Source: Lepidostoma basale (Eukaryota; Arthropoda; Insecta; Trichoptera; Lepidostomatidae). Taken from it: a stretch of 64,000 nt of DNA. Shown here one piece after another: positions 1-64,000 of this stretch. The stretch covers positions 868,001 to 932,000 of the forward strand of contig JAHDVF020001468.1 of assembly GCA_022606425.2 (NCBI GenBank), given 5' to 3'. How positions within the stretch are numbered: the stretch's first letter is position 1; every line of letters begins with the position of its first letter. The position numbers and the translations under genes were made by a program. The notes under the pieces are model-generated. The model did not search any database and was not told the origin of the DNA. It worked only from the letters and a program-made list of their open reading frames with translations.

Positions 1-1131
1 TAAATTTGAAAAAAAAAATGTGAAGTTATCGTCATATTTGTTGGACCCTGTTACATAGGTGGTGCTTTGCGGTGACCATTATATTTTTTTTCAAATCAAA
101 TCAGTCTATTAACTCAATAGACATCTATTAAGTACAGGTAAAATATTATAAAAATAAAACAAAGTACCAGGAACGCATTAGAGATGGTTCGACATTAGGA
201 AGACAAGATACTTTCTAAAGTCAATAGTATTATCAATAGTATCTTAAGTCAATTCGTCAAGTCAATAGTATCTAAAGTCAATTCTTACAGGTTTTCAAGG
301 AAAAATGCAACAGTAAATTGTTTATAAAAAATAGAAGTTCTTAAAAAGAAAAGAAAATCCTTCGATCAGGCACTAGATTAACTATTAAAATATTAAACTA
401 ACTAACTAACTAACCATCACGCCGTCTCCCCGAAGGGGTAGGCAGAAAGAATGGACTGCCACACATTTCTTTCCTGACATATTTCTCTCGCTTCCTCAAC
501 ATTCATACATCGTGTCATGCACGCGCGTCGATTTCTCTGACTTCTCACATGGCCGACATTCAATATTTGATTTATTTGATCGTGCCACGTTTTCCTCGGT
601 CTTCCTCTATTTCTGGTTCCATTTACATCATTAACATATAATTTTTTTACCATTCGTTCTTTATTCATTCTTTCAAGATGTCCAAACCATCTTAATGATC
701 CTTTCATTATTTTGTTCATGACACCATCATTCGCACCGCATTCACTTCTTATATTTTCATTCGGCACTCTATCATACACAGAGTATCCACACATTCTTCT
801 AAGAGATCTCATTTCAACTGCATTTATTCTACTTTCATCCTTCTTTTGCCAGTTCCATGCTTCGCTTCCATACATAAGGGTGGGTAGAAAAACACCATTG
901 TGCACTGCCATTCTAGCTTTTTTGATAGGTTTTTGTTTGCGATGACAACTTTAAGTGCACCATTCATTTTGTTGCCTGCCCCAATTAAAATATTATATCA
1001 TAATATAATATGTTTTTTTTATTTGAATGAATGAATGAAGAACAGGGTCCAACAAATATGGCGATAACTTCGTATTTTTTCAAATTTGGGTCAAATCAAG
1101 TTTAAATTGTTGGTTTTATAAAATAAATTAA
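1..1131. repeat. Foldback repeat (family I), left part, interrupted by insertions
   Basis: Positions 1-70 and about 1040-1100 are inverted copies of each other, sharing the words gttggaccctgtt and aacagggtccaac and the T-rich flank near tttgggtcaaat. The same arms recur at 59235-60115, and the far right end of this copy (catacctctgactgccc) is seen again at about 1890-1925. It is therefore one foldback element pulled apart by a LINE (397-945) and by repeat H (1144-1869). A piece at about 100-240 matches repeat family K (2130-2710 and 38487-38820). No coding potential of its own. Confidence 0.6.
397..945 (-). mobile_element. 5'-truncated non-LTR retrotransposon, C-terminal ORF plus (GTTA)n tail
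   Basis: A minus-strand reading frame (911-417, 164 residues) encodes the end of a LINE reverse-transcriptase protein. It contains LMYGSEAWNWQKKDE, LRWFGHLERM, RGRPRKTWHDQI and a C-terminal segment rich in RRACMTRCM. The stop codon lies only a few bases before a TTAG/CTAA tetranucleotide tail at 398-417, the expected 3' end of a target-primed retrotransposon with almost no 3' UTR. Everything upstream of the RT C-terminus is missing. This is the best preserved of more than a dozen copies of the family here. The clade is probably RTE-like; that name is from resemblance only. Confidence 0.85.
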
Positions 1132-1143
1132 ATTACTGACTTG

Positions 1144-1869
1144 CTAAGAATTGATTGTATCTCAATAGAGACGAAGATGTTAATTGTTTTTTTGGAAACA
1201 GAATATGGTAGTCGAGGCGTTTACAGAACTTATGACCTGTCATTGGTTGGGTTAAGCGATCGCTTTATGTTAACAACATTCCCCATTCCGCCCTTCTTAC
1301 GAACACCACATCTGACAAATTTTTGGAAGAAGGAAGGACAAAAGATCTAGTCTACAAATTCAAGGTCGCCCAACGCGCCATGGAAAAAGCCATGCTTGGA
1401 ATAACCTTGAGAGACAGATTTAGAAACGAATTAATTCGACAACAAACCTTGGTGGTTGAGGTGGCTCTGTAGATGGGAGGGCTGAAGTGGCGATGGGCTG
1501 TCCATATATGTCGGAGAACCGACGGCCGATGGGGGAGGCGGGTTCGTGAGTGGAGACCGCGTACAGGATTCCGCAGAATGGCCCGCTGGACCGACGATCT
1601 GAAGAGGATTGGTGGACATGGATGGATGGGAGCGGCAATGGATAGCGGGCATGTAAAGAATGCTTAGTCGGTGTGCTCCTATGTGAGTCAATGAAAGACG
1701 TGTTTACTCTCGGAGGTTGGTTTATTGACTGGTGTTCGGGAGTAACTAAGGCCTACGAGAGGACGGCCACTACAGCCTCCGGGGTCACCATTTTAGGGAT
1801 GTTATTATGATGCTACTATGGTCCACCACACTACACATGTTATTAGTTCAATCTACACTAGCGCCATCT
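1144..1869 (+). repeat. Interspersed repeat H (about 250 bp unit) with 12-bp target duplication, itself interrupted
   Basis: The unit runs from gtatctcaatagagacgaag to ctacactagcgccatct and recurs at 4738-4988 (minus), 52825-53050 (minus) and 55885-56110 (plus). Here it is flanked by a perfect 12-bp duplication, attactgacttg (1132-1143 and 1870-1881). Its middle is split by an RTE fragment plus unidentified DNA from about 1335 to 1825. No terminal inverted repeat is visible and the duplication is long, which suggests retroposition rather than a DNA transposon. Family not identified. Confidence 0.65.
1340..1660 (+). mobile_element. RTE-like LINE C-terminal fragment, degenerate
   Basis: Translated in several frames this matches the better copy at 6452-6849: QRAMEKAMLGITLRD, RWAVHICRRTDGRW, RTGFRR, WTDDLKR. 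In-frame stops and small deletions are present (for example a stop just before MGGLKWRW). The sequence that follows (1660-1825) is not recognised; it does not match the tail of the other copy. Confidence 0.7.
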
Positions 1870-2129
1870 ATTACTGACTTGTTGTTTTTTCATACCTCTG
1901 ACTGCCCTTAACCCCTTAATACAAAAAAAATAGTAAACATCATTCATTCGATGGGAATCCGCATAAACACTCAGACCTACATTCGTTTTTCTAATATTCG
2001 TAAATGATGTAATCGAACTTAAATGAGGGTCGAAATACATTGAGCTGGCCGTGGCTAAAACAAAACATCTCTGTTCTCCGTAGCCCCCGCTGCGCCGCCG
2101 AGTATTGATATTCCTCAGTCATATCTGTC

Positions 2130-2710
2130 TGGTTATCAAATCAGTTTATTTTCTCGGAAGATATTACAAACAACAATTATAGTTTAAACCAGTGGTTCCT
2201 AAAGTGGTCTGTACGGACCCCCAAGGGGTCCCTGGGATCATTCAGGGGGTCCGTAAAAAAATAAAATTGTTTGGAAGGTCCTTGAACAACGTCAGGGGGT
2301 CCGCGCAAGGTTTTCTGCGACCTTTTTTGGGAAAATCCTTTTCACCGGACCTTTTCTTTTTCAGCTTCAAAAACTCATTTTATAGTTATAGGTGAATTTG
2401 TAAAAAAAAAAACAGTATTACGAAAGTGGGGGGTCTGCACAAAATAAAATCAGCGGGGTCCACGGGACAAACAAGTTTGGGGACCACTGGTTTAAATCAT
2501 CTATTGATAACAGGTAAAATATAATATATACTCGTAATACCAGGAATGCATGAGAGATGGTTCGACTTTACGAATGCAAGATACTCTCTAAAGTCATGTT
2601 GTCTTCTGAACGTAATTTCACTAATATAAAAGACGTCGATCTCCGAAGCGATCATGTTCAGCAGCTTGATTGCTCTCCCCACCGCCATCACCAGAGGCAG
2701 GTTGACATAC
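2130..2710 (-). repeat. Repeat family K, coding-derived, split by a hAT MITE
   Basis: Minus-strand translation of 2497-2730 gives the words LVMAVGRAIKLLNMIASEID and FYISEITFRRQ. Similar words appear in translations of 38545-38817 and 40665-40862, so a protein-coding ancestor is likely. The 3' end carries a T-rich atcaaatcagtttattttct stretch (2136-2157), also seen near 100 and 38490. The element type is not known to me; a LINE or other retroelement C-terminus is the simplest reading. Confidence 0.45.
2190..2489. mobile_element. hAT-type MITE with 8-bp target duplication
   Basis: The element begins CAGTGGTTCCTAAAGTGG and ends ggggaccactg, the imperfect inverted ends typical of hAT elements. 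It is flanked by gtttaaac (2182-2189) and gtttaaat (2490-2497), an 8-bp duplication with one mismatch. It is 300 bp long with no transposase, so non-autonomous. It is inserted within repeat K. Confidence 0.8.
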
Positions 2711-2967
2711 CTCTCTAGCCTCCTCCACATTCATACATCGTACCATGCACGCTCGTCGATTTTTCCGACTTCGAATGTGGCCGACTTTCAGTATTTGATT
2801 AATTTGGTCATAAAGAAAATAAACGAAAATTCGATCTTCGTATGCATTTATTGTCTATTATGAGAACCATTACCATAAAATATAATTAATGTTCTATAAA
2901 ACCGACGTTTTCATTCATATTAATACTTTTATATTAAATTTTAGATCAATGTTAAAAATACAATGAA

Positions 2968-3500
2968 TAAAAAAAACTAACCTAACTAACCAATTATCAC
3001 GCCGTCTCCCCGAAGGGATGGCAGAAAGAATGGACCGACACACTTTTCTTTCCTGACATATTTCTCTCGCTTCATCAACATTCATATACGTGTCCCGTGG
3101 CCAAAATTCAATATTTTAATTTATTTGATCGTGCTACGTTTTCCTCGGTCTTCGATTTCTAGTTCCATTCACATCGTTAATATACCTATACTTTTTTAGC
3201 ATTATTTCTTCATTCATTCTTTCCGTGTGTCCAAACTATCTTAATGATCCTTTCATTATTTTGTTCATAACACCATCATTCGCACCGCATTCACTTCTTA
3301 TATTTTCATTAGACACTCTATCATACACAGAGTATCAACACATTCGTCTAAGAGATCTCATTTTTATTGCATTTATTCTACTTTCATCCTTCTTTAGACA
3401 GTTCCATGCTTCGCTTCCATACATAAGGGTCGGTACAGGAACACTATTGTGCACTGCCATTTTAGTTTTTTTGGATAGGTTTTTATTTTGTTTTTGTTAG
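2968..3500 (-). mobile_element. LINE tail of the (GTTA)n family, degenerate
   Basis: From the ctaactaac tail (about 2976-2990) the minus strand reads through the same C-terminal sequence as the copy at 397-945 (GETA stop region, RACM region, RWFGH and YGSEAWN regions), but with deletions around 3085-3105 and frameshifts. No intact frame. Confidence 0.8.
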
Positions 3501-3689
3501 TTAAATTTCGATTTATTTAATTAGCAAATTTTACTCATTGTAAAGTAAATAAATAATCGATTTAAAAATAAATGTGAGTGAATAAATCGTTGACCATTAA
3601 CTTTGTGATTACAAACCATGAGTTCCCTTTAATTTAATTGATTAATTTACTAATAAGAGTAAATATAAAAGCTTAATTAATAGCATCTT

Positions 3690-3957
3690 CTTCTCCGGTC
3701 TCAATCTAGCGATTGGTCTGCAGCAAGGCGACGCATCTCCTCTTCCACTCCGCTCGGTCCTCGGCAACTCTCTTCAACTCCGCATAAGAGATGCAGCCCA
3801 TATCTCGGTAAATCTGGTCTAGGTACTCTTGGCGAGGTCGTCCTCTGTCAGTCGATCCTTCGACCATTCCCTCCAACACATTATGCCGGTAACATTCGTT
3901 TCGCAACACATGACCAATCCACCTTGCGCGCCTCTCCGCTATGGTGTTCAATACATG
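3690..3957 (-). mobile_element. LINE C-terminal fragment, a different family with a GAA-rich end
   Basis: The minus-strand frame 3951-3706 (81 residues) reads ERRARWIGHVLRNECYRHNV, DRGRPRQEYLDQI and RAEWKRR, the typical C-terminus of an RTE/CR1-like LINE. A GAA-rich tail lies at its 3' side (about 3687-3696). It is distinct from the (GTTA)n family. Confidence 0.7.
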
Positions 3958-4737
3958 CCTGAATAATTAATAATAATAATTTATAATGGTGAAACACAAA
4001 CAAACACACATGAATAATGATAATTTGTAATGATTTTAATGGTTATTTGAGGGTATTAGTTGCAAACCTGGCAAACTCCATCATTAGATGTTTTGAGTAA
4101 ATCGCAAAAAACTGATACGCTAATAAAATGCGCTTTTTTATGATATATTTTTTTTCATCTCAACCAGTTAGTATTGTATTTTAAAAGTAATCAGCCATGA
4201 AATAATCATCATAATGTTGATAATTAAAGTAAAATAATGAATTTCATTTTGGAGTTTGCCAGCTTTGCAACACTCAAGTGGAGGTTGCCATGTTTGCAAC
4301 AAACCCAATATTTTAATAGCAAAATTCTTCAGAATGAAGCCGAATTCGAAACTGAAAATCAATAAAAATTGTGTGCAAATGTATTATGAATAAGACCCAA
4401 TTCATATCTCACTTTTGATTGTTGGTGGAGTTTGCCGGGTTTGCAAATAATACCCTCATTTGAAGGTTGAGATATTTAATAAACGTTTTTTTTACTTGTT
4501 GTAGGTATACGATAATACTCTCGAGATTGATATTTGTAATAAATGTTTTAAAAAAAATCTATGCCGCCATCTTTTAAATACGAAGTTCTAGAACAATGTC
4601 TCATCAATTTTATTTCATATTATATTGAACTGTCTTAATGTTCGCGCCATTGACATAGGAAATTGTTGTTTGTAATAATTCTTAATATTTATAACATATT
4701 AAAATACGCGATAGACGAGAATGTTATGAGCTTATAA

Positions 4738-4988
4738 ATTAATTAATGGCGCTAGTGTAGATTGAACTAAAAAATGTGAAGTGTTTCTCAACATTGTAGC
4801 ATATATACATCTTCCAAAAATGTGTCAGACGTGGTGGTTGTAAGAAGGGCGCAATGGGAAATGTTGTTAACATAACGCGATCGCTTAACCCAATCAATGA
4901 CAGGTCATAAGTCCTGTAAGCGCCTCGACCACTATATTCTGTTCCCAGAAAACAATTTACATATTCGTCTCTATTGAGATACAATTAA
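4738..4988 (-). repeat. Repeat H, complete-looking copy
   Basis: Runs from aatggcgctagtgtagattg to gtctctattgagatacaatt, the full unit of repeat H in minus orientation. cttataaa occurs on both sides (4732-4739 and about 4993-5000), a plausible 8-bp target duplication. The 81-residue minus-strand frame across it is not supported as a gene, because the other copies do not preserve it. Confidence 0.6.
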
Positions 4989-4989
4989 T

Positions 4990-5280
4990 CCTTATAAAAA
5001 AATCATTTACCCGCAATGGGTAAACTCCAGTACTTGTCTACAAGTATTTGTATACATTCAAAATGTTTTACAAAATAAGATTAGATGGATCAAGAATTGG
5101 ACGAAATAAAAATATTATATTTTAGTATTAAATAATCTATGATAATTTTAGTTATCAAAACACTTTTTTTTTTCTTCATATAAATACGTATTTATTTCTC
5201 CATACCACAAAGTGAATGCTTCATACAAAAATTTTATTTCCGCGAGTACGGCAGATAAAGCAAAAATGTATAAAAACGAA
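4990..5280. other. No gene seen
   Basis: AT-rich sequence without recognisable coding, RNA or repeat signal, up to the hammerhead-like half element that starts at 5281. Confidence 0.5.
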
Positions 5281-5318
5281 GCCCTGGGGAAGCTTGGGTA
5301 CAAGCGAAACTAGTCGGC
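5281..5318 (+). ncRNA. Hammerhead-like core, family E, isolated copy
   Basis: GCC (5281-5283) can pair with GGC (5316-5318) as stem I. CTGGGGA (5284-5290) stands where CTGATGA is expected, with two changes. A free A is followed by GCTTG / CAAGC, a perfect 5-bp stem II with loop GGTA. GAAA (5306-5309) is followed by the palindrome ACTAGT and a C at the predicted cleavage position (5315). It matches family E at 35785-35930. Probably inactive because of the core changes. Confidence 0.45.
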
Positions 5319-5336
5319 AATTAAAAGAACCGCATA

Positions 5337-5925
5337 GTGGTAAAAAAACAAAATGTAGTGTTTTTATTTTTATTTTATTTTAAATATAAAAATAATATTT
5401 TTATTTTATTTATTTCTGCTACATTTCGAATCCGTTTTATAATTGAGCTTTTTGAGTTCAATCAAAACATTATTGAAAAGTCAGAATTATGGATTTTCAC
5501 AAGGTTAAGTAAACATATATTAAGATTGAAAAACGGAGTTTTGAAGGTAGGAAAAAGAATTAGAGGAGAATATGTACTAATCTATATGCTAATAAAAAAA
5601 ATGTAATGTAGATAATATTACTACAATTATAATAATAATTTTTTACCTTTTTATTTATACCGTATCGTTCAAATTTAATTCGTGCAAAAAAACTCTGAAT
5701 AACATTACTTAAAAACGCCTCAGTAAACAATATCGAAGAACAGACACATCGAAGTCTATAAAAACAGTTTCCAACGCTAACAGAATTTTTTTTTTATCAA
5801 ATCAATTTAATTTTTGAACAATAATTCAACAACAAAAAAAATACTTTAATTGGGTAAGTTTTTTTTACGTACGTTCAGATTTTTTCATATTTTTGTAAAT
5901 GTACGTTCGTCTAGACGTCTATCCT
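5337..5925. other. No supported gene
   Basis: Very AT-rich. An 89-residue frame here is dominated by F, I, K and L, as expected from composition alone, and has no domain. Confidence 0.5.
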
Positions 5926-5929
5926 AGGA

Positions 5930-6261
5930 CAGTGGTCGGCAAACTGCGGCTAGCGAGCCAAATGCGGCTCTTTGGTTACTTGAATGCGGTGCTTAAAGAT
6001 TAACGTCTTTAAAATACATTTTGAAAACAGTATTTCAATAGATAATTCAATCGAAAGTAAATCGAATTAAAAAACAACAACATACATACACGTCTTACCC
6101 AGATGTTCAGAGGAAATGCAAGGGCATTGATAAATTTAAACATGTTAACATGGCAATGTTTAATTTTATTATAATCAAGATTTTTGGATCATCTCAAAAG
6201 AAATCTAAATCTATATGTGTTAACATTTGACTCTTTTGACTTACGAGTTTGTTCACCACTG
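5930..6261. mobile_element. hAT-type non-autonomous element
   Basis: Starts CAGTGGTCGGCAAACTGCGG and ends gttcaccactg. The flanks tcctagga (5922-5929) and atctagga (6262-6269) form an 8-bp target duplication with some decay. The internal words gcgagccaaatgcggctc resemble those of widespread hAT MITEs. No transposase remains. Confidence 0.75.
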
Positions 6262-6394
6262 ATCTAGGACATTTCATGTCTACCGCCGTTATCGTATTAT
6301 TATAATATTTTTTACTAGTTACAGATATTACTTACGTACCTATACAATTTAACCTAACGATTTTAATGAATATCTTGATAGTAGTTAATTTTAA

Positions 6395-6950
6395 ATAATA
6401 ATGTAATAAACGATGTTTTTAAATAACTGCTTCCACTTTTGTCTTTTGTCTGACGAAAGGTCTAGTCTACAGATTCCAGGTCGCCCAACGCGCCATGGAA
6501 AGAGCCATGCTTGGAATAACCTTGAGGGACAGATTTAGTAACGAATTTATTCGTCAACAAACCAAGGTGACTGAGATGGCTCTAAGGATGGGCGGGCTAG
6601 GGTGGCGATGGGCTGGCCATATCTGTCGGAGAACCGACGGCCGATGGGGGAGACGGGTTCTGGAGTGGAGACCGCGTACAGGATTCCGCAGAGTTGGACG
6701 TCCCCCTGCCCGCTGGACCGACCATCTGAAGAGGATTGCTGGACCTGGATGGATGGGTGCGGCAATGGATAGGGGGCGGTGGCGTTCTTTGGGAGAGGTC
6801 TACATTCAGCAGTGGATGACAGACGGCGGATGATAATGATGATGATGATTTTTGTCTATATTTCGACAGCGACCAGTTTGGCGAAACCGGTCGCTGTCGA
6901 AATAAAGACTAAAGTGGAAATAGTTATTTAAAAACATCGTTTTATTTCAT
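6395..6950. repeat. Foldback family A, split by an RTE insertion
   Basis: The left arm (about 6405-6451) reads aacgatgtttttaaataact and the right arm (about 6858-6945) is its complement ending aaaacatcgttttattt. Near the centre, cgacagcgacc and ggtcgctgtcg pair around the GGCGAAACCGGTC motif shared with 55350-55545 and 61535-61660. An RTE fragment sits at 6452-6849. Confidence 0.7.
6452..6849 (+). mobile_element. RTE-like LINE 3' fragment with intact C-terminal frame and 8-bp target duplication
   Basis: The + frame 6495-6833 (112 residues) contains MLGITLRDRFSNEF, RWAGHICRRTDGRWGRR, RPRTGFRRVGRPPARWTD and WMGAAMDRGRWRSLGE, then stops at a (GAT)n-like tail. It is flanked by ttttgtct (6444-6451 and 6850-6857). 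It is the C-terminal end of a non-LTR reverse-transcriptase protein, 5'-truncated at insertion. The only other copy in the window is at 1340-1660. Confidence 0.85.
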
Positions 6951-7475
6951 TATTATTTTACATATAAATTGATCGTTACAATAACACTACTAAGCCTACA
7001 CTTTTAATGATATAACGAGATTTATTAACATTTAGTTATTTTTATTAATTGTGACAAATGTCTAACAAAATTGGTTCCAAATCACTCCTTATTTACATAT
7101 GTTGAAATTATGTATTTTACTGACAATCTAAATTTGCTGTGAAGAGTATCGGTGCCAAATAACCCGTGAACTCCTGAACTTTCGTAATTTTTGAGATTAC
7201 GAAATGTTACGCGAGCGCGTTCCTATTAAAAAATATCTTCACAAAATGTTAGCTGTATCTCCACAATAATGTGGTGTAATACTTATTTTTGTGACCCCAA
7301 AAGGAGAACCAGTAAGGTCCAATCAAATTTCAAGTATACACACATTATATGTGTAGATACCACCATGAGTATATTGTTTACATAATTCTGTCCTACAAAT
7401 TGATTATAATTGTTATATCCAATTTAAAAATATTTACGTTACAAAAACTTTGATATCAAATTCATAAGAATTATT
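6950..7475. other. No gene seen
   Basis: AT-rich intergenic DNA with no frame, RNA or repeat signal that I can support. Confidence 0.5.
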
Positions 7476-7477
7476 AA

Positions 7478-8345
7478 GGAAGGTTGGTCATGTTAGAAGT
7501 CGGAAGAATCGACGTTCGTGTATGACTCGTTGTATGAATGTGGAGGAAGCTAGAGAGCTGTGTCATGTTAGAGTAGTGTGGCGGTCCATTCTATCTGCCT
7601 ACCCCTGCGAGGAAACGATGGTTTGTTGTTGTTGTTGTATAAGTATTATTTTTAGTTATAATTATAATTGTTTTATTTAAATCAAATAAAATTGATTTTA
7701 TCATTCAAAACAAAACTGCCTGTTCGAAATGAACCGTGAAAACTGTTATTGGAAAAAATAATTTATCAATTAAAGCAAAAATGCCTATTCAAAACGGAAT
7801 TCTAGTTCCAACTATTATGCATGGAAGAGAAACATGGAACTGGCAGAAGATGGATGAGAGTACAATAAATGCGATGGAAATGAGACCCCTTAGACGTATA
7901 TATAGTAAAACAATGTTTGACAGAGTATGAAATGCCGATATTAGGAAGGAATGTAGAGGGGAAGAAGGTTTTATGAACAAAATTATTGAAGGATCACAGC
8001 GCTGATTTGGTCACATGGAATGCATGGATGAAGAAAGAATGGTTAAGAATGTATACGTTTATGATGTGAATGACTTGGAGTCGAGGAAGACCAAGGAACA
8101 CATGGCATGACCAAATCAATCAAATTTTAAAGGTCGGCCATGTTAAAATGTTAACGTGTCTATGACTCGCTATATAAATATGGAGGAAGCTAGGTTAGTC
8201 TCTGAAATGCCTAACCTTGACAAAGATAAGCGGAAACGCAAATAATAATTAAAAGTAACGTAGACTCCATAAAAAGAAAAAAAAAAAAAAAAAAAAAAAG
8301 CGGTGTGTCAGTGTGACTTTCGGGGAAAAGACGTGATGGTTTGTT
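7478..8345 (+). mobile_element. Two LINE tails of the (GTTA)n family, tandem and degenerate
   Basis: 7480-7625 encodes the last ~45 residues of the family (VGHVRSRKNRRSCMTRCM, then the Y-P-C end). 7780-8345 begins again further upstream (QNGILVPTIMHGRETWNWQK), continues with stops and deletions through the RWFGH region, and passes a long A-run at about 8275-8299. Both are on the + strand; the second is a separate insertion or a duplication. Confidence 0.7.
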
Positions 8346-8785
8346 GTTATAAAATTTATTGATTAATTTACATAATTAAACATATTTAATCCATAGATAA
8401 AAATATATCTATAATCATTTTAAAAAAATTAATGAGGAGTGTGTTGTAACAATGGCTATAACATAACATGACATTAATATAAAAGTTGTCTATCCTGTCA
8501 TAGCTTCGTCTGGTCTGTGTGGTACTGTGATGAAATGCCACATTTAACAGAGATAGAAAGAAAGATATTGCTTGATTAAAATCAAATGTGCTTATATTTA
8601 TTACTTTATTTATTATAATTTCAAAATTAAAAAATTAGTCATTGTATAATCTCCATTCTTAAAATAAACTATTATTATGTAATAACTTACTCATTTTTTT
8701 TATTACTTATTTTGTGAATGGTTTATGCGGTTTAAGATTCTGCACAAAAATATAATGCACATTAGCTACTCGTACAATAAGACCA
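8345..8785. other. No gene seen
   Basis: AT-rich intergenic DNA upstream of the SDR gene. The missing first exon of that gene might lie here or further upstream, but I could not identify it. Confidence 0.4.
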
Positions 8786-8794
8786 AACTGGACA

Positions 8795-8995
8795 ATATTA
8801 AAATAAAATTTATTGATGGTTGAGGTTTTTGTTTTGTAAAACTCCATTATAATTATTGTATATAATAATAAACGCGATTGTTTAATGGTTTTACTTAATT
8901 CTCATTGAATTTGATTGAATATTGAAATCAAGTAAAACCTAATGGTTTTACTTGATTTCAATCGTGTTTATTATTATATACAATAAAAATAAAAT
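8795..8995. repeat. Foldback family B, deleted centre
   Basis: Arms reading tataataataaacgcgattg and its complement (about 8860-8985) flank a short centre with the repeated word ggttttacttgatttcaat. The arms match family B at 12640-12840. The central GAAAC core seen in that copy is missing here. Confidence 0.6.
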
Positions 8996-9403
8996 TTGTT
9001 AATATACACAAACATTTAGTTAGTTGTTAATGAATAAGTTTGAATAAGTCAAGAATTCTGTAACTTGAATGATTTTGAAACACTTCCTATGGAATATGTA
9101 AAATTAATTAATTAAAAATAAAACTGATACTTCAGAAACCTCTATAGAGTAATATTCCTTCAATTTAAGAGTAATATGATTCAATCGGGTGGTGGTTTAA
9201 AGGATAAAATCGTGGCTCCTAATCCAGGGGACTTGGGTTCAAGATTCACGACCAGATTCCTTCTTCATAATAATGACCTATTTTCTGCTTACATTGAAGA
9301 TTATAAAATAAATTCTGATATCATTGATTTAAATAATTCTAAGATGATGTTTATTCAGAGTTGGTGTACTGTTCTAATTTGCTATTTCTTTTTATATTTG
9401 CAG

Positions 9404-12400
9404 TCGAGATGAACGGGGGATCGGGCTGCAGGTGTACACAGCTGTGGTCCTTTTCCTGGATATTCTCCTCCTCATGGTCAAGCTGACCCTCACCTACATA
9501 GAATCTGTATACAGAATGATCGTACCTGTTGAACCAAAATCAGTCCAGGGAGAAATTATTCTGGTTAGTATTATTTACTTTTTTTTAACTTCAATTGAAT
9601 CATAAAAATATTACTATTATAAGTAACCCAAATATATTTTATATAATAACATTGCCTTAGTTTCAATTGTGATAAGATATGTATTTTCATGTAAAAATGT
9701 AATCAAAACAAAAATACAATATTTTTTAAATACTAATAACCCTTTATAATATATTTTTAATTTAATTTCACGCTTTATGGCTTTGACCAGTTTTGGGTAC
9801 TTACTGCCATCTTCTGATAGATATCAGAAGCTGCCGAAACTGGCCAAACCCATAAACCTAAATAGAATTGAACTACATTATTATAATGGAATTTTTAATT
9901 ATTATTTTTTCGTTATTTACAATGAACTTTTACCAAAAAAATTCAAAAACAACATTAAGATTATCCTTAATAACCCTTTCATTTGATAATATTGTAATTT
10001 TAAATTCTATGATTGATTACAAATATATCAAATGTCTCCCTCTGTTCACATATTTTGTTTCACCATTTTTAATTCTATTTGCTTTTTAGAAGCAATCGAT
10101 ATTTCAAACCATCACAAATGAGTAATGCTAACACACCATATGAAGAAACGTCTATTTTTAATCATTTTCCGCAATAGAATTGATGTAAAATGAATTAATT
10201 AAATTTCTGTTAATCAAAAGGAAACCAAGGATGGATTCTGACAATACCTATTAAAAAAAAAAAATTTTTTAATTTTAGATAACTGGCACTGGACATGGTA
10301 TTGGTCGAGAGCTCAGCTTGCAGTACTCCGCCTTAGGAGCAACTATTGTGTGTGTAGACATAAATGAGAAAGGTAACTTGGAAACAGTTAAGGAGATCAC
10401 AGGGAGAGGAGGAAAGGCACATTCTTTTGTGTAAGTATTGTACATAGACATATTTTTACATTCAAAATACACTTCAGACAGGATCAGAGAATCACAAGAA
10501 TCTCGCATCTCACACATATTTCCTATCATTTAATTATATTTATTGACATATTTAAAGCCATGTTTATATTGTTCTATTTAATTCAATTCCTTCATGCTAT
10601 TACTTACTTACTTCCTATGGCCATACAACTCTTGAAGAGTTTTAGCCTCCTTGATGATTTTTCGCCAAGCTCCTCGATCCTGCGCTTTTTGCTCCCAGCA
10701 GTCCGATTCGCCCAACCTAGCCAGGTCAGCCACAGAGCATTGTCCATTAGGCGCTGTCTAGGCCTTCCTAGAGGTCTTACTCCAGTGGGTCTAGACGCGT
10801 ACAGGGTCTTGATTGCTCTGGTCTCTTTGGCTCGGCATACGTGCCCAATCCATGCTAGGCAACCGGCTCTCACGGTGCTCGTTATAAGGGGCTGCTGGGT
10901 CATCGTACGGATCTCTTGGTTGGTCCTATGCCTCCAAGTTCCTGCTGCAACACCGGGTCTGGGTCCCAGGATCATTCTAAGTATCCTATTCTCAAACCAA
11001 ATTCATGCTATGAGATGGGTTTTTATAAAAGCATTTGATAACTTGTGAGAAGGATTCATCAATGCATGAAATTATTGATACAAGCATTAGCAATACCAAA
11101 GTTGTTAATTACTCGAGTTGAATAAATATATTACTTTTAGGTGTGATGTTTCGAGCCGTGAAAAGGTTATGGAATTAGCTTCTCGCGTCAGATCAGAAGT
11201 TGGCGAGGTATCTGTGCTAGTCAATAATGCCGGTATCATGCCATGCAAAAAGTTCCTCGATCACAAAGAGGAAGAAATTCGCAAGATGTTTGACGTCAAT
11301 GTTTATGCTCATTTCTGGGTAAGTAAATACATAAAATTGTCAAAGTATTTTCAATTGAAACATGTAATAAAATAATAAATTTTATATTAAAATAAAATGT
11401 TTGCACAAAAAAGTTACTGATGTGATTTTTTTTAACTGGTAATATTAATTAAAAACCAATATTAGATCATATTAATAGCAGTTTCAGATATGATTATTGT
11501 TTTTGAAGAAAAATACAGGTCTATATTCATTTTTTGTGCCTTTTATTAAAGGCAATTCTTATAATTAATATTTATCAATAACATTTTATACTGACAATAT
11601 GGTTTAAATAATGTATTTAGGCACCTACCGACTAATTTTTGACCTTTACCACTCGTATGTCAAGTGTGACACAACAATGTAGACTCGATGTTATACAACA
11701 CAGTTTTTCATATTAATAACAACAAAAATAGTGCACTTCACTATCCCAATACGATTTTTGATTGAGACGTTTTCTGTCTATAAAATATAAATTAATTAAG
11801 CAGTTGATGAGAGGAAAAAATGTAAGATGTGCTAAGGGTTAAATAATCAAATAAAATAATAATATTGTACAATTTTAGTCATTTGTATCTACACCACTTT
11901 ATTTGATAACACCAACCGGTTTCGCTCCCGCCGGAGATACAAATTACTAAAAGTGTATTATTATTTTATTTAATAATGTCACATCACAAAATAAGTGCTT
12001 CATACGAAAGGTTAAATAATCTCTCATCAGAATATAAATTTACATTTCAGAAAACATATGATCTCATCCTTACATTAAAATGGTTACATTGTGCTGTTGA
12101 CAATGTGTACAAAATAGTAATAAATATTGTTTAACTTAACAGTTGATTCAAGCATTCCTGCCCAGTATGATCAGCAGAAACCATGGTCATATTGTGGCCC
12201 TCTCGTCTATGGCTGGAGTGGTAGGCCTGACTAACCTTGTGCCTTACTGTGGATCCAAGTTCGCCGTCCGAGGACTGATGGAAGCCCTTGCTATTGAGCT
12301 TAGTGATGATCCACGACAGTTGAATGTAAGTTTAAGTTGGTTATTTCCAGGTAAAACTGTTTTATGTATTTTACTAATAATTTCCAAATTAACATTGAAT

Positions 12401-13166
12401 TTCATATTATTTCTTCTTCTTCGTTTCTTCTTGGTATTCGGGGTCAAATTTTTATTACTTTAAGCAAGGTGTTTCACTGGTAGATCAGATATCAGGGGCA
12501 TTTAATCCACGTATAGAAATTCCAAGGTGTGAACTTGTATGATTGCAGTAAGGTAGTGTACAATAGTTGCTATATTAAGTTAATTGGGTACGCAGTCAAA
12601 AGCTTTTTTTAGGTCTATGTTACTACCAAGTTAACTAATAATAGTAAACACGATTGTTTAGTGGTTTTACTTAGATTTAATTTATATAAATTAGGACAAA
12701 TTTGTTTCACCTTGCGAGGGCAGAGAATGCCCTTCTCGAAAGGCGAAACAAATCTGTCACAATTTATATAATTTATAAAAATTAAATCCAAGTAAAACCA
12801 CTAAACAATTGTGTTTACTATTATTAATTAATATGGAGTTTTGCAAAACTAATACCTCAACCATCAATACCAAATTAACATTTAATATTTTGTTTTAAAT
12901 TTCAGATTAAGACTACAACAATTTACCCATACATTGTGGATACTGGACTCTGTCATAAGCCGAGAATTCGTTTCCCAAGTCTCTTACGTATCGTTAAGCC
13001 AAACGAAGCTGCCACAGAAGTCATTGATGCTATGAGGAGAGAAAAGGTGGAACACTCCATTCCTTTCACAATGCTCTTATTAAACAACTATTGCAGGCTG
13101 CAGCCTACTAAGTTTGGAATTCACTTAAAAGGTTTTATTGACAGTGGACTCGATGCCCACGAATAA
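9404..13166 (+). CDS. Short-chain dehydrogenase/reductase, SDR16C-like (17-beta-HSD11/13 or RDH10 type), first exon missing
   Basis: Five coding exons joined by GT-AG introns: 9404-9563, 10279-10430, 11141-11318, 12143-12325, 12906-13166. They keep one open frame of about 310 residues ending in TAA. The order is an N-terminal membrane helix (VVLFLDILLLMVK), the cofactor motif TGTGHGIGR (usually TGAGHGIG), an aspartate after beta-2 (CVDINE) that favours NAD, the CDVSS segment, VNNAGIM, the catalytic serine in ALSSMAG and YCGSK (Tyr-x3-Lys). The family reduces or oxidises retinoids, sterols or fatty alcohols at ER or lipid-droplet membranes; the substrate here is unknown. Exon 9404-9563 opens in mid-codon, so a short upstream exon with the start codon was not found; the internal ATG at 9417 is out of frame. 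Introns carry a LINE and foldbacks, none in the exons. Confidence 0.88.
9775..9857. repeat. Short foldback in SDR intron 1
   Basis: tttatggctttgaccagttt and its imperfect complement ending ggccaaacccataaa enclose cttctgatagatatcagaag. It carries CGAAAC followed by TGGCC, resembling the core of the larger foldback families but more degenerate. Confidence 0.45.
10595..10990 (-). mobile_element. LINE C-terminal fragment in SDR intron 2, with (AGTA)n tail
   Basis: The minus-strand frame 10975-10604 (123 residues) contains TNQEIRTM, RAGCLAWIGHVCRAKETRAI and RPLGRPRQRLMDN, the C-terminus of a non-LTR retrotransposon protein. It is followed by an AGTAAGTAAGTA tail (read on the minus strand) at 10599-10611. 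The 162-residue frame on the other strand is only its shadow. Confidence 0.8.
11875..11975. repeat. Foldback remnant in SDR intron 3
   Basis: gtcatttgtatct and agatacaaat(t)ac pair across a centre containing aaccggtttcgctcccgccg. On the minus strand this gives CUCC GGC GGAG, then GAAACCGGUU, the GAAAC-palindrome motif of the other foldbacks. The CUGANGA segment is not preserved. Confidence 0.5.
12640..12840. repeat. Foldback family B in SDR intron 4
   Basis: The arms start taatagtaaacacgattgtt and end with the complement aacaattgtgtttactatt. Next inward are gtggttttactt / aagtaaaaccac and atttatataa repeats. The centre has gtttcaccttgcgaggg and ccttctcgaaaggcgaaac. On the minus strand the GAAAC is followed by the 10-base palindrome ACAAATTTGT and then C, the stem III pattern of the other foldback families. 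Full length about 200 bp. Confidence 0.7.
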
Positions 13167-15490
13167 ACCAACTTTTTGAATGTAAACTTCATAGAAGAAT
13201 GATCATTCTGAACTCAGAATATTAAAAAATATATTTTCAGTAAATTCCCCAATATTTATAGATAGTTATTTTTGATATTAACACTAATAACTAACGGTAA
13301 AAAATGAAATGTGTATTTGAAAGGGTGGTAACAACTTGCATTCTGTGATTTAATTAAATATTTATTATACAAAATCTTCTAATGAAGACACTGTAACGAA
13401 TCAGAATACATAATATATATATTTTTTTAAATCTGTACACTTTAAGACTTAAGAGGTGAACCACAATAAAGGAAGTCAAATTTGTAATTTCTTTATGCAC
13501 GCATTGTGCATTATTAATTTCTGCTAATTCTGTGTTATTTTTTTAAATAAGCAGACGTTTTTTGTATTATAATTATATTAATGAAGAGATCCTTAATTAA
13601 TTTTTTGCTATTCAAAAATTTCTGAGTTCTGCAAGATCTTCATATACTATTAAACAATGCAATGCCATTTAAGTGATTTTTAAATATGTGAAAATGTGTA
13701 GTTTGTAGTTATTATCAGAATTGTATGAAGGGATTAATAAAATATTTTTAAAACACGCAAGTCTAAACTACTATTAAAAGTTATTAAAAATGTGTATCTA
13801 TTTATATTAAAGTTTCTATAAAATGTACTCTGACCATTCACAGAAATGAACATTTTAATTAAAATTTCTTAAATTTGGTCTGTCCTAAATGTTATCAAAA
13901 TCTTATCACACTCAAGTGTTATGAATATGAAAATTAATAAAAATAGATCAAGGAATTTTAACATTTTGGGTGCATGTTTTCAATGAACGTTATTTGTTTT
14001 TTCATCTGATAAGATTATTATATTATCGTACTGAAATAAATACAGTTTGACTGTTCACAAATGGCTTATATAACTTTTTAATTAGAGTCATAGATACTAG
14101 TGTCATAGGTTTTAAGTTACCCACTTTAATATTATTTAGATATTATGAAATGATTGAATAACAATATTGTGGTAAAAATATCTAAAAACAAAACAGCAAA
14201 ACTATTATATTTGTGTTATCTGGTAAGTATGTTTTTAATTAAGACACATCACTTATTCGCTAATAGAACACGTTTTTCCCAAAATAGTGTTTAATAGTAT
14301 TAATATTAAACACTAACCAACAAATATATGTTTTAATTGAGCATAAACAATTAATTTTTATAAGGATGTCCTATGCTATACTAAACTACTTTGGAAATAA
14401 TATATTTTCAAAAGTACAATTTTCGATTTCTAATGGATTTTATGTCAATGTAGAATAAATTTTTCTTTTCAGTTAACAAACGTGTTTTTTGACTTACGAA
14501 TGTTCAATTGTGAAAATGTGTGCCTTTAATTAAATGAATGGAATAATTTTGTCATATTTGTTATGCGTGTAAAAAATTAAATGCAAATTTTAAAATCTGT
14601 TTAAAAAACATTTGAAATTATAAATACGGTATACATTTGATATGTTATAAACAATATATTTTATCATATAAGCATATACTTTGAGGAAAAAAAATATTAC
14701 TTGTTTTATAATTTTAAGGTTAAAAGAAAGTATGAAAACTTAAACACACATAATGAAAATATTGTTTTGAATATTTTTCAAAACAAAATATTGATAAATC
14801 CTTTATTTACGACCCACCATATTTTCCAAAAAAAAATTGAAGAAATAAAACATTAGAAATAAACTTAGAATTCCATATCACTATTTTTTTATTGTCTACT
14901 ATCACAAACCATTTTAATAACTATTTTTAGATCAATTGATACACATACGAGTATTACACTAACTAATTGTTCACAAGAACAGTTAGATATTTGCAGCTTC
15001 TCCAATCAATACTGAACAAATGAAATTTGTTAAATGTACTTTGGCTATGATGCTAGAATTATTGTATATGTTCATTACTTTTCTATACATTCAAGATGTA
15101 TAATAAAACTTAAATTTCTTTATTTTCAATAATGAAAACTGCTGTAGGAACAAATGCCATTTGAAAATAACTGGACTTTTGCATTCAATTGTTTCGAATG
15201 TATATTAAGTTGGACCTCCATTCTTAGAGTAATGAATAAGTTAAATATAATTGTTGGCACCTAATCCTAAGTTTTCGGTGAAAACACTTTGAACCGCGAG
15301 TAGCAAGGGCGAACCTGATAAGTCTTTCTACAACAAAAGCAGCTTGCACAGTCTGAAAACTGCAGCAAGTGGAAATAACCAGCTTTTCGAGGAAGCTCAG
15401 CTTTATTATATGCAGTTGGAATCACTGATTGATCGGTAAGTCCCTCCAACCAATACTTTTATGATATTGATACTTTATCTCGAAACTGCA
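13167..15490. other. 3' flank of the SDR gene, AT-rich, no second gene seen
   Basis: The first part is presumably 3' UTR; AATAAA-type signals occur near 13464, 13735 and 14035, but I cannot say which is used. The rest is AT-rich with no supported frame. At 15260-15450 there is a slightly more GC-rich stretch with a 60-residue minus-strand frame of no recognised family. Confidence 0.5.
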
Positions 15491-16255
15491 TGTATCGAAC
15501 GTATGGAGGCGATATGTCATGATTAAAACTTTCGATATTTTTTCCATTCTCGTTCTGTTTGTTTATGCGGCGTTGGAATCGTGGGCTGAATTAGGTAACG
15601 GGCGGAGAGAGGGGACTGCGCTGAAAGTCTGCTGTATAGGACGTCGAGGCCAGCAAGCTGTGTGCGAGCGAGAGAGGGCACACAGGGGTCCGCGGCGTCC
15701 ATTTTGGCCAGTCCCACAATTCTCTCCGTACATCTTTAGCTCCCGGTTTTAACGTCGCAACTTTATGTATTTAGTATATAAGCCTTTTTATTTGTGTTTT
15801 TTCTATATAACTTTTCCTACTGAATAAACGAGGCAGTCGGGACGGAGTGAAGTGTGAACGGTCGAAGCGTGGGGTGGCAAAAACAGTGGGAGGCCTCGCG
15901 GCCGGCAGGTAGCTTTGCGAAAGTGCCGCCAGGTGGCACTGCTACCGGGACCGCCGCCGGCAAATCATATAAATAGGTGGGCCCTGGGCAGAGCAAATCA
16001 GTGCATGCCTAGCGCCTGCCAAGAGCACATTTACAAATAGCCTTTATAAAGGCTGAGCTATCGCACACCCCACTTCGCATCACGCTTCACTCTCTACCAA
16101 TCGCCGACTAAATATAACTTGTTTATTATTTTTTCGCCCGCTTTCGGTACGAGAGTCAAGTATCATCACGCCCCTTTCCCCGTGGACTACATCGGAGACG
16201 AGCAGCAGTCAGCGCAAAATAAATAATTACAGGGACGTCTAGTACGTCCCGTACA
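15491..16255 (+). mobile_element. Solo LTR of an LTR retrotransposon, 5-bp target duplication
   Basis: A 765-bp unit begins TGTATCGAAC and ends GTCCCGTACA, i.e. TGT...ACA, and is flanked by ctgca on both sides (15486-15490 and 16256-16260). It is much richer in GC than its surroundings. Inside are a TATA box (TATAAATA, 15968-15975) and a polyadenylation signal (AATAAA, 16218-16223), in the order expected for U3-R-U5 on the + strand. There is no primer-binding site, gag-pol or second LTR, so it is a recombination-derived solo LTR. Whether Gypsy or BEL/Pao cannot be decided here. Confidence 0.85.
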
Positions 16256-16260
16256 CTGCA

Positions 16261-16782
16261 TGTTCAAAAACTGTTGCAACTCTAGCTCAAAAAGTTATTG
16301 ACCGATCTGGGTACAATTTTGGGAGGTTTTTGTCTATATCGGAAGGATAAACCTAGTTTTAAATATATCGCGAAAATAAATTATTATTTGGGTAAAATTT
16401 GTCGTATATTTAAATATTTTATAAAAAAACTCACTTTTTTTTCATTTCATATTAAAATATTATTTTTTTGTTGAAAATTATACATAGATATTTTTCAGAT
16501 CAATATAAAATGCAGTGCAAGTGCAGTACTTTTCGATGTCACGTAAGAGTAACCTCCGCCTCATCATGAAGAAGGACAGAAAATGTCAGCCAACGTCCCG
16601 TTGTGAAAACAAAAGAACTACATACTACGAGCTGACAATACGGTCTCCGCACACCAGATCCATTCCTGACAATTAAATAATGTTCCTTATTTTTAATTAC
16701 TTCATTATGTATGCTTCTAGTAAAACTTATTAATTTGATTTGTTTACACATATCCAATTCCCGGAAGAATCACATTATAATA
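16261..16782. other. No gene seen between solo LTR and mariner
   Basis: AT-rich sequence; a 72-residue minus-strand frame at 16539-16757 has no recognisable family. Confidence 0.5.
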
Positions 16783-18066
16783 TTAGGTCCTTACATATGA
16801 AATTGGCGTTTTGCCGTACTGGCAACTTTGATCTCAAATATCTTCTCTTTGGTTAGGAATTCCAAATTCAAATTTATACAGATATTTACTCAAGTATTTG
16901 TGTTTTGAAAATTATAATTCATTTGTATTTTCCTCAATCGTTTTTTTTCTTTGCGTCGCTCAGTTTACAAAACTGAAAACTTAAAATATCGCGTTAATTA
17001 CGAGTACGAGTTCCACCGTGGCACCAGTGCTGCAGAAACGGCTCGAAGGATTAATGATGTGTATGGTGACGGTGCCGCAAAAGAAAACACAGTGCGTTTT
17101 TGGTTCCAACGTTTTCGTTCCGGAAATTTCGACCTGCAGAACAAGCCCCGTGGACGGCCGGAGACCAAAGTTGATAATGAAGAATTGAAGGCTACTGTGG
17201 AAGCGGATCCATCGCAAACCAAACCACGTCCGAGTTAGCTGCGGTGTTAGTGATAAAACTGTTTTAATCCACTTTAAGCAAATTGGGAAGGTGAAAAAGC
17301 TTGAAAGGTGGGTACCTCACGAATTGAGTGAAGCAAATCAACAAACGCGCGTTGACTGCTGCGTTGCATTACTCAACCGGCACAATAATGAAGGGATTTT
17401 GAATCGAATCATTACCTGTGATGAAAAGTGGATCCTGTATGATAATCGGAAGCGCTCATCGCAATGGCTGAACCCTGCCGAACCAGCCAAACCATGCCCC
17501 AAGCGAAAATTGACTCCAAAAAAGTTACTTGTGAGCGTTTGGTGGACTAGTGTTGGTGTCGTTCACTACAGCTTTCTTAAATCTGGCCAGACGATTACGG
17601 CAGATGTCTATTGTCAGCAACTGCAAACCATGATGGAAAAGCTAGCTGCTAAACAACCGAGGCTGGTTAATCGCTCTAGGCCACTGCTGCTTCATGATAA
17701 CGCTAGACCACACACTGCACAACAGACGGCTACCAAATTAGAAGAGCTTCAATTGGAATGTCTAAGACATCCACCGTACTCTCCGGACCTTGCCCCAACA
17801 GATTACTATTTTTTTCGAAATTTGGATAACTTCTTGCAAGGGAAAAAATTCAACTCCGATGGGGCAGTCTAAACCGACTTCAAAGATTTTATTGATTCCC
17901 GTCCGAATGGTTTTTTTAGTAAAGGGATCGATGAACTACCTATGAGATGGCAAAAGTGCATTGATAGCAATGGTACATACTTTGATTAAATAAATATATT
18001 ATATTTAAAAAAAATCACTTTATGTTCCTCCCATACAAAACGCCAATTTCATATGTAAGGACCTAA
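16783..18066 (+). mobile_element. mariner DNA transposon, full length, inactive
   Basis: A 1284-bp element with nearly perfect inverted ends (TTAGGTCCTTACATATGAAA and its complement; the match runs about 31 bases) and TA duplicated on each side (16781-16782 and 18067-18068). It holds a broken transposase gene. It lies intergenically between the SDR and zinc-finger genes. Confidence 0.93.
16951..17990 (+). pseudogene. mariner transposase, frameshifted, with premature stop
   Basis: The N-terminal part (16951-17215) holds a helix-turn-helix region with FHRGTSAAETARRIND and VRFWFQRFRSGNFDL. The C-terminal part (17291-17872) holds the mariner words RWVPHEL, the first catalytic Asp in TCDEKW, HDNARPHTA, and YSPDLAPTDY. 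The spacing from the second to the third Asp is 34 residues, the D34D signature. Small indels around 17213-17245 shift the frame, and an in-frame TAA at 17871-17873 precedes the last ~38 residues. The N-terminal frame opens at a TTG codon; a true ATG is not obvious. Not expected to make active enzyme. Confidence 0.9.
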
Positions 18067-18249
18067 TATTAATCCAGAGCATTGATAGTGGTTGATGAAG
18101 ATGGCGTAGATATGAGAGTGTACGAATATAAATTCTTCTTCGTATATAGGTTTTCACAGAATCGAGGGAGACCTTATCCATGCATTGAATTTTTCAAATT
18201 CGACCTAATCTCAGGGAAAAATATTCTAAATTTAAAATCATACATAAAA

Positions 18250-18440
18250 AGAATTACTTACTTACTAACCATTTCGCCATCTCCTGGAGGGATAGGCAGA
18301 AAAAATGGACCACCACATTGTTTTTGTTCATAAACATACTTCTCTCGATCCTTTACATTCATACATCGTGTCACGCACGCACGTTGATTTCTCCGACTCC
18401 GTACGTCGCCGCCATTTAATATTTGATTGATTAAAAGTTT
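18250..18440 (-). mobile_element. LINE tail of the (GTTA)n family
   Basis: The ttacttactaacc tail is followed (minus strand upstream) by the family's C-terminal segment: complements of ggataggcagaaaaaatgg and catacatcgtgtcacgcacg. About 190 bp survives. It lies about 250 bp upstream of the zinc-finger start codon. Confidence 0.75.
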
Positions 18441-18693
18441 ATTTTACATCAATCTTTTCATATCGAAATTCTGGTTTTTCGATGGTATCGAAATGTAAAT
18501 TTATTTTGTTAATAAAATATATTATTTTTTTAACGTGTACAACACTGTCGTTATATTTCAAATATCTGTGGAATTATCATCTGATCTGTCACTTATAACG
18601 TCAATTTTCGTTCATTGCTCTTAGTTTTTATTATTTGAAAAAAATGTATATTGTATGATTATTTCTATTTCGTAATTTTACAAAATATTTAAT

Positions 18694-20199
18694 ATGGATA
18701 ATTCATCAATAGATTTGGCTTCTCTATACGTAGATAATTTACAAAAGTGTTGTAGACTGTGCTTATCTCAAACAGAACCACTTTTGTCAGTCTTTGAAAA
18801 TATTAATATTCCCCTTGAACTGTCTACATGTCTTTGCATCGAAGTGACTAATCAAGATTTGCTTCCGAAAAGTATTTGTTCTGTCTGCATCGACCAACTA
18901 CACAGTTTTTATAACTTTTATATACGTTCTAAAACTTGCGAACGCTGGCTATTGGAGAAAACGACTGATAAAACTACACGAATACCAAATGAAAATTCTC
19001 TTACTACAGATCAGGTTGATAACCGCGAGATCCTAAAATCACCATGCGGGAGTGAATTTTTTCCGGAATTCCTTGACAGTAGTAACAATTCATTTGATAT
19101 GGAACTTCTAGCAAATGATTCCAACGCATTTAACGCCTTGGAATATCTAACCGAAGAACATCAGAGTTCAGCAAGTGTTACTAATAAATTAACTAACAGT
19201 GGTATTAAAGTTACTAAAGTTACAAATATAAAAGGCACCAACACGCACCCTCCGGATGATTCTTACGAGATACATATGGAAATTGATGTTCTTGACTCTG
19301 ATTTAGATATTGTTAATGAACTTCTATCAAAGCAATCAAGGTCCTCACCTCCTCCAGAATTTTACGATAGTAAGATTGAAAATGAAAGTTATTCATGTAT
19401 GTCCTGCAAAACAATTTTTAATGATTTTGAAAAACTTGCTAATCACATGGGAAGTTGTGAAGCTCTGAAACGCACATGCGTCGACTGCGGTGATTTATTT
19501 GTATCTAAAGAAGAAATGCTAAAGCACCGAGTAATTCACACTGTTGTCCAAACGTTCTCCTGTCACTGCGGAAAAAAGTTTTTAGGATACGACAGATTAA
19601 ACCAGCATAATGAGAAATGCCATTCTGATTTTGTGGCTCAAAGCGGTTGTGTTTACAAGTGTAAGGAATGTGGAGATATATTTCGCTATAAGGATGAGCT
19701 CTACGCACATGCTAAATCACATATCAAATTAAAAGAAAAAGTAAATGCCGGCAAGTTTGTTTGTGAAGAATGTGGCTCTGGTTATTTGAGTAAAGCCAGT
19801 TTATGGGCCCATCAAAAATCTAAACATGGTAGCAATCATTTTGCAGCGGACGGTTCATGTGAATTCAAGTGCAAAGTCTGCTCTAAAGTTTTCCTGCAAA
19901 AGAGCCGCCTGTACTCCCACATAAAACAGCATACAAGCTTGTTGGACAACACCGAGCACTTATGTGATTCGTGCGGGAAAAGTTTCAATTCTTACAAGTC
20001 TCTTTCTAGCCATGTTCTAACACATGTTGGGAATAAGTATGAATGCAGTATTTGTAAACGACAATTCATTAATGGTAGTCTGTTAAAAAAGCACCTTAGT
20101 TGCCACGAAATAGAGACTCAAGTGTGTGAGGTCTGTGGACTAACTTTCTCTAACAATGTCCTTTTAAACATTCATCATGATGAACACATTTCTAACTAA
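18694..20199 (+). CDS. ZAD-domain C2H2 zinc-finger protein, single exon
   Basis: Intact 501-residue frame from ATG to TAA. The N-terminus is a zinc-finger-associated domain (ZAD): CRLC at residues 20-23 pairs with CSVC at 62-65, the four-cysteine treble-clef arrangement used for dimerisation. An acidic Ser/Asn-rich linker follows (about 90-230). From about residue 232 there are nine C2H2-type fingers, the first and third irregular (CMSC ending in HxxxxC; CHC with one residue between cysteines), then regular ones such as YKCKECGDIF...H and HLCDSCGKSF...H. Proteins of this family are nuclear DNA-binding regulators, greatly expanded in insects; the target is not predictable. The start is supported by the ZAD lying directly after it. 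The ORP1 gene begins 1.8 kb downstream on the same strand. Confidence 0.93.
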   Translation: MDNSSIDLASLYVDNLQKCCRLCLSQTEPLLSVFENINIPLELSTCLCIEVTNQDLLPKSICSVCIDQLHSFYNFYIRSKTCERWLLEKTTDKTTRIPNENSLTTDQVDNREILKSPCGSEFFPEFLDSSNNSFDMELLANDSNAFNALEYLTEEHQSSASVTNKLTNSGIKVTKVTNIKGTNTHPPDDSYEIHMEIDVLDSDLDIVNELLSKQSRSSPPPEFYDSKIENESYSCMSCKTIFNDFEKLANHMGSCEALKRTCVDCGDLFVSKEEMLKHRVIHTVVQTFSCHCGKKFLGYDRLNQHNEKCHSDFVAQSGCVYKCKECGDIFRYKDELYAHAKSHIKLKEKVNAGKFVCEECGSGYLSKASLWAHQKSKHGSNHFAADGSCEFKCKVCSKVFLQKSRLYSHIKQHTSLLDNTEHLCDSCGKSFNSYKSLSSHVLTHVGNKYECSICKRQFINGSLLKKHLSCHEIETQVCEVCGLTFSNNVLLNIHHDEHISN

Positions 20200-20338
20200 T
20201 GGACCTGATTATTGGCAATACTAGTAGAACTTTGCCGTCCACGGTCTCCAAGTCAGCAGTCTTCTTGTCCTTGTCCATGACCCTAGACGACAAAGAGAAG
20301 TGCAGGGCGACCGCAACTACGGTGGATGGGTGATCTGA
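20192..20338 (-). CDS. Possible antisense terminal exon of an unknown gene
   Basis: On the minus strand a strong 3' splice site (pyrimidine-rich run ending cttattttgttcag, about 20339-20353) precedes 48 open codons ending in TAG. They read HPSTVVAVALHFSLSSRVMD, then DKDKKTADLETVDGK and VLLVLPIIRS. The stretch is clearly richer in GC than the flanks, and codons look coding-like. It would overlap the zinc-finger stop codon tail to tail. I do not recognise the protein and see no partner exon upstream on this strand, so an old retrocopy or 3' UTR sequence remains possible. Confidence 0.3.
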   Translation of the reverse strand, partial: SDHPSTVVAVALHFSLSSRVMDKDKKTADLETVDGKVLLVLPIIRSIS

Positions 20339-20339
20339 A

Positions 20340-21145
20340 CAAAATAAGTAGAAGAAGTCAAAATAAAATAATGTTATTTTCTTCATTTGTACGATTTATA
20401 TTATAAGAGTAGATGTTATATGTACTTTTATCTGATATCCCAATACCATTTGCAAATCACACAAATATAAATTTTGTTTAATAAAAATCAAAATTGTGTC
20501 ATCTTTTTTATTGTAAATCCTATTTTAATTCTCAAAGATTACTATAATTTATTATGTGTTATCAATGTTATTTAGACTTGCAATATTATGATCAATTTTT
20601 ACTCTTTTGTGTTCCAAGAACAATTTAATGATTCATTCATAAATAAATTTATTTTTAATGTACACGGTGTTTTATTATTTATTATTATTAATTTATCAAC
20701 CTAGTTATAAGTTAATAAAATAAAAAATCAGAAGTTCATAATTTTTCCATGATATCAATAAAGATTCTACTGAAAAAATGTATGTATCAATGAAGTGTAT
20801 AATTTACAAATATACATACATAATTATTTTTTTAAATATGTATTACTTATTAGTTGCTCAACCTATTTAGGAGTGAATAAAAATAGGGGCAATAATGAAG
20901 TGTCACTGTTGATTTACAATGTCAATATTAACAATTAATTCTGTAAACTCAGAAATAAAACAATTTAAACACAATATAATTCAAACAAAGCAAAAAATAC
21001 GATTTTGAAAAATTATTGTGTTATTATTTCAATATCACCGTTTTCAAACCTCCTTGATTATAATTTTTTTATGTACTCCTATATTAATAACTTCTTTCTG
21101 GGATAGTTGATGACCTACAGTCGAAACATTTACGTTAAAGAAACT
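20340..21145. other. Intergenic, no gene seen
   Basis: AT-rich; contains several AATAAA words that could end the zinc-finger transcript (for example near 20480 and 20640). Nothing else recognised. Confidence 0.5.
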
Positions 21146-21149
21146 GGAG

Positions 21150-21575
21150 CAAATTACTGAATTTATCTGGGAAGTGTGTTTGGAAGAGATAAAAAAATGG
21201 AGAAAGACATTCACACAAATAAGGGTCGGTGCTGGGAAAAAAATATTGGCGCAAAATAAATGTAAGTCAGATTATTGCATCGTAAGTAAAAATAATAAAG
21301 GATCCCTGAGTTGGCTTGGACATATGGAACGAATGGTTAAAATAAATGTTGTATACAAGCAGTGTGAATGGAAAGAGAAGCAGTTGAAGACTAAGGAAAG
21401 CAAAGCATGACCAAATTAATCAAATATTAAAAGGCGGTCACATTGGAAGTCGAATAAATCGAAGAGCGTGCATGTTACGATGTATGAATGTAGAGGGGTG
21501 TGTTAAGACAGAGCAGTACTGCGGTCCATCCTCTTTGCCTATCCCTCCGGGGAAACGGCGTGATGGTTAGTTGTT
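21150..21575 (+). mobile_element. LINE tail of the (GTTA)n family, diverged
   Basis: Reads LSWLGHMERMVK..VYKQCEWK and, after frameshifts, the WHDQI, RACM(L)RCM and SAYPSGETA regions, ending gtgatggttagttgtta. Diverged from the main subfamily and not open. Confidence 0.7.
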
Positions 21576-21589
21576 AGAAAAATATATAT

Positions 21590-21970
21590 ATTTTTTGAAA
21601 TATAAAAATAATTTATGTTATGAAATATTCCACTCTTATTTTTTAATATCATAAGTATTTTAATAACCAATGAGAGAAATGTAAATAATAGTGACAGATG
21701 ACAGAAGATCCATTCTTACTTTTTCTATGACTTTCAATGACGTTTGGGGCGTTTTTTGACACTCGTTTGTTGTTTTCCGCGCAGTGCGGTAATAATTCCC
21801 ACTTATGCGATTTAAATAATTTGACATATTAGTTATTTTTAAAAATCAACAAATAAATTATTTATTTAAGTTTATTTACACAGTGTTTCGTGAAATGTTT
21901 AATTCATTATTAGCTCGTTTACCGGCTTCTAAAACACTTTACTGCTTCATTTGAATCTAAGGGTTCCAAA
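21590..21970 (+). promoter_or_regulatory. Probable promoter and 5' UTR region of the ORP1-type gene
   Basis: The 380 bases before the start codon contain a more GC-rich patch (gacgtttggggcg at about 21732, tccgcgcagtgcgg at about 21776-21790). No TATA box is evident. Position is the main argument; the transcription start is not determined. An upstream first exon is also possible. Confidence 0.35.
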
Positions 21971-24900
21971 ATGGAAAACGAAACAGATTCTGAAGAGTAC
22001 GATCCACACGAGCTCCTGTTGTACGCAGCTCGTAATGGAGATGTCCCGGTAGTGAAAAAATTGCTAATTGATCGACAAAACGGCGTTATTAATTTGGATA
22101 TCAGTTGCAAAGGTGAATAAATATTATTATATTTTTAAACAAATGTTACTGTATTTCTGTTCATTCATGTAGTGATAATGGTTGCACATTATTTTAATTC
22201 TTTGGTTGAACCTCATTATAAAATAAGTATATAAATTAAGGGTATTTTTTTTAATAATACCATTTATTGCGCAAATTATTCAGATATATATATCCTATCA
22301 AACAAACGATAACAAATCTTATATCAAACAGCATATAGGAGTGTACAATGCAATGAATTAAAAAAAATATCATACAATTATCATCATCACAATGGAAACA
22401 AGTTGCATAAATAAAACAAAGGATGCATAATCTCTCTGACAATCGTATGGTAAAAATTTGCAGCAGGATAATAATGTGTGAATAGAGTTATTAAGATATG
22501 AAAGGATCCATTGAGCAGAAAAACAAATTGAAAAAGGAAGTATATTAAAAAGAGAGTGATAATCTATCATCTCTGTCTACCCTTCTAGTTGTTGATTCAA
22601 AATAACTTTAATAACCATGATCCCACTGTAAGTTAACTTAAAATAAACAAAAAAATGCTGACACCAAAGATTCAAATGATATTGGAATGTATTTTACAAT
22701 CTTCAATATAATCAGAATATAGCACTGGTCTGGCATCTGGTCATGTCCAGGTTTGAATCCAAATCCGTTAGATCATGTGCTGAAGACCTAGACCACCACC
22801 CAAACTTGTTGGTTCTTCTTCTTCTTCTCAGCCATTCTCACTTCTTCATCTTCTTCTTTTTGTCCTGTCACACCTACGTGGTGCATAGGGCCTCAAGGAA
22901 CCTTCTCCACCCGACTCTATCGCATGCCTGATGCCTAACATCATCCCAAGTGAGGCCTGCTGGTTTAACCTCATCCTGCAGGGCTCTTCTCCAGGTGGCT
23001 CTAAGTCTGCCTCGCTTCCTCCTTCCCCCCATAGGGGACCAGTCTAGTGCGCCCTGAACGATGCAGGCTGGGTTCCGTCTCAGAGTGTGACCGATCCACT
23101 GCCATTTGCGTCTCTAATTGGCTTCTCGTCTGCCATGGTCCAGAGAACGGCATTTGACACTGTTTGCAGCTAATAGATCTTGAATATTGAGGGAAGGCAC
23201 CTATTTATAAACACCTGAAGTTTTCCAATATCATCTGGAGTAGATTTCCAAGTCTCACATCCGTACAGCAGTACGCTTTTAACGCTACTGCTGAATATTT
23301 GGAGCTTGAGCTTTCTCGAAATGATACTGGAACGCCATACAGGGCGAAGCTCCCATTGCCTCGTTGAGTCTGCTGGCTACATCTTTCTCCGTACCTCCCG
23401 AGCCTGCTATCATACTACCTAGGTAGCAAAAGCTGGTCGTGGTCACAGGGGAGACACCGTGGAACAAGATTAGGGTGGAGTTATTTGTAGACATTCGTAG
23501 GTCTACTGTCTTACTAGAACTCACTAGGACTGCCGAAAGACGGTGCAACACATCCTCCAGCACCATTATGTCATTCTCACTACTCTGTTGAATATAGACC
23601 TCTTTTAAACGTGTACAACATTTTCTATCTTGGGCTATCTGTTAACAACTACGACCCGTAAGTTGGATAATATCATCCGTCCACCTTTTTACTGGTATTC
23701 CTATGAGTCGTCTGTCTTTGTTAGGCCTCCACTTCAGGTTTTCACTTGCTGGTTACTCTAACGGTACTCTGATGTTACTTCCTGAAAAATATATTACTTC
23801 ATAAATATAAATATTTTTTCATTTGTATTCTGATCACTCTTTCTTTCATTGATGCCATATTCAAATCGTTTGTAGGTAAAGCAAAGAGTAACTTGGGCTG
23901 GACACCCTTGCACCTGGCAACTTATTTCGGGCACCTGGATGTTGCTAATCTCCTGCTGACACACGGAGCCGATGGAAACATTCCCAACGATGCTGGTGAC
24001 ACTCCTTTACACAAAGCTGCTTTTATTGGTCATGAAGTTAGTTGAATTCCTTTTTGAATCCTTCGGAACTTATTTCATTTGAATTTATGTTGTAATAAAT
24101 AAAATTATTAACTTGATTTAACATTTGAGGCATATTTATTTTTTAATTTTCATTTTATATTTATCTGGAAAACGTAAAACACATTTCTTATTTAATGTTT
24201 TTATTATATTTCACCAAGATTGTAACCCTCGTTAACAGAAAATCACTATTTATTTAAATGTTGTATACGTATACTTCTGTTAAATTATGTTTATATTTGT
24301 TACTTCCAATTATTTCCCATAGTTTTTGAGACTCTACAAAACTTTATAATATAAATATGTAGTCTAGTCAACCGGCTAAACATTCAAAATATCAGTGTGA
24401 TTATTCTAAATTTAATATTATTACTGTTTATTATTATTTGGTTGAATCGCTCTTTACATCATGACAGCATGAGCCAAATCGATGTAAAGGGATCGATCCG
24501 TCAAGATCGATATTATAGCTATCTTAGTGATTCTCGTGACATGTGATAGGTAGTTAATCTATCGCCATTTTATTGTCACGTGAATTCTACACCAGACCAA
24601 AGACAGTGTGACAATCACACTGTTCTCGCCGGGAATCGAACCCGAAACCTTCAGGTTGGCAGTCAATGCACTTACCACTCGGCCACGAAGGTTAATTATT
24701 TAAATAGATAAAGAATGGAAGCTTTAAAGTCTTTTCAACCTCAATAAACACATTTAACTTGCACAATAAATAGATTGTGTAAGTTAAACGTAAAAATTGT
24801 TTTCATGGTTTTCTAATATGTATACACCAGATTTTTTTTCAACATTATTTTCTTATTAATTATTATATTATTATTCAATTTTAGGAACTTCTGATCCTCT

Positions 24901-27900
24901 TACTCAGGCATGGAGTAGTAGTTTCGGTGATGAACGGGGAGGGAAAACTCCCGCGAGATGTATCAAAGACCCAGGATATCCACAAGCTACTGCTTGCTGC
25001 TGAAAACAATGAACAAAGAGAGAGAGAACTCAAACTTCTTGCAGCAGCTCGAGAAGGGAATGTGGAAATCTTCAACAAACTAGTGTGTATTAAATATACA
25101 TTTTAAATAAATGCATACGAGTACTCCAATAAGTTAAAGCAATTAAGTGTAAAGTGTAAATCAGTGATTACAAATTAATGGATTATTTCAACACCAAAAA
25201 ATATAATATAATTTGCCATTAAATATAAATATTTCACACTGGACAAAATCAATATCAATATAATTGATAATATTGGTTTTGGTTCTGCTTACATCAATTT
25301 TTGTCCCATGTTTGCATATTCAAATTTTAATACTGAAAACTTAAACAGATATAATTAATACAAATGAAAATGTCAGTTTTCTAGAAGTTTTATTATATTT
25401 TATGGGAATGACATGTTTCGCCGTTCTAAGGCATTTTCAAATGTATGATAATGATATCACATTTGACAATGCCTTAGAAGGGCAAAACATGTCATTCCCA
25501 TAAAATATAATAAAACTTCTAGAAAACTGACAATTTTATTTGTATTAATTATTTAATATGAAGTTTTACATCATTGTTCAAGAAACAATAAATTAAACAG
25601 ATATGTTTTATGTTCCATGCCAATTTAAAAAAATAACTTCTATTGTTTATTGGTTAATTTTATGTAAATTTATGGTAATTAACTAAAGACTATTAATTAA
25701 TTAAAGACATTTCTATACGGATAAATTTATATACATATGTACTGGTACACCCCTTGTACAAAATCGATCAATAAAATATAAATTACAAAATTTTGATTAC
25801 TTATTAAAATTACATAAGTATGGAATATAAAATTTATTTTGTATTAAGTATTATCCTAGCAAGGCGAAACATGTCACTCCCATGTAATATAATAAAACTT
25901 CTAGATCCCAGTTAAATACTAGATCATTTGCTATATAAATATGTGAACGCTTTGTTAGTACACAATGTATACTAAAATAATAAATGTTTACTTATTGTAT
26001 CTTGAACAATGATATAAAACTCCATATTAAAAATGTGTTTGAATGAAAACATCTGTTTTATAGAAGTTTAAGTATATTATACGGGAATGACATGTTTCGA
26101 AATTAAACTTTTTTAAATGTTAAATTGATAAGGCGGTAACATTGAACTGGGTGACCTTCATATTTAAATCAATAACTAAATGTACTGCATTGCACATAAG
26201 TTTAAAATAGAATTGGTAATCCCCAATCACCGAAGGTTAATATCCTATTAGAATTATTGACTATATTAAGACATTTTTTTATTGTTGTTGTACATTGAAT
26301 ATGCTTTTAACCTTTTGATAAACTTTTTTGATTATACGTATGTCATTTAGCATTCTTAAAATTGTGAATTAATAACATTGCAATTAATGAATAGTATATT
26401 ATACCTTTTTGTTCTAATTTTATTTAATATCGTTCATTTGAAAATTTAACATTATATTTATTTATCATTTATCGTGTACATGATTTTGAAGCATTCCAAC
26501 TGCTGAAACATGTTCTAGGGAGGCATTTATATTAACCCTTTGGTTGCCGGCACTTCTGGAATTACTATGCCAAAATAGCCACGATTTTAGAGAAAGTAAT
26601 TTAAAAATAAAATGTATAATATACGAGTATTTATAAACAGTCTGTAAAATAAGCCCTTGTACGAAGGAAAAAGAATCGCGTGTGGAATGTGGAAATCACA
26701 GAGCTATTAGTCTTTTGAGTGTCAGTAAAGTCTATGGCAGAATTTTAATAGAAAGAGTAAGAAAATTGTCGAGTGACAAAGTTTGGAATGTGCAAGTTGC
26801 CTTTATGAATGGCAGAGGATGTATGGATCAAATTTTTGGACTTCGTACATTGACAGAGAAGTTTCTGACCAAAAACTGCAAACTTTTCTGTGCGTTTGTC
26901 GATTTCCTAAAAGCATATGATTACATTAATAGAGTAAAGTTGTGGAAAATATTGTCTGAATATGGAATAAGTACAAAACTGATCACACCAATTAAGTCGC
27001 TATATGCGGAAAGCAGAGTCAGAGTAAACAGAGATCTTACAGTCTGGTTTGATATCAAGAAAGGTGTCAAAGAGCTGAAGGTTGAATGTAGATGCTAAAA
27101 TGAGCGGTGTGTCAGTAAGCTGTCTCTTTCATTCTTAAGCCCACCGTTAAGTTTGTAAGCCATGCCATTAATTTAGCTTTATCTCGGTGTGCAAAAAATA
27201 TTCCCAGTAGAGTCCAAACACTACGAGGAATGTATAATAAATGTATGTGTTCTAAACAACTGATAGACATCAGACCCGTAGTTACTGGCTGTCCAATTTT
27301 CTTTTACATTTAATGAAATCTTTTAACTCTAAATATGCTTTTTTAATTAAAAATATATACAAATGTAGCACTGACTCACTCCCTCACACTCTGTCTAAAA
27401 CGTATATGATTATTTTATAAATCATGGCTTCGATCCGTCAGATTCAGTACTTCTCACTAGTGTAGCGAAAGCCGATAATTCGGATTTCAGCAAACAAATG
27501 GTGATGTTAATGTAATTTTTGTACTTTTCTGTTTAGTTACGGAACCCACAACCACCCAACATCAACTGTGTAGACACCCAAGGTAATAGCTGTTTACATT
27601 GTGCTTCATATAGAGGACACACTCAACTAGCAGTCATATTACTTCAAAATGGGATTGATTCTACTATTCGAAATATTAACGGTAATTATTATTTATCAAC
27701 TTTTCAAAAACTGTGACTTCTTAACATGTACAATACTTAAATATATAAGAATACAGTTATATATATTATTATTTGTTCACTTTGGACAAAATGAATATTA
27801 TTTATATCATCATCCATTTGTCACAGAACAGGTTTCGCCTAATGTGGCTATTATAGATTGCACAAACTGTGTAAAGTGTAAATATTGTATAATTAAATCA

Positions 27901-30900
27901 TAAAATATTATATACTCACTGGAAAACATGGCTTAAATTGTTATTTATGTCAATACAACAACTTGACTTATAACCATAAGTTTGAGTAGAAAAGTATTTG
28001 AGAGTTTTGTTCATTATTTCACAGGTCAAACAGCTGTAGATTTAGCCAAAGACTCACAAATGAGACAAGTGTTGAGTGTGAGACCAGTTCAACAGATACA
28101 GCGGACTGCTACAAGATTTGAAGGCCAGTTACTTAAGAGATCAAGGTTTCTAGGCTGGAAATCGATTTGGGTAGGCAATCAAAATATTTAAATCTTATTT
28201 TTATTTAGGTAATTCTTGCAATCTGTTTAGACAGGATTTCTAATGTGTTACTGTGATCAAGATGTCCAACTTTCTCTCCATCTCTCTGTTGGTCTGGGGT
28301 CTCATGCATCACAATCTTGGGAATCTGCGCTGGGTCCATCCTCTAGATTTGGCCCCCAGAATCATCTGAATCAGAATCAGAATCGTCTGTTTAAATAATA
28401 ACGAAACATCAGAATGTTTAAACCTGAAAAATGTTTAAATCTCCAGAAAATTCCAATGAGTTTCAAACTATGCCTAGATTATTAAAATAATTTGTTTGAC
28501 ATTTTTTATTCTTCTGCTTTTCCTACTTGGATTACGCCTTTCGGCACGTTATTCTCTGCATCAAGTTCATTCTTGAGAAATGGACTGCCAGCTGTGGCGG
28601 TACTCCCATAGAAGTCCAGAAGGCCGGCTTGCGTAAGAAATTTTTAATCAAAACCTCTTCTGGCTTACAGAGTTTCAGCACTTGTAGCTATTCCTCTTAC
28701 TTGGGAACATTATTGGAAGGTGATTTGGTGGGTTGTTGGTTTATGCGGGGGCATGATTAGTTAAATTGGGAGGGTTTGATTCAAAATTTCTTACGCAAGC
28801 CGGGCTTCTAAGCTTCTATGGGAGTACCGCCACTGACTGCCAGCTATCTTTCTATATCTTCGAAGGTCATCCCTGAGGTCTGCTCCCTTGAGGTAAACCA
28901 TCCCTTGCTGCTCTTACGGCCCTCGAATCTGCCATTCTGGTCAGGTGTTCATTCCAGAACCTTCTTCTCCGCTGTCCCCATTTTACAATATTCTACACTT
29001 CGCAAAACCTTCGAATATCCGTCTTTAGTATTCTGTCATGAAGGTTTTGTCAGCAATGCTTCTGGGTTTCTTTATTTCGCTGGTTCGAAGGAGGCTTTTG
29101 ATTCTGACAGTGTATTGTATATTCTCACGTTGCTTTAGACTTTAGATGGTCATATGTTTTTTTTTATTACAGTGTTTAATTATTCCTTTTTTTGTATGCA
29201 GGCTGTACTTCAACGAGGAGTGTTATCGTACTACAGCAGTCGGGGTGAAGCTAACAGTGGGGGTGGCAATAGCCGAGGAGATTGGAAGTACCTAGATAGT
29301 GCTCGCTTGACCGCAAGCCCCACTGATTCGGCACAAATTCTACTCCACTTTTCAGACGGCACAGCACAGAGACTGCGAGTGCCTCCCAACTCCGTACCCT
29401 CCACCCTTGTTGCTAGGCAGGTAATCATAAAATAAATATTATTTAATAATCCTTGATATTATTAAATAACCTTTAATTATGTGTTTATATTGAATTTATT
29501 AAATTGTATCTTTAACATTTCAATTCAGATTCATAATTACTCTAATGCATGGGTCGGCAACCTTTTGTTGTGAAAGGGCGAAATATTTGACGTGGAGATT
29601 CGTGCGGGCCGCACTTGGGTCACATGTCATTACAGTATACTAACAATACTAACAATATTTAACCTAACTAACCAACCAAAAAATGGACTGCCACACGTTA
29701 ACCGATGCGGCGCTCCATCCTTCTCTTTTCGCCCCCGCGGGAGACGCAGTGTGATGGGTAGCGAACCTCATCGCCACCAATAGGCATCTCCCACTCCTAC
29801 AATATTTGTGAACAAATATTTTAGTTTTAAAAATAAAATGCTTTTTGTATATTTTTACAACATTTAATGTAGTTAATAAAATCAATAACATTTTTGTGGT
29901 TGCGTTTAACTTGCAAGTTTTTTAATATTAGCTTGCATTTTTGAGACCCGTAGTATTGCGTCTAAATATGAATCCGATAACTGAGAATACTGTTTGTTTT
30001 TTCAATAATTCAGAATTGAAAAAATTATCATATGATATCGTCTGTCACGTGTGGCGAGAATCTTGCGGGCCGCACCAAGACGCCTCGCGGGCCGCTGGTT
30101 GCCGACCCATGCTCTATTGCTATTAAAATTTTCAAAACTTAGGATGTAATCAAATTAACAATTAAACAATATGTGTTTCTTTTTTTTTTAACAAATTTGA
30201 GACTTATTCCACATTATTTTTCTGATATTGGTTTACTTGTCCCTTTAGTGAAAAATTATTTTGTTTATTTGTTTTGGCTTTTCACATTGCATGGTTCTTT
30301 TTGATTTTCTTCAAGAATATTTTGAGGTAAGAGATTTATTTGAATTTTTTTTTACATCATGTATTTTAATATAAATATGTATGTTTTTGATAAATTTGAT
30401 TTAAAACAAAATTAAAGCATTAAGTATATTTCATTAGATATATTTTTTTTTGTGTAAGGATGTTTTCCATAGATCTTTTTCGCTTTTTCATAATATATAC
30501 ATATTTTTGTGATAATTTTACTTTTCATTTCCACTTGTCTGTGAGATTTTTATACATACCAAATTTAAAACTTCATCCCTAGTCCAAGTGGGATTGACTT
30601 TAACTTATTTTTATAAATGGAGTAAAGCACGGAGGACTCTCGGTCATTTTTTGCGTGCTGTATATCTTACATATCCCAAAATTTACACGACGTTGATGTA
30701 ATTTATTACATGAGTAAATAATAGAATACATGTAAACTAAAACACAAAAATGACACTTAAGTCAGAATTAAAATGGATGGAGTTTCATTGATCGATTGAA
30801 CTAAAAGAAAATATGTATTTACTTATATACAATATCTTCTTCTTCACATGCCGTATCAGGTCCCCCTGACGTTGGCAATCACTCCGGCGAAGGCTTCTCT

Positions 30901-33900
30901 ATCTTGCGCAACCCGGAACAGCTCCTCCACATGTCTCATCCCGGTTCAGTCTTTTATGTTGTACAGCCAAGACGTTTGCCTTCTACCAGGACCACGCTGC
31001 CCCTCAATTTTTCCCATCAGTATTCTTCTTCTTCTTCTTCTTCTTCTTCAGCCTGTATTGACCGTCCACTCCTGGACGTAGGCCTCCTCTCGCATTTTCC
31101 ATTCTCTTCTATTCTGAGCGATCCGCATCCAGGCACTTCCTGCACTTCTCCCGATATCGTCGCGCCAACGCAACTGTGGGCGCCCAACTCCACGCTTTGC
31201 CATCCTTGGCCACCAGCACAGCAGTCGCCTTGTCCACTTTTCCTCTGGATCGCGAGCGACATGTCCCGCCCATCGCCACTTGAGGGTTGCGGCCATCTTG
31301 ATAACCCATCAGTATTAGTTGGAGCAAACTGTATTTCAGTATTAGTTGGAGCAAGCTGTATTTATCTCCTATCAGTATTAGTTGGAGCAAACTGTATTTA
31401 TCTCCCTGCAGAATGTGACCCAGATATGAAATCTTACGGACCTTATCGTCCTTTAGCAGTTGTCTACTACAATTGTCCACGGTATGCGAAGCATTCTCCT
31501 GTGCAACCACACTCGAATGCTTCCAACCGGTTCATAGTGTGCACTTTCAGGGTCCAAGTCTCCAAGCCATAGAGTAATACCGACCAGACATAGCACTTCA
31601 ACCTTCTCTGCCATATACAATATAATTTATTTTTATTATAACAAAAACCTACCTAAATAGATAAACCTAACATCCCCATTATTTATTTATGTAGGAATGG
31701 ATAACAGCCTTCAAGGAACATATTGCTTACTCGGCTTACTACCTCTGGGGCTGCGAACGCAATGGAGAAACAGCATCCTCCCAGGACCATGATGATGATG
31801 AAGAAGAGGCCGCCGGAGATAGTCGGGGAGGCGGAGAGGGCCAGGGCCGGCCCTTGGGCAGTATGCAGGATGCCCTTACAGATGCCACTAACCACTTGGC
31901 CCTTCTTGAGTCACAACTCGGGGAGTGTGCCGCATTGCTTGCTGCGCTGGAGAAGAGTATTCATATGGGAACCACACTCCATCAATCCACCTACATGGTT
32001 AATAGTCAATTATTTTACTTTAAACTTTGTATATGCGATTTTTTTATGAATTAAAACATTGTTTTTTCCACTTTTAAGTATGTTTTTATCGATATGTTTC
32101 GAAGACTTTACACCTTCATCATCGGGAGAACGGTATAGACTGTTTATATCGTTAGTTTAAACCATCTATATCATTGGTTTATATCGTTCTCCTGATGACA
32201 AAGGTGAATTTGAACATTTCGAGAAAAATAAACTCAAAAGAAGAAAAAATACTGATTCAATTCATAACAATTCGTCATTCTTGAATTCTACAGTTTTCAT
32301 ACCTTGTGTTTACCAAGAAAATTGTATTGAAATATGATGTATGGTGAAATACTACACGAAGGAATAAGTAAGGAATGTAGAGTACGTGTACGCATCCACA
32401 TTAAAATTAAGAAAGGGTCACCAAGACCATTTGTACTTATGGAACAAATAGAGTAGGATAAAATGGTTGAAAGTTATATGCAAGCAATGTGAATGGTAAA
32501 AAGAGTAAAGGTAGGCAGAGTAATACATGGCATGACCAGTGGCGGTATTTCCATACAAGCCGAAAAGCCGGGCTTCCCTTAAAAAAATCTACAATAAAAC
32601 AAAGTTTTTTTGAATATTCGTGCGAGTTAAAGCAATTTAATTCATTGCGTTGCAAATGACTCCAATGACATGCGCTGAAATGACCTAAGTGTATGTTTTG
32701 TTCCACTCATACGCACAGTATTTTATTTCACTCATACGTACCGTAGGTGAGATGCCTGCGAAATCGCCTACATGTTTTGTTTCATATTTTTGATGGGCTT
32801 CATATCAGGCTTGCTAAATGTAAATGGGTCTTTGTCGTACTTATGTATATTTGGCTTGTGATCATATAGCTAGGTGCATATATACCAGAAGATTACCCAC
32901 AATTTTTTGTATGGATTTGAAGCCGGGCTTTATCTCTCTGAAGTATGTTACTATTCGATGTGGCACGAACTACATTTCTATTGTCAGAATGTTATCTGTC
33001 ATTTACCTTATGTGCAGAAATGTTATGAAAAGAAAGAATATATAATTTCTTTACGAACATTTATTTATAATTCATGTTTCGGTGTTAACATTATTGTCTA
33101 TTTACAGCTTATTTCTTATTAATTATATTTCTTCTTGTATTTGTAAATACATTATTATATTATACAAGAACAATAGTTTGATGACACAGAAAATTATTTT
33201 TAGTTTAGATTTAAAATGCGCCTAAAATGGGATTTAAAATCAATTAATTCACAAAATTAATTTAGAAAGATAAAACTCTTTTAATCCGAAAAAAAAACGT
33301 TATCGTGACCCTCTACTAATATTATAACACAAAAAAGTCAGACGGGCTTGCCTTACTGGTAGAACCTAGGCACGCTACTGGGCATGACCAGTTATTCTAC
33401 TTCTGACTGGTTTTAATAGTTCATTTCCATCTTTTGGTGGATCGGCAGCTAGCTGAATAATCTAATTTTTATTTACTGTTCCATTGTAACTTTACTTTTT
33501 ATCTCCAAGCGTTTTCAACACGTGGGTTGTACGGGCCAGCGGGTCCTCAGCACCCTGAAACACTGCCTGGCTCTGGTGCGGCAGGCAGACGAGACTCGCG
33601 GGGCGCGGCTGAGGGCCGAGAAGGAGCGCTGTCGGGTGCTAGAGGAAGCCCTTGCAGTGCTGGCTGCAGAACACCATGACCTTGAACAGTCCTTTGCGGA
33701 GCAGATTTCAGAACATAAGGTACAATAAAGGGCAGCTAGTAAACATGTTTTTAACTAAAAACATGAATAAACATAAGATATTTATATGTGAAACAAATGG
33801 GAAATTATTTGTTTAATCATTTAGAGTGGATTGATAAAAAAATGAATTAATGTTAATGCCTTAAGTTTATCAAATATAAAACAAGTACAATTGTATTTAC

Positions 33901-34502
33901 TACAATTGTCTAGAATGTGATTTTACCATTGTGTGGCGTTGGTATTTATTATAATTCTTAAGATGTTTGTTTTGAACTTTTTATCGCTTTTATCAATAGG
34001 TAGGATAAAAGAACACAAAACCATTTAAAATGTTCATGCTTAAAAATATGGTTTGAAATTAACAAAAACTTTTTTTTCAGAGCTCAAGCAAGAAGCAAAA
34101 ACGTCCTTCTAGATTTTATGATAATTCTGATGACGAATTTTATGATGCCTTTGAAGCTGGTAAGTTTATTCAATTTAGGTCTAAAATGTACTTTTTCCAA
34201 TTTAGAAATCTAATTCGATATGTAATTTTATAAAATATTGTAATATATTTTCTGTTCTGTTGTCAGACTGTCTTTCACATTGAAATCATTGCGTTTAAAT
34301 TGTCGAAACCATGTCTCATATGTTCTTATCAATGGAGCGTGTTCACCATATGTTTCTACCAGCAAATGATGACTTTCCACAGCCGTTTTCTTTTGATTAA
34401 ATAAGAAAAGCAATGCGTGCCGCAAATGCTATTTTTCAGACACAAACATCGTCATGATCACTGAACGATACAACACAGATGCTATTGTTTGACAGACTCA
34501 AC

Positions 34503-34538
<36 letters not shown>

Positions 34539-35234
34539 GTTAATGTCAGACGAACAAACTGACAATGTCAAATTCATATGCTGCGTACTGCTTGGTGGCG
34601 CCATCTTTTAGTGAAAACCGAAAAAATTTATGCATACACCTGGTATATACTTTTTTTTACCATTTACGGAACTTGAAATAAACGAAGACTGAGGAAAACG
34701 TGGCATGATGTAATCGATGTGGGTGCATGACACAATGTATGAATGTTGAGGAAGTATGTCAGGAAAAAACAATGTGGTGGTTCATTCTTCCTGCCTAGAG
34801 AGAGACGGCGTGATGGTTAGTTAGTTAGTTATTGTTTATATTTTTATCAGTACTTTTATTAATTTATGTTTATTTTAAGTTGACGAATCAGCTACTACAC
34901 TGATTTTATCTTTTTTCTCATTACTAATCATAGATTCTGGCAGTGACACAATTGTTTCTGGTGGAAATCTAAGTCCTTTGGGTGCGTTGAGTTCCCTAGA
35001 GGGCACGCCACGTGTTTCTCGTGAGAACTCTCCTAACCGCTCTCCGATGCGGCGGCCAGTCAGCGCGGGGGGCCATCTGCCCCTGGCTGAGGAGGCTCTG
35101 GATGCCCTAGCCTGTTCCCTCAATGCCCTCAGCCCTGCCAGCTCCTGTGGAACCGTTGTGACTTGTGATGGACACGTCTACAAGAACGCTAACAACGATG
35201 CGGACGGATTTTCGTTCACGTTACATAAGCCCAG
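21971..35234 (+). CDS. OSBPL1A-like: Oxysterol-binding-protein-related protein 1 type (ankyrin-PH-FFAT part); C-terminal lipid-transfer domain beyond the visible exons
   Basis: Ten exons with consistent phases give 634 residues: 21971-22112, 23876-24036, 24885-25082, 27537-27681, 28025-28170, 29202-29420, 31695-31997, 33510-33719, 34081-34159, 34934-35234. Residues ~14-215 are ankyrin repeats (GWTPLHLATYFGHLDVANLL, DTPLHKAAFIGHEE, NSCLHCASYRGH). A PH domain runs from ~240 (RFEGQLLKRSRFLGWKSIW) to ~355 (EWITAFKEHIAY). A heptad-rich coiled coil covers ~400-508. An FFAT motif EFYDAFE (527-533), preceded by acidic residues, should bind VAP proteins on the ER. This is the long ORP1 layout: a sterol sensor/transfer protein at endosome-ER contacts. 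The ATG at 21971 is the first in frame. The last exon ends in phase 2; no ORD exon is seen downstream. Exon 33510 uses an AAG acceptor. Confidence 0.9.
22113..22810 (+). other. ORP1 intron 1, unique AT-rich part
   Basis: No coding or repeat signal I can support, apart from a short stretch at about 22720-22765 with a weak B-box-like word (ggtttgaatcc). Confidence 0.5.
22812..23640 (-). mobile_element. LINE (RTE-like) C-terminal region in ORP1 intron 1
   Basis: The minus strand reads KTVDLRMSTNNST, then VSPVTTTSFCYLGSMIAGSG and GTEKDVASRLNEA (23566-23285), the stretch after the RT active site in RTE-type LINEs. It continues with stops towards a GAA-rich tail at 22817-22830. It is antisense to ORP1 and degenerate throughout. 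Confidence 0.8.
24037..24424 (+). other. ORP1 intron 2, unique AT-rich part
   Basis: No gene, RNA or repeat signal recognised between the end of exon 2 and the SINE. Confidence 0.5.
24425..24694 (-). mobile_element. tRNA-derived SINE in ORP1 intron 2
   Basis: On the minus strand the element opens with a tRNA-like head: the A box region tggccgagtggtaagtgc and the B box ggttcgattcccgg about 40 bases later. The body is cacactg...gaattcacgtgacaata, and the end is gatgtaaagagcgattcaac followed by an AATAAT tail. Two further copies (51958-52135, 58497-58665) share head and body. It is a retroposed SINE, not a functional tRNA gene: the head cannot form a full acceptor stem and is joined to a repeat body. 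Confidence 0.85.
25370..25600. repeat. Foldback family C in ORP1 intron 3
   Basis: Two inverted arms (about 25377-25435 and 25470-25535) share the words gttttctagaagttttatta and tatgggaatgacatgtttcg. Each strand has a GCC...GGC stem, GAAAC (AAAAC on the + copy), the palindrome ACATGT and C. The sequence where CUGANGA should be reads TTGACAA or TTGAAAA. It ends next to the word catcattgttcaagaaacaa, shared with the copies at 41095-41260 and 46255-46465. Confidence 0.75.
25855..26115. repeat. Foldback family C, two half copies
   Basis: 25858-25905 reads aaggcgaaacatgtcactcc and the arm aataaaacttctag. 25998-26110 contains ttgaacaatgatataaaact and gggaatgacatgtttcga. The centre has been lost or invaded. 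Confidence 0.6.
26670..27100 (+). mobile_element. LINE reverse-transcriptase domain fragment in ORP1 intron 3
   Basis: The + frame 26682-27098 (138 residues) reads NHRAISLLSVSKVYGRILIE, VAFMNGRGCMDQIFGLRTL, then a palm-like FCAFVDFLKAYDYINR (compare FVDLEKAYD of RT domains) and KSLYAESRVRVN. The YxDD block is not reached. It is a separate LINE from the tail-only families, sense to ORP1. The 27100-27310 stretch is of uncertain origin. Confidence 0.8.
28592..28835. mobile_element. hAT-type MITE in ORP1 intron 5, perfect 8-bp target duplication
   Basis: Inverted ends ctgtggcggtactcccatag and its complement ending gagtaccgccactg enclose 244 bp. The target duplication actgccag is exact on both sides (28584-28591 and 28836-28843). 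The ends match those of the larger element at 32537-33380. The words cttacgcaagccgg on both flanks extend the inverted repeat to about 50 bp. Confidence 0.85.
29548..30111. mobile_element. hAT-type non-autonomous element in ORP1 intron 6
   Basis: Begins CATGGGTCGGCAACC and ends ggttgccgacccatg, a perfect 15-base inverted repeat, with ctctaatg / ctctattg (29540-29547 and 30112-30119) as 8-bp target duplication. Near each end is the word gcgggccgc. A LINE-derived piece sits inside at about 29660-29785. Confidence 0.85.
30112..30834. other. ORP1 intron 6, unique AT-rich part
   Basis: No gene or repeat recognised between the hAT element and the LINE fragments. Confidence 0.5.
30835..31620 (-). 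mobile_element. LINE fragments (two or three joined pieces) in ORP1 intron 6
   Basis: 31296-31048 on the minus strand encodes LKWRWAGHVARDPEEKWTRR, RRWRDDIGRSAG-like text and EEAYVQEW, then a (GAA)n tail at 31023-31050. A second LINE end starts at 30835 with its own GAA run and resembles 56190-56430. 31300-31620 carries related upstream sequence with a short tandem repeat (cagtattagttggagcaa three times, about 31310-31398). The 222-residue + frame is an antisense artefact. Confidence 0.75.
32050..32270. repeat. Foldback family D in ORP1 intron 7
   Basis: Left arm ttccacttttaagtatgttt through ttcgaagactttacaccttc, right arm tcctgatgac ... gagaaaaataaactc. The + copy keeps TTCTC (32187-32191), an intact CTGATGA (32192-32198) and GAGAA (32221-32225), but its GAAAC is decayed. 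The minus copy (about 32089-32133) keeps GAAAC and stem II. It is sense to ORP1 on the right arm. Confidence 0.7.
32330..32536 (+). mobile_element. LINE tail of the (GTTA)n family, left part, cut by a hAT element
   Basis: Reads degenerate versions of the family's mid-C-terminal region (ggaatgtagagtacg, gttgaaagttatatgcaagc, tacatggcatgacc). The WHD codons of the LINE are exactly where the hAT element has inserted. Confidence 0.65.
32537..33380. mobile_element. hAT-type non-autonomous element, 844 bp, perfect 8-bp target duplication
   Basis: Starts CAGTGGCGGTATTTCCATAC and ends cctaggcacgctactg, with ggcatgac on both sides (32529-32536 and 33381-33388). Subterminal gccgggcttcc and gacgggcttgcc form an inner inverted repeat. 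The 66-82-residue frames inside (32824-33122) have no transposase motif. It is the longer relative of the MITE at 28592-28835. Confidence 0.85.
34215..34650 (-). mobile_element. mariner transposase N-terminal fragment in ORP1 intron 9
   Basis: The minus frame 34425-34228 reads HALLFLFNQKKTAVESHHLL, VETYGEHAPLIRTYETWFRQ and FKRNDFNVKD, the helix-turn-helix N-terminus of a mariner transposase. It is of a different lineage from 16783-18066. The catalytic part is absent. A terminal-repeat-like word (taccaggtgtatgcataaat on the minus strand) lies at about 34630-34650. Confidence 0.75.
34504..34537. repeat. (TG)n microsatellite
   Basis: About 17 uninterrupted TG units, inside the mariner remnant in ORP1 intron 9. 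Confidence 0.95.
34660..34830 (+). mobile_element. LINE tail of the (GTTA)n family
   Basis: Short degenerate copy: gaggaaaacgtggcatgat, cacaatgtatgaatgttgag, then agacggcgtgatggttagtt and the tail. It lies about 100 bp upstream of ORP1 exon 10. Confidence 0.75.
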
Positions 35235-35780
35235 GTTAGTGCCATTATCACAATTGTGATTTTATGTTATTTTTAAAGAGCTATATAATTACTTCTAATA
35301 ATTTTATGGTAGTTATAAAAACAAATATATTACCTGTACCTTTGTACTTTGTATTTTCCTTTTGAGATCAGTTTTTAGGCTGCTTTTAGTAGTCATGTGA
35401 TTAGTCGTCTCTTGAACAAAATTGTTAGTATGTTTAATGTATTTTCTTCATATAGTTAAGTCTTTTACGTAAACAGATTACATTTTCTAGAAGGTGTTTG
35501 AACAGTATCTTCCAATAACAATGAAACATGAACGTGAATTTTGATTTTGATGAGAAGTTTAACTCTATTCATTTTCGTATTTTCATAGATATTTTCATGC
35601 AAGTTGGCAAAAATTTACCTTTACGGTACATTTTTATAATTGCAGTGTGAAATGGCACAATCATCCATTGCTGTGAAAAAATATTAATTGTATACAAGAT
35701 TAATTGTCAAGTTTTATCCTTTTGTTTATTAAATTTTCATATGAAGCACTTACTTTGTGGTTAGACATTTTAAACTTACA
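35235..35780. other. Start of a very long ORP1 intron or 3' flank; no exon seen
   Basis: AT-rich sequence following the phase-2 splice donor at 35235-35236 (gttagt). No continuing exon recognised. Confidence 0.5.
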
Positions 35781-35784
35781 GATA

Positions 35785-35930
35785 TAAAATAATAAAACAC
35801 TTTGTATTTAACCACGGTATGGTTATTATAATTGATGCCAACTAGTTATTATATTGCCCTGATGAACTTGGGTCCAAGCGAAACTAGTTGGCATCAACCA
35901 AACCTCGTTTAAATACAAAGTGTTTTAAAT
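35785..35930. repeat. Foldback family E with hammerhead-like core
   Basis: Arms aaaacactttgtatttaacc and its complement ending aatacaaagtgtttt; inner gatgccaactagt and actagttggcatc. The right half carries the best preserved ribozyme-like core in the window (35855-35893, listed separately). The left half has lost its core. Confidence 0.75.
35855..35893 (+). ncRNA. Hammerhead-ribozyme-like motif, family E, type specimen
   Basis: Stem I TGCC (35855-35858) pairs with GGCA (35890-35893). CTGATGA (35859-35865) is an exact core. After one extra A come CTTG / CAAG (stem II, loop GGTC) and C. GAAA (35880-35883) is exact. Stem III ACTAGT (35883-35888) is self-complementary. T at 35889 is the predicted cleavage position. 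This is the circular order of a type I hammerhead with a dimer-type stem III. Departures: the unpaired A (and an A-C opposition) between A9 and stem II. Activity is not shown. Confidence 0.6.
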
Positions 35931-35934
35931 AGTC

Positions 35935-36175
35935 CATTGTTTTGGCCGAAACACTATGATGCTTCAACATTATTACTGTTAACGCTGTTATAATATCACA
36001 ATTTATTTTTATTCACTGAGAATGTCACGACAGCTGTTTCGCCAACCGATGTTGGCATCATCGAATATGCCAACGTCGGTTGGCGAAACACCTGTTGTGA
36101 CATTCTCAGTGAATAAAAATAAATTGTGATATTATAACAGCATTATAAATTTTAACAGTAACAAAGTGTTTTATT
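35935..36175. repeat. Foldback family F, first copy
   Basis: Arms tataatatcacaatttattt and its complement, then cactgagaatgtcacgacag; centre ttcgccaaccgatgttggca. On both strands GCCAAC / GTTGGC forms a perfect 6-bp stem II followed by GAAACA and a GCTGT or CCTGT palindrome-like stem III. The CTGATGA segment is decayed here, but kept in the copy at 50600-50880. Confidence 0.75.
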
Positions 36176-36434
36176 ATTATATTTCTGTGAGTTTTAATTT
36201 ATTTCATATTTTATTTATTTATTTTAGCATCAAAGTGTTAACTATATGCTTCAAAGATACTTTATTATTGTTCATCAAAAGATAATGGAGGCTTAAGATT
36301 TACTTTTTCTTTTCGATTAATCTTGTCATCTATTATAATACCTCAATTACATATACTATGCAATTTTTTTAAATTTGATTATCTCTTTTTTTTTTTTTAT
36401 TGAAAAAAAAAATTATGACGTAGTGAGACAGTTC

Positions 36435-36590
36435 ACTAGTCGGAATAATCGACGTGCGTGCATGGTACGATGTATGAATGTAGAGGAAACCCGAGAGGTA
36501 TGCCAGGACAGAGCATTGTGGCGATCCATCCTCTCTGCCTACCCCTCCGGGGAAATGGCGTGATGGTTAGTTAGTTAGTTAGTTAGTTAG
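36435..36590 (+). mobile_element. LINE tail of the (GTTA)n family, short but open
   Basis: Reads SRNNRRACMVRCMNVEETRE, VCQDRALWRSILSAYPSGEM, a stop, then tggttagttagttagttagt. Confidence 0.85.
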
Positions 36591-36599
36591 GGACAGTTC

Positions 36600-37120
36600 A
36601 CTTTGTAGTTTATCGTAAAAAGTCAGATATATGAGAGTTTAAAGATTTCATATTGCTTGGAAAAACTGTTTTTAAAAAAAAGTTTTTCCAAACTATATGA
36701 AATCTTGAAACTCCCCAAACTGTGTACACTCACGGTGCGATATTCTAGTTATGCTTTATATCGAACTGTTTATAAAAATAATGGTCAAACTGCAATCTTC
36801 CCATTTTTTTCTTTCCATAACCAATTCACAAAACATACCATAAATGAGTACTGATATAATTATTTTTCACATGTAAAAGTAATAGGTTCATTAATATCAC
36901 CCTGTCTTTCCCTTCCATGATTTTACCTAGTTTGTATGTACGAGTATTATTACGTTTCATACTTTTTTTTTAAATCTGCGTATTGATTATTCAGTGACAA
37001 ATGTGGGTAACAAAGTACCGTATATTGACATAAGCTCCAAAAGTGGGGCAAAATTATTGGAAAACTGTTTAAACTCCCCCATTAATTCGCATCGCCAGTA
37101 TTTCCCTACCAGGAGTAATA
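36600..37120. other. No gene seen
   Basis: AT-rich, with two short overlapping frames and no recognisable family. Confidence 0.5.
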
Positions 37121-37129
37121 CTGTCAAGG

Positions 37130-37270
37130 CGCGCCTCTGGCACTAGACCCTCGGCGCATGCGCGCAAATCGGATGCTTCTGACGTCATCGAATTTCCTCT
37201 AAGACTCCGCCCCCTTTTCTTACCCTAGAATCTGTTCCATTCAGCCTGAAATCTACCGAACAAAGTTTTC
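37130..37270 (+). promoter_or_regulatory. Candidate promoter with NRF1-like, CRE and GC-box motifs
   Basis: In an otherwise AT-rich 28-kb tract this patch holds GCGCATGCGC (37154-37163, core of an NRF1 site), a perfect CRE palindrome TGACGTCA (37180-37187) and CCGCCCCC (37207-37214). A second GC-rich patch lies at 37440-37560. Such clusters mark TATA-less promoters. It could start a short isoform of the upstream ORP1-type gene (short forms lacking ankyrin repeats are known in vertebrates) or another transcript. No coding exon is visible just downstream. Confidence 0.4.
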
Positions 37271-37599
37271 ATTGTAAAATAATTACTCAGAGTAAAAAGT
37301 GTACTTTTTATCGTATAAGAATTTTTTCAGCACGTTATTTAATTGTATCATTTTTTACTTAGTCTCTTATTTCTTCTTTCTTCGTATTTATTTGTGGGGA
37401 TCGTTCATATAACACGCTCCAGTATATTCCCGAGAGTTTCCCAGTTAGGTCCGCGCTAGTTATTCGTGTCGTTCTTCGGGGTTCGAAATTTGAAAATTAT
37501 AAATTGACATTTTGCCCCGAGCGCGCCAGTCGCGACCCGCGCACCGAGCTGCTAGTGGTAAAAACATTTGACAGGAACCAAAATGGTTGACTGACATAA

Positions 37600-38480
37600 T
37601 ATTTTTCTTTCCCCCGTCACTTCCAAACACTATTGATGTATCCGCCTCACTGTAACGGTAATATGCACAATTTATTTCTAGCGGCCATGCTTTCTCCTAG
37701 TTTAAATTTTATTCTTTTTCTTTTCATCTTTCGCCATCTTTTTTTTTCTATGCGTAAATCGTTATTCTATTAAATCATACTTGTTGAATTAAAAGTTTAT
37801 TATTAATTTATTTTAAAATTATATTAGAGAACAAAACTTTTTTTTTAAATAAATACTTTTTACTACGCATTTCCATTACGACATGATTTAAGTTTAATTT
37901 GTATTATTAAGTTTTTTTTATTTATTTTTTTTAAATTCATAATGTCGCAATTAATTTTAAATTCGTTAATCTTGCAGTTTCGTATCATGACATCTTAATA
38001 TGTAGGATAAGTGGATAATACGCCATATTTAAAATTTATTTTTGCTGCATTTTAATACTGAATTCATATCAAGTTACGCAATGTCTTGCATCTCATAAAA
38101 TTAACTCTCTAAAAGCAAAATTGATTTAGTTTTCAAAAAATTGGTTTTATATTTAGTTTTCGTAGGCGCGTATTTTTAAAATAATATTTAAAATCATGCC
38201 ATGCCATTATTAGTCGACCGTTTTTTTTTCTCCTCAAGAAAGTAACGATTTTTTTTAATATATCATGAATTTCAAAATAATCTGCTATCAGAGAAGATAG
38301 ACATTATTTTTGTTCACAAACCGCTCAAAACTATTGTATGAAGAATTTTCAAGGTCACATCTTTAACAGAAAGACATCGTAAATATGTATAAAGTTTTCT
38401 GAAAAATCCACATATTTTAGAGTCGTAGTTAGTTGAGAGACTCGAAATTCAAATGCTGCGTACAAATTTGATAAATGTGC
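37600..38480. other. No gene seen
   Basis: AT-rich with long T and A runs; nothing recognised. Confidence 0.5.
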
Positions 38481-38486
38481 ATATAT

Positions 38487-38825
38487 TTCAGATCAAATCA
38501 AATCTGTTTATTTTCTCAAAAGATATTACAAACATATTTATAGTCTAAGACTTATATAAAAAGATAATAAATTTGAGAACATGTACAATACCTGGAACAT
38601 GAAATGATTCGATTTTAGGAAGGCGAGATACTCTCAAAAGTCGTGGTATTTGTCTTCTGAACGTATATTCACTAATATGAATGACGTCGATATCCAAGGT
38701 GATCATGTTCAGCAGATTGATTGCTCTTCCCATCGGCATCACTAGAGACATGTTAGTTCTTGCGGTCGGCAGATACAACAATTTTACTGGCTCTGTCGGA
38801 GATATCTCTAATGTCACTTTTTTTC
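38487..38825 (-). repeat. Repeat family K, coding-derived
   Basis: The minus frame 38817-38545 reads SLVMPMGRAINLLNMITLDI and HISEYTFRRQ, matching 2497-2730. The 3' side carries atcaaatctgtttattttct, as in the other copies. Confidence 0.5.
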
Positions 38826-39027
38826 AACAAGAATTGATCAAATAATGTTTTTTTTTAATACAAACTGTATTAAAAACAACACATTTGTAATTTATATAAC
38901 AGTGACGTACACGCGACGACAGAAAGAATAAAGTACACCTGAGTTGAATGCTTTTAAATTATAATCCAGATTTCTTTCGTTTTTTATAAATTTTATTTAT
39001 TGTTTCCCGAGCAATGATGTAAAAAAC

Positions 39028-39235
39028 TATAAACTAACTAACTAACTAACTAACCATCACGCCGTCTCCCCGAAGGGGTAGGCAGAAAGAATGGACTGCC
39101 ACACTTTTCTTTCCTGACATATTTCTCTTGCTTCCTCAACATTCATACATCGTGTCATGCACGCGCGTCGATTTCTCTGACTCCTCACATGGCCGACATT
39201 CAATATTTGATTTATTTGATCGTGCCACGTTTAAT
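39028..39235 (-). mobile_element. LINE tail of the (GTTA)n family, left half of a head-to-head pair
   Basis: Tail ctaactaactaactaacc at 39036-39053, then 180 bp of the same C-terminal sequence as 397-945. It stops at cgtgccacgtt (39221-39231). Confidence 0.85.
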
Positions 39236-39267
39236 AATAATAATAAATAATAATATTATATACAGAT

Positions 39268-39412
39268 GGTGTTATGAACAAAATAATGAAAGGATCATTA
39301 AGATGGTTTGGACATATGGAAAGAATGAATGAAGAAAGAAAAGGGTGGCAGTCCTTTCTTTCTGCCTACCCCTTCGGGGAGACGGCGTGATGGTTAGTTA
39401 GTTAGTTAGTTA
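39268..39412 (+). mobile_element. LINE tail of the (GTTA)n family, right half of the pair, internally deleted
   Basis: Starts at the codons for GVMNKIMKGSLRWFGHMERM, jumps by an internal deletion (around 39340) to the last codons, and ends cggcgtgatggttagttagt with its own tail. It faces away from the minus copy, with a 35-bp AT-rich spacer (taataataat) between. Confidence 0.85.
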
Positions 39413-40205
39413 AACATAATAAAAAATAACCTTTATTCCATATACTATTCATTGACCGGTCGAAACTCAAGGAAGAATAAGTGGAATATTTAAAAAAAAA
39501 ATCTATATTTGTTTTGAATCTTCCATGAGATATTTTATTTAATGCTTTTGATGGAATCGTACTTTATTTAAAATAAATGGTTGATTCGTGATTTTATATT
39601 ATTTAAAAAAATATATTATACAATTTGTAGTGGAAATTTATATAAATACATAATGGAGTTTACAAGTATATCAACATTTTAATACATTTAAGCTGCTTTC
39701 CAATTCAAAACAAACAGATTAACTTAAAGCAAAACTTTCTCGAGTTTCCTACTCTGTTGGATTTGCTGTTGTACTGTGTACACAATACAAATAAATAGTA
39801 TCGGATCCCATCCAGATGTGGCTCGAAAATTCTGCGTCCGTAATGATTTCATTTCCTACCCAAAAATATACCTTCATGGTCGTATAAATACGTAACTAAT
39901 ACCCGAAATGATAAAATGGTATAATCGCATTTTCTCGTTAGCTCAACACGCGATGAAATGATTTAATCTGAGTTCTTTTTTCATTCACGCATAAAATTGA
40001 TATCCGATATCGGTTAGGGGAGTATTCCAGGATTCCCTCTAATCAGAAAAATCGAAAAATACAAATTGAATTTACTGAAGTTTGCAGTTTTATTAACTCT
40101 AAATGGAAAATTTATATTTCAAAATGAGACGATTTTTTTATTAACAACATTTTAACCTTAATCGACTTTTCTTATATTGAAAATAGTTTAAAAAATTATT
40201 GAATA
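39413..40205. other. No gene seen
   Basis: AT-rich unique sequence. Confidence 0.5.
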
Positions 40206-40211
40206 TATTTT

Positions 40212-40660
40212 AACTAACTAACAAACTAACCATCACGCCGTCTCCCTGAAGGGGTAGGAAGAAAGAATGGACTGCCACACTTTTCTTTCCTGACATATTT
40301 CTCACGCTTCCTCAACATTCATACGTCATGTCATGCACGCGCGTCAATTTCTCTGACTCCTCACATGACCGACATTCAATATTTGATCGTGCCACGTTTT
40401 CCTCGATCTTCCTCTATTTCTGGTTCCATTTACACTGTTAACATATAAATTTTTTACCATTCTTTGTTCATTCATCCTTTCCGTATGTCCAAACCATCTT
40501 AATGATACTTTCATTATTTTGTTCATAACACCATCATTCGCACCGCATTCACTTATTTTATTTTCATTCGACACTATCATACACAGAGTATCCACACATT
40601 TGTCTAAGAGATCTCATTTCTACTGCATTTATTCTACTTTCATCATTCTTTTGCTAGTTC
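40212..40660 (-). mobile_element. LINE tail of the (GTTA)n family
   Basis: The minus frame 40595-40344 gives NENKISECGANDGVMNKIMK, LRWFGHTERM and RNRGRSRKTWHDQI; the tail aactaactaacaaactaacc is at 40212-40231. Two small deletions break the frame. Confidence 0.85.
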
Positions 40661-40664
40661 GATG

Positions 40665-40870
40665 CTATAATATATATTTTTTATATGTATATATTATGGA
40701 TATTGCAACCAACCGTGGAAAATCTACCCAATTAAAGATAGATGCTTTCTTGAGGGCAACCTCAGTATTGTGAAAATTTTTCACACCCGAAGCGATGCGG
40801 TTTAGAAGTATTATTGCCCTGCCCACGGGCATTACCTTGGGTAAATTGGTTCTATTGTACATAGTCGCAA
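40665..40870 (-). repeat. Repeat family K, coding-derived
   Basis: The minus frame 40862-40665 reads NLPKVMPVGRAIILLNRIAS and KASIFNWVDFPRLVAIS. It abuts the LINE tail at 40660. Confidence 0.5.
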
Positions 40871-41094
40871 GTGAAATAATCTATGTTGCCATTGTCGCAG
40901 ATAATTGTCGGGGACAAACAAAGTCGAGTCATTCAATATATCCGAGTTATGTATTTGACCACGAAACATTACACGTAACACAGTCGGTGACTGTAACATA
41001 ACAGAAATATTTGAACACGTAACTCATAAATATACATGAATAGTATACCAAAATATTATTTACTCGTTCGTATGAAAAAACGTATAGAGGTATA

Positions 41095-41260
41095 ACATTT
41101 TATTTATTGTTTCTTGAACAATGATGTAAAACTCCATATTAAATAATTAATACGAATGAAAATGTCTGTCTAAAATGCCTTAGACAGGTGAAACATGTTA
41201 TTTACATAAAATATAATAAAATTTCTAGAAAACAGACGTTTTCGTTCGTTTTAATGATAA
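41095..41260. repeat. Foldback family C
   Basis: Contains ttgaacaatgatgtaaaact, tgccttagacaggtgaaaca and ttctagaaaacagacgtttt. The GCCTTAGACAGGTGAAACATGTT centre keeps a GCCT-type stem II before GAAAC and the ACATGT palindrome. The left arm is largely deleted. Confidence 0.65.
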
Positions 41261-42224
41261 CATTTTACTTGAAAGAATAAATTTGAGAATAAAAATTACA
41301 CAAAATTCAGAAACCGTTTATTGTTGTTTGAACAATGTTCTAATAATATAAATAACTTCCAATATTGTATATCTATTTCACTCTAATAAAATAAAATAGC
41401 AATAAACAAATCCTATATTTTCCCTAATATTACAAAATTTATAGAACTGGTCGCGGAAACGGTTATAGACTTACATTTTTTCATCAGCAATTTCATCTTA
41501 TATAATTTTTTATTCGTAATGAACATACTGTAGTGCGTTATGAATTCTAAAATTTATTTGCAGTTCTAATCAGTTCTTACGCAAAAGTATTTAAACTTTG
41601 TGATGGCTTGTATATTTTTTATTAATGATCTTGGAAACATTGTTATAACAATCCATATCAAAACGTGGAGGGGTTAACTTAAAGGCATTTGATCAGGTGC
41701 CAAGCGTTCTGTACCTAAACCACAACCCTGACCTTATTTTTGTAAATATTATCCATAAAATGCTCTAAGATGAGCTGTTTCATTTTATGGCTCAATATAA
41801 TGTTCGGAAATATATAACTAAAATGAGAATTCAGGGTTTATTATGCGGAATAACCCGTTATTTGTAAATTATGTTAAATTTTAAAATTCTTCACTTTTGT
41901 ATTACCATTAAAATGTTCAATTTTGGGATATACCATATATAATATAACCTATGCGGGTTTAACCGAGTAGTAATATTTTTTTAAAAACATTTAGATGTCG
42001 TAGGTCCTAATTATCTTGTCATAATCTGGGAATATTCGAAAAATAATCACTACGCCCCATACATGGGGCCATACGCTATTTGAGTCGGTATTTAAGGGTC
42101 TCACTGCTGAGGCGCTATGCACGGAGTAGTTAAAGCCACCCTTATGTAGTTTCTGATTCCATTTAAAACCTGTCATTTGTATTATTCGATTTAAATATGC
42201 AGAGTTTCGTTTGAATAACTCTTT
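41261..42224. other. No gene seen
   Basis: Unique AT-rich DNA; 42040-42160 is more GC-rich (cgccccatacatggggcc forms a short hairpin) but shows no frame or RNA family I recognise. Confidence 0.45.
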
Positions 42225-42304
42225 GGAAACATTGGATTATCACAACACTTTTTTGCGCTTTTCACAAACATGTTTCGGGAAAAAAACTTCCCTTCTTCAG
42301 TGTA

Positions 42305-42877
42305 ACTAACTAACTATCTAACCATCACGCCGTCTCCCCGAAAAAATGGACTAGGCAGAAAGAACTGCCACACTTTTCTTTCCTGGCATATTTCTCTCGC
42401 TTCCTCAACATTCATACATCGTGTCATGCACGCGCGTCGATTTCTCTGACTTCTCACATGGCCGACATTCAATATTTGATTTATTTGATCGTGCCAAGTT
42501 TTCCTCGGTCTTCCTCTATTTCTGGTTCCATTTACATCATTAACATACAATTTTTTTACCATTCTTTCTTCATTCATTCTTTCCATATGTCCAAACCATC
42601 TTAATGATCCTTTCATTATTTTGTTCATGACACCATCATTGGCACCGCATTCACTTATTTTATTTTCATTCGACACTATCATACACAGAGTATCCACACA
42701 TTTGTCTAAGAGATCTCATTTCTACTGCATTTATTCTACTTTCATCATTCTTTTGCCAGTTCCATGCTTCGCTTCCATACATAAGGGTCGGTAGAAGAAC
42801 ACCATTCACTTGCTCCAAATTTTCACCATTCACGCTAATGTTGCAGACTGTCATGGTTTCTTCCTTTTTAAAAAACT
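42305..42877 (-). mobile_element. LINE tail of the (GTTA)n family inside foldback G
   Basis: Minus frames 42854-42666 and 42697-42314 together give VLLPTLMYGSEAWNWQKNDE, ECGANDGVMNKIMK and RGRPRKTWHDQI through to the tail ctaactaactatctaacc. It is nearly as intact as 397-945, with one frameshift, and is 5'-truncated. Confidence 0.88.
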
Positions 42878-42902
42878 TTCAGTGTATGAAAGAAAAAAAT
42901 CA

Positions 42903-42944
42903 TACACTGAAGAAGGGAAGTTTGTGTCCCGAAAGATGTATGTG
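42903..42944 (+). ncRNA. Hammerhead-like motif, family G
   Basis: Stem I TACA (42903-42906) with TGTG (42941-42944; three Watson-Crick pairs and one G-U). CTGAAGA (42907-42913) fits CUGANGA. One extra A, then GGG / CCC stem II (42915-42917 with 42928-42930). GAAA (42931-42934). A GATGT stands where other G copies have ACATGT. A at 42940 is the predicted cleavage base. Confidence 0.5.
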
Positions 42945-43004
42945 AAAAACGCAAAAAAGTGTTGTAATAATACAATGTTTCCAAAAAGTTATTCAAATGT
43001 GAAT

Positions 43005-43610
43005 CCACAACACAAAGTGATAGCGAATATAGAAGAAATGTAGATCTTCGTTTAGCACAACGATTTGAATATGTAGATCGCGCTTATTCGCCAAGTAATT
43101 CGTTTTTCATATATCATTATACGAGTAAATAATGTTTTTCCTACCCGAAACCAGCTATTCCCACCCATGGCACATAGCGATTCGCCCATAAAAGTCACGA
43201 CGCGCAATTTTCAGACAATAAAATCAGCATATTGTATCTGCGTGCGATTGCATCCATAAAACTAACGGAAGCTGCTGAACGGACTATTATGTAATGAAAC
43301 ATTAAAATCTGATATTGGTAATCCGTATATTAATACAACTGTTCTGTTGTATGATATGTCCCACCCTAGGTACCAATAAGAACGAAAAATGTACCAAAAT
43401 ATATTTTTTGTATCTATATTTTTTAGAAACCTTGATTTTTTAAGAATCAAACTAACTAACGTTACGTATTAATAGAATAACGAATATGTCATATTAGAAA
43501 AAATCCAATGGCATCTAACTGCATATTTTTAATTGAATAAATTGAAAAATATAAAATGTGATAAATACACAAAAAAAATCAAAACTAATTTTTTATGCGA
43601 GTTTACTTAT
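43005..43610. other. No gene seen
   Basis: AT-rich unique DNA. Confidence 0.5.
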
Positions 43611-43619
43611 CTCGATACA

Positions 43620-44035
43620 TACAGTGGAAATGAGATCTCTAAGACGAATGTGTGGTAAATCTGTATATATTATGGTGTGAAATGCAAATTTAAGAAATGA
43701 AAGCAGTGCAAATGAAAGTGTGAAAGGGTCGTTACGATGGTTTGGACACACGGAAAAAATGAGTGAAGACAGAATGGTGAAGAAGGTATATATAAACGAT
43801 GTGAACGGAACTAGAAATAGAGGAAGGCCGAGGAAAACCTTACACGATCAAATCAATCAAATATTAAATGTCGGTCACGCGAGGAGTCGGAGAAATCGAC
43901 GTGCGTGCATGACAAGATGTATGAATGTAGAGGAACCTAAAGAAGTACGTCAGGACAGAAAAGTGTGGCGGTCCATTATTTCTCCCTACCCCCCAGGGAG
44001 ACGAGGTGACGGTTAATTAGTTAGTTAGATACATT
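43620..44035 (+). mobile_element. LINE tail of the (GTTA)n family, mostly open
   Basis: The + frame 43720-44016 (98 residues) reads MKGSLRWFGHTEKMSEDRMV, RNRGRPRKTLHDQI, SRRNRRACMTRCMNVEEPKE. The upstream stretch 43620-43719 is related but with stops. It ends ggtgacggttaattagttag. Confidence 0.88.
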
Positions 44036-44039
44036 CGAA

Positions 44040-44772
44040 ACATGTCATGGTAAATAAAATATTTCGTTTTAGGCATTTTTTTCATCATCCATTTTCTTTT
44101 ATCCCTAGAAACTTATCCATTTTCTTTCTCGAACTGTAATTAAATCGTCAGCTCATCTTTTTTGGGGTCCACCGATGCCTCTTTGAGACATACTTTTGAT
44201 TATAGACCTGTTTGTTGTCTGAATCGTGTTTAATGGCATATTGAATATCGTACAAGCATAATACATAATTGTGTTTGATCCCGACCAGCGTATCTCGTAA
44301 AAATGTTACGCGAGTGCTCGCCCCGCGGATTACACAAAGCTCCTTGATTTACCTGTTAAAGAATTCACACATGCCGGTGCTTACTCTCCATCCTGAATTC
44401 CCGGGAGCTGGAGGATCTTAATAATTTTTCAAGCCTTAATTCCACAGACATTTTAATTTATTTAACAAAAAAGTCCGCCCACCGGTGGGGTGTTGTAGAG
44501 TTCTAAAGGGACTTTTTATGTTCAACGCAAATCTTGGGGGCTTAATTTTAACTGCCGCCTCCTAGCAATACTCACAAGAATGCCCCTATAATTCTTCAAA
44601 AAATAAAAATACGCTTTTAATGTTTGGAGCCATATACGGCTAAAAATAGTAAAAAAAAATAATATGATACCTAGCTCTGCTCTTTCACTAATAATATTAT
44701 ATGATTTTTCTAATTATATATAAAATACTTGTAAATTAAACTTTAATTAATACACCAAACTTATTAATTACG
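44040..44772. other. No gene seen
   Basis: Includes a somewhat GC-richer unique stretch (44270-44560) with no frame, RNA family or known repeat that I can support. Confidence 0.45.
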
Positions 44773-45760
44773 TAGGTACATGTATATGTATAGTGAAAGC
44801 TTGATGCAATTTACTCGTATACCTATTAAATGTGGGAGAGTTTGATATAATTGTTTTACATATTAAAAAATGTTCAAAAGTTTATGCGATTGACTGTATT
44901 TACATAAAATCCGAGATATATTGTTCAACAGTGAGGAAAAAAGATTTATTTTCACTGGGAAAAAGCTTATTTTTTTTACTTCAATTAATGAAGACGGTGA
45001 TACGAAAATATAATCGGAAGAATATTCAATCGCTATTATAACCGACTATTCTCATAAAAAACACACACACGCACATTGACAACCATTCTTAAAATCAGTA
45101 ATGTAACCAATAATTTCATATGTTTGGATCATAGCCCACTTTTAAAAAAGTAATATGAATAATATTAAAAAAAATAATAATAATACGCTCCTCTTAGGTG
45201 AAGTAAACTAAATGTTTTAGATGACATTTTGATTAATAAGAAAGTAAGTAAGCAAAATATTGTATCAAAATAATTTTAGGAATACTTTCTTATTAATCAA
45301 AATGTCATCTAAAATATTTAGTTTACTTCACCTAAGAGGAGCGTATTTTTTTTTTTTTTAAATATTATTCATATTACTTTTTTAAAAGTGGGCTATGATC
45401 CAAACATATGAAATTATTGATTACATTATTGATTTTAAGAATGGTTGTCAATGTGCGTGTGTGTGTTTTTTATGAGAATAGTCGGTTATAATAGCGATTG
45501 AATATTCTTCCGATTATATTTTCGTATCACCGTCTTCATTAATTGAAGTAAAAAAATAAGCTTTTTCCCAGTGAAAATAAATCTTTTTTCCTCGCTGTTG
45601 AACAATATATCTCGGATTTTATGTAAATACAGTCAATCGCATAAACTTTTGAACATTTTTTAATATGTAAAACAATTATATCAAGCTCTCCCACATTTAA
45701 TAGGTATACGAGTAAATTGTATCAAGCTTTCACTATACACATACAATATACATGTACCTA
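44773..45760. repeat. Long, nearly perfect inverted repeat (arms about 475 bp, loop about 36 bp)
   Basis: The left arm 44773-45246 starts taggtacatgtatatgtata and ends gattaataagaaagta. The right arm 45283-45760 starts tactttcttattaatcaaaa and ends acatacaatatacatgtacc. Inner landmarks pair in order: gctcctcttaggtgaag with cttcacctaagaggagc, and cacacacacgcacattgaca with its complement. Only scattered mismatches and small indels are visible (for example an A/T run near 45345). There is no coding frame and no obvious target duplication. Transcribed, it would fold into a very long hairpin. Confidence 0.92.
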
Positions 45761-45764
45761 AAAA

Positions 45765-46250
45765 TATTGGCATTCAACGTATTACTCGTATATTCATCGT
45801 GGCTGACTGTACCCAATTAGCGAGTGACAATTTCCGTTACCCAACATTCCTCCAAAAATATAATAATGTTATCCTTCGATGTTTACCATAACAACAAATT
45901 GTTCGTTATTGGTGTAATATTTCCTGTATGGCGTTCGCAACGTGCCACGGAGCGCGGTTAATAGATCTTGTCGGAAGCTATCATCTGGTGCCCACACGCT
46001 CCCGCTAGCCCATTATCCAAGATTGTTGACTGGCGAATAATAAACGGCCTTCTTACCCGCCCAGCGCCCTCCGCGTATTGTCTATGGAAATTTGTATGGA
46101 AAACGGTTTCACTATCGCATGAAAGGAAGAGCGATGTAATCCCCTGAAGCATGTTGTCGCTATATAAGAAAATCTTTGAAGTCGTGTTTTTATGTTTCTC
46201 AATTCAATATACCCGATAAACATTATCAGTTATTTTTTTGTTGTAATATG
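45765..46250. other. No gene seen; GC-richer unique stretch
   Basis: 45940-46150 is richer in GC than its surroundings (ggtgcccacacgctcccgct) but has no supported frame. Origin unknown. Confidence 0.4.
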
Positions 46251-46254
46251 TTTA

Positions 46255-46465
46255 TCGAAATTGTTCATTTTTATTATATATTATTTCTTAAACAATGATG
46301 TAAAACTCTATAATAAATAATTAATACGAATGAAAATGGCTGTTTTCTAGAAGTTTTATGGTAAAGGCATGTTTCACTTTGCTAATATTTGATAATGCCT
46401 TAGCAAGGCAAAACACGCAATTTCTATAAAGTGTAATAAAAGTTCTAGAAAACAAACGTTTTCAA
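46255..46465. repeat. Foldback family C
   Basis: Contains ttaaacaatgatgtaaaact, tagaagttttatggtaaagg, then tttgataatgccttagcaag with a perfect GCCTT / AAGGC stem, and aaaacacgcaatttctataa. GAAAC and ACATGT are mutated here (AAAAC, ACACGC). Confidence 0.65.
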
Positions 46466-46534
46466 AGAGATAACTGTCATATTTCGATTCACGTGGATAC
46501 ATATTTCCTTTGATCTTATTTTTTTCCCCCAACC

Positions 46535-46590
46535 TTAACATTGATTTGGCTCGCGCTGTACCTAATGATGTAAAGAGCTATTCAACAAAA
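46535..46590 (+). mobile_element. SINE 3' end fragment
   Basis: tttggctcgcgctgtaccta and gatgtaaagagctattcaac match the end of the SINE at 24425-24694, followed by an AAT-rich tail. The tRNA-like head is absent. Confidence 0.6.
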
Positions 46591-46599
46591 TTATAATAA

Positions 46600-47240
46600 A
46601 TCATAACTGCGAAGCCATTAATTAACTTATACAATAGTTATTTTCAATCTAAAGTTACATTAGATTATTGTATCATTATTTGTAAGTTAAAAATCTATTT
46701 AAGAACCTCTTGGCGACGATTCAAAGCAAATATTCTTATTCCAACTATTTATCTTACATCTAGATACTTCCATGTATGGTATATCCATTTGGATATTTCA
46801 TCATTCTTCACTTTTCTCCTTTAATGCTCCCTGTAGAAATATCCAGCATCGTCTATCCAGCCATTTATCGTTGTACTGAGGACAGCGACATATTTTTGCT
46901 TTTTTCTCTTTCCTTTTTACGATTTCAGCACCGTTTTTCCTCATGTATATGTCCCGCGTAGTTTCCCGTTTTTATTTTGTAGACGAACGTGACGCTTGCA
47001 TTTTCAACTAAGTCGCTTCGTAGTGCCTGTGTGCGTTGTATACCATAATATAAAGATTAAATAAAGCTTCCTACACTACCTGATGTAACTAGAGAATTTT
47101 TACGTCACCGAACTTGTATATTATATTTATCATTGTCTGTGTTTTTGTTAACCTTTTACCAAATATAGTTTTTCAAATCAGTTTTCTAAGTATTCCGTAT
47201 ACAGTTGCTTCTTTCCTATTACATAAATCGTTGCAGTTTT
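46600..47240. other. No gene seen
   Basis: AT-rich unique DNA; short frames here have no family resemblance. Confidence 0.5.
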
Positions 47241-47247
47241 TAAAATA

Positions 47248-47600
47248 AACTAACTAACTAACCATCACGCTGTCTCTCCGAAGGGGTAGGCAGAAAGAAT
47301 GGACTGCCACACTTTTCTTTCCTGACATATTTCTCTCGCTTCCTCAACATTCATACATCGTGTCATGCACGCGCGTCGATTTCTCTGACTCCTCACATGG
47401 ACGATATTCAATATTTGATTTATTTGATCGTGCCACGTTTTCCTCGGTCTTCCTCTATTTCTGGTTCCATTTACATCGTTAACGTATAATTTTTTTACCA
47501 TTCTTTCTTCATTCATTCTTTCCATATGTCCAAACCATCTTAATGATCCTTTCATTATTTTGTTCATAACACCATCATTCGCACCGCATTCACTTTACTC
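47248..47600 (-). mobile_element. LINE tail of the (GTTA)n family, open over 100 residues
   Basis: The minus frame 47567-47265 reads MNKIMKGSLRWFGHMERMNE, RGRPRKTWHDQINQI and RRACMTRCMNVEEAREICQE to the stop; tail ctaactaactaacc at 47251-47264. Confidence 0.9.
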
Positions 47601-47689
47601 ATATTTTAAACGATTCAAATTAAATAAATCTCGTTGAAACGCAAAATTTCAATTGAAAAATAATGTAACAAGTAACTTACATAATATAA

Positions 47690-47870
47690 AGATGTTTTTT
47701 TTGTATTAACTATTTATCACATTTACTATTGGCTGGATATTGTCTGTATCTTCATCAAGATGATCACTATATTAGTTTATTACATTGGTGATCGTTCTGA
47801 AGAATATATCCAAAACCGGTCGGCAGTAATAGTGACAAGTGGTTTAAACCTCTAAAACACAGGGTTTGAT
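47690..47870. repeat. Foldback remnant (family J) with GAAAC-like core
   Basis: ttcatcaagatgatcacta and ttggtgatcgttctgaagaa are inverted halves. The right half reads CTGAAGA, A, a short UAUAUCC segment, AAAACCGGTC and GGCAG, i.e. the hammerhead order with ACCGGT as stem III. It is degenerate. Confidence 0.5.
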
Positions 47871-47874
47871 GTAA

Positions 47875-48945
47875 TGAAAAATTATTTTTAAAAATAAAAT
47901 AAAAACTTTTGTCAAATTAATAATTAAGTGAGACACAAACAGAAGATACAGAAATACATATACGACATTACTTGTGAACATAGTAGGAGTAGGTAACATT
48001 AAATGATATAGTATGAAAACGTGTCACCGCGCATACTCGTATTTATGTATCAAAAAGTGGAACATTTTAATAAAATCTAAAATAATAAGTTTATTCGATT
48101 TCATTAAAAAACACCATTATTAAAGCTTGAAATGTGACTTTGTTTGATTACTTTAATCATAAATATATTAGTTTTTTATCGTGGTTATGCCATAAACCAT
48201 TCTTATTTATCGTGGCCATTTTCTTTTCTAATCGCAGACATTCTGCTCTGATTACATAACATGGATTTTAATAACTTCTCCACGTGTTCGGAATCTTAGT
48301 TGGCCGAATTTCCTTTTGTTTGCTCGTTTCTGTCACAACCAAGGTACCCTTCAAATATATACCCATGCCCCGAACAATATTCTATCCTTTTCCCCGGCAG
48401 TCCAATCAAAAAATTCCACCATCTACAAAGACTCTAGATTTTTCCTTTCACAAAACCAATATTGATCTGCCGATAATTATCACAACAAATAAAATAATCT
48501 AGAATCGCTTTGTTTCAAATAATATTTGTTCTTATAAAAAGAAAATTAAAAATGGTTTGAACGTTTTTTCTTCCCTTGGGAAATGTCTTTTAAAATTTCT
48601 TCTGACAGAATTTCTTGAAAATGAACTCCACGGGAAGCGGCCTTGGGTTTGTTTTTATCTTGGCGCAATTATAAACTTCGCTTAAATTTCAGGCTATAAA
48701 TCTTCAAGGGAATTTATTGTTTCATTCGGCAGAACAGCGTTCTATTTCAAATACTTTATTAATTAGCATTTGTTTTGATTACTCAGATTTTAAATTGGTT
48801 TTTGTTAATGTTGTAAATTATATAAAATTCATGTCTTGATTGTTTTTTTTTTCAATGTTAAATTATTTACAATACTAATTAAAATCAATAAACCTCGTGC
48901 TTACTAAGCTAATACATTATTTTTATAAATTTACTGATCAGATTG
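47875..48945. other. No gene seen
   Basis: Mostly unique AT-rich DNA. A 72-residue frame (48284-48502) was examined for an ORP lipid-transfer exon and does not match. Confidence 0.5.
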
Positions 48946-48949
48946 TAAC

Positions 48950-49112
48950 TTTCTACCGATATAATATGAAGGTATAAAACCTTCGAAACATATGGAGAAA
49001 AATAAACTCTAACGTGGCTTAGTTAAATTAATGCAATACACCCATAGAAAGGCGAAGCACGCCATTCCCATATAAATATTATAATAAAAACTTCTAGAAA
49101 ACAGACACCCAC
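48950..49112. repeat. Half copies of foldback families D and C, adjacent
   Basis: 48961-49012 reads atgaaggtataaaaccttcg, a perfect GAAGG / CCTTC stem, then AAACATATG and gagaaaaataaactct (family D). 49033-49108 reads gaaaggcgaagcacgccatt and ataaaaacttctagaaaac (family C). Confidence 0.6.
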
Positions 49113-49499
49113 AGTGTTTGTAATTTTATTCTACGTATGAACCGGTTATATAAGAAGGGGAACAAGTCAAGCGGACCAAATTTTTCAGGAGACACAAAAA
49201 CTATTTAATTAATGAAATTGCACAATAATTTTATTTTTAATTTTTGGTAAAATTGGTTTTTGACATAATACATCCAATGTAAGTTTTTTTTTGTCAAAAC
49301 TTTATTCAGTTTTTTTTTTTAAATTTAAAAACAGTTTACTTGTTCCCTTTCTTGACTAACCGTTAAAATCTCAAGAAAAAATGAATGGAAGATTGTGAAA
49401 CGTTTTATTAATCATCATTTTCATTATTGTTATCAGTATTTGGCCAGTTTTCAACAATATTTAAAAAAAAATCTTATGTATTATATATCTGGAATGTAT

Positions 49500-50060
49500 T
49501 GGAGAGTGCGTCGTAAATCTCCAATTTTCTTAATGTTTATTGGTATTGGACTACTTTACGCTTGTTCCTCTGGAAAAACTGGTGTTTGTCCAAAATTCTT
49601 CTTAAATCAAATGTATGGTGAGTTAATGATGGAATGAATGGACGTGCTACCACACATCCTTTCAGATTTGAAGAGTACTCAAACTCTACGAAGTTAGAAA
49701 CCAAAAAATGTTGCTTGTTGGCAGGTGGAACTTGAATGGATTTGGTTTTCACTGAGATGGCATTTCGTTTGTAGAAATTAGGCCACCAGTTCTTGAAATT
49801 TAATGTGTCCAGACTTTTAACCATGCAAACCGTAAACTTTTTATGAGCTTTGCAAATTATTTCGCAAATCTTCATAGGAAAATAGTACTTTCAGTACTTT
49901 TTTTACAGTGTCCGACATTCAGGTCCCGACATTTTAGATAAAAACACCGAACGACCGAACTTAACAGTCTCAGAAATTTGTAGGTCATGTTTAACATCAA
50001 TCTTTCATTATCATAGTCATACATAATTGTTGTCAGATTAGTTAAGAAAGGGAACATATC
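49500..50060 (-). pseudogene. Decayed protein-coding fragment of unknown family
   Basis: Two consecutive minus-strand frames, 50057-49872 and 49875-49537, overlap slightly. The second (112 residues) has protein-like text such as FTVCMVKSLDTLNFKNWWPN, FLVSNFVEFEYSSNL and ARPFIPSLTHHTFDLRR, unlike the low-complexity frames common here. It ends without a recognisable partner, and nearby DNA has many stops. It could be part of an old DNA transposon or a captured gene; I do not recognise the family with confidence. Confidence 0.4.
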
Positions 50061-50064
50061 ATTG

Positions 50065-50595
50065 ACTTGTTCCCTTTCATAGCTAAACTGAAATAAACGC
50101 CGTCTTATTCCTCTGTGTTAGAATGGTCGGACTTGTTACCATTCTTAACAAAAACATTGGTTTTGATCTACAGAAAAGTAATCCATCGAAATTGACATAT
50201 ATGAAAAAGTCCGTTTTGTTACGTTTCTTGAATAACCGATTCATATATATTTCGCAGACTTATTTCTTGTTCTCTATCTAACTTTATCCAGGCTCAGCAG
50301 TAAAGTTTATAAAGTATCTTTATGAAGTCAAACGATGTTTCCATATTTTTTACATCACCGTCCCGTCCCTATGATGAAAGTTTTATATGTATATTCGCTG
50401 TATTAGGCATAAATACTCGTATACTGATATGTATCGTAGAATATACGGTGTTCTATTTGATCCAAATATGTACGAGTATTACAGAATATCACGTAGTTAA
50501 TGCGTTAAGTTTCTGTGTTAATAATGTTTTAAATTTTGGCCATCAATTTCTTGTTCACGAAAAACACTTAGATTTATTCTTATTTTCATATTAAA
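50065..50595. other. No gene seen
   Basis: AT-rich; may include further decayed parts of the unknown coding fragment, but I cannot show it. Confidence 0.4.
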
Positions 50596-50599
50596 TAAT

Positions 50600-50880
50600 T
50601 TCTTAACCCATTGTTTTGACCGAAACACTATGATACTTCAACATTATTACTGTTAAAATTTAAAACACTGTTATAATATCAAGATTTCTTATTATTCACT
50701 GAGAGTGTCGCGACAGCTATTTTGCCAACCGATGTTGGCATCATCAGGTGTTTCAATAAACGTTTATTGTAACACCTGATGATGCCAACATCGTTTGACG
50801 AAACAGCTGTTGCGACACTCTCAGTGAATAAAAAGAAATTGTGATATTATAACAGTGTTTTAAATTTTAACAGTAATAAA
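50600..50880. repeat. Foldback family F, second copy, cores kept on both strands
   Basis: Arms gttataatatcaagatttct and its complement, cactgagagtgtcgcgacag and ctctcagtg; centre cctgatgatgccaacatcg on each strand. Target-side words (ccattgttttgaccgaaaca and aacagtaataaa) are shared with 35935-36175. It gives two oppositely oriented hammerhead-like motifs. Confidence 0.8.
50773..50816 (+). ncRNA. Hammerhead-like motif, family F
   Basis: CAC (50773-50775) stem I; exact CTGATGA (50776-50782); extra T; GCCAAC with TTTGAC (one mismatch to the family's GTTGGC); GAAA (50800-50803); self-complementary ACAGCTGT (50803-50810); T at 50811 predicted cleavage base; GCG follows (GTG in the sister copy restores CAC/GTG). 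The minus-strand twin at 50713-50752 also keeps CTGATGA and a perfect GCCAAC/GTTGGC stem, but has AAAAT for GAAAC. Confidence 0.55.
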
Positions 50881-51329
50881 TAATTTCTGCAAATACTTAA
50901 CATAAGTGGTCCAATGTCTGGCTATTGATCGGTTGTCTCTCTTATATTTAATAAGATTAGAATTTGATCTTGGAACTTTCATTATAATTGACACTAATTT
51001 AAAAGTATAAAACCCAGATAAAGTTTTTGTCCTTGTGTTTTGACGTGAAAATGGCATTAAAATCGATGCCGGGTGTTGAGAGGCACTTGCGCGACAATGA
51101 GCGACGTATTCTGTCGAAAGGAATTTAAAGCTTCAATAACTCTGGTAAAAATAAGCACAGCGCCACCATTTCGGTCTCGTTTTAAAGATAAAGGATGAGA
51201 CCTTGTTCCCTTACCACGATTAGTATTATAATAAATTCAAACTTATGTGTAAAGTGTTCCATATTTTTATTCAATAAATGTAAATTACAAATGAATTTAA
51301 ATAGTTATATTAACGTTTTCAACTCTGCA

Positions 51330-51640
51330 CCATCCCATAAAGCCCGTGAAACCCAACGTTTTTTACAAGAAAAATTTCCCAGCTTCACAACAGTGGCCTC
51401 CATATTCCCCAGACTTACTACCCAATGGACTTTTCCATATGGTCCATTCTAGAGGCCAAAGTATCAGCTAAAAAATATGAGACGGTCGACGCCTTAAAGA
51501 TTGCTTTTCGCCGAGAATGGGACAAAATACCATCAGCCCACATTCATGCAGCGTGTAAAGCCTTCTTGGATAGACTCGATGCTATTTTCCGCGCTAAAGG
51601 TTGCTACATCGAACAGTAACATATTTTACAAAAAAATTAA
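51330..51640 (+). mobile_element. Tc1/mariner-superfamily transposase C-terminus, broken
   Basis: After a frameshift near 51425 the frame reads MDFSIWSILEAKVSAKKYET, VDALKIAFRREWDKIPSAHI, and ends RAKGCYIEQ stop. Upstream text in another frame gives QWPPYSPDLLP, the third catalytic-Asp block. The word acttcgagtgccgacccctg at about 51718-51738 may be the right terminal repeat. The left part of the element was not found. Confidence 0.8.
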
Positions 51641-51957
51641 ATGTTTTTATGATATACTGAAGTTTTTAAATTAAAAAAAATCAAAATTGACAAAATTACA
51701 GAATTTTTAATTGGTAACACTTCGAGTGCCGACCCCTGTATATTATTATTGTTTACTCCATTGCAACTTTCAAGTATACTATTTAACATTTTAATTAAAA
51801 TTCAATCCTAGGGATTTGTTTGTAACAGGTCTTACATCTTCGCTAGTTCACATGATGCCACTAGGACCTTAAATAAATTAGTAGTTTCCCGTTGCTTTCC
51901 ACATTTTGCATATAACAGGTTATTTGAACCCAATTACTGTATACAACTTGTTTGCTA

Positions 51958-52135
51958 TTAGTTCTCGTGACATGTAATGGATAGCTAGTCTATCGCCATT
52001 TTTATTGTGACGTGAATTCAATTAAGTTGACAAAGACAACATGCATTTTTTTCGCACTCTCATTGCCTGAAATCGGACCCGGAACCTTCGGTGTGGCGTT
52101 CATAGCTATTGCCATTCTGCCACGAAGGCCGTCTA
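51958..52135 (-). mobile_element. tRNA-derived SINE, second copy
   Basis: The minus strand opens ggccttcgtggcagaatggc (A-box region) and ggttccgggtccgatttc (mutated B box), then the shared body gaattcacgtcacaata and tagctatccattacatgtca. Confidence 0.8.
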
Positions 52136-52224
52136 ACGTAAGATTCTGAAATCGTATATAGTATAATATAGTGACAATTTTTTAATGAATTAAAACACTG
52201 TTTTTTCCACTTTTGAGTTTATTT

Positions 52225-52268
52225 TTCTTGACATGTTTCGAAGCATTACACCTTCATCATCGAGAGAA
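52225..52268 (-). ncRNA. Hammerhead-like motif, family D, minus copy
   Basis: Read on the minus strand: TTCTC, TCGATGA (one change from CTGATGA, another at the first base), T, GAAGG...CTTC stem II, GAAA, palindrome ACATGT, C, then AAGAA (GAGAA in the other copies). Confidence 0.5.
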
Positions 52269-52495
52269 CGATATAAACTAACCAAAATTATTACAAACTG
52301 GGTGCAAGAACCTAGATACATATATAACACGTGTTAGTTAACTTGGCGAGTACTAGGAATATAACAATAGAAAAAAAAATTAACCCATTGATGTCTATTG
52401 TTATGTCTCTAGTACTCGCCAAGCAACTTACACATGTAATATATGTTTCTAGGTTCTTGCACTCAGTTTGTAATAATTTTGGTTAGTTTATATCG

Positions 52496-52539
52496 TTCTC
52501 CCGATGATGAAGGTGTAAGTCTTCGAAACATGTCGAGAA
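52496..52539 (+). ncRNA. Hammerhead-like motif, family D, plus copy
   Basis: TTCTC (52496-52500) pairs perfectly with GAGAA (52535-52539) as a 5-bp stem I. CCGATGA (52501-52507) has one change from CTGATGA; the copy at 32192 has the exact core. Extra T; GAAG / CTTC stem II; GAAA (52525-52528); ACATGT (52528-52533); C at 52534 is the predicted cleavage base. Confidence 0.6.
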
Positions 52540-52824
52540 AAATAAACTCAAATGTGGAAAAAAGTGTTTTAATTCATAAAAAAATCGTCATTATGGAATT
52601 CCACAGTGTTAACACCTCAAGTTTATCTGAAATTTATAATATTGTATAATGTGTTATATTAGTAAATTTATATTTTATTATAAAAACTGGTCAAAGTTAA
52701 GAGCATATAAAAATTGGAGAGTTTTCTCCAGGCGTTGTCTAGTAATGTGTGATAATTGGGTTGATAGACTTTCACATTACAATAATAAAGATTTTCTGCT
52801 TAATGCTTACATCTATTCTCAATA

Positions 52825-53050
52825 GATGGCGCTAGTGTAGATTGAACTTAAATATGTTAAATGTTTCTCAACATGGTAGCAAATATACAACTTTCAAAAA
52901 TAATTGTCAGACGTGGTGGTCGTAAAAAGGGCGGAATGGGGAATGTTGTATTACATAAAGCGATTATAAGTCCTGTAAACGCCTCGACCACCATATTCTG
53001 TTTCCAAATAATTTACATCTTCGTCTCTATTGAGATACAATTAATTCTTA
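52825..53050 (-). repeat. Repeat H
   Basis: Runs from agatggcgctagtgtagatt to gtctctattgagatacaatt. Possible target duplication attctcaa / attcttaa on either side, with one mismatch. Confidence 0.6.
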
Positions 53051-53054
53051 ACGT

Positions 53055-54105
53055 TATATTAGTGTTTATAACTATGTTAGCGGGTCCAAATATATATGAT
53101 AACGCCACAACGTATCAATTCCTTCCTATCTCGACGGAAGTTTGTCGTTTTAATTGGGTTTGTACATAAGTTTGTTTCTCTGGGAAAGTAATCTTGATTC
53201 GACTTATTAATTTGTCCCTCGAATAGTTTGAAGTTGTAATCCGCAAATCTGATTATCTTTAATGTGGGTAATCGCGTCTCTTGGCCTCCCGGTCGGGATG
53301 GGAATAAAAGGAAAATGGTGTATCCCTTGAATAATGGATCAAAATGTAATTATCTAAAGTAGAGTGCCTGGTATTACGCTAAAGATATTTAGCCAGGAAA
53401 ATTATATTCTGGGAAATTTCAATGTGGAAAAAAACGTTATTGGAATATTGAACCGTCGGCAATAAACTTATAATCGTTTTTGGGTGAAATCGATAACACT
53501 TTAAAAATATTGTAATACGTAAATTTTGTGCTCATTTCTCACAATGCTTTTCTCCGGATGAATGTTAATAGCGTTATAAAAGCAGCATTCTTGTTTTTTA
53601 ATTCATTTTATTTGCCCGCATTCCTGAAATTGGTAACACTGTTTACGAACCTCCTATTTCTTATAAATGTATTGTATTTTTGTCTTCTCTTCGTCGTACT
53701 AAAACAACTCAAATAAAGTCAGCTGTACCGCACTGCCGGTTACTCAAACCTGATCCTCCTCCGTTCATCTCACATGGCAGCAAGGGCACTCCATTATGTG
53801 CATGAATTGCTCCATGACACAGATGCAGAGCGTCGTACCGTCATAAAGCACACCTCATCTCGCCATATCCCTGGATCTTTAATATTGTATTGAATATGTT
53901 ACTAACGTTAAAAAATTAGAAGTTCAACAACGTTTACTTCTCGATAAATCTTCTTCTTCTTGTCCCACCGACTCTTTAAATAGGTTGTTTACAGGTATCG
54001 AGGGCAAGTCTAGGTCCACGTCGTCCTTCAATTTGATAGTCATTTAATCTCGATAGTATTCTGCTCCTTAACTCGTGTATAAAAACAACAACGCGTTAAA
54101 TGTTA
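53055..54105. other. No gene seen
   Basis: Mixed unique DNA. 53730-53880 and 53945-54075 are somewhat GC-richer and may be decayed LINE sequence, but I could not assign them. Confidence 0.4.
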
Positions 54106-54109
54106 CCTA

Positions 54110-54182
54110 CATTTCATAATGTCTTAGACAGGCGAAACATGTCATTCATATAGATTAATATAAAAGTTCTAGAAAACAAACG
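54110..54182. repeat. Foldback family C, half copy
   Basis: tcataatgtcttagacaggc, GAAACATGTC, then the arm taaaagttctagaaaacaaa. Confidence 0.6.
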
Positions 54183-54187
54183 TTTAC

Positions 54188-54640
54188 TTATTCTTCTTCT
54201 TCTTCTTCCTTATTGTCGACTTATGTGGTCTGTTCTCCAGAGTGTGGCTCCTCCTTTGAGGTAGATTCCCAGCTGTCCTTCCATATTTTAGGAGGTCTTC
54301 CATGAGGACGAGTCCCATGAGGTTGATTATGCAATGCTATATAGGGGAGTCTGGTAGTGTCCATTCTTTGAACATGACCGTCCAGTCCCTTTTTCGCTGT
54401 CTGCTCCACCTTATAATATCCTCATCCTCACATATTTATCTTATTCTGGTGTTCCTCGCGCGGTCCCTCAGTGTCTTGCCTGCTATCGTCATCCGTGTCT
54501 TCATTTCGGAAGTCCTCAAAACTTGTTTGGTCCTTACGGACGCCATATGTTATTATTGGTCTCACGTATGCTTTAAAGAGTCTCATCTTGCTCTTCGTTT
54601 ACATTCTTGCATACATTTACATACGTTTACATTCGTATTA
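54188..54640 (-). mobile_element. LINE C-terminal fragment with (GAA)n tail
   Basis: The minus frame 54409-54221 reads KGLDGHVQRMDTTRLPYIAL, TRPHGRPPKIWKDSW, i.e. the ...GHV.RM....RGRPP..W.D end of a LINE. The tail is at 54191-54207. Further upstream sequence to 54640 is degenerate. Confidence 0.7.
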
Positions 54641-54659
54641 ATTATCTAATATGAAGTTT

Positions 54660-55345
54660 TACATATATTTTTTTTTAAAAGTTCCACACTGCTAACGCCT
54701 TAAGTTTATGGAAAATTATAAATACGATTATTAAAAAATTTTCAATTCATGTTTAATTACGAGTGTGTTCCCTGTTTAACGAACATATGAAAAATTAACA
54801 TATTTAATTGAGTTCATGTCCAGAACTTAATTTGGTGAATTTCCACACGCTATATGTAATATTATACGAGTATTACATACACAGTGTTTGTGTATTGAAC
54901 GCATCCCCGAATCAACTTTTTTTGTTTTCTGAAAGAATTATTTTCAACGATCACAGTTTTTTTTCCTTACTCTTTCTAGACTCGATGTCTCTGCTTATTT
55001 TTTTTTAAATATTTACAATATATGTAAATAACTCCGTGCTTTAATTTTAACCTAATACGAGTATAGCAGAATGTTGTCACCTAAGGATTAATGGATGTTT
55101 GTTTGTGTATGTGTATGCTTTACGGTTTTCTTTGTACGAATATTAATTAATCATGACTCAGCCAATTTCATATTTACTTAAATTAAATTTAATTAATCAA
55201 GGATCATTTATTATACAATAATATTAAAGCTTGGTAATATTTTAAGGTTGGTGTTATAAAAATTTCACGTTATAATAAACATTACAAATAAAATTTACAA
55301 ATATATTTTTTATATAATCAAATGATTTTAATGAAATCTCTTGAT
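54660..55345. other. No gene seen
   Basis: AT-rich unique DNA. Confidence 0.5.
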
Positions 55346-55349
55346 GGAA

Positions 55350-55545
55350 GTTCACTTTAAATAATAATTAAATAAAACGATGTTTTTTAACTACTTCCAC
55401 TTTTGTCTTTATTTAGATAGCGACCGGTTTCGCCAGGCTCGCTGGTACCAGTCTGTCGATGCCAGCGAGCCTGGCGAAACCGGTCGCTGTCTAAATAAAG
55501 ACAAAAGTGGAAGTAGTTAAAAAAACATCGTTTTATTTAATTATT
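55350..55545. repeat. Foldback family A, complete copy
   Basis: Near-perfect palindrome: aataaaacgatgttttttaa, cttccacttttgtctttatt, gatagcgaccggtttcgcca, then the centre and the complements. The two arms are about 85 bp each. Hammerhead-like cores face outwards on both strands (plus copy 55449-55489). Confidence 0.88.
55449..55489 (+). ncRNA. Hammerhead-like motif, family A
   Basis: CAGT (55449-55452) pairs with GCTG (55486-55489) including one G-U. CTGTCGA (55453-55459) differs from CUGANGA at one core base. Extra T; perfect GCCAG / CTGGC stem II; GAAA (55476-55479); ACCGGT (55479-55484); C at 55485 is the predicted cleavage base. Confidence 0.5.
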
Positions 55546-55554
55546 ATATTTTTT

Positions 55555-55640
55555 ATACTCTTTTTTCCACTTTTGAGTTTATTTTTCTCGACACATTTCG
55601 AAGGTTTTACATCTTCATCATCGGGCGATATAATTCCACA
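55555..55640 (-). repeat. Foldback family D, half copy
   Basis: Minus strand: gcccgatgatgaagatgtaa, aaccttcgaaatgtgtcgag, aaaaataaactcaaaagtgg. The GAAAC core has become GAAATGTGTC. Confidence 0.6.
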
Positions 55641-55664
55641 CTGCAAACACCTTAAGATTAACTT

Positions 55665-55800
55665 ACTAACCATCACGCCGTCTCTCCGAAGGGGTAGGCA
55701 GAAGGAATGGACTGCCACACTTTAACCGATGCGGCACTCCACCCTTCGCTTTTCGCCCCCGCGGGAGACACGGTGTGATGGGTATCGCCAATCTTGACTC
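55665..55800. mobile_element. LINE 3'-end chimera (two opposed tails)
   Basis: 55668-55722 is the minus-strand 3' end of the (GTTA)n LINE (ccatcacgccgtctctccga). It is joined to ttaaccgatgcggcactcca and cgcccccgcgggagacacgg, which looks like a diverged plus-strand 3' end. The same junction occurs at 29680-29776. Confidence 0.55.
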
Positions 55801-55884
55801 TTCAATAAGATTAACTAAAATATATGTAATAACCAAATCTTATAAATATATGTTATCCAAATCTGATAAATATATTACATGTAA

Positions 55885-56110
55885 GGATTAATTGTATCTC
55901 AATAGAGACGAAGATGCAAATTGGAAACAATATAGTGATCGAGGTGTTTACAGGACTTATGACCTGTCATTGGTTGGGTTAAGCGCACGCTTTATGTAAT
56001 GCAACATTCCACCTATTCCATTCCACCCTTCTTACGACCACCATGTCTGACAATTTTTTGGAAGTTGTATATAGGGTAATAAGTAACACCACACTTCACA
56101 TGTTATATTT
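55885..56110 (+). repeat. Repeat H
   Basis: gtatctcaatagagacgaag through ttgggttaagcgcacgcttt to cacacttcacatgttatatt; the ctagcgccatct end is lost. Confidence 0.6.
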
Positions 56111-56189
56111 CAATCGTAAATCAAATTGAAATATAATACTATATGTATATTATTTTTCGAATCATATTTACCGTAAATATTACATGTAA

Positions 56190-56435
56190 TTTTCTTCTTT
56201 CGGTGCCGTGTTAGGTCCCCCAACGTTATCGATTACTACAGCAAAGGCATCTCTGCCTTACGCTACTTGGAGCAGGTTCTGAATTTTGTCATTCCTGTCC
56301 ATTATTTCATGTTCCGCAGTCAGGACAACTGCCTTCTACCAACTCCCCGACGTCCTTCCACTTTACCCATTAATATCAATCGAAGGAGGTGGTGGTTTTC
56401 TCCCCTTAGCATATGACCCAAATATGAGACCTTTC
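56190..56435 (-). mobile_element. LINE fragment related to 30835-31020
   Basis: ttcttctttcggtgccgtgt, aggcatctctgccttacgct and gtcaggacaactgccttcta match the fragment in ORP1 intron 6 at moderate identity. No open frame. Confidence 0.55.
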
Positions 56436-56447
56436 TAACTTTATATA

Positions 56448-56682
56448 GGGTAAGGTAAGGTATTTTGGCAGTATAGGTAATTTAGCAGTACTTTCTGAAA
56501 CACAATCGTACTGAATAACCTATCGCTATGTTAGCTTCGGAAACTCACCAATAGATGATAAAATATCTAGAATTAGACGAATAAACTTCAAAACACAGTT
56601 ATCACACGCGCCTCCGCTGGTACAAAACATTGATGTGCGAGTCATGTTAAAACATATACTGCCAAATTACCTTACCTTACCC
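56448..56682. mobile_element. MITE with 13-25 bp inverted ends and TA duplication
   Basis: Begins GGGTAAGGTAAGGTATTTTG and ends with the complement ccaaattaccttaccttaccc; TGGCAGTAT and ATACTGCCA extend the match. TA lies on both sides (56446-56447, 56683-56684), which suggests Tc1/mariner-type mobilisation. 235 bp, no transposase. Confidence 0.75.
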
Positions 56683-56719
56683 TAATACACATATTAATAA
56701 GAAATATATTTTTAAAAAA

Positions 56720-57215
56720 GGATGGAAGTGTTTAATGTATGGAAACGAAGCATGCAACTGGCAGAAGAAGGATGAAAGCAGAATAAATGCGGTAGAGATG
56801 ATGTCCCTAAGACGTTTGTGTGGTAGAACGATATACGACAGAATCTCAAATGCTGATATAAGAAAAGAATGTAGAGCGGAAGAACAAAATTATTATGAAC
56901 AAAATTATGAAAAGATCGCTGCGATGGTTCGAACATATGGAATGCAAGGATGGAGAAAGAATGGTTAAGAAAGTATACGTTAATGATGTAAATGGATTAC
57001 GGAGTCGAGGCAGACCGAGGAAAACATGGCATGACCAAATTAATAAAATTTTAAAGGTGGGTCATGTTAAAAATCGGAGGAATCGACGTGCGTGTATGAC
57101 TCATTGTATGAATGTGGGGGAAGCTAGAGAGGTTTGCCAGGATAGAGTAGTGGGACGGTCCATTGTCTCTGCCTATCCCTGCGGGGAAACGGCGCGGCAT
57201 GATGGTTTGTTTATA
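56720..57215 (+). mobile_element. LINE tail of the (GTTA)n family, diverged subfamily
   Basis: Two frames: 56735-56968 (YGNEACNWQKKDESRINAVE, MMSLRRLCGRTIYDRI) and 56895-57239 (MNKIMKRSLRWFEHMECKDG, SRGRPRKTWHDQINKI, RRACMTHCM). One frameshift separates them. The tail is short (atggtttgttt). Confidence 0.85.
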
Positions 57216-57239
57216 AAAAAAAAACATTTTTATGCATAA

Positions 57240-57945
57240 AGTGAGCTATTTCGATCTGCCAGGGACAGAGACGCCTACCCTCAAGTGACAGTCAACGTTG
57301 GAGGACTTGACATGACATCGAAAAAAGAAGGCGTTTTTTTTTACTCTTTTTACTCTAATACCTCTTACCAATTTGTTCTTTAATCGTAATGTTAACTTAA
57401 AAGCGTATTTACGTACTGTGATAAATTTTGCGACTCCGGTATCCTATTTGTATAATTATATTACGTGTTTGTGACTGCCTACAGTGAAAAATATAATTCA
57501 TTTCCGCTGGCAGCGCTGAAAAATAATTGGAGAGCCGCTTCCTTCCCAGACACGTGTCATTATAAAATATAAATTGCTGATTACAGAGAATGTTTTCATT
57601 TCAAATTGAAAAACCATAATTATCATCGTTAGTCTTTGTTGGCATAAGTTTTGTAATTACTTTTTCACATTTTTTTTAATTACTTGTGATCGATATATTT
57701 CCCTCCTGAAACTACGGTGTAGTGAACAAAGTTCTTAGTTTTCGGTTGAACGTCTCATATAGTTTAGCCTCCGTCAATGTCTCGTGACACGAAGCCGCTT
57801 TGACAGGTTGACTGGAGAAACTACCACGAATAGTGATAGCCCGGCATCGCCAGTCACATTAGCACCGTCGTTTTACTAATATAATTTAATTGGATACGCA
57901 GCACACGCTACTCTGAAATTTCTGAAATGTCAATCCATTCATCGC
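57240..57945. other. No gene seen
   Basis: Unique DNA with moderate GC near 57730-57870; nothing recognised. Confidence 0.5.
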
Positions 57946-57949
57946 ATAC

Positions 57950-58205
57950 ATATTCTTCTTCTTCTTCTTCTTTGCTAGCCTTCTTCCCTCCACTGCTGGA
58001 TATAGGCCTCTTCCAATTTCTTCCACTCGCCCCCTTTGTATCCAAGATTTTCCAACCCTTTTGATAATATCATCGGTCCATCTCATCGGTGGCCTTTCGA
58101 CACTTCGCCTATTATCCCATGGTCTCCAACTGAGTATCCTGGGTGCCCATCTGTTGCCACCCTGTCTAGTCAAGTGTCCAGCCCATTGTCATTTCAATTT
58201 TGCCA
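57950..58205 (-). mobile_element. LINE C-terminal fragment with (GAA)n tail
   Basis: Minus frame 58173-57886: TRQGGNRWAPRILSWRPWDN, SVERPPMRWTDDIIKRVGKS, IQRGRVEEIGRGLY. Tail at 57955-57972. Same general type as 31048-31296. Confidence 0.75.
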
Positions 58206-58496
58206 CTCGGTCCATGATATCGCATACATAAATAACGTTAATCAATACCTCTGTATTAAATCAGTTACCGCGAATCTTAACCATTCATTGCATTATTATT
58301 TTTTTTTACAATAAATATTATTTTGTTTTCTATTGCAAAATTAAATATCAGAAAAATAATGTTTAAAAAAGGTTGTTTATTTATATACCTACTTATATCC
58401 GTAAAAATGTGTTTGCAGCTATTTTCTAGAAAGCTAAATTTCGTCATAATATTTCATAATACATTTTATTATTACACACAATGAATAAGTGATAGA

Positions 58497-58665
58497 GAAT
58501 GACGACCTACGTAGCAGATTGGCAAGAGCTGCGACTGTCACATCGAAGGTCCCGGGTTCGATTCCCGGCGATGGCATTATAATTGTCACACTGTTTTTGG
58601 TCTGATATATTATAGAATTCACGTGACAATGAACATGTCATGAGAATCAATACAATAGCTAAAAA
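58497..58665 (+). mobile_element. tRNA-derived SINE, third copy
   Basis: Head cctacgtagcagattggcaa; B box gggttcgattcccggcgatg (58555-58574); body attgtcacactgtttttggt and gaattcacgtgacaatgaac. The A box is diverged. Confidence 0.8.
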
Positions 58666-58669
58666 AATA

Positions 58670-59230
58670 TACACAGTAATTGACCCAGACGACATGTGTA
58701 GTTTTTATTTATTTATTTTAAAATAACTTTTTTTAAACTCGAAATGTGACTAACTGGCAGTAATCGAAACTGGTGTAACATCAACCAAATATCAAAGTAT
58801 TATTAAGATACACAAGTCACTAGCAATGGCTTGTGTACCTTAATAAGTAGATGGGAATGCAGAGTGTAGAGTACAATAAGAATTTAAATATTCTATACAA
58901 ATATTACTAGATTTTTCGGTTTGTAGTAATTTACTACACCATGCAATGAAGGGTTAAAATACAGCTAGCGATACAAAAGAAGCTGATTTATCTTTCAACT
59001 ACTGATAAAGCGATTTGCGCATAATATATCAAAGACTGATTGATATTATGCTAATTCGCTTTTGAAAGTTTTCGGCTCGCTTTTATCTCAATGATTTATC
59101 GCGACCTATTTGGAAACCTTCTTCAATTTTAATAGGAATAAGGGGGATATAGGTACCCTTCTCATTTCCCTCATTTTCAGGCTTACTCCAAGCCAGCAGA
59201 TGGCTATCTGAGATAGATTGTTTTACAGAT
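58670..59230. other. No gene seen
   Basis: AT-rich; 58745-58790 holds the word aatcgaaactggtgtaacat, reminiscent of the foldback cores but too short to classify. Confidence 0.4.
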
Positions 59231-59234
59231 TGCT

Positions 59235-60115
59235 CTAAAGGGGTTAAGTTAGGGGCAGTCAGAGGTATGAAAAAAACTAGTATTTTAAATAAATAAAATT
59301 ATCAGTAATTTATTTTATTTTATAAAACCAACAATATTATATTATTATATTATATTTTAACTTGATTTGACCTAAATTTGAAAAAAATATATATATATAT
59401 ATATAAATTATATACGAAGTTATCGCCATATCTGTTCGACCCTGTTCCATAATGCGGTGACCATTATAACTTCTTACAGGTTCATCTTAAATCATTCAAA
59501 TAAATAAAAAAGATTACTCTAATTCCTTACCTGCAAAATCGAAGACATAGTGAGATGGAGTAGGCAGAGAAGACGATTCTGGAGGGACCACATCGAGAGG
59601 ATGGATCCCACAATAATTCCTAAGATTGTGATGTACGAGACTCCAGAGGGCCGTCGACTACCAGGACGACCACGAGAGAAGGCTGGTCGTCTTCATCACA
59701 GGAAGACAGTTGATATCCTGCATAAACAGATCGCAAGATCTACAATCAGAAGAAGAAGAAGACTTTAATAGTTAATCTAAAGCCTGATCTCAATTTTGTT
59801 TCTTTTTAAAAACTTATGTTTTTTATAAACAATTAACTGTAGAATTTTTCCTTGTAAACCCGTAAGTAAATTATTATGGGCCGGCATTTTGTATATTTAA
59901 AAAAATAAAGCTTCGATCAGGCACTAGATTAACTTTTAATTTAATTTATTTTATTTGAATGATTTTAGATGAACCTGTAAAAAGTTATTATTGAATTTTA
60001 TATATATATATTTTTTCAAATTTGGGTCAAATGAAGTTAAAACATAATGATTGTTGGTTGAAATTGAAAATTCTGTTGTTTTCAAACCTCTGACTGCCCC
60101 ATACCCTTTAACTCC
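59235..60115. repeat. Foldback family I, second copy, with LINE insertion
   Basis: Inverted ends ggggcagtcagaggtatg (about 59250) and acctctgactgcccc (about 60085). Inner pairs include ttgacctaaatttg / caaatttgggtcaa and acaggttcatctta / gatgaacctgt. The centre is taken by the LINE at 59521-59765. A short AT microsatellite lies at 59386-59408. Confidence 0.7.
59521..59765 (+). mobile_element. LINE C-terminal fragment with (AGA)n tail
   Basis: + frame 59550-59768: RQRRRFWRDHIERMDPTIIP, YETPEGRRLPGRPREKAG, then the tail agaagaagaagaagac. Confidence 0.75.
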
Positions 60116-60239
60116 CAGAGAGGCGTACGCCAGAGTGATGGCCGACGTTGAGATGACCTGACACGGCACTCTGAGATGAATATTAACAAAACGAATTTTA
60201 AACAACGCAATTCGATACTAACTAACCAACTAAAATTCC

Positions 60240-60340
60240 AGTAAGTTTATATCATTATCCCGATGAGAATGTATAACCTTCGAAACATGTTGAATAAATT
60301 CTCATAAGCCGAAAAATGGTTTTAAAATTCATAAAGAAAA
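60240..60340 (+). repeat. Foldback family D, half copy
   Basis: cccgatgagaatgtataacc, ttcgaaacatgttgaataaa. GAAAC and ACATGT are kept; stem I is degenerate. Confidence 0.55.
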
Positions 60341-60344
60341 ATGA

Positions 60345-60895
60345 CGAATCTGTTTTAAATTTCTAAAGTGGCTCCATTTTCAAAGAAGCATCTCGATGTC
60401 TTTGAATCGTGGGTTTGGCATTTTATAATATTTATCATTTTTGCGTTCCAATTTTTCACCCTTGTGATCTTGAGTGTCGGCACGTGATAAAAGTTATAAC
60501 GCAAATCGACAGGTCTTGTGTACTGCGTGACATGCCATTGTTATCATTCGGGAGGAGTTCACAATATCTTCTCCAGACACAGGCGGATAGACACGTTCGG
60601 AAATACGATAGCGCGGTGTGCGACCTTCGAACTTCTTCGTATTTTATATTACGGTAAACTTTTCCGTTCACAATAAAGCTCAGCTTATATTTAATACAAA
60701 ATCTATATCTTTTGGAAAGCATTATATTCCAATATATCAATATGAGATACATACTTTTATTAACATTCTCTAGCCTTACAAATATGTCAAATATCTGAGA
60801 ATATCAATCTATTCATTAATAATATGTATTGATTTTTTTCCTCGATAACTAACTTAAATTTAAAACAATGAAATAAAAAATGGTAAACATGAAAA
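60345..60895. other. No gene seen
   Basis: 60370-60660 is somewhat GC-richer with overlapping frames on both strands and no recognisable family. Confidence 0.4.
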
Positions 60896-60899
60896 TCTC

Positions 60900-61535
60900 C
60901 ATAGGCAAGACAAAGAGCATGGTTTCATCAAGACAACCAGCACGATGCAAGCTTGCATTAGATAATAAAATAATAGAACAAGTTATGCATTTCAAGTACT
61001 TATGTATCAAGCAGCAGTGACCTCTACGGAGAAGTAAGTGAACTAACAAACAAGGCCGCCGTTGTGGCTGGCTGCTTGAAAAATGCTGTTTGGAAATACA
61101 AAAATATGCTAAAGGAGAGCAAAATACGAATCTACAAGACATGCGTACGTCCTATACTGACATATGGTATATAAACGAGAGCTGACACCATCAGAACAAA
61201 AAGTCTCATAAGAACCACAGAAATGAAGACTTCGATTCTCCGATTCCTTGCGGGAACGACACTTCGAAACAGAATAAGAAATTCTGAAATAAGAAAGATC
61301 TGCAATGTGGAAGATGTCGTGCGATGGGGAAGACTGAGAAGACTGGAGAGATCACGTGGAAAGAGCATGTTCTGAAAGAGTGATAAATATAGCCACAAAT
61401 AAAGTACCAACAGGAAATCGACCTCCAGGAAGACCACCCAAAATATGACGAGACACTTGGACATCTACATCCCAGGAACAGGCTCCGAGAAATAACAGGA
61501 CGCAGTCCTAAATAAAGCAGAAGAAGAATAAACGA
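60900..61535 (+). mobile_element. LINE C-terminal fragment, many stops, GAA-rich tail
   Basis: Plus-strand words in shifting frames: LTNKAAVVAGCLKNAVWKYK, LKESKIRIYKTCVRPILTYG, NRIRNSEIRKICNVEDVV, then aagcagaagaagaataa. Typical RTE-like RT C-terminus. Not open. Confidence 0.75.
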
Positions 61536-61660
61536 TGTTTTTAAATAATTATTGGAACCAGAACATCGATGCCAGGCAGCCTGGCGAAACCGGTCGTTGT
61601 CGAAATAAAGACAAAAGTGGAAGTAGTTATTAAAAACGTCGTTTTATTTAAATACTATTT
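61535..61660 (+). repeat. Foldback family A, half copy
   Basis: aacgatgtttttaaataatt, then atgccaggcagcctggcgaa with a perfect CCAGG / CCTGG stem, ACCGGTC, and the arm aataaagacaaaagtggaag. The left arm is deleted. Confidence 0.7.
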
Positions 61661-61667
61661 TATTAAT

Positions 61668-61735
61668 TAATACGAACGAAAACGTCAGTTTTCTAGAAGT
61701 TTTATTATATTTTATGGGAATGACATGTTACGCTA
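61668..61735 (-). repeat. Foldback family C, half copy
   Basis: aatacgaacgaaaacgtcag, ttctagaagttttattatat, gggaatgacatgttacgc. Confidence 0.6.
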
Positions 61736-61739
61736 AAAG

Positions 61740-62050
61740 TTACTTACTATTTTATTGAACTTCCTACAAGAGATTTCAGTAAAATCATTAGATTATCTGA
61801 AACTGTTGTTGTTCCATGCATATGTTATTATTATTTATGTTTGTTCCTTCGGGTAGAATCATCTTATCTTTTGTTGTATCCAACAATACACAGATTTCAC
61901 GGTAAACTAAATTGTGAAGCCCTATTGTGATGGTCTATACAATATTAAGGGAGCTTTGAACCCGGATGTCACGTCCATTAGTTTAATTTTTCATCGCTGA
62001 AATATGATTTCGGGAAGGTTTATATGAGTATTTGACCGTTTTGTTTAAAA
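61740..62050. other. No gene seen
   Basis: AT-rich unique DNA. Confidence 0.5.
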
Positions 62051-62054
62051 AAAT

Positions 62055-62510
62055 CTAAATAACTAACTAACGCCGCGCCTAAATAACTAAATAACATCAC
62101 GCCGTTTCCCTGCGGAGGCGTAGGCAGAGAGGATGGGCCGCCATACTGCTCTATCCTGACATACCTCTTCGTAACATGCACGCTCGTCGATTTTTCCGAC
62201 ATCGTAGATGGCCGCCTTTCAATATTTGTTAAATTTTGTCATGTCATGCTTCCCTTGGTCTTCCACGGCTTCTCTTTCCACTCACACTACTTGTATACTA
62301 CATTTTAACTACACTTCTCTCGTCCATTCGTTCCATATGTCCAAACCATCTCAGGGATCCTTTTATAATTTTACTTGTGATGCAATCATCTGCCTTACAT
62401 TTCTTCCTTATTTTGTCGTTTGGTATTCTATCATATATCGTTTTCTCGCACATTCTTCTCAGTGATCTCATTTTTACGGCTTTTATCCTACTTTAATCAT
62501 TTTTTATAAA
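62055..62510 (-). mobile_element. LINE tail of the (GTTA)n family, diverged
   Basis: Tail taactaactaacgccgc at 62060-62077; the minus strand then carries all the blocks of the family (MNKI-, RWFGH-, RGRP- and RRAC-like positions) with frameshifts and different 3' bases (gtttccctgcggaggcg). Confidence 0.8.
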
Positions 62511-62514
62511 TTTC

Positions 62515-63280
62515 TGTATAATTTAATTAAAACGAAAAATTGTTCTAGAAAACCCTTTCTTAGATTATTTAGAAAGCTTAATCTGAATTTATTGTTTTTG
62601 GGGGCTGGAAGAGGTTTCCACTTCAAGAGAAGTATCCTGACTATACTGAAACGTGACCCACCGTACATGAATTTTCATTTGTATTAATGAAACGAACCGA
62701 ACTGTTTTGTTGGCTATACCGCACAACCTGTATTTCTACAGCTTTCTAATTTGGTCTATACAATCGTTGTCTAATTAAATTCATACAGTTAGTACTTCAT
62801 CGAATTGTTATATTGAAATCTTTTTCATTTATTGATTGAATTTCGAATTTCGTAATTGAAGAAAATGTCGATTCAAATTTTTTTTTATTCGAATAACTCG
62901 GTCTTTTTTGGCAAAAGGTTCCAGATGCGTTTTTTTTTTGTGAAATTGAGTTAAATATACCATCAGTATTATTTTTGCACACTTTATCTTTTGACAAAAC
63001 GTTAGAGCTGTATTTTTTTTCTTATTTTTTTTTTATGTACAATTGCATTCAACCTCTACTTTTTTTTTAAATATATATCTACTTTTTATATAATTTAGTT
63101 ACTGATATATTTTGTAGATAACGTTATGCTACGTAAATTGACATTTGAATTAAACAATTCGGAACACAAATAATATTTTTATAAATAATCAAAATAATGT
63201 AAAAATCTTATTTTTGCTCTCCTGTAAAATTCATAAAAAAAGCAGTTGGGACCTTTTGCCAATTAAGTACCGAATTTTCT
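62515..63280. other. No gene seen
   Basis: Very AT-rich with long T runs (62880-63070). Confidence 0.5.
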
Positions 63281-63284
63281 GCAA

Positions 63285-63560
63285 ACATTGTATTTTCACA
63301 TTACTTTTTTGCACTTTTCACAAACATGCTTCGGGGCACAGACACCTTTTCTCAGTGTAGAAATATTAAAAAATTTACCATAATAAAACGTTTCTACAAT
63401 ATTTCGGGACACAGACGCCCTTCCACAGTTTAGAAATGTTATTTTTTTTTACATTATAAAAATTACACTCTTAAAAATTCTTCAGTGAAGAAATGCGTCT
63501 GTGTCCCAAAACATGTTTGTGAAAATTACAATCAAGTGTTGTGAAAATAATTTCCATAAG
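63285..63560. repeat. Foldback family G, second copy, with three core-like units
   Basis: Minus-strand units at about 63302-63362 (CTACA, CTGAGAA, ...CCCC, GAAGCATGTT, TGTG) and about 63380-63435, and a plus unit at about 63482-63525 (GTGAAGA...CCC, AAAACATGTT, TGTG). Outer words ttttcacaaacatgcttcgg and tttgtgaaaattac pair. Confidence 0.7.
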
Positions 63561-63586
63561 TTATTTACCCTGTGATCGTACCCTAA

Positions 63587-63737
63587 GGGTGCGGGCACAC
63601 CGAAGTGCCAGGGTAGGAGTCAAAATGAACACCCGGCGAACCAACGTTTGGCACACTATACGCTTCGCGCCACAGGGCGTGATCACGAGCCACCTGTGTC
63701 TTGACTCCTACTCTGGCACTCCGGTGTGGCCGTACCC
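63587..63737. mobile_element. PIF/Harbinger-type MITE with TAA duplication
   Basis: Inverted ends GGGTGCGGGCACACCGAAGT and the complement ending ccggtgtggccgtaccc continue for about 40 bases (tgccagggtaggagtca / tgactcctactctggca). TAA on both sides (63584-63586, 63738-63740) and the GGG start are typical of Harbinger elements. 151 bp. Confidence 0.8.
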
Positions 63738-63740
63738 TAA

Positions 63741-64000
63741 TGAACTCTTCGCTTCAGGCTAATTGAGAATAAATTATCCGTGGGTGTAATTTAATTAATA
63801 GCGTATTTATCTCATATTTGGGTTCGCATTTTGTTTTAATAATTTTCATACAGATAATTTATGGACTGTTCCTGTCCCGCCCACAAGGGAAAAACACTAA
63901 TGAGACGCCTTCTTATTTATACGTGACTCGTATTTTGTTTTCGTATATATTTACAAATTTTAACACGGAAAGCGATGATTCAATTTTAGAGAACTCGAAT
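63741..64000. other. No gene seen up to the window end
   Basis: AT-rich unique DNA. Confidence 0.5.

Follow-up and report, generated by a model that had tools for sequence, protein, structure and literature searches.

Foldback families with a hammerhead-like fold in a Lepidostoma basale contig are probably paired 3' ends of Penelope-like elements

Eight families of foldbacks were found in the 64-kb stretch of Lepidostoma basale DNA analysed here (the window). We put at roughly 60% the probability that they are head-to-head pairs of one retroelement 3' end, likely arising from Penelope-like two-sided target-primed reverse transcription. An earlier sequence-only reading had taken them for a diverse set of ribozyme-bearing mobile elements, with retrozymes and Penelope-like elements as known carriers of such hammerheads. 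Stem covariation, the recovery of left-out families by a covariance model, target-site duplications (TSDs) and a shared coding tail back this mobile-element reading and point, more narrowly, to Penelope-like ends rather than retrozymes.

The foldbacks are abundant and real, with 94 inverted pairs of at least 25 nt, spaced within 1500 nt, in the window. The families are A, A2, B, C, E, F, G and H; copy D (5278-5321), which is close to C, has the fold as a single copy for which no foldback could be made out. Many foldback copies are affected by decay. The six copies bounded by TSDs are 161-273 bp in size (Table 1). Exact TSDs of at least 12 bp were found at five of the 15 loci tested (12-13 bp) and one with a single mismatch at a further locus, and nine loci had no repeat of 12 bp. 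As a control, 4 of 210 mismatched flank pairs showed a TSD-like repeat, at least one of which re-uses a real TSD. In the six TSDs, 61 of 74 positions are A or T. The foldback E50k has a folding energy of -160.9 kcal/mol, compared with a shuffle mean of -47.2, and the rod fold of E36k leaves 46 nt unpaired at one end and 0 at the other. The arms of A6k align with A55k, including the long left end of A55k.

Table 1. Positions of foldbacks, hammerhead-like folds and coding tails in the window (R1, covariance model; R2, leave-out covariance model)
Feature	Positions	Strand	Observations
Foldback E36k	35928..36160	+	inserted inside foldback C35k; exact 13-bp TSD ACAAAGTGTTTTA at 35915-35927 / 36161-36173
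Foldback E50k	50604..50876	+	exact 12-bp TSD TAAATAATTTCT at 50592 / 50877; fold tail 43 nt
Foldback A55k	55315..55544	+	exact 13-bp TSD TATATTTTTTATA at 55302 / 55545; fold tail 49 nt
Foldback B25k	25353..25592	-	hammerhead core not kept; exact 12-bp TSD TTAAACAGATAT at 25341 / 25593; tail 42 nt
Foldback A2	11849..12009	-	without hammerhead core; exact 12-bp TSD GGTTAAATAATC at 11837 / 12010; weaker rod, tail 38 nt
Foldback H12k	12636..12867	-	without hammerhead core; 12-bp TSD, one mismatch, at 12624 / 12868; tail 41 nt
Foldback F52k	52160..52640 (approximate)	+	whole hammerhead-like fold in each arm; 193 stacked pairs; no TSD found
Foldback F32k	32030..32320 (approximate)	-	R1 match 32085-32131 (-); fold computed; no TSD found
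Foldback A6k	6393..6962	+	split by nested RTE-type fragment (about 6446-6850); no TSD found
Foldback C35k	35760..36205 (approximate)	+	interrupted by E36k; R1 match 35853-35895 (+); arms read by sequence
Family G fold	42261..42306	-	CUGAAGA exact; descriptor match; R1 E=2.5e-8; left out, R2 E=1.4e-5
Family G fold, other arm of that foldback	42901..42946	+	R1 E=1.5e-6; inverted pair I7
Family F fold, best copy	52495..52540	+	descriptor match; R1 E=6.5e-9
Family A fold	55447..55491	+	descriptor match; R1 E=5.3e-6
Family E fold, stem I not kept	36025..36070	-	R1 E=1.2e-6; left out, R2 E=0.002
Family E fold, stem I not kept	50770..50815	+	CUGAUGA exact; R1 E=2.6e-6; partner copy 50708-50753 (-)
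Family C fold	35853..35895	+	CUGAUGA exact; stem I 4 bp; stem II one base lost; R1 match
Copy D fold, close to C	5278..5321	+	CUGGGGA core; descriptor match; left out, R2 E=3.8e-4
Family A fold, truncated copy	61557..61601	+	R1 E=9e-5
Family F fold, decayed copy without readable foldback	60254..60297	+	R1 E=2e-4
Family G fold, decayed copy in foldback 63291-63549	63317..63362	-	R1 E=0.0011; inverted pair I14
Coding tail of F52k	52593..52631	+	MEFHSVNTSSLSE
Coding tail of E36k	35932..35970	-	MLKHHSVSAKTMD
Coding tail of H12k	12833..12871	+	MEFCKTNTSTINT; last codons enter TSD
Coding tail of A2	11976..12014	+	MSHHKISASYERL; last codons enter TSD
Coding tail of C35k	35730..35768	-	MSNHKVSASYENL
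Similar peptide near copy D	5197..5235	+	SPYHKVNASYKNF; upstream of D fold, same strand

The matches run from stem I through CUGANGA, a single nucleotide, stem II, GAA, a palindromic stem III and a non-G base to the second half of stem I. We searched with a descriptor that tolerates up to two core mismatches, requires stems of at least 3 bp and allows 0, 1 or 2 extra nucleotides between CUGANGA and stem II. All five matches (5284+, 52501+, 55453+, 42300- and 36064-) have exactly one extra nucleotide, as the sequence-only reading had noticed, and none has zero or two; in 200 block dinucleotide shuffles the same descriptor with one extra nucleotide gave a mean of 0.08 matches and a maximum of 1. 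Near matches lie at 35859+ and 61559+. The type I features, namely the three-way junction, CUGANGA, GAAA, the A15.1-U16.1 pair and H17, are present by sequence in A, C, D, E, F and G with up to two core mismatches, E being without stem I. The claim that seven or more families share a core stands for A, C, E, F and G and for copy D, among what are now eight families, and the order is far above chance. It does not extend to all of families A to G: B, like H and A2, keeps GAAAC, the palindrome and the short hairpin, but CUGANGA is absent (only the 3' half of the fold remains), and family E has an exact core but pairs at only two of five stem I positions (copy tested: 50708-50753, minus strand). 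Because E is without stem I, and B, H and A2 are without the core, many copies could not cleave as they stand.

GAAA had been described as being followed by a separate AC...GU, which we correct here: the two motifs share one A, the last of GAAA and the first of AC...GU, just as they do in normal hammerheads. A motif search that counted this A twice returned nothing useful, and one that shared it returned the matches. The proposed check against the Rfam hammerhead models gave no match in the window, at gathering or at E<=10, and none in 81 nt spanning the best copy. We therefore call the fold hammerhead-like. In the best copy, of family F, the local minimum free energy structure includes stems I and II, with a z-score of -1.08.

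The stems were said to differ between families and yet stay paired, and most measures agree with this. Paired cells make up 75.9%, compared with 55.9+-2.7% in shuffles, and 53 cells are changed on both sides compared with 23.4+-4.1; none of 500 shuffles reaches either value. When the partners are slid along the alignment, pairing falls to 46.6% or less. Two of five covariation measures do not stand out, namely pairs with change on both sides (195/500) and further pair types (56/500). Alignment A1 is without the copies of B, H and A2 and without A55431, A6883, F32211, F48985, G63508 and E36085; since D5 and G63m are shifted in it and the E stem III is longer there, its stem I counts are lowered. 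At the level of families, with one chosen copy for each of five families and D standing for C, stem II pairs at 25/25 positions and stem I at 19/25, and each stem value is reached only by the true assignment among 120. When stem II is taken as four pairs instead of five, the observed value is attained by two assignments out of 120, since A and E have those four pairs in common.

A custom covariance model that allows the extra nucleotide had also been suggested. Built on alignment A3 and trained on F, A and C, it recovered the left-out G, D and E within the window (R2 in Table 1); two MAFFT alignments (A2 and A4) were set aside as they misplace the core. F52k (52495-52540 + and 52224-52269 -), E36k, E50k and G42k each have R1 matches on both of their strands.

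All eight families encode a similar peptide 3' of the fold or its remnant, and it is also found near D. There the peptide lies upstream of the fold; this order differs from that in the foldbacks and counts against our best explanation. The frame of F52k is open through the hammerhead-like fold, over the 44 codons examined upstream of the tail. In 13 rows, frame 0 has 5 stops in 325 codons, compared with 28/312 and 26/312 in the other frames, with the caveat that frame and start-codon anchors were picked by eye, which favours frame 0. Codons 2-10 are more alike than in 2000 of 2000 codon shuffles, both with nine rows and with six, from which D, G and A2 were excluded. In A, C, E and F the putative start codon follows the predicted cut by about 58-70 nt, and in G by 34-35 nt, so that the fold would adjoin the start of an ORF in these five families. 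The tails probably hold the beginning of a protein common to the families. No protein relative was found for five aligned tail peptides, in a search whose candidates were limited to proteins about as short as the peptides.

The ends of the foldbacks are asymmetric. Of the foldbacks measured on both sides, 5/5 pair a short arm with one that has a tail of 37-48 nt, and a single-arm tail is also seen in the A2 fold and in the A6k alignment. The short arm ends 57-65 nt from the predicted cut (6/6) and the long arm 99-108 nt from it (5/5). Both copies run through the predicted cut site in 7/7 measured foldbacks, whose tips lie 28-151 nt 5' of it. Tips differ between the two E copies and also between the two F copies. 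The arms of family E are 93-95% alike within one element compared with 84-92% between two E copies. We suggest that the copied RNAs were mostly not cut at the predicted hammerhead site, and that insertion mostly used RNA uncut by the ribozyme.

The parent would be a Penelope-like element whose enzyme would nick both DNA strands and reverse-transcribe its own RNA from each side. Each arm may represent one target-primed cDNA, with two reverse-transcription start sites 37-48 nt apart, one used per side. The two cDNAs would be 5'-truncated at different points and then joined, perhaps where the palindromic ribozyme segments anneal. The proposed role of the ribozyme in the parent is to trim multimeric transcripts at the pseudo-LTR, where it would probably act as a dimer formed via the palindromic stem III. 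A tentative and rather doubtful extension is that each foldback is the fossil of a single two-sided insertion, with the long reverse-transcription start on one strand, the short one on the other, and the palindromic hammerhead segments annealing the cDNA ends. If true, the ribozyme sequence would have a second, DNA-level job in integration for which cleavage is not needed.

Penelope-like elements have an ORF for a telomerase-like RT and, as a rule, a GIY-YIG endonuclease, and occur as tandem or partial-tandem copies of pseudo-LTR, ORF and pseudo-LTR. No Penelope ORF body and no full-length copy was seen in the window; the lack of an ORF body is expected as the copies are 5'-truncated before any such body. 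Among the 13 ORFs given to Pfam, out of 162 of at least 70 codons, none showed a recognisable GIY-YIG domain and one (26637-27098) matches RVT_1 (E=4.4e-9); from its motifs we take it to be RTE-type, not Penelope. The lack of a recognised GIY-YIG domain, TSD lengths off the rotifer values, tails of 37-48 nt against 30-40, the loci without a TSD and the short distance to the G start codon were counted against a Penelope-like origin.

Two further leads were rejected. The RT-like ORFs at 6423-6833 and 42314-42715, next to folds, were considered as parent; they are nested fragments with (TGATGA)n and (GTTA)n tails, presumably RTE-type, the former with the direct repeat TTTTGTCT on both sides, and an RTE origin of the foldbacks was therefore dropped. 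A generic hammerhead pattern with one extra nucleotide gave 28 matches in viral contigs, which were not used: 11 are one near-identical sequence and most lack the expected stem I. Model R1, run on 16 of these 28 loci, gave four matches, the best (E=0.02, in L003) away from the pattern match and the other three (E 0.21-0.7) at it. The family A pattern had no match in the viral contigs.

The same Penelope-like elements could also form foldbacks by self-priming, whereby the end of a template or cDNA would fold back on a palindrome and be copied, yielding the inverted repeat in a single step. This has been proposed for rotifer Penelopes from palindromes at the inverted junction, according to part of PMC3846280, and some tips here are near-palindromic, e.g. 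CAATAAACGTTTATTG in E50k. The tip of A55k is not, however, and a simple snap-back predicts equal outer ends rather than the one longer arm of all five foldbacks with two measured arms, so we regard self-priming as unlikely. DNA transposons of foldback or MITE-like type, mobilised by a transposase and with the hammerhead likeness a by-product of palindromic DNA, would account for long terminal inverted repeats, short non-autonomous copies and nested insertions. This is improbable given the similar peptide in the tails of eight families, stems that covary around a fixed unpaired core, and outer ends that are fixed but asymmetric while the junctions vary; the TSDs are 12-13 bp, and neither symmetrical inverted repeats nor a fixed TSD of transposase type is seen.

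The R1 matches on both strands of four foldbacks resemble the hammerheads in each polarity of rod-like viroids. Yet such matches follow from inverted duplication alone, and the unequal ends, the TSDs and the coding tails agree with a retroelement, which leaves genome copies of a viroid-like RNA scarcely credible. Metazoan non-LTR retrozymes, which would spread as circular, self-paired RNAs that their hammerhead generates, resemble the foldbacks in being small, non-autonomous and type I, with a self-paired RNA (PMC7229834, in part), and the partial text includes insects among their hosts; the size of the TSD-bounded copies, low GC and weak stem III also agree. But retrozymes form arrays of direct tandem repeats, each of 150-450 bp and with its own hammerhead, and give circular RNAs, and the window has no such array (13 tandem repeats listed, longest period 36, periods searched up to 500). 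Moreover, a cut monomer would start and end at the cut site, which the copies here run through, and the arms contain coding tails. We hold a retrozyme origin to be very improbable.

The insertion mechanism of Penelope-like elements, the reason for the frequent inversion of their pseudo-LTRs and the function of the hammerhead are open questions, the last being called unknown or a mystery in the portion of PMC7761336 considered. In our literature search, with many journals outside its coverage, no paper on ORF-less hammerhead-bearing foldback families of this kind was found. Eight ORF-less inverted-end families in one 64-kb window are a natural record of the insertion reaction, in which the 3' ends are fixed and the 5' junctions vary, each measured insertion has one tail and the TSDs are readable. 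A hammerhead with one extra core nucleotide seems to escape the current Rfam models, so the number of such elements may be underestimated.

Minimal type I hammerheads of Penelope-like elements, reportedly described by Cervera and de la Pena in 2014 and Lunse et al. in 2017, have a small type I fold and a stem III that is weak or palindromic and suits cleavage as a dimer, like the folds here; every full match here has one additional nucleotide after A9. An extra core nucleotide between A9 and stem II, compatible with activity, is said to occur in the chrysanthemum chlorotic mottle viroid hammerhead (De la Pena and Flores, 2001), but this is a plant viroid of unrelated sequence.

Pen2a of Adineta vaga and other Penelope-like elements with inverted pseudo-LTRs have, in the section of PMC3846280 used, head-to-head pseudo-LTRs that reach into the first ORF codons, an optional 31-bp tail on one of them, TSDs of 8-10 bp and palindromes at the inverted junction. 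The foldbacks share this arrangement, but their TSDs are 12-13 bp, and they consist of two ends only, whereas the Pen2a and Pen2 examples keep the ORF between the pseudo-LTRs; that paper nowhere mentions a hammerhead. In Poseidon of Anolis carolinensis (PAc), as given in an excerpt of PMC11167929, both strands are cut and extended, two internal reverse-transcription starts lie 30-40 nt apart (37-48 nt tails here), and the same start site is used on both strands, unlike the one-per-side use proposed here. Its cut falls 26 nt inside the ORF and its starts 111-118 nt into the ORF; in the foldbacks the ends come 57-65 and 99-108 nt downstream of the predicted cut. Poseidon and the foldbacks have in common, on the same excerpt, a hammerhead at the ORF start, two reverse-transcription starts behind the tail, extension from both strands and AT-rich targets.

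The Rfam scan of the window gave no hammerhead match. We describe the motif by a descriptor of our own, made of stem I, CUGANGA with at most two mismatches, n extra bases, stem II, GAA, a palindromic stem III required to start with A, a non-G base and stem I. It matched five times at n=1 and not at all at n=0 or n=2, so that every match carries the one nucleotide between core and stem II (the +1 core) noted by the sequence-only reading; in 200 dinucleotide shuffles the n=1 form had a mean of 0.08 and a maximum of 1 match. The five matches belong to A, D, E, F and G, D being a single copy akin to family C. In C the core is exact and stem II is one base short, and in B, H and A2 GAAAC and the palindrome are kept and the CUGANGA core is absent. 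The hammerhead core said to be shared by the foldback families is thus present, with the +1 core, in five of the eight families and in copy D, but not in B, H and A2.

Covariation was assessed on 15 copies of five families, with C and D counted as one. The stem covariation anticipated from the sequence holds among these window copies: paired cells amount to 75.9% versus 55.9±2.7% in shuffled sets, and changes on both sides affect 53 cells versus 23.4±4.1, values reached by 0 of 500 shuffles in either case. Sliding the structure lowers pairing to at most 46.6%, and the two measures counting pairs or pair types lie within the range of the shuffles for the same 15 copies. When each family is represented by a single copy, 25/25 positions pair in stem II and 19/25 in stem I, counts attained by the true assignment alone among 120. 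Family E, with 2 of 5 stem I positions paired, counts against the fold. Two covariance models, whose E-values are rough, were built, one from all 15 copies (R1) and the other restricted to F, A and C (R2). The 24 R1 matches at E≤5 in the window all lie in copies of the named families, except for one fragment adjoining an RTE tail. R2 recovers left-out copies, named here by family and position in kb (G42, 1.4e-5; D5, 3.8e-4; E36, 0.002), with weaker matches at E36+ (0.13), E50- (0.15) and B25 (0.33), and 1 of its 20 matches (0.49) is outside every family.

The +1 pattern also matched 28 viral contigs, which have the hammerhead-like order and mostly lack a stem I of the expected kind. Eleven of them (L001, L005, L007, L011, L012, L013, L015, L016, L017, L020 and L022) have CTGATGATGGCTGTTAGGCCGAAACGGGTA in common. 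In the variant contig L018, GAC...GTC replaces their GGC...GCC, an exchange that would keep a small hairpin intact.

E36k, E50k, A55k, B25k and A2 each lie between exact direct repeats of 12-13 bp, and H12k has a flanking repeat of 12 bp with one mismatch. An exact repeat of at least 12 bp was found at 5 of the 15 loci tested versus 4 of 210 mismatched left-right flank pairs, at least one of the four arising because the flank compared for C35k includes the target-site duplication (TSD) of E36k, which is nested in C and whose TSD derives from C. Element length set by these repeats is 161-273 bp. In predicted RNA folds the six bounded elements are rods, the weakest being A2; each rod has a fully paired end and, opposite it, an end with 38-49 unpaired nt. 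Measured from the predicted cut (for B, H and A2, from the position matching it) to the TSD, the pattern of one short and one long arm is systematic: short arms have 57, 59, 59, 64, 65 and 65 nt (n=6), long arms 99, 101, 101, 107 and 108 nt (n=5), and the difference is 37-48 nt. The asymmetry of A6k is visible in alignment with A55k. The folds of F52k and F32k are similarly asymmetric, but their bounds were chosen by eye because they have no TSD. Arm-end counts leave out A61k, G42k, G63k, D and F60k, whose ends are unreadable.

Judged by its reading frame, the 3' extension of one arm (the tail) is coding. When read from the inferred first codon, the chosen frame has stops in 5 of 325 codons versus 28/312 and 26/312 in the other frames (13 rows), with anchors picked by eye, a choice that biases towards the coding frame. 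For nine rows, BLOSUM62 scores across codons 2-10 average 0.41 versus -0.48 for shuffled codons (0/2000 reach 0.41), and the average for six rows, leaving out D, G and A2, is 0.36 (0/2000 reach 0.36). ATG is absent in the A and D rows, F32 is out of register, and the weakest peptide is that of G. The frame of F52 is open across 44 printed upstream codons, spanning the ribozyme-like fold. A protein search with the tail peptides found no relative. Unlike in a foldback, the D peptide precedes its fold on the same strand, an order that would arise from directly repeated ends of this kind.

The window, from which every copy analysed comes, is AT-rich, with 66% A/T. A zf-AD C2H2 gene, a mariner transposase and RT pieces, which we take to be of RTE type, are present. 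The zf-AD protein has 21 relatives, of which the best named are from damselfly, ant and firefly, and on this basis the host is taken to be an insect.

Features in and around the foldbacks, with positions in the window
Feature	Position	Remarks
Mariner-type transposase fragment	17189-17872	PF01359
3' fragments of first retrotransposon, presumably RTE	417-950, 36440-36590, 42314-42715, 43721-44013, 47268-47594, 56862-57236	(GTTA)n terminus in at least some; one directly adjoins family G fold
Fragment of second, presumably RTE-type element, 5'-truncated	6446-6850	(TGATGA)n tail; within foldback A6k, accompanied by direct repeat TTTTGTCT
Open frames resembling short-chain dehydrogenase exons	11109-11372, 12140-12460	Separated by foldback A2; H12k just after
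Open frames with ankyrin-repeat-like peptides	23773-24042, 24885-25103	Near family B foldback
Facing family B ends	25866+ and 26098- (25857-26098)	Near B25k; orientation opposite to foldback order
Foldback	28594-28833	64-nt arms; exact 11-bp flanking direct repeat GACTGCCAGCT; no hammerhead-like match (R1)
Foldback, far larger	44781-45745	Arms 196 and 223 nt, 95-98% complementary; no hammerhead-like match (R1); beside it just an 8-bp palindromic direct repeat
R1 match adjoining RTE tail	43989-44052	
R2 match outside families	50238-50306	
Copy D fold	5284	
Peptide near copy D	5197	SPYHKVNASYKNF
Tail peptide F		MEFHSVNTSSLSE
Tail peptide H		MEFCKTNTSTINT
Tail peptide B		MEFYIIVQDTISK
Tail peptide C		MSNHKVSASYENL
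Tail peptide A2		MSHHKISASYERL
Tail peptide E		MLKHHSVSAKTMD
Tail peptide A		VNFHQEISLKSFD
Tail peptide G		MFPKSYSNETLHI

With the junction taken as the fold tip, the arms of seven foldbacks reach between 28 and 151 nt beyond the predicted cut on its 5' side, and this extension differs within families (30 nt in E36k versus 48 in E50k; 60-66 nt in F32k versus 148-151 in F52k). Outer ends are fixed and central junctions variable, which we read as the signature of target-primed copying that stops short of the template's 5' end, a process that would have acted on both sides of the insertion. Since both copies run past the predicted cut in 7/7 foldbacks measured, most insertions would have used an RNA template not cut at the predicted hammerhead site. 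The left arm of C begins at stem III and that of A6k half-way into it. Arm identity is 93-95% within one E element versus 84-92% between E36k and E50k, as would be expected if one RNA family had supplied both arms at one time. We infer that two cDNAs may have been joined by annealing of the palindromic ribozyme segments; the main rival for this step is self-priming instead of annealing of two cDNAs. The proposal that the foldbacks are, or derive from, ribozyme-bearing mobile elements gains support from these sequences, and they are best filed as probable inverted ends derived from Penelope-like elements, which is short of proof because the window offers no ORF body.

Penelope insertions of the rotifer Adineta vaga have inverted pseudo-LTRs, one of which may bear a 31-bp tail at its 3' end. 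Palindromes mark the inverted junction, TSDs are 8-10 bp long in the quoted cases, and the pseudo-LTRs extend into the first 12 codons, or 22 with the tail (PMC3846280). Poseidon of Anolis has a protein by which both strands are cut and extended, two internal RT start sites with a 30-40 nt tail between them, a hammerhead at the ORF start and AT-rich targets; mutating its hammerhead leaves insertion normal, which makes uncut RNA the principal template there (PMC11167929). The window foldbacks unite traits of Adineta vaga Penelope and Anolis Poseidon. They differ from these published elements in that their TSDs are 12-13 bp long, their tails measure 37-48 nt and their arms enclose no ORF.
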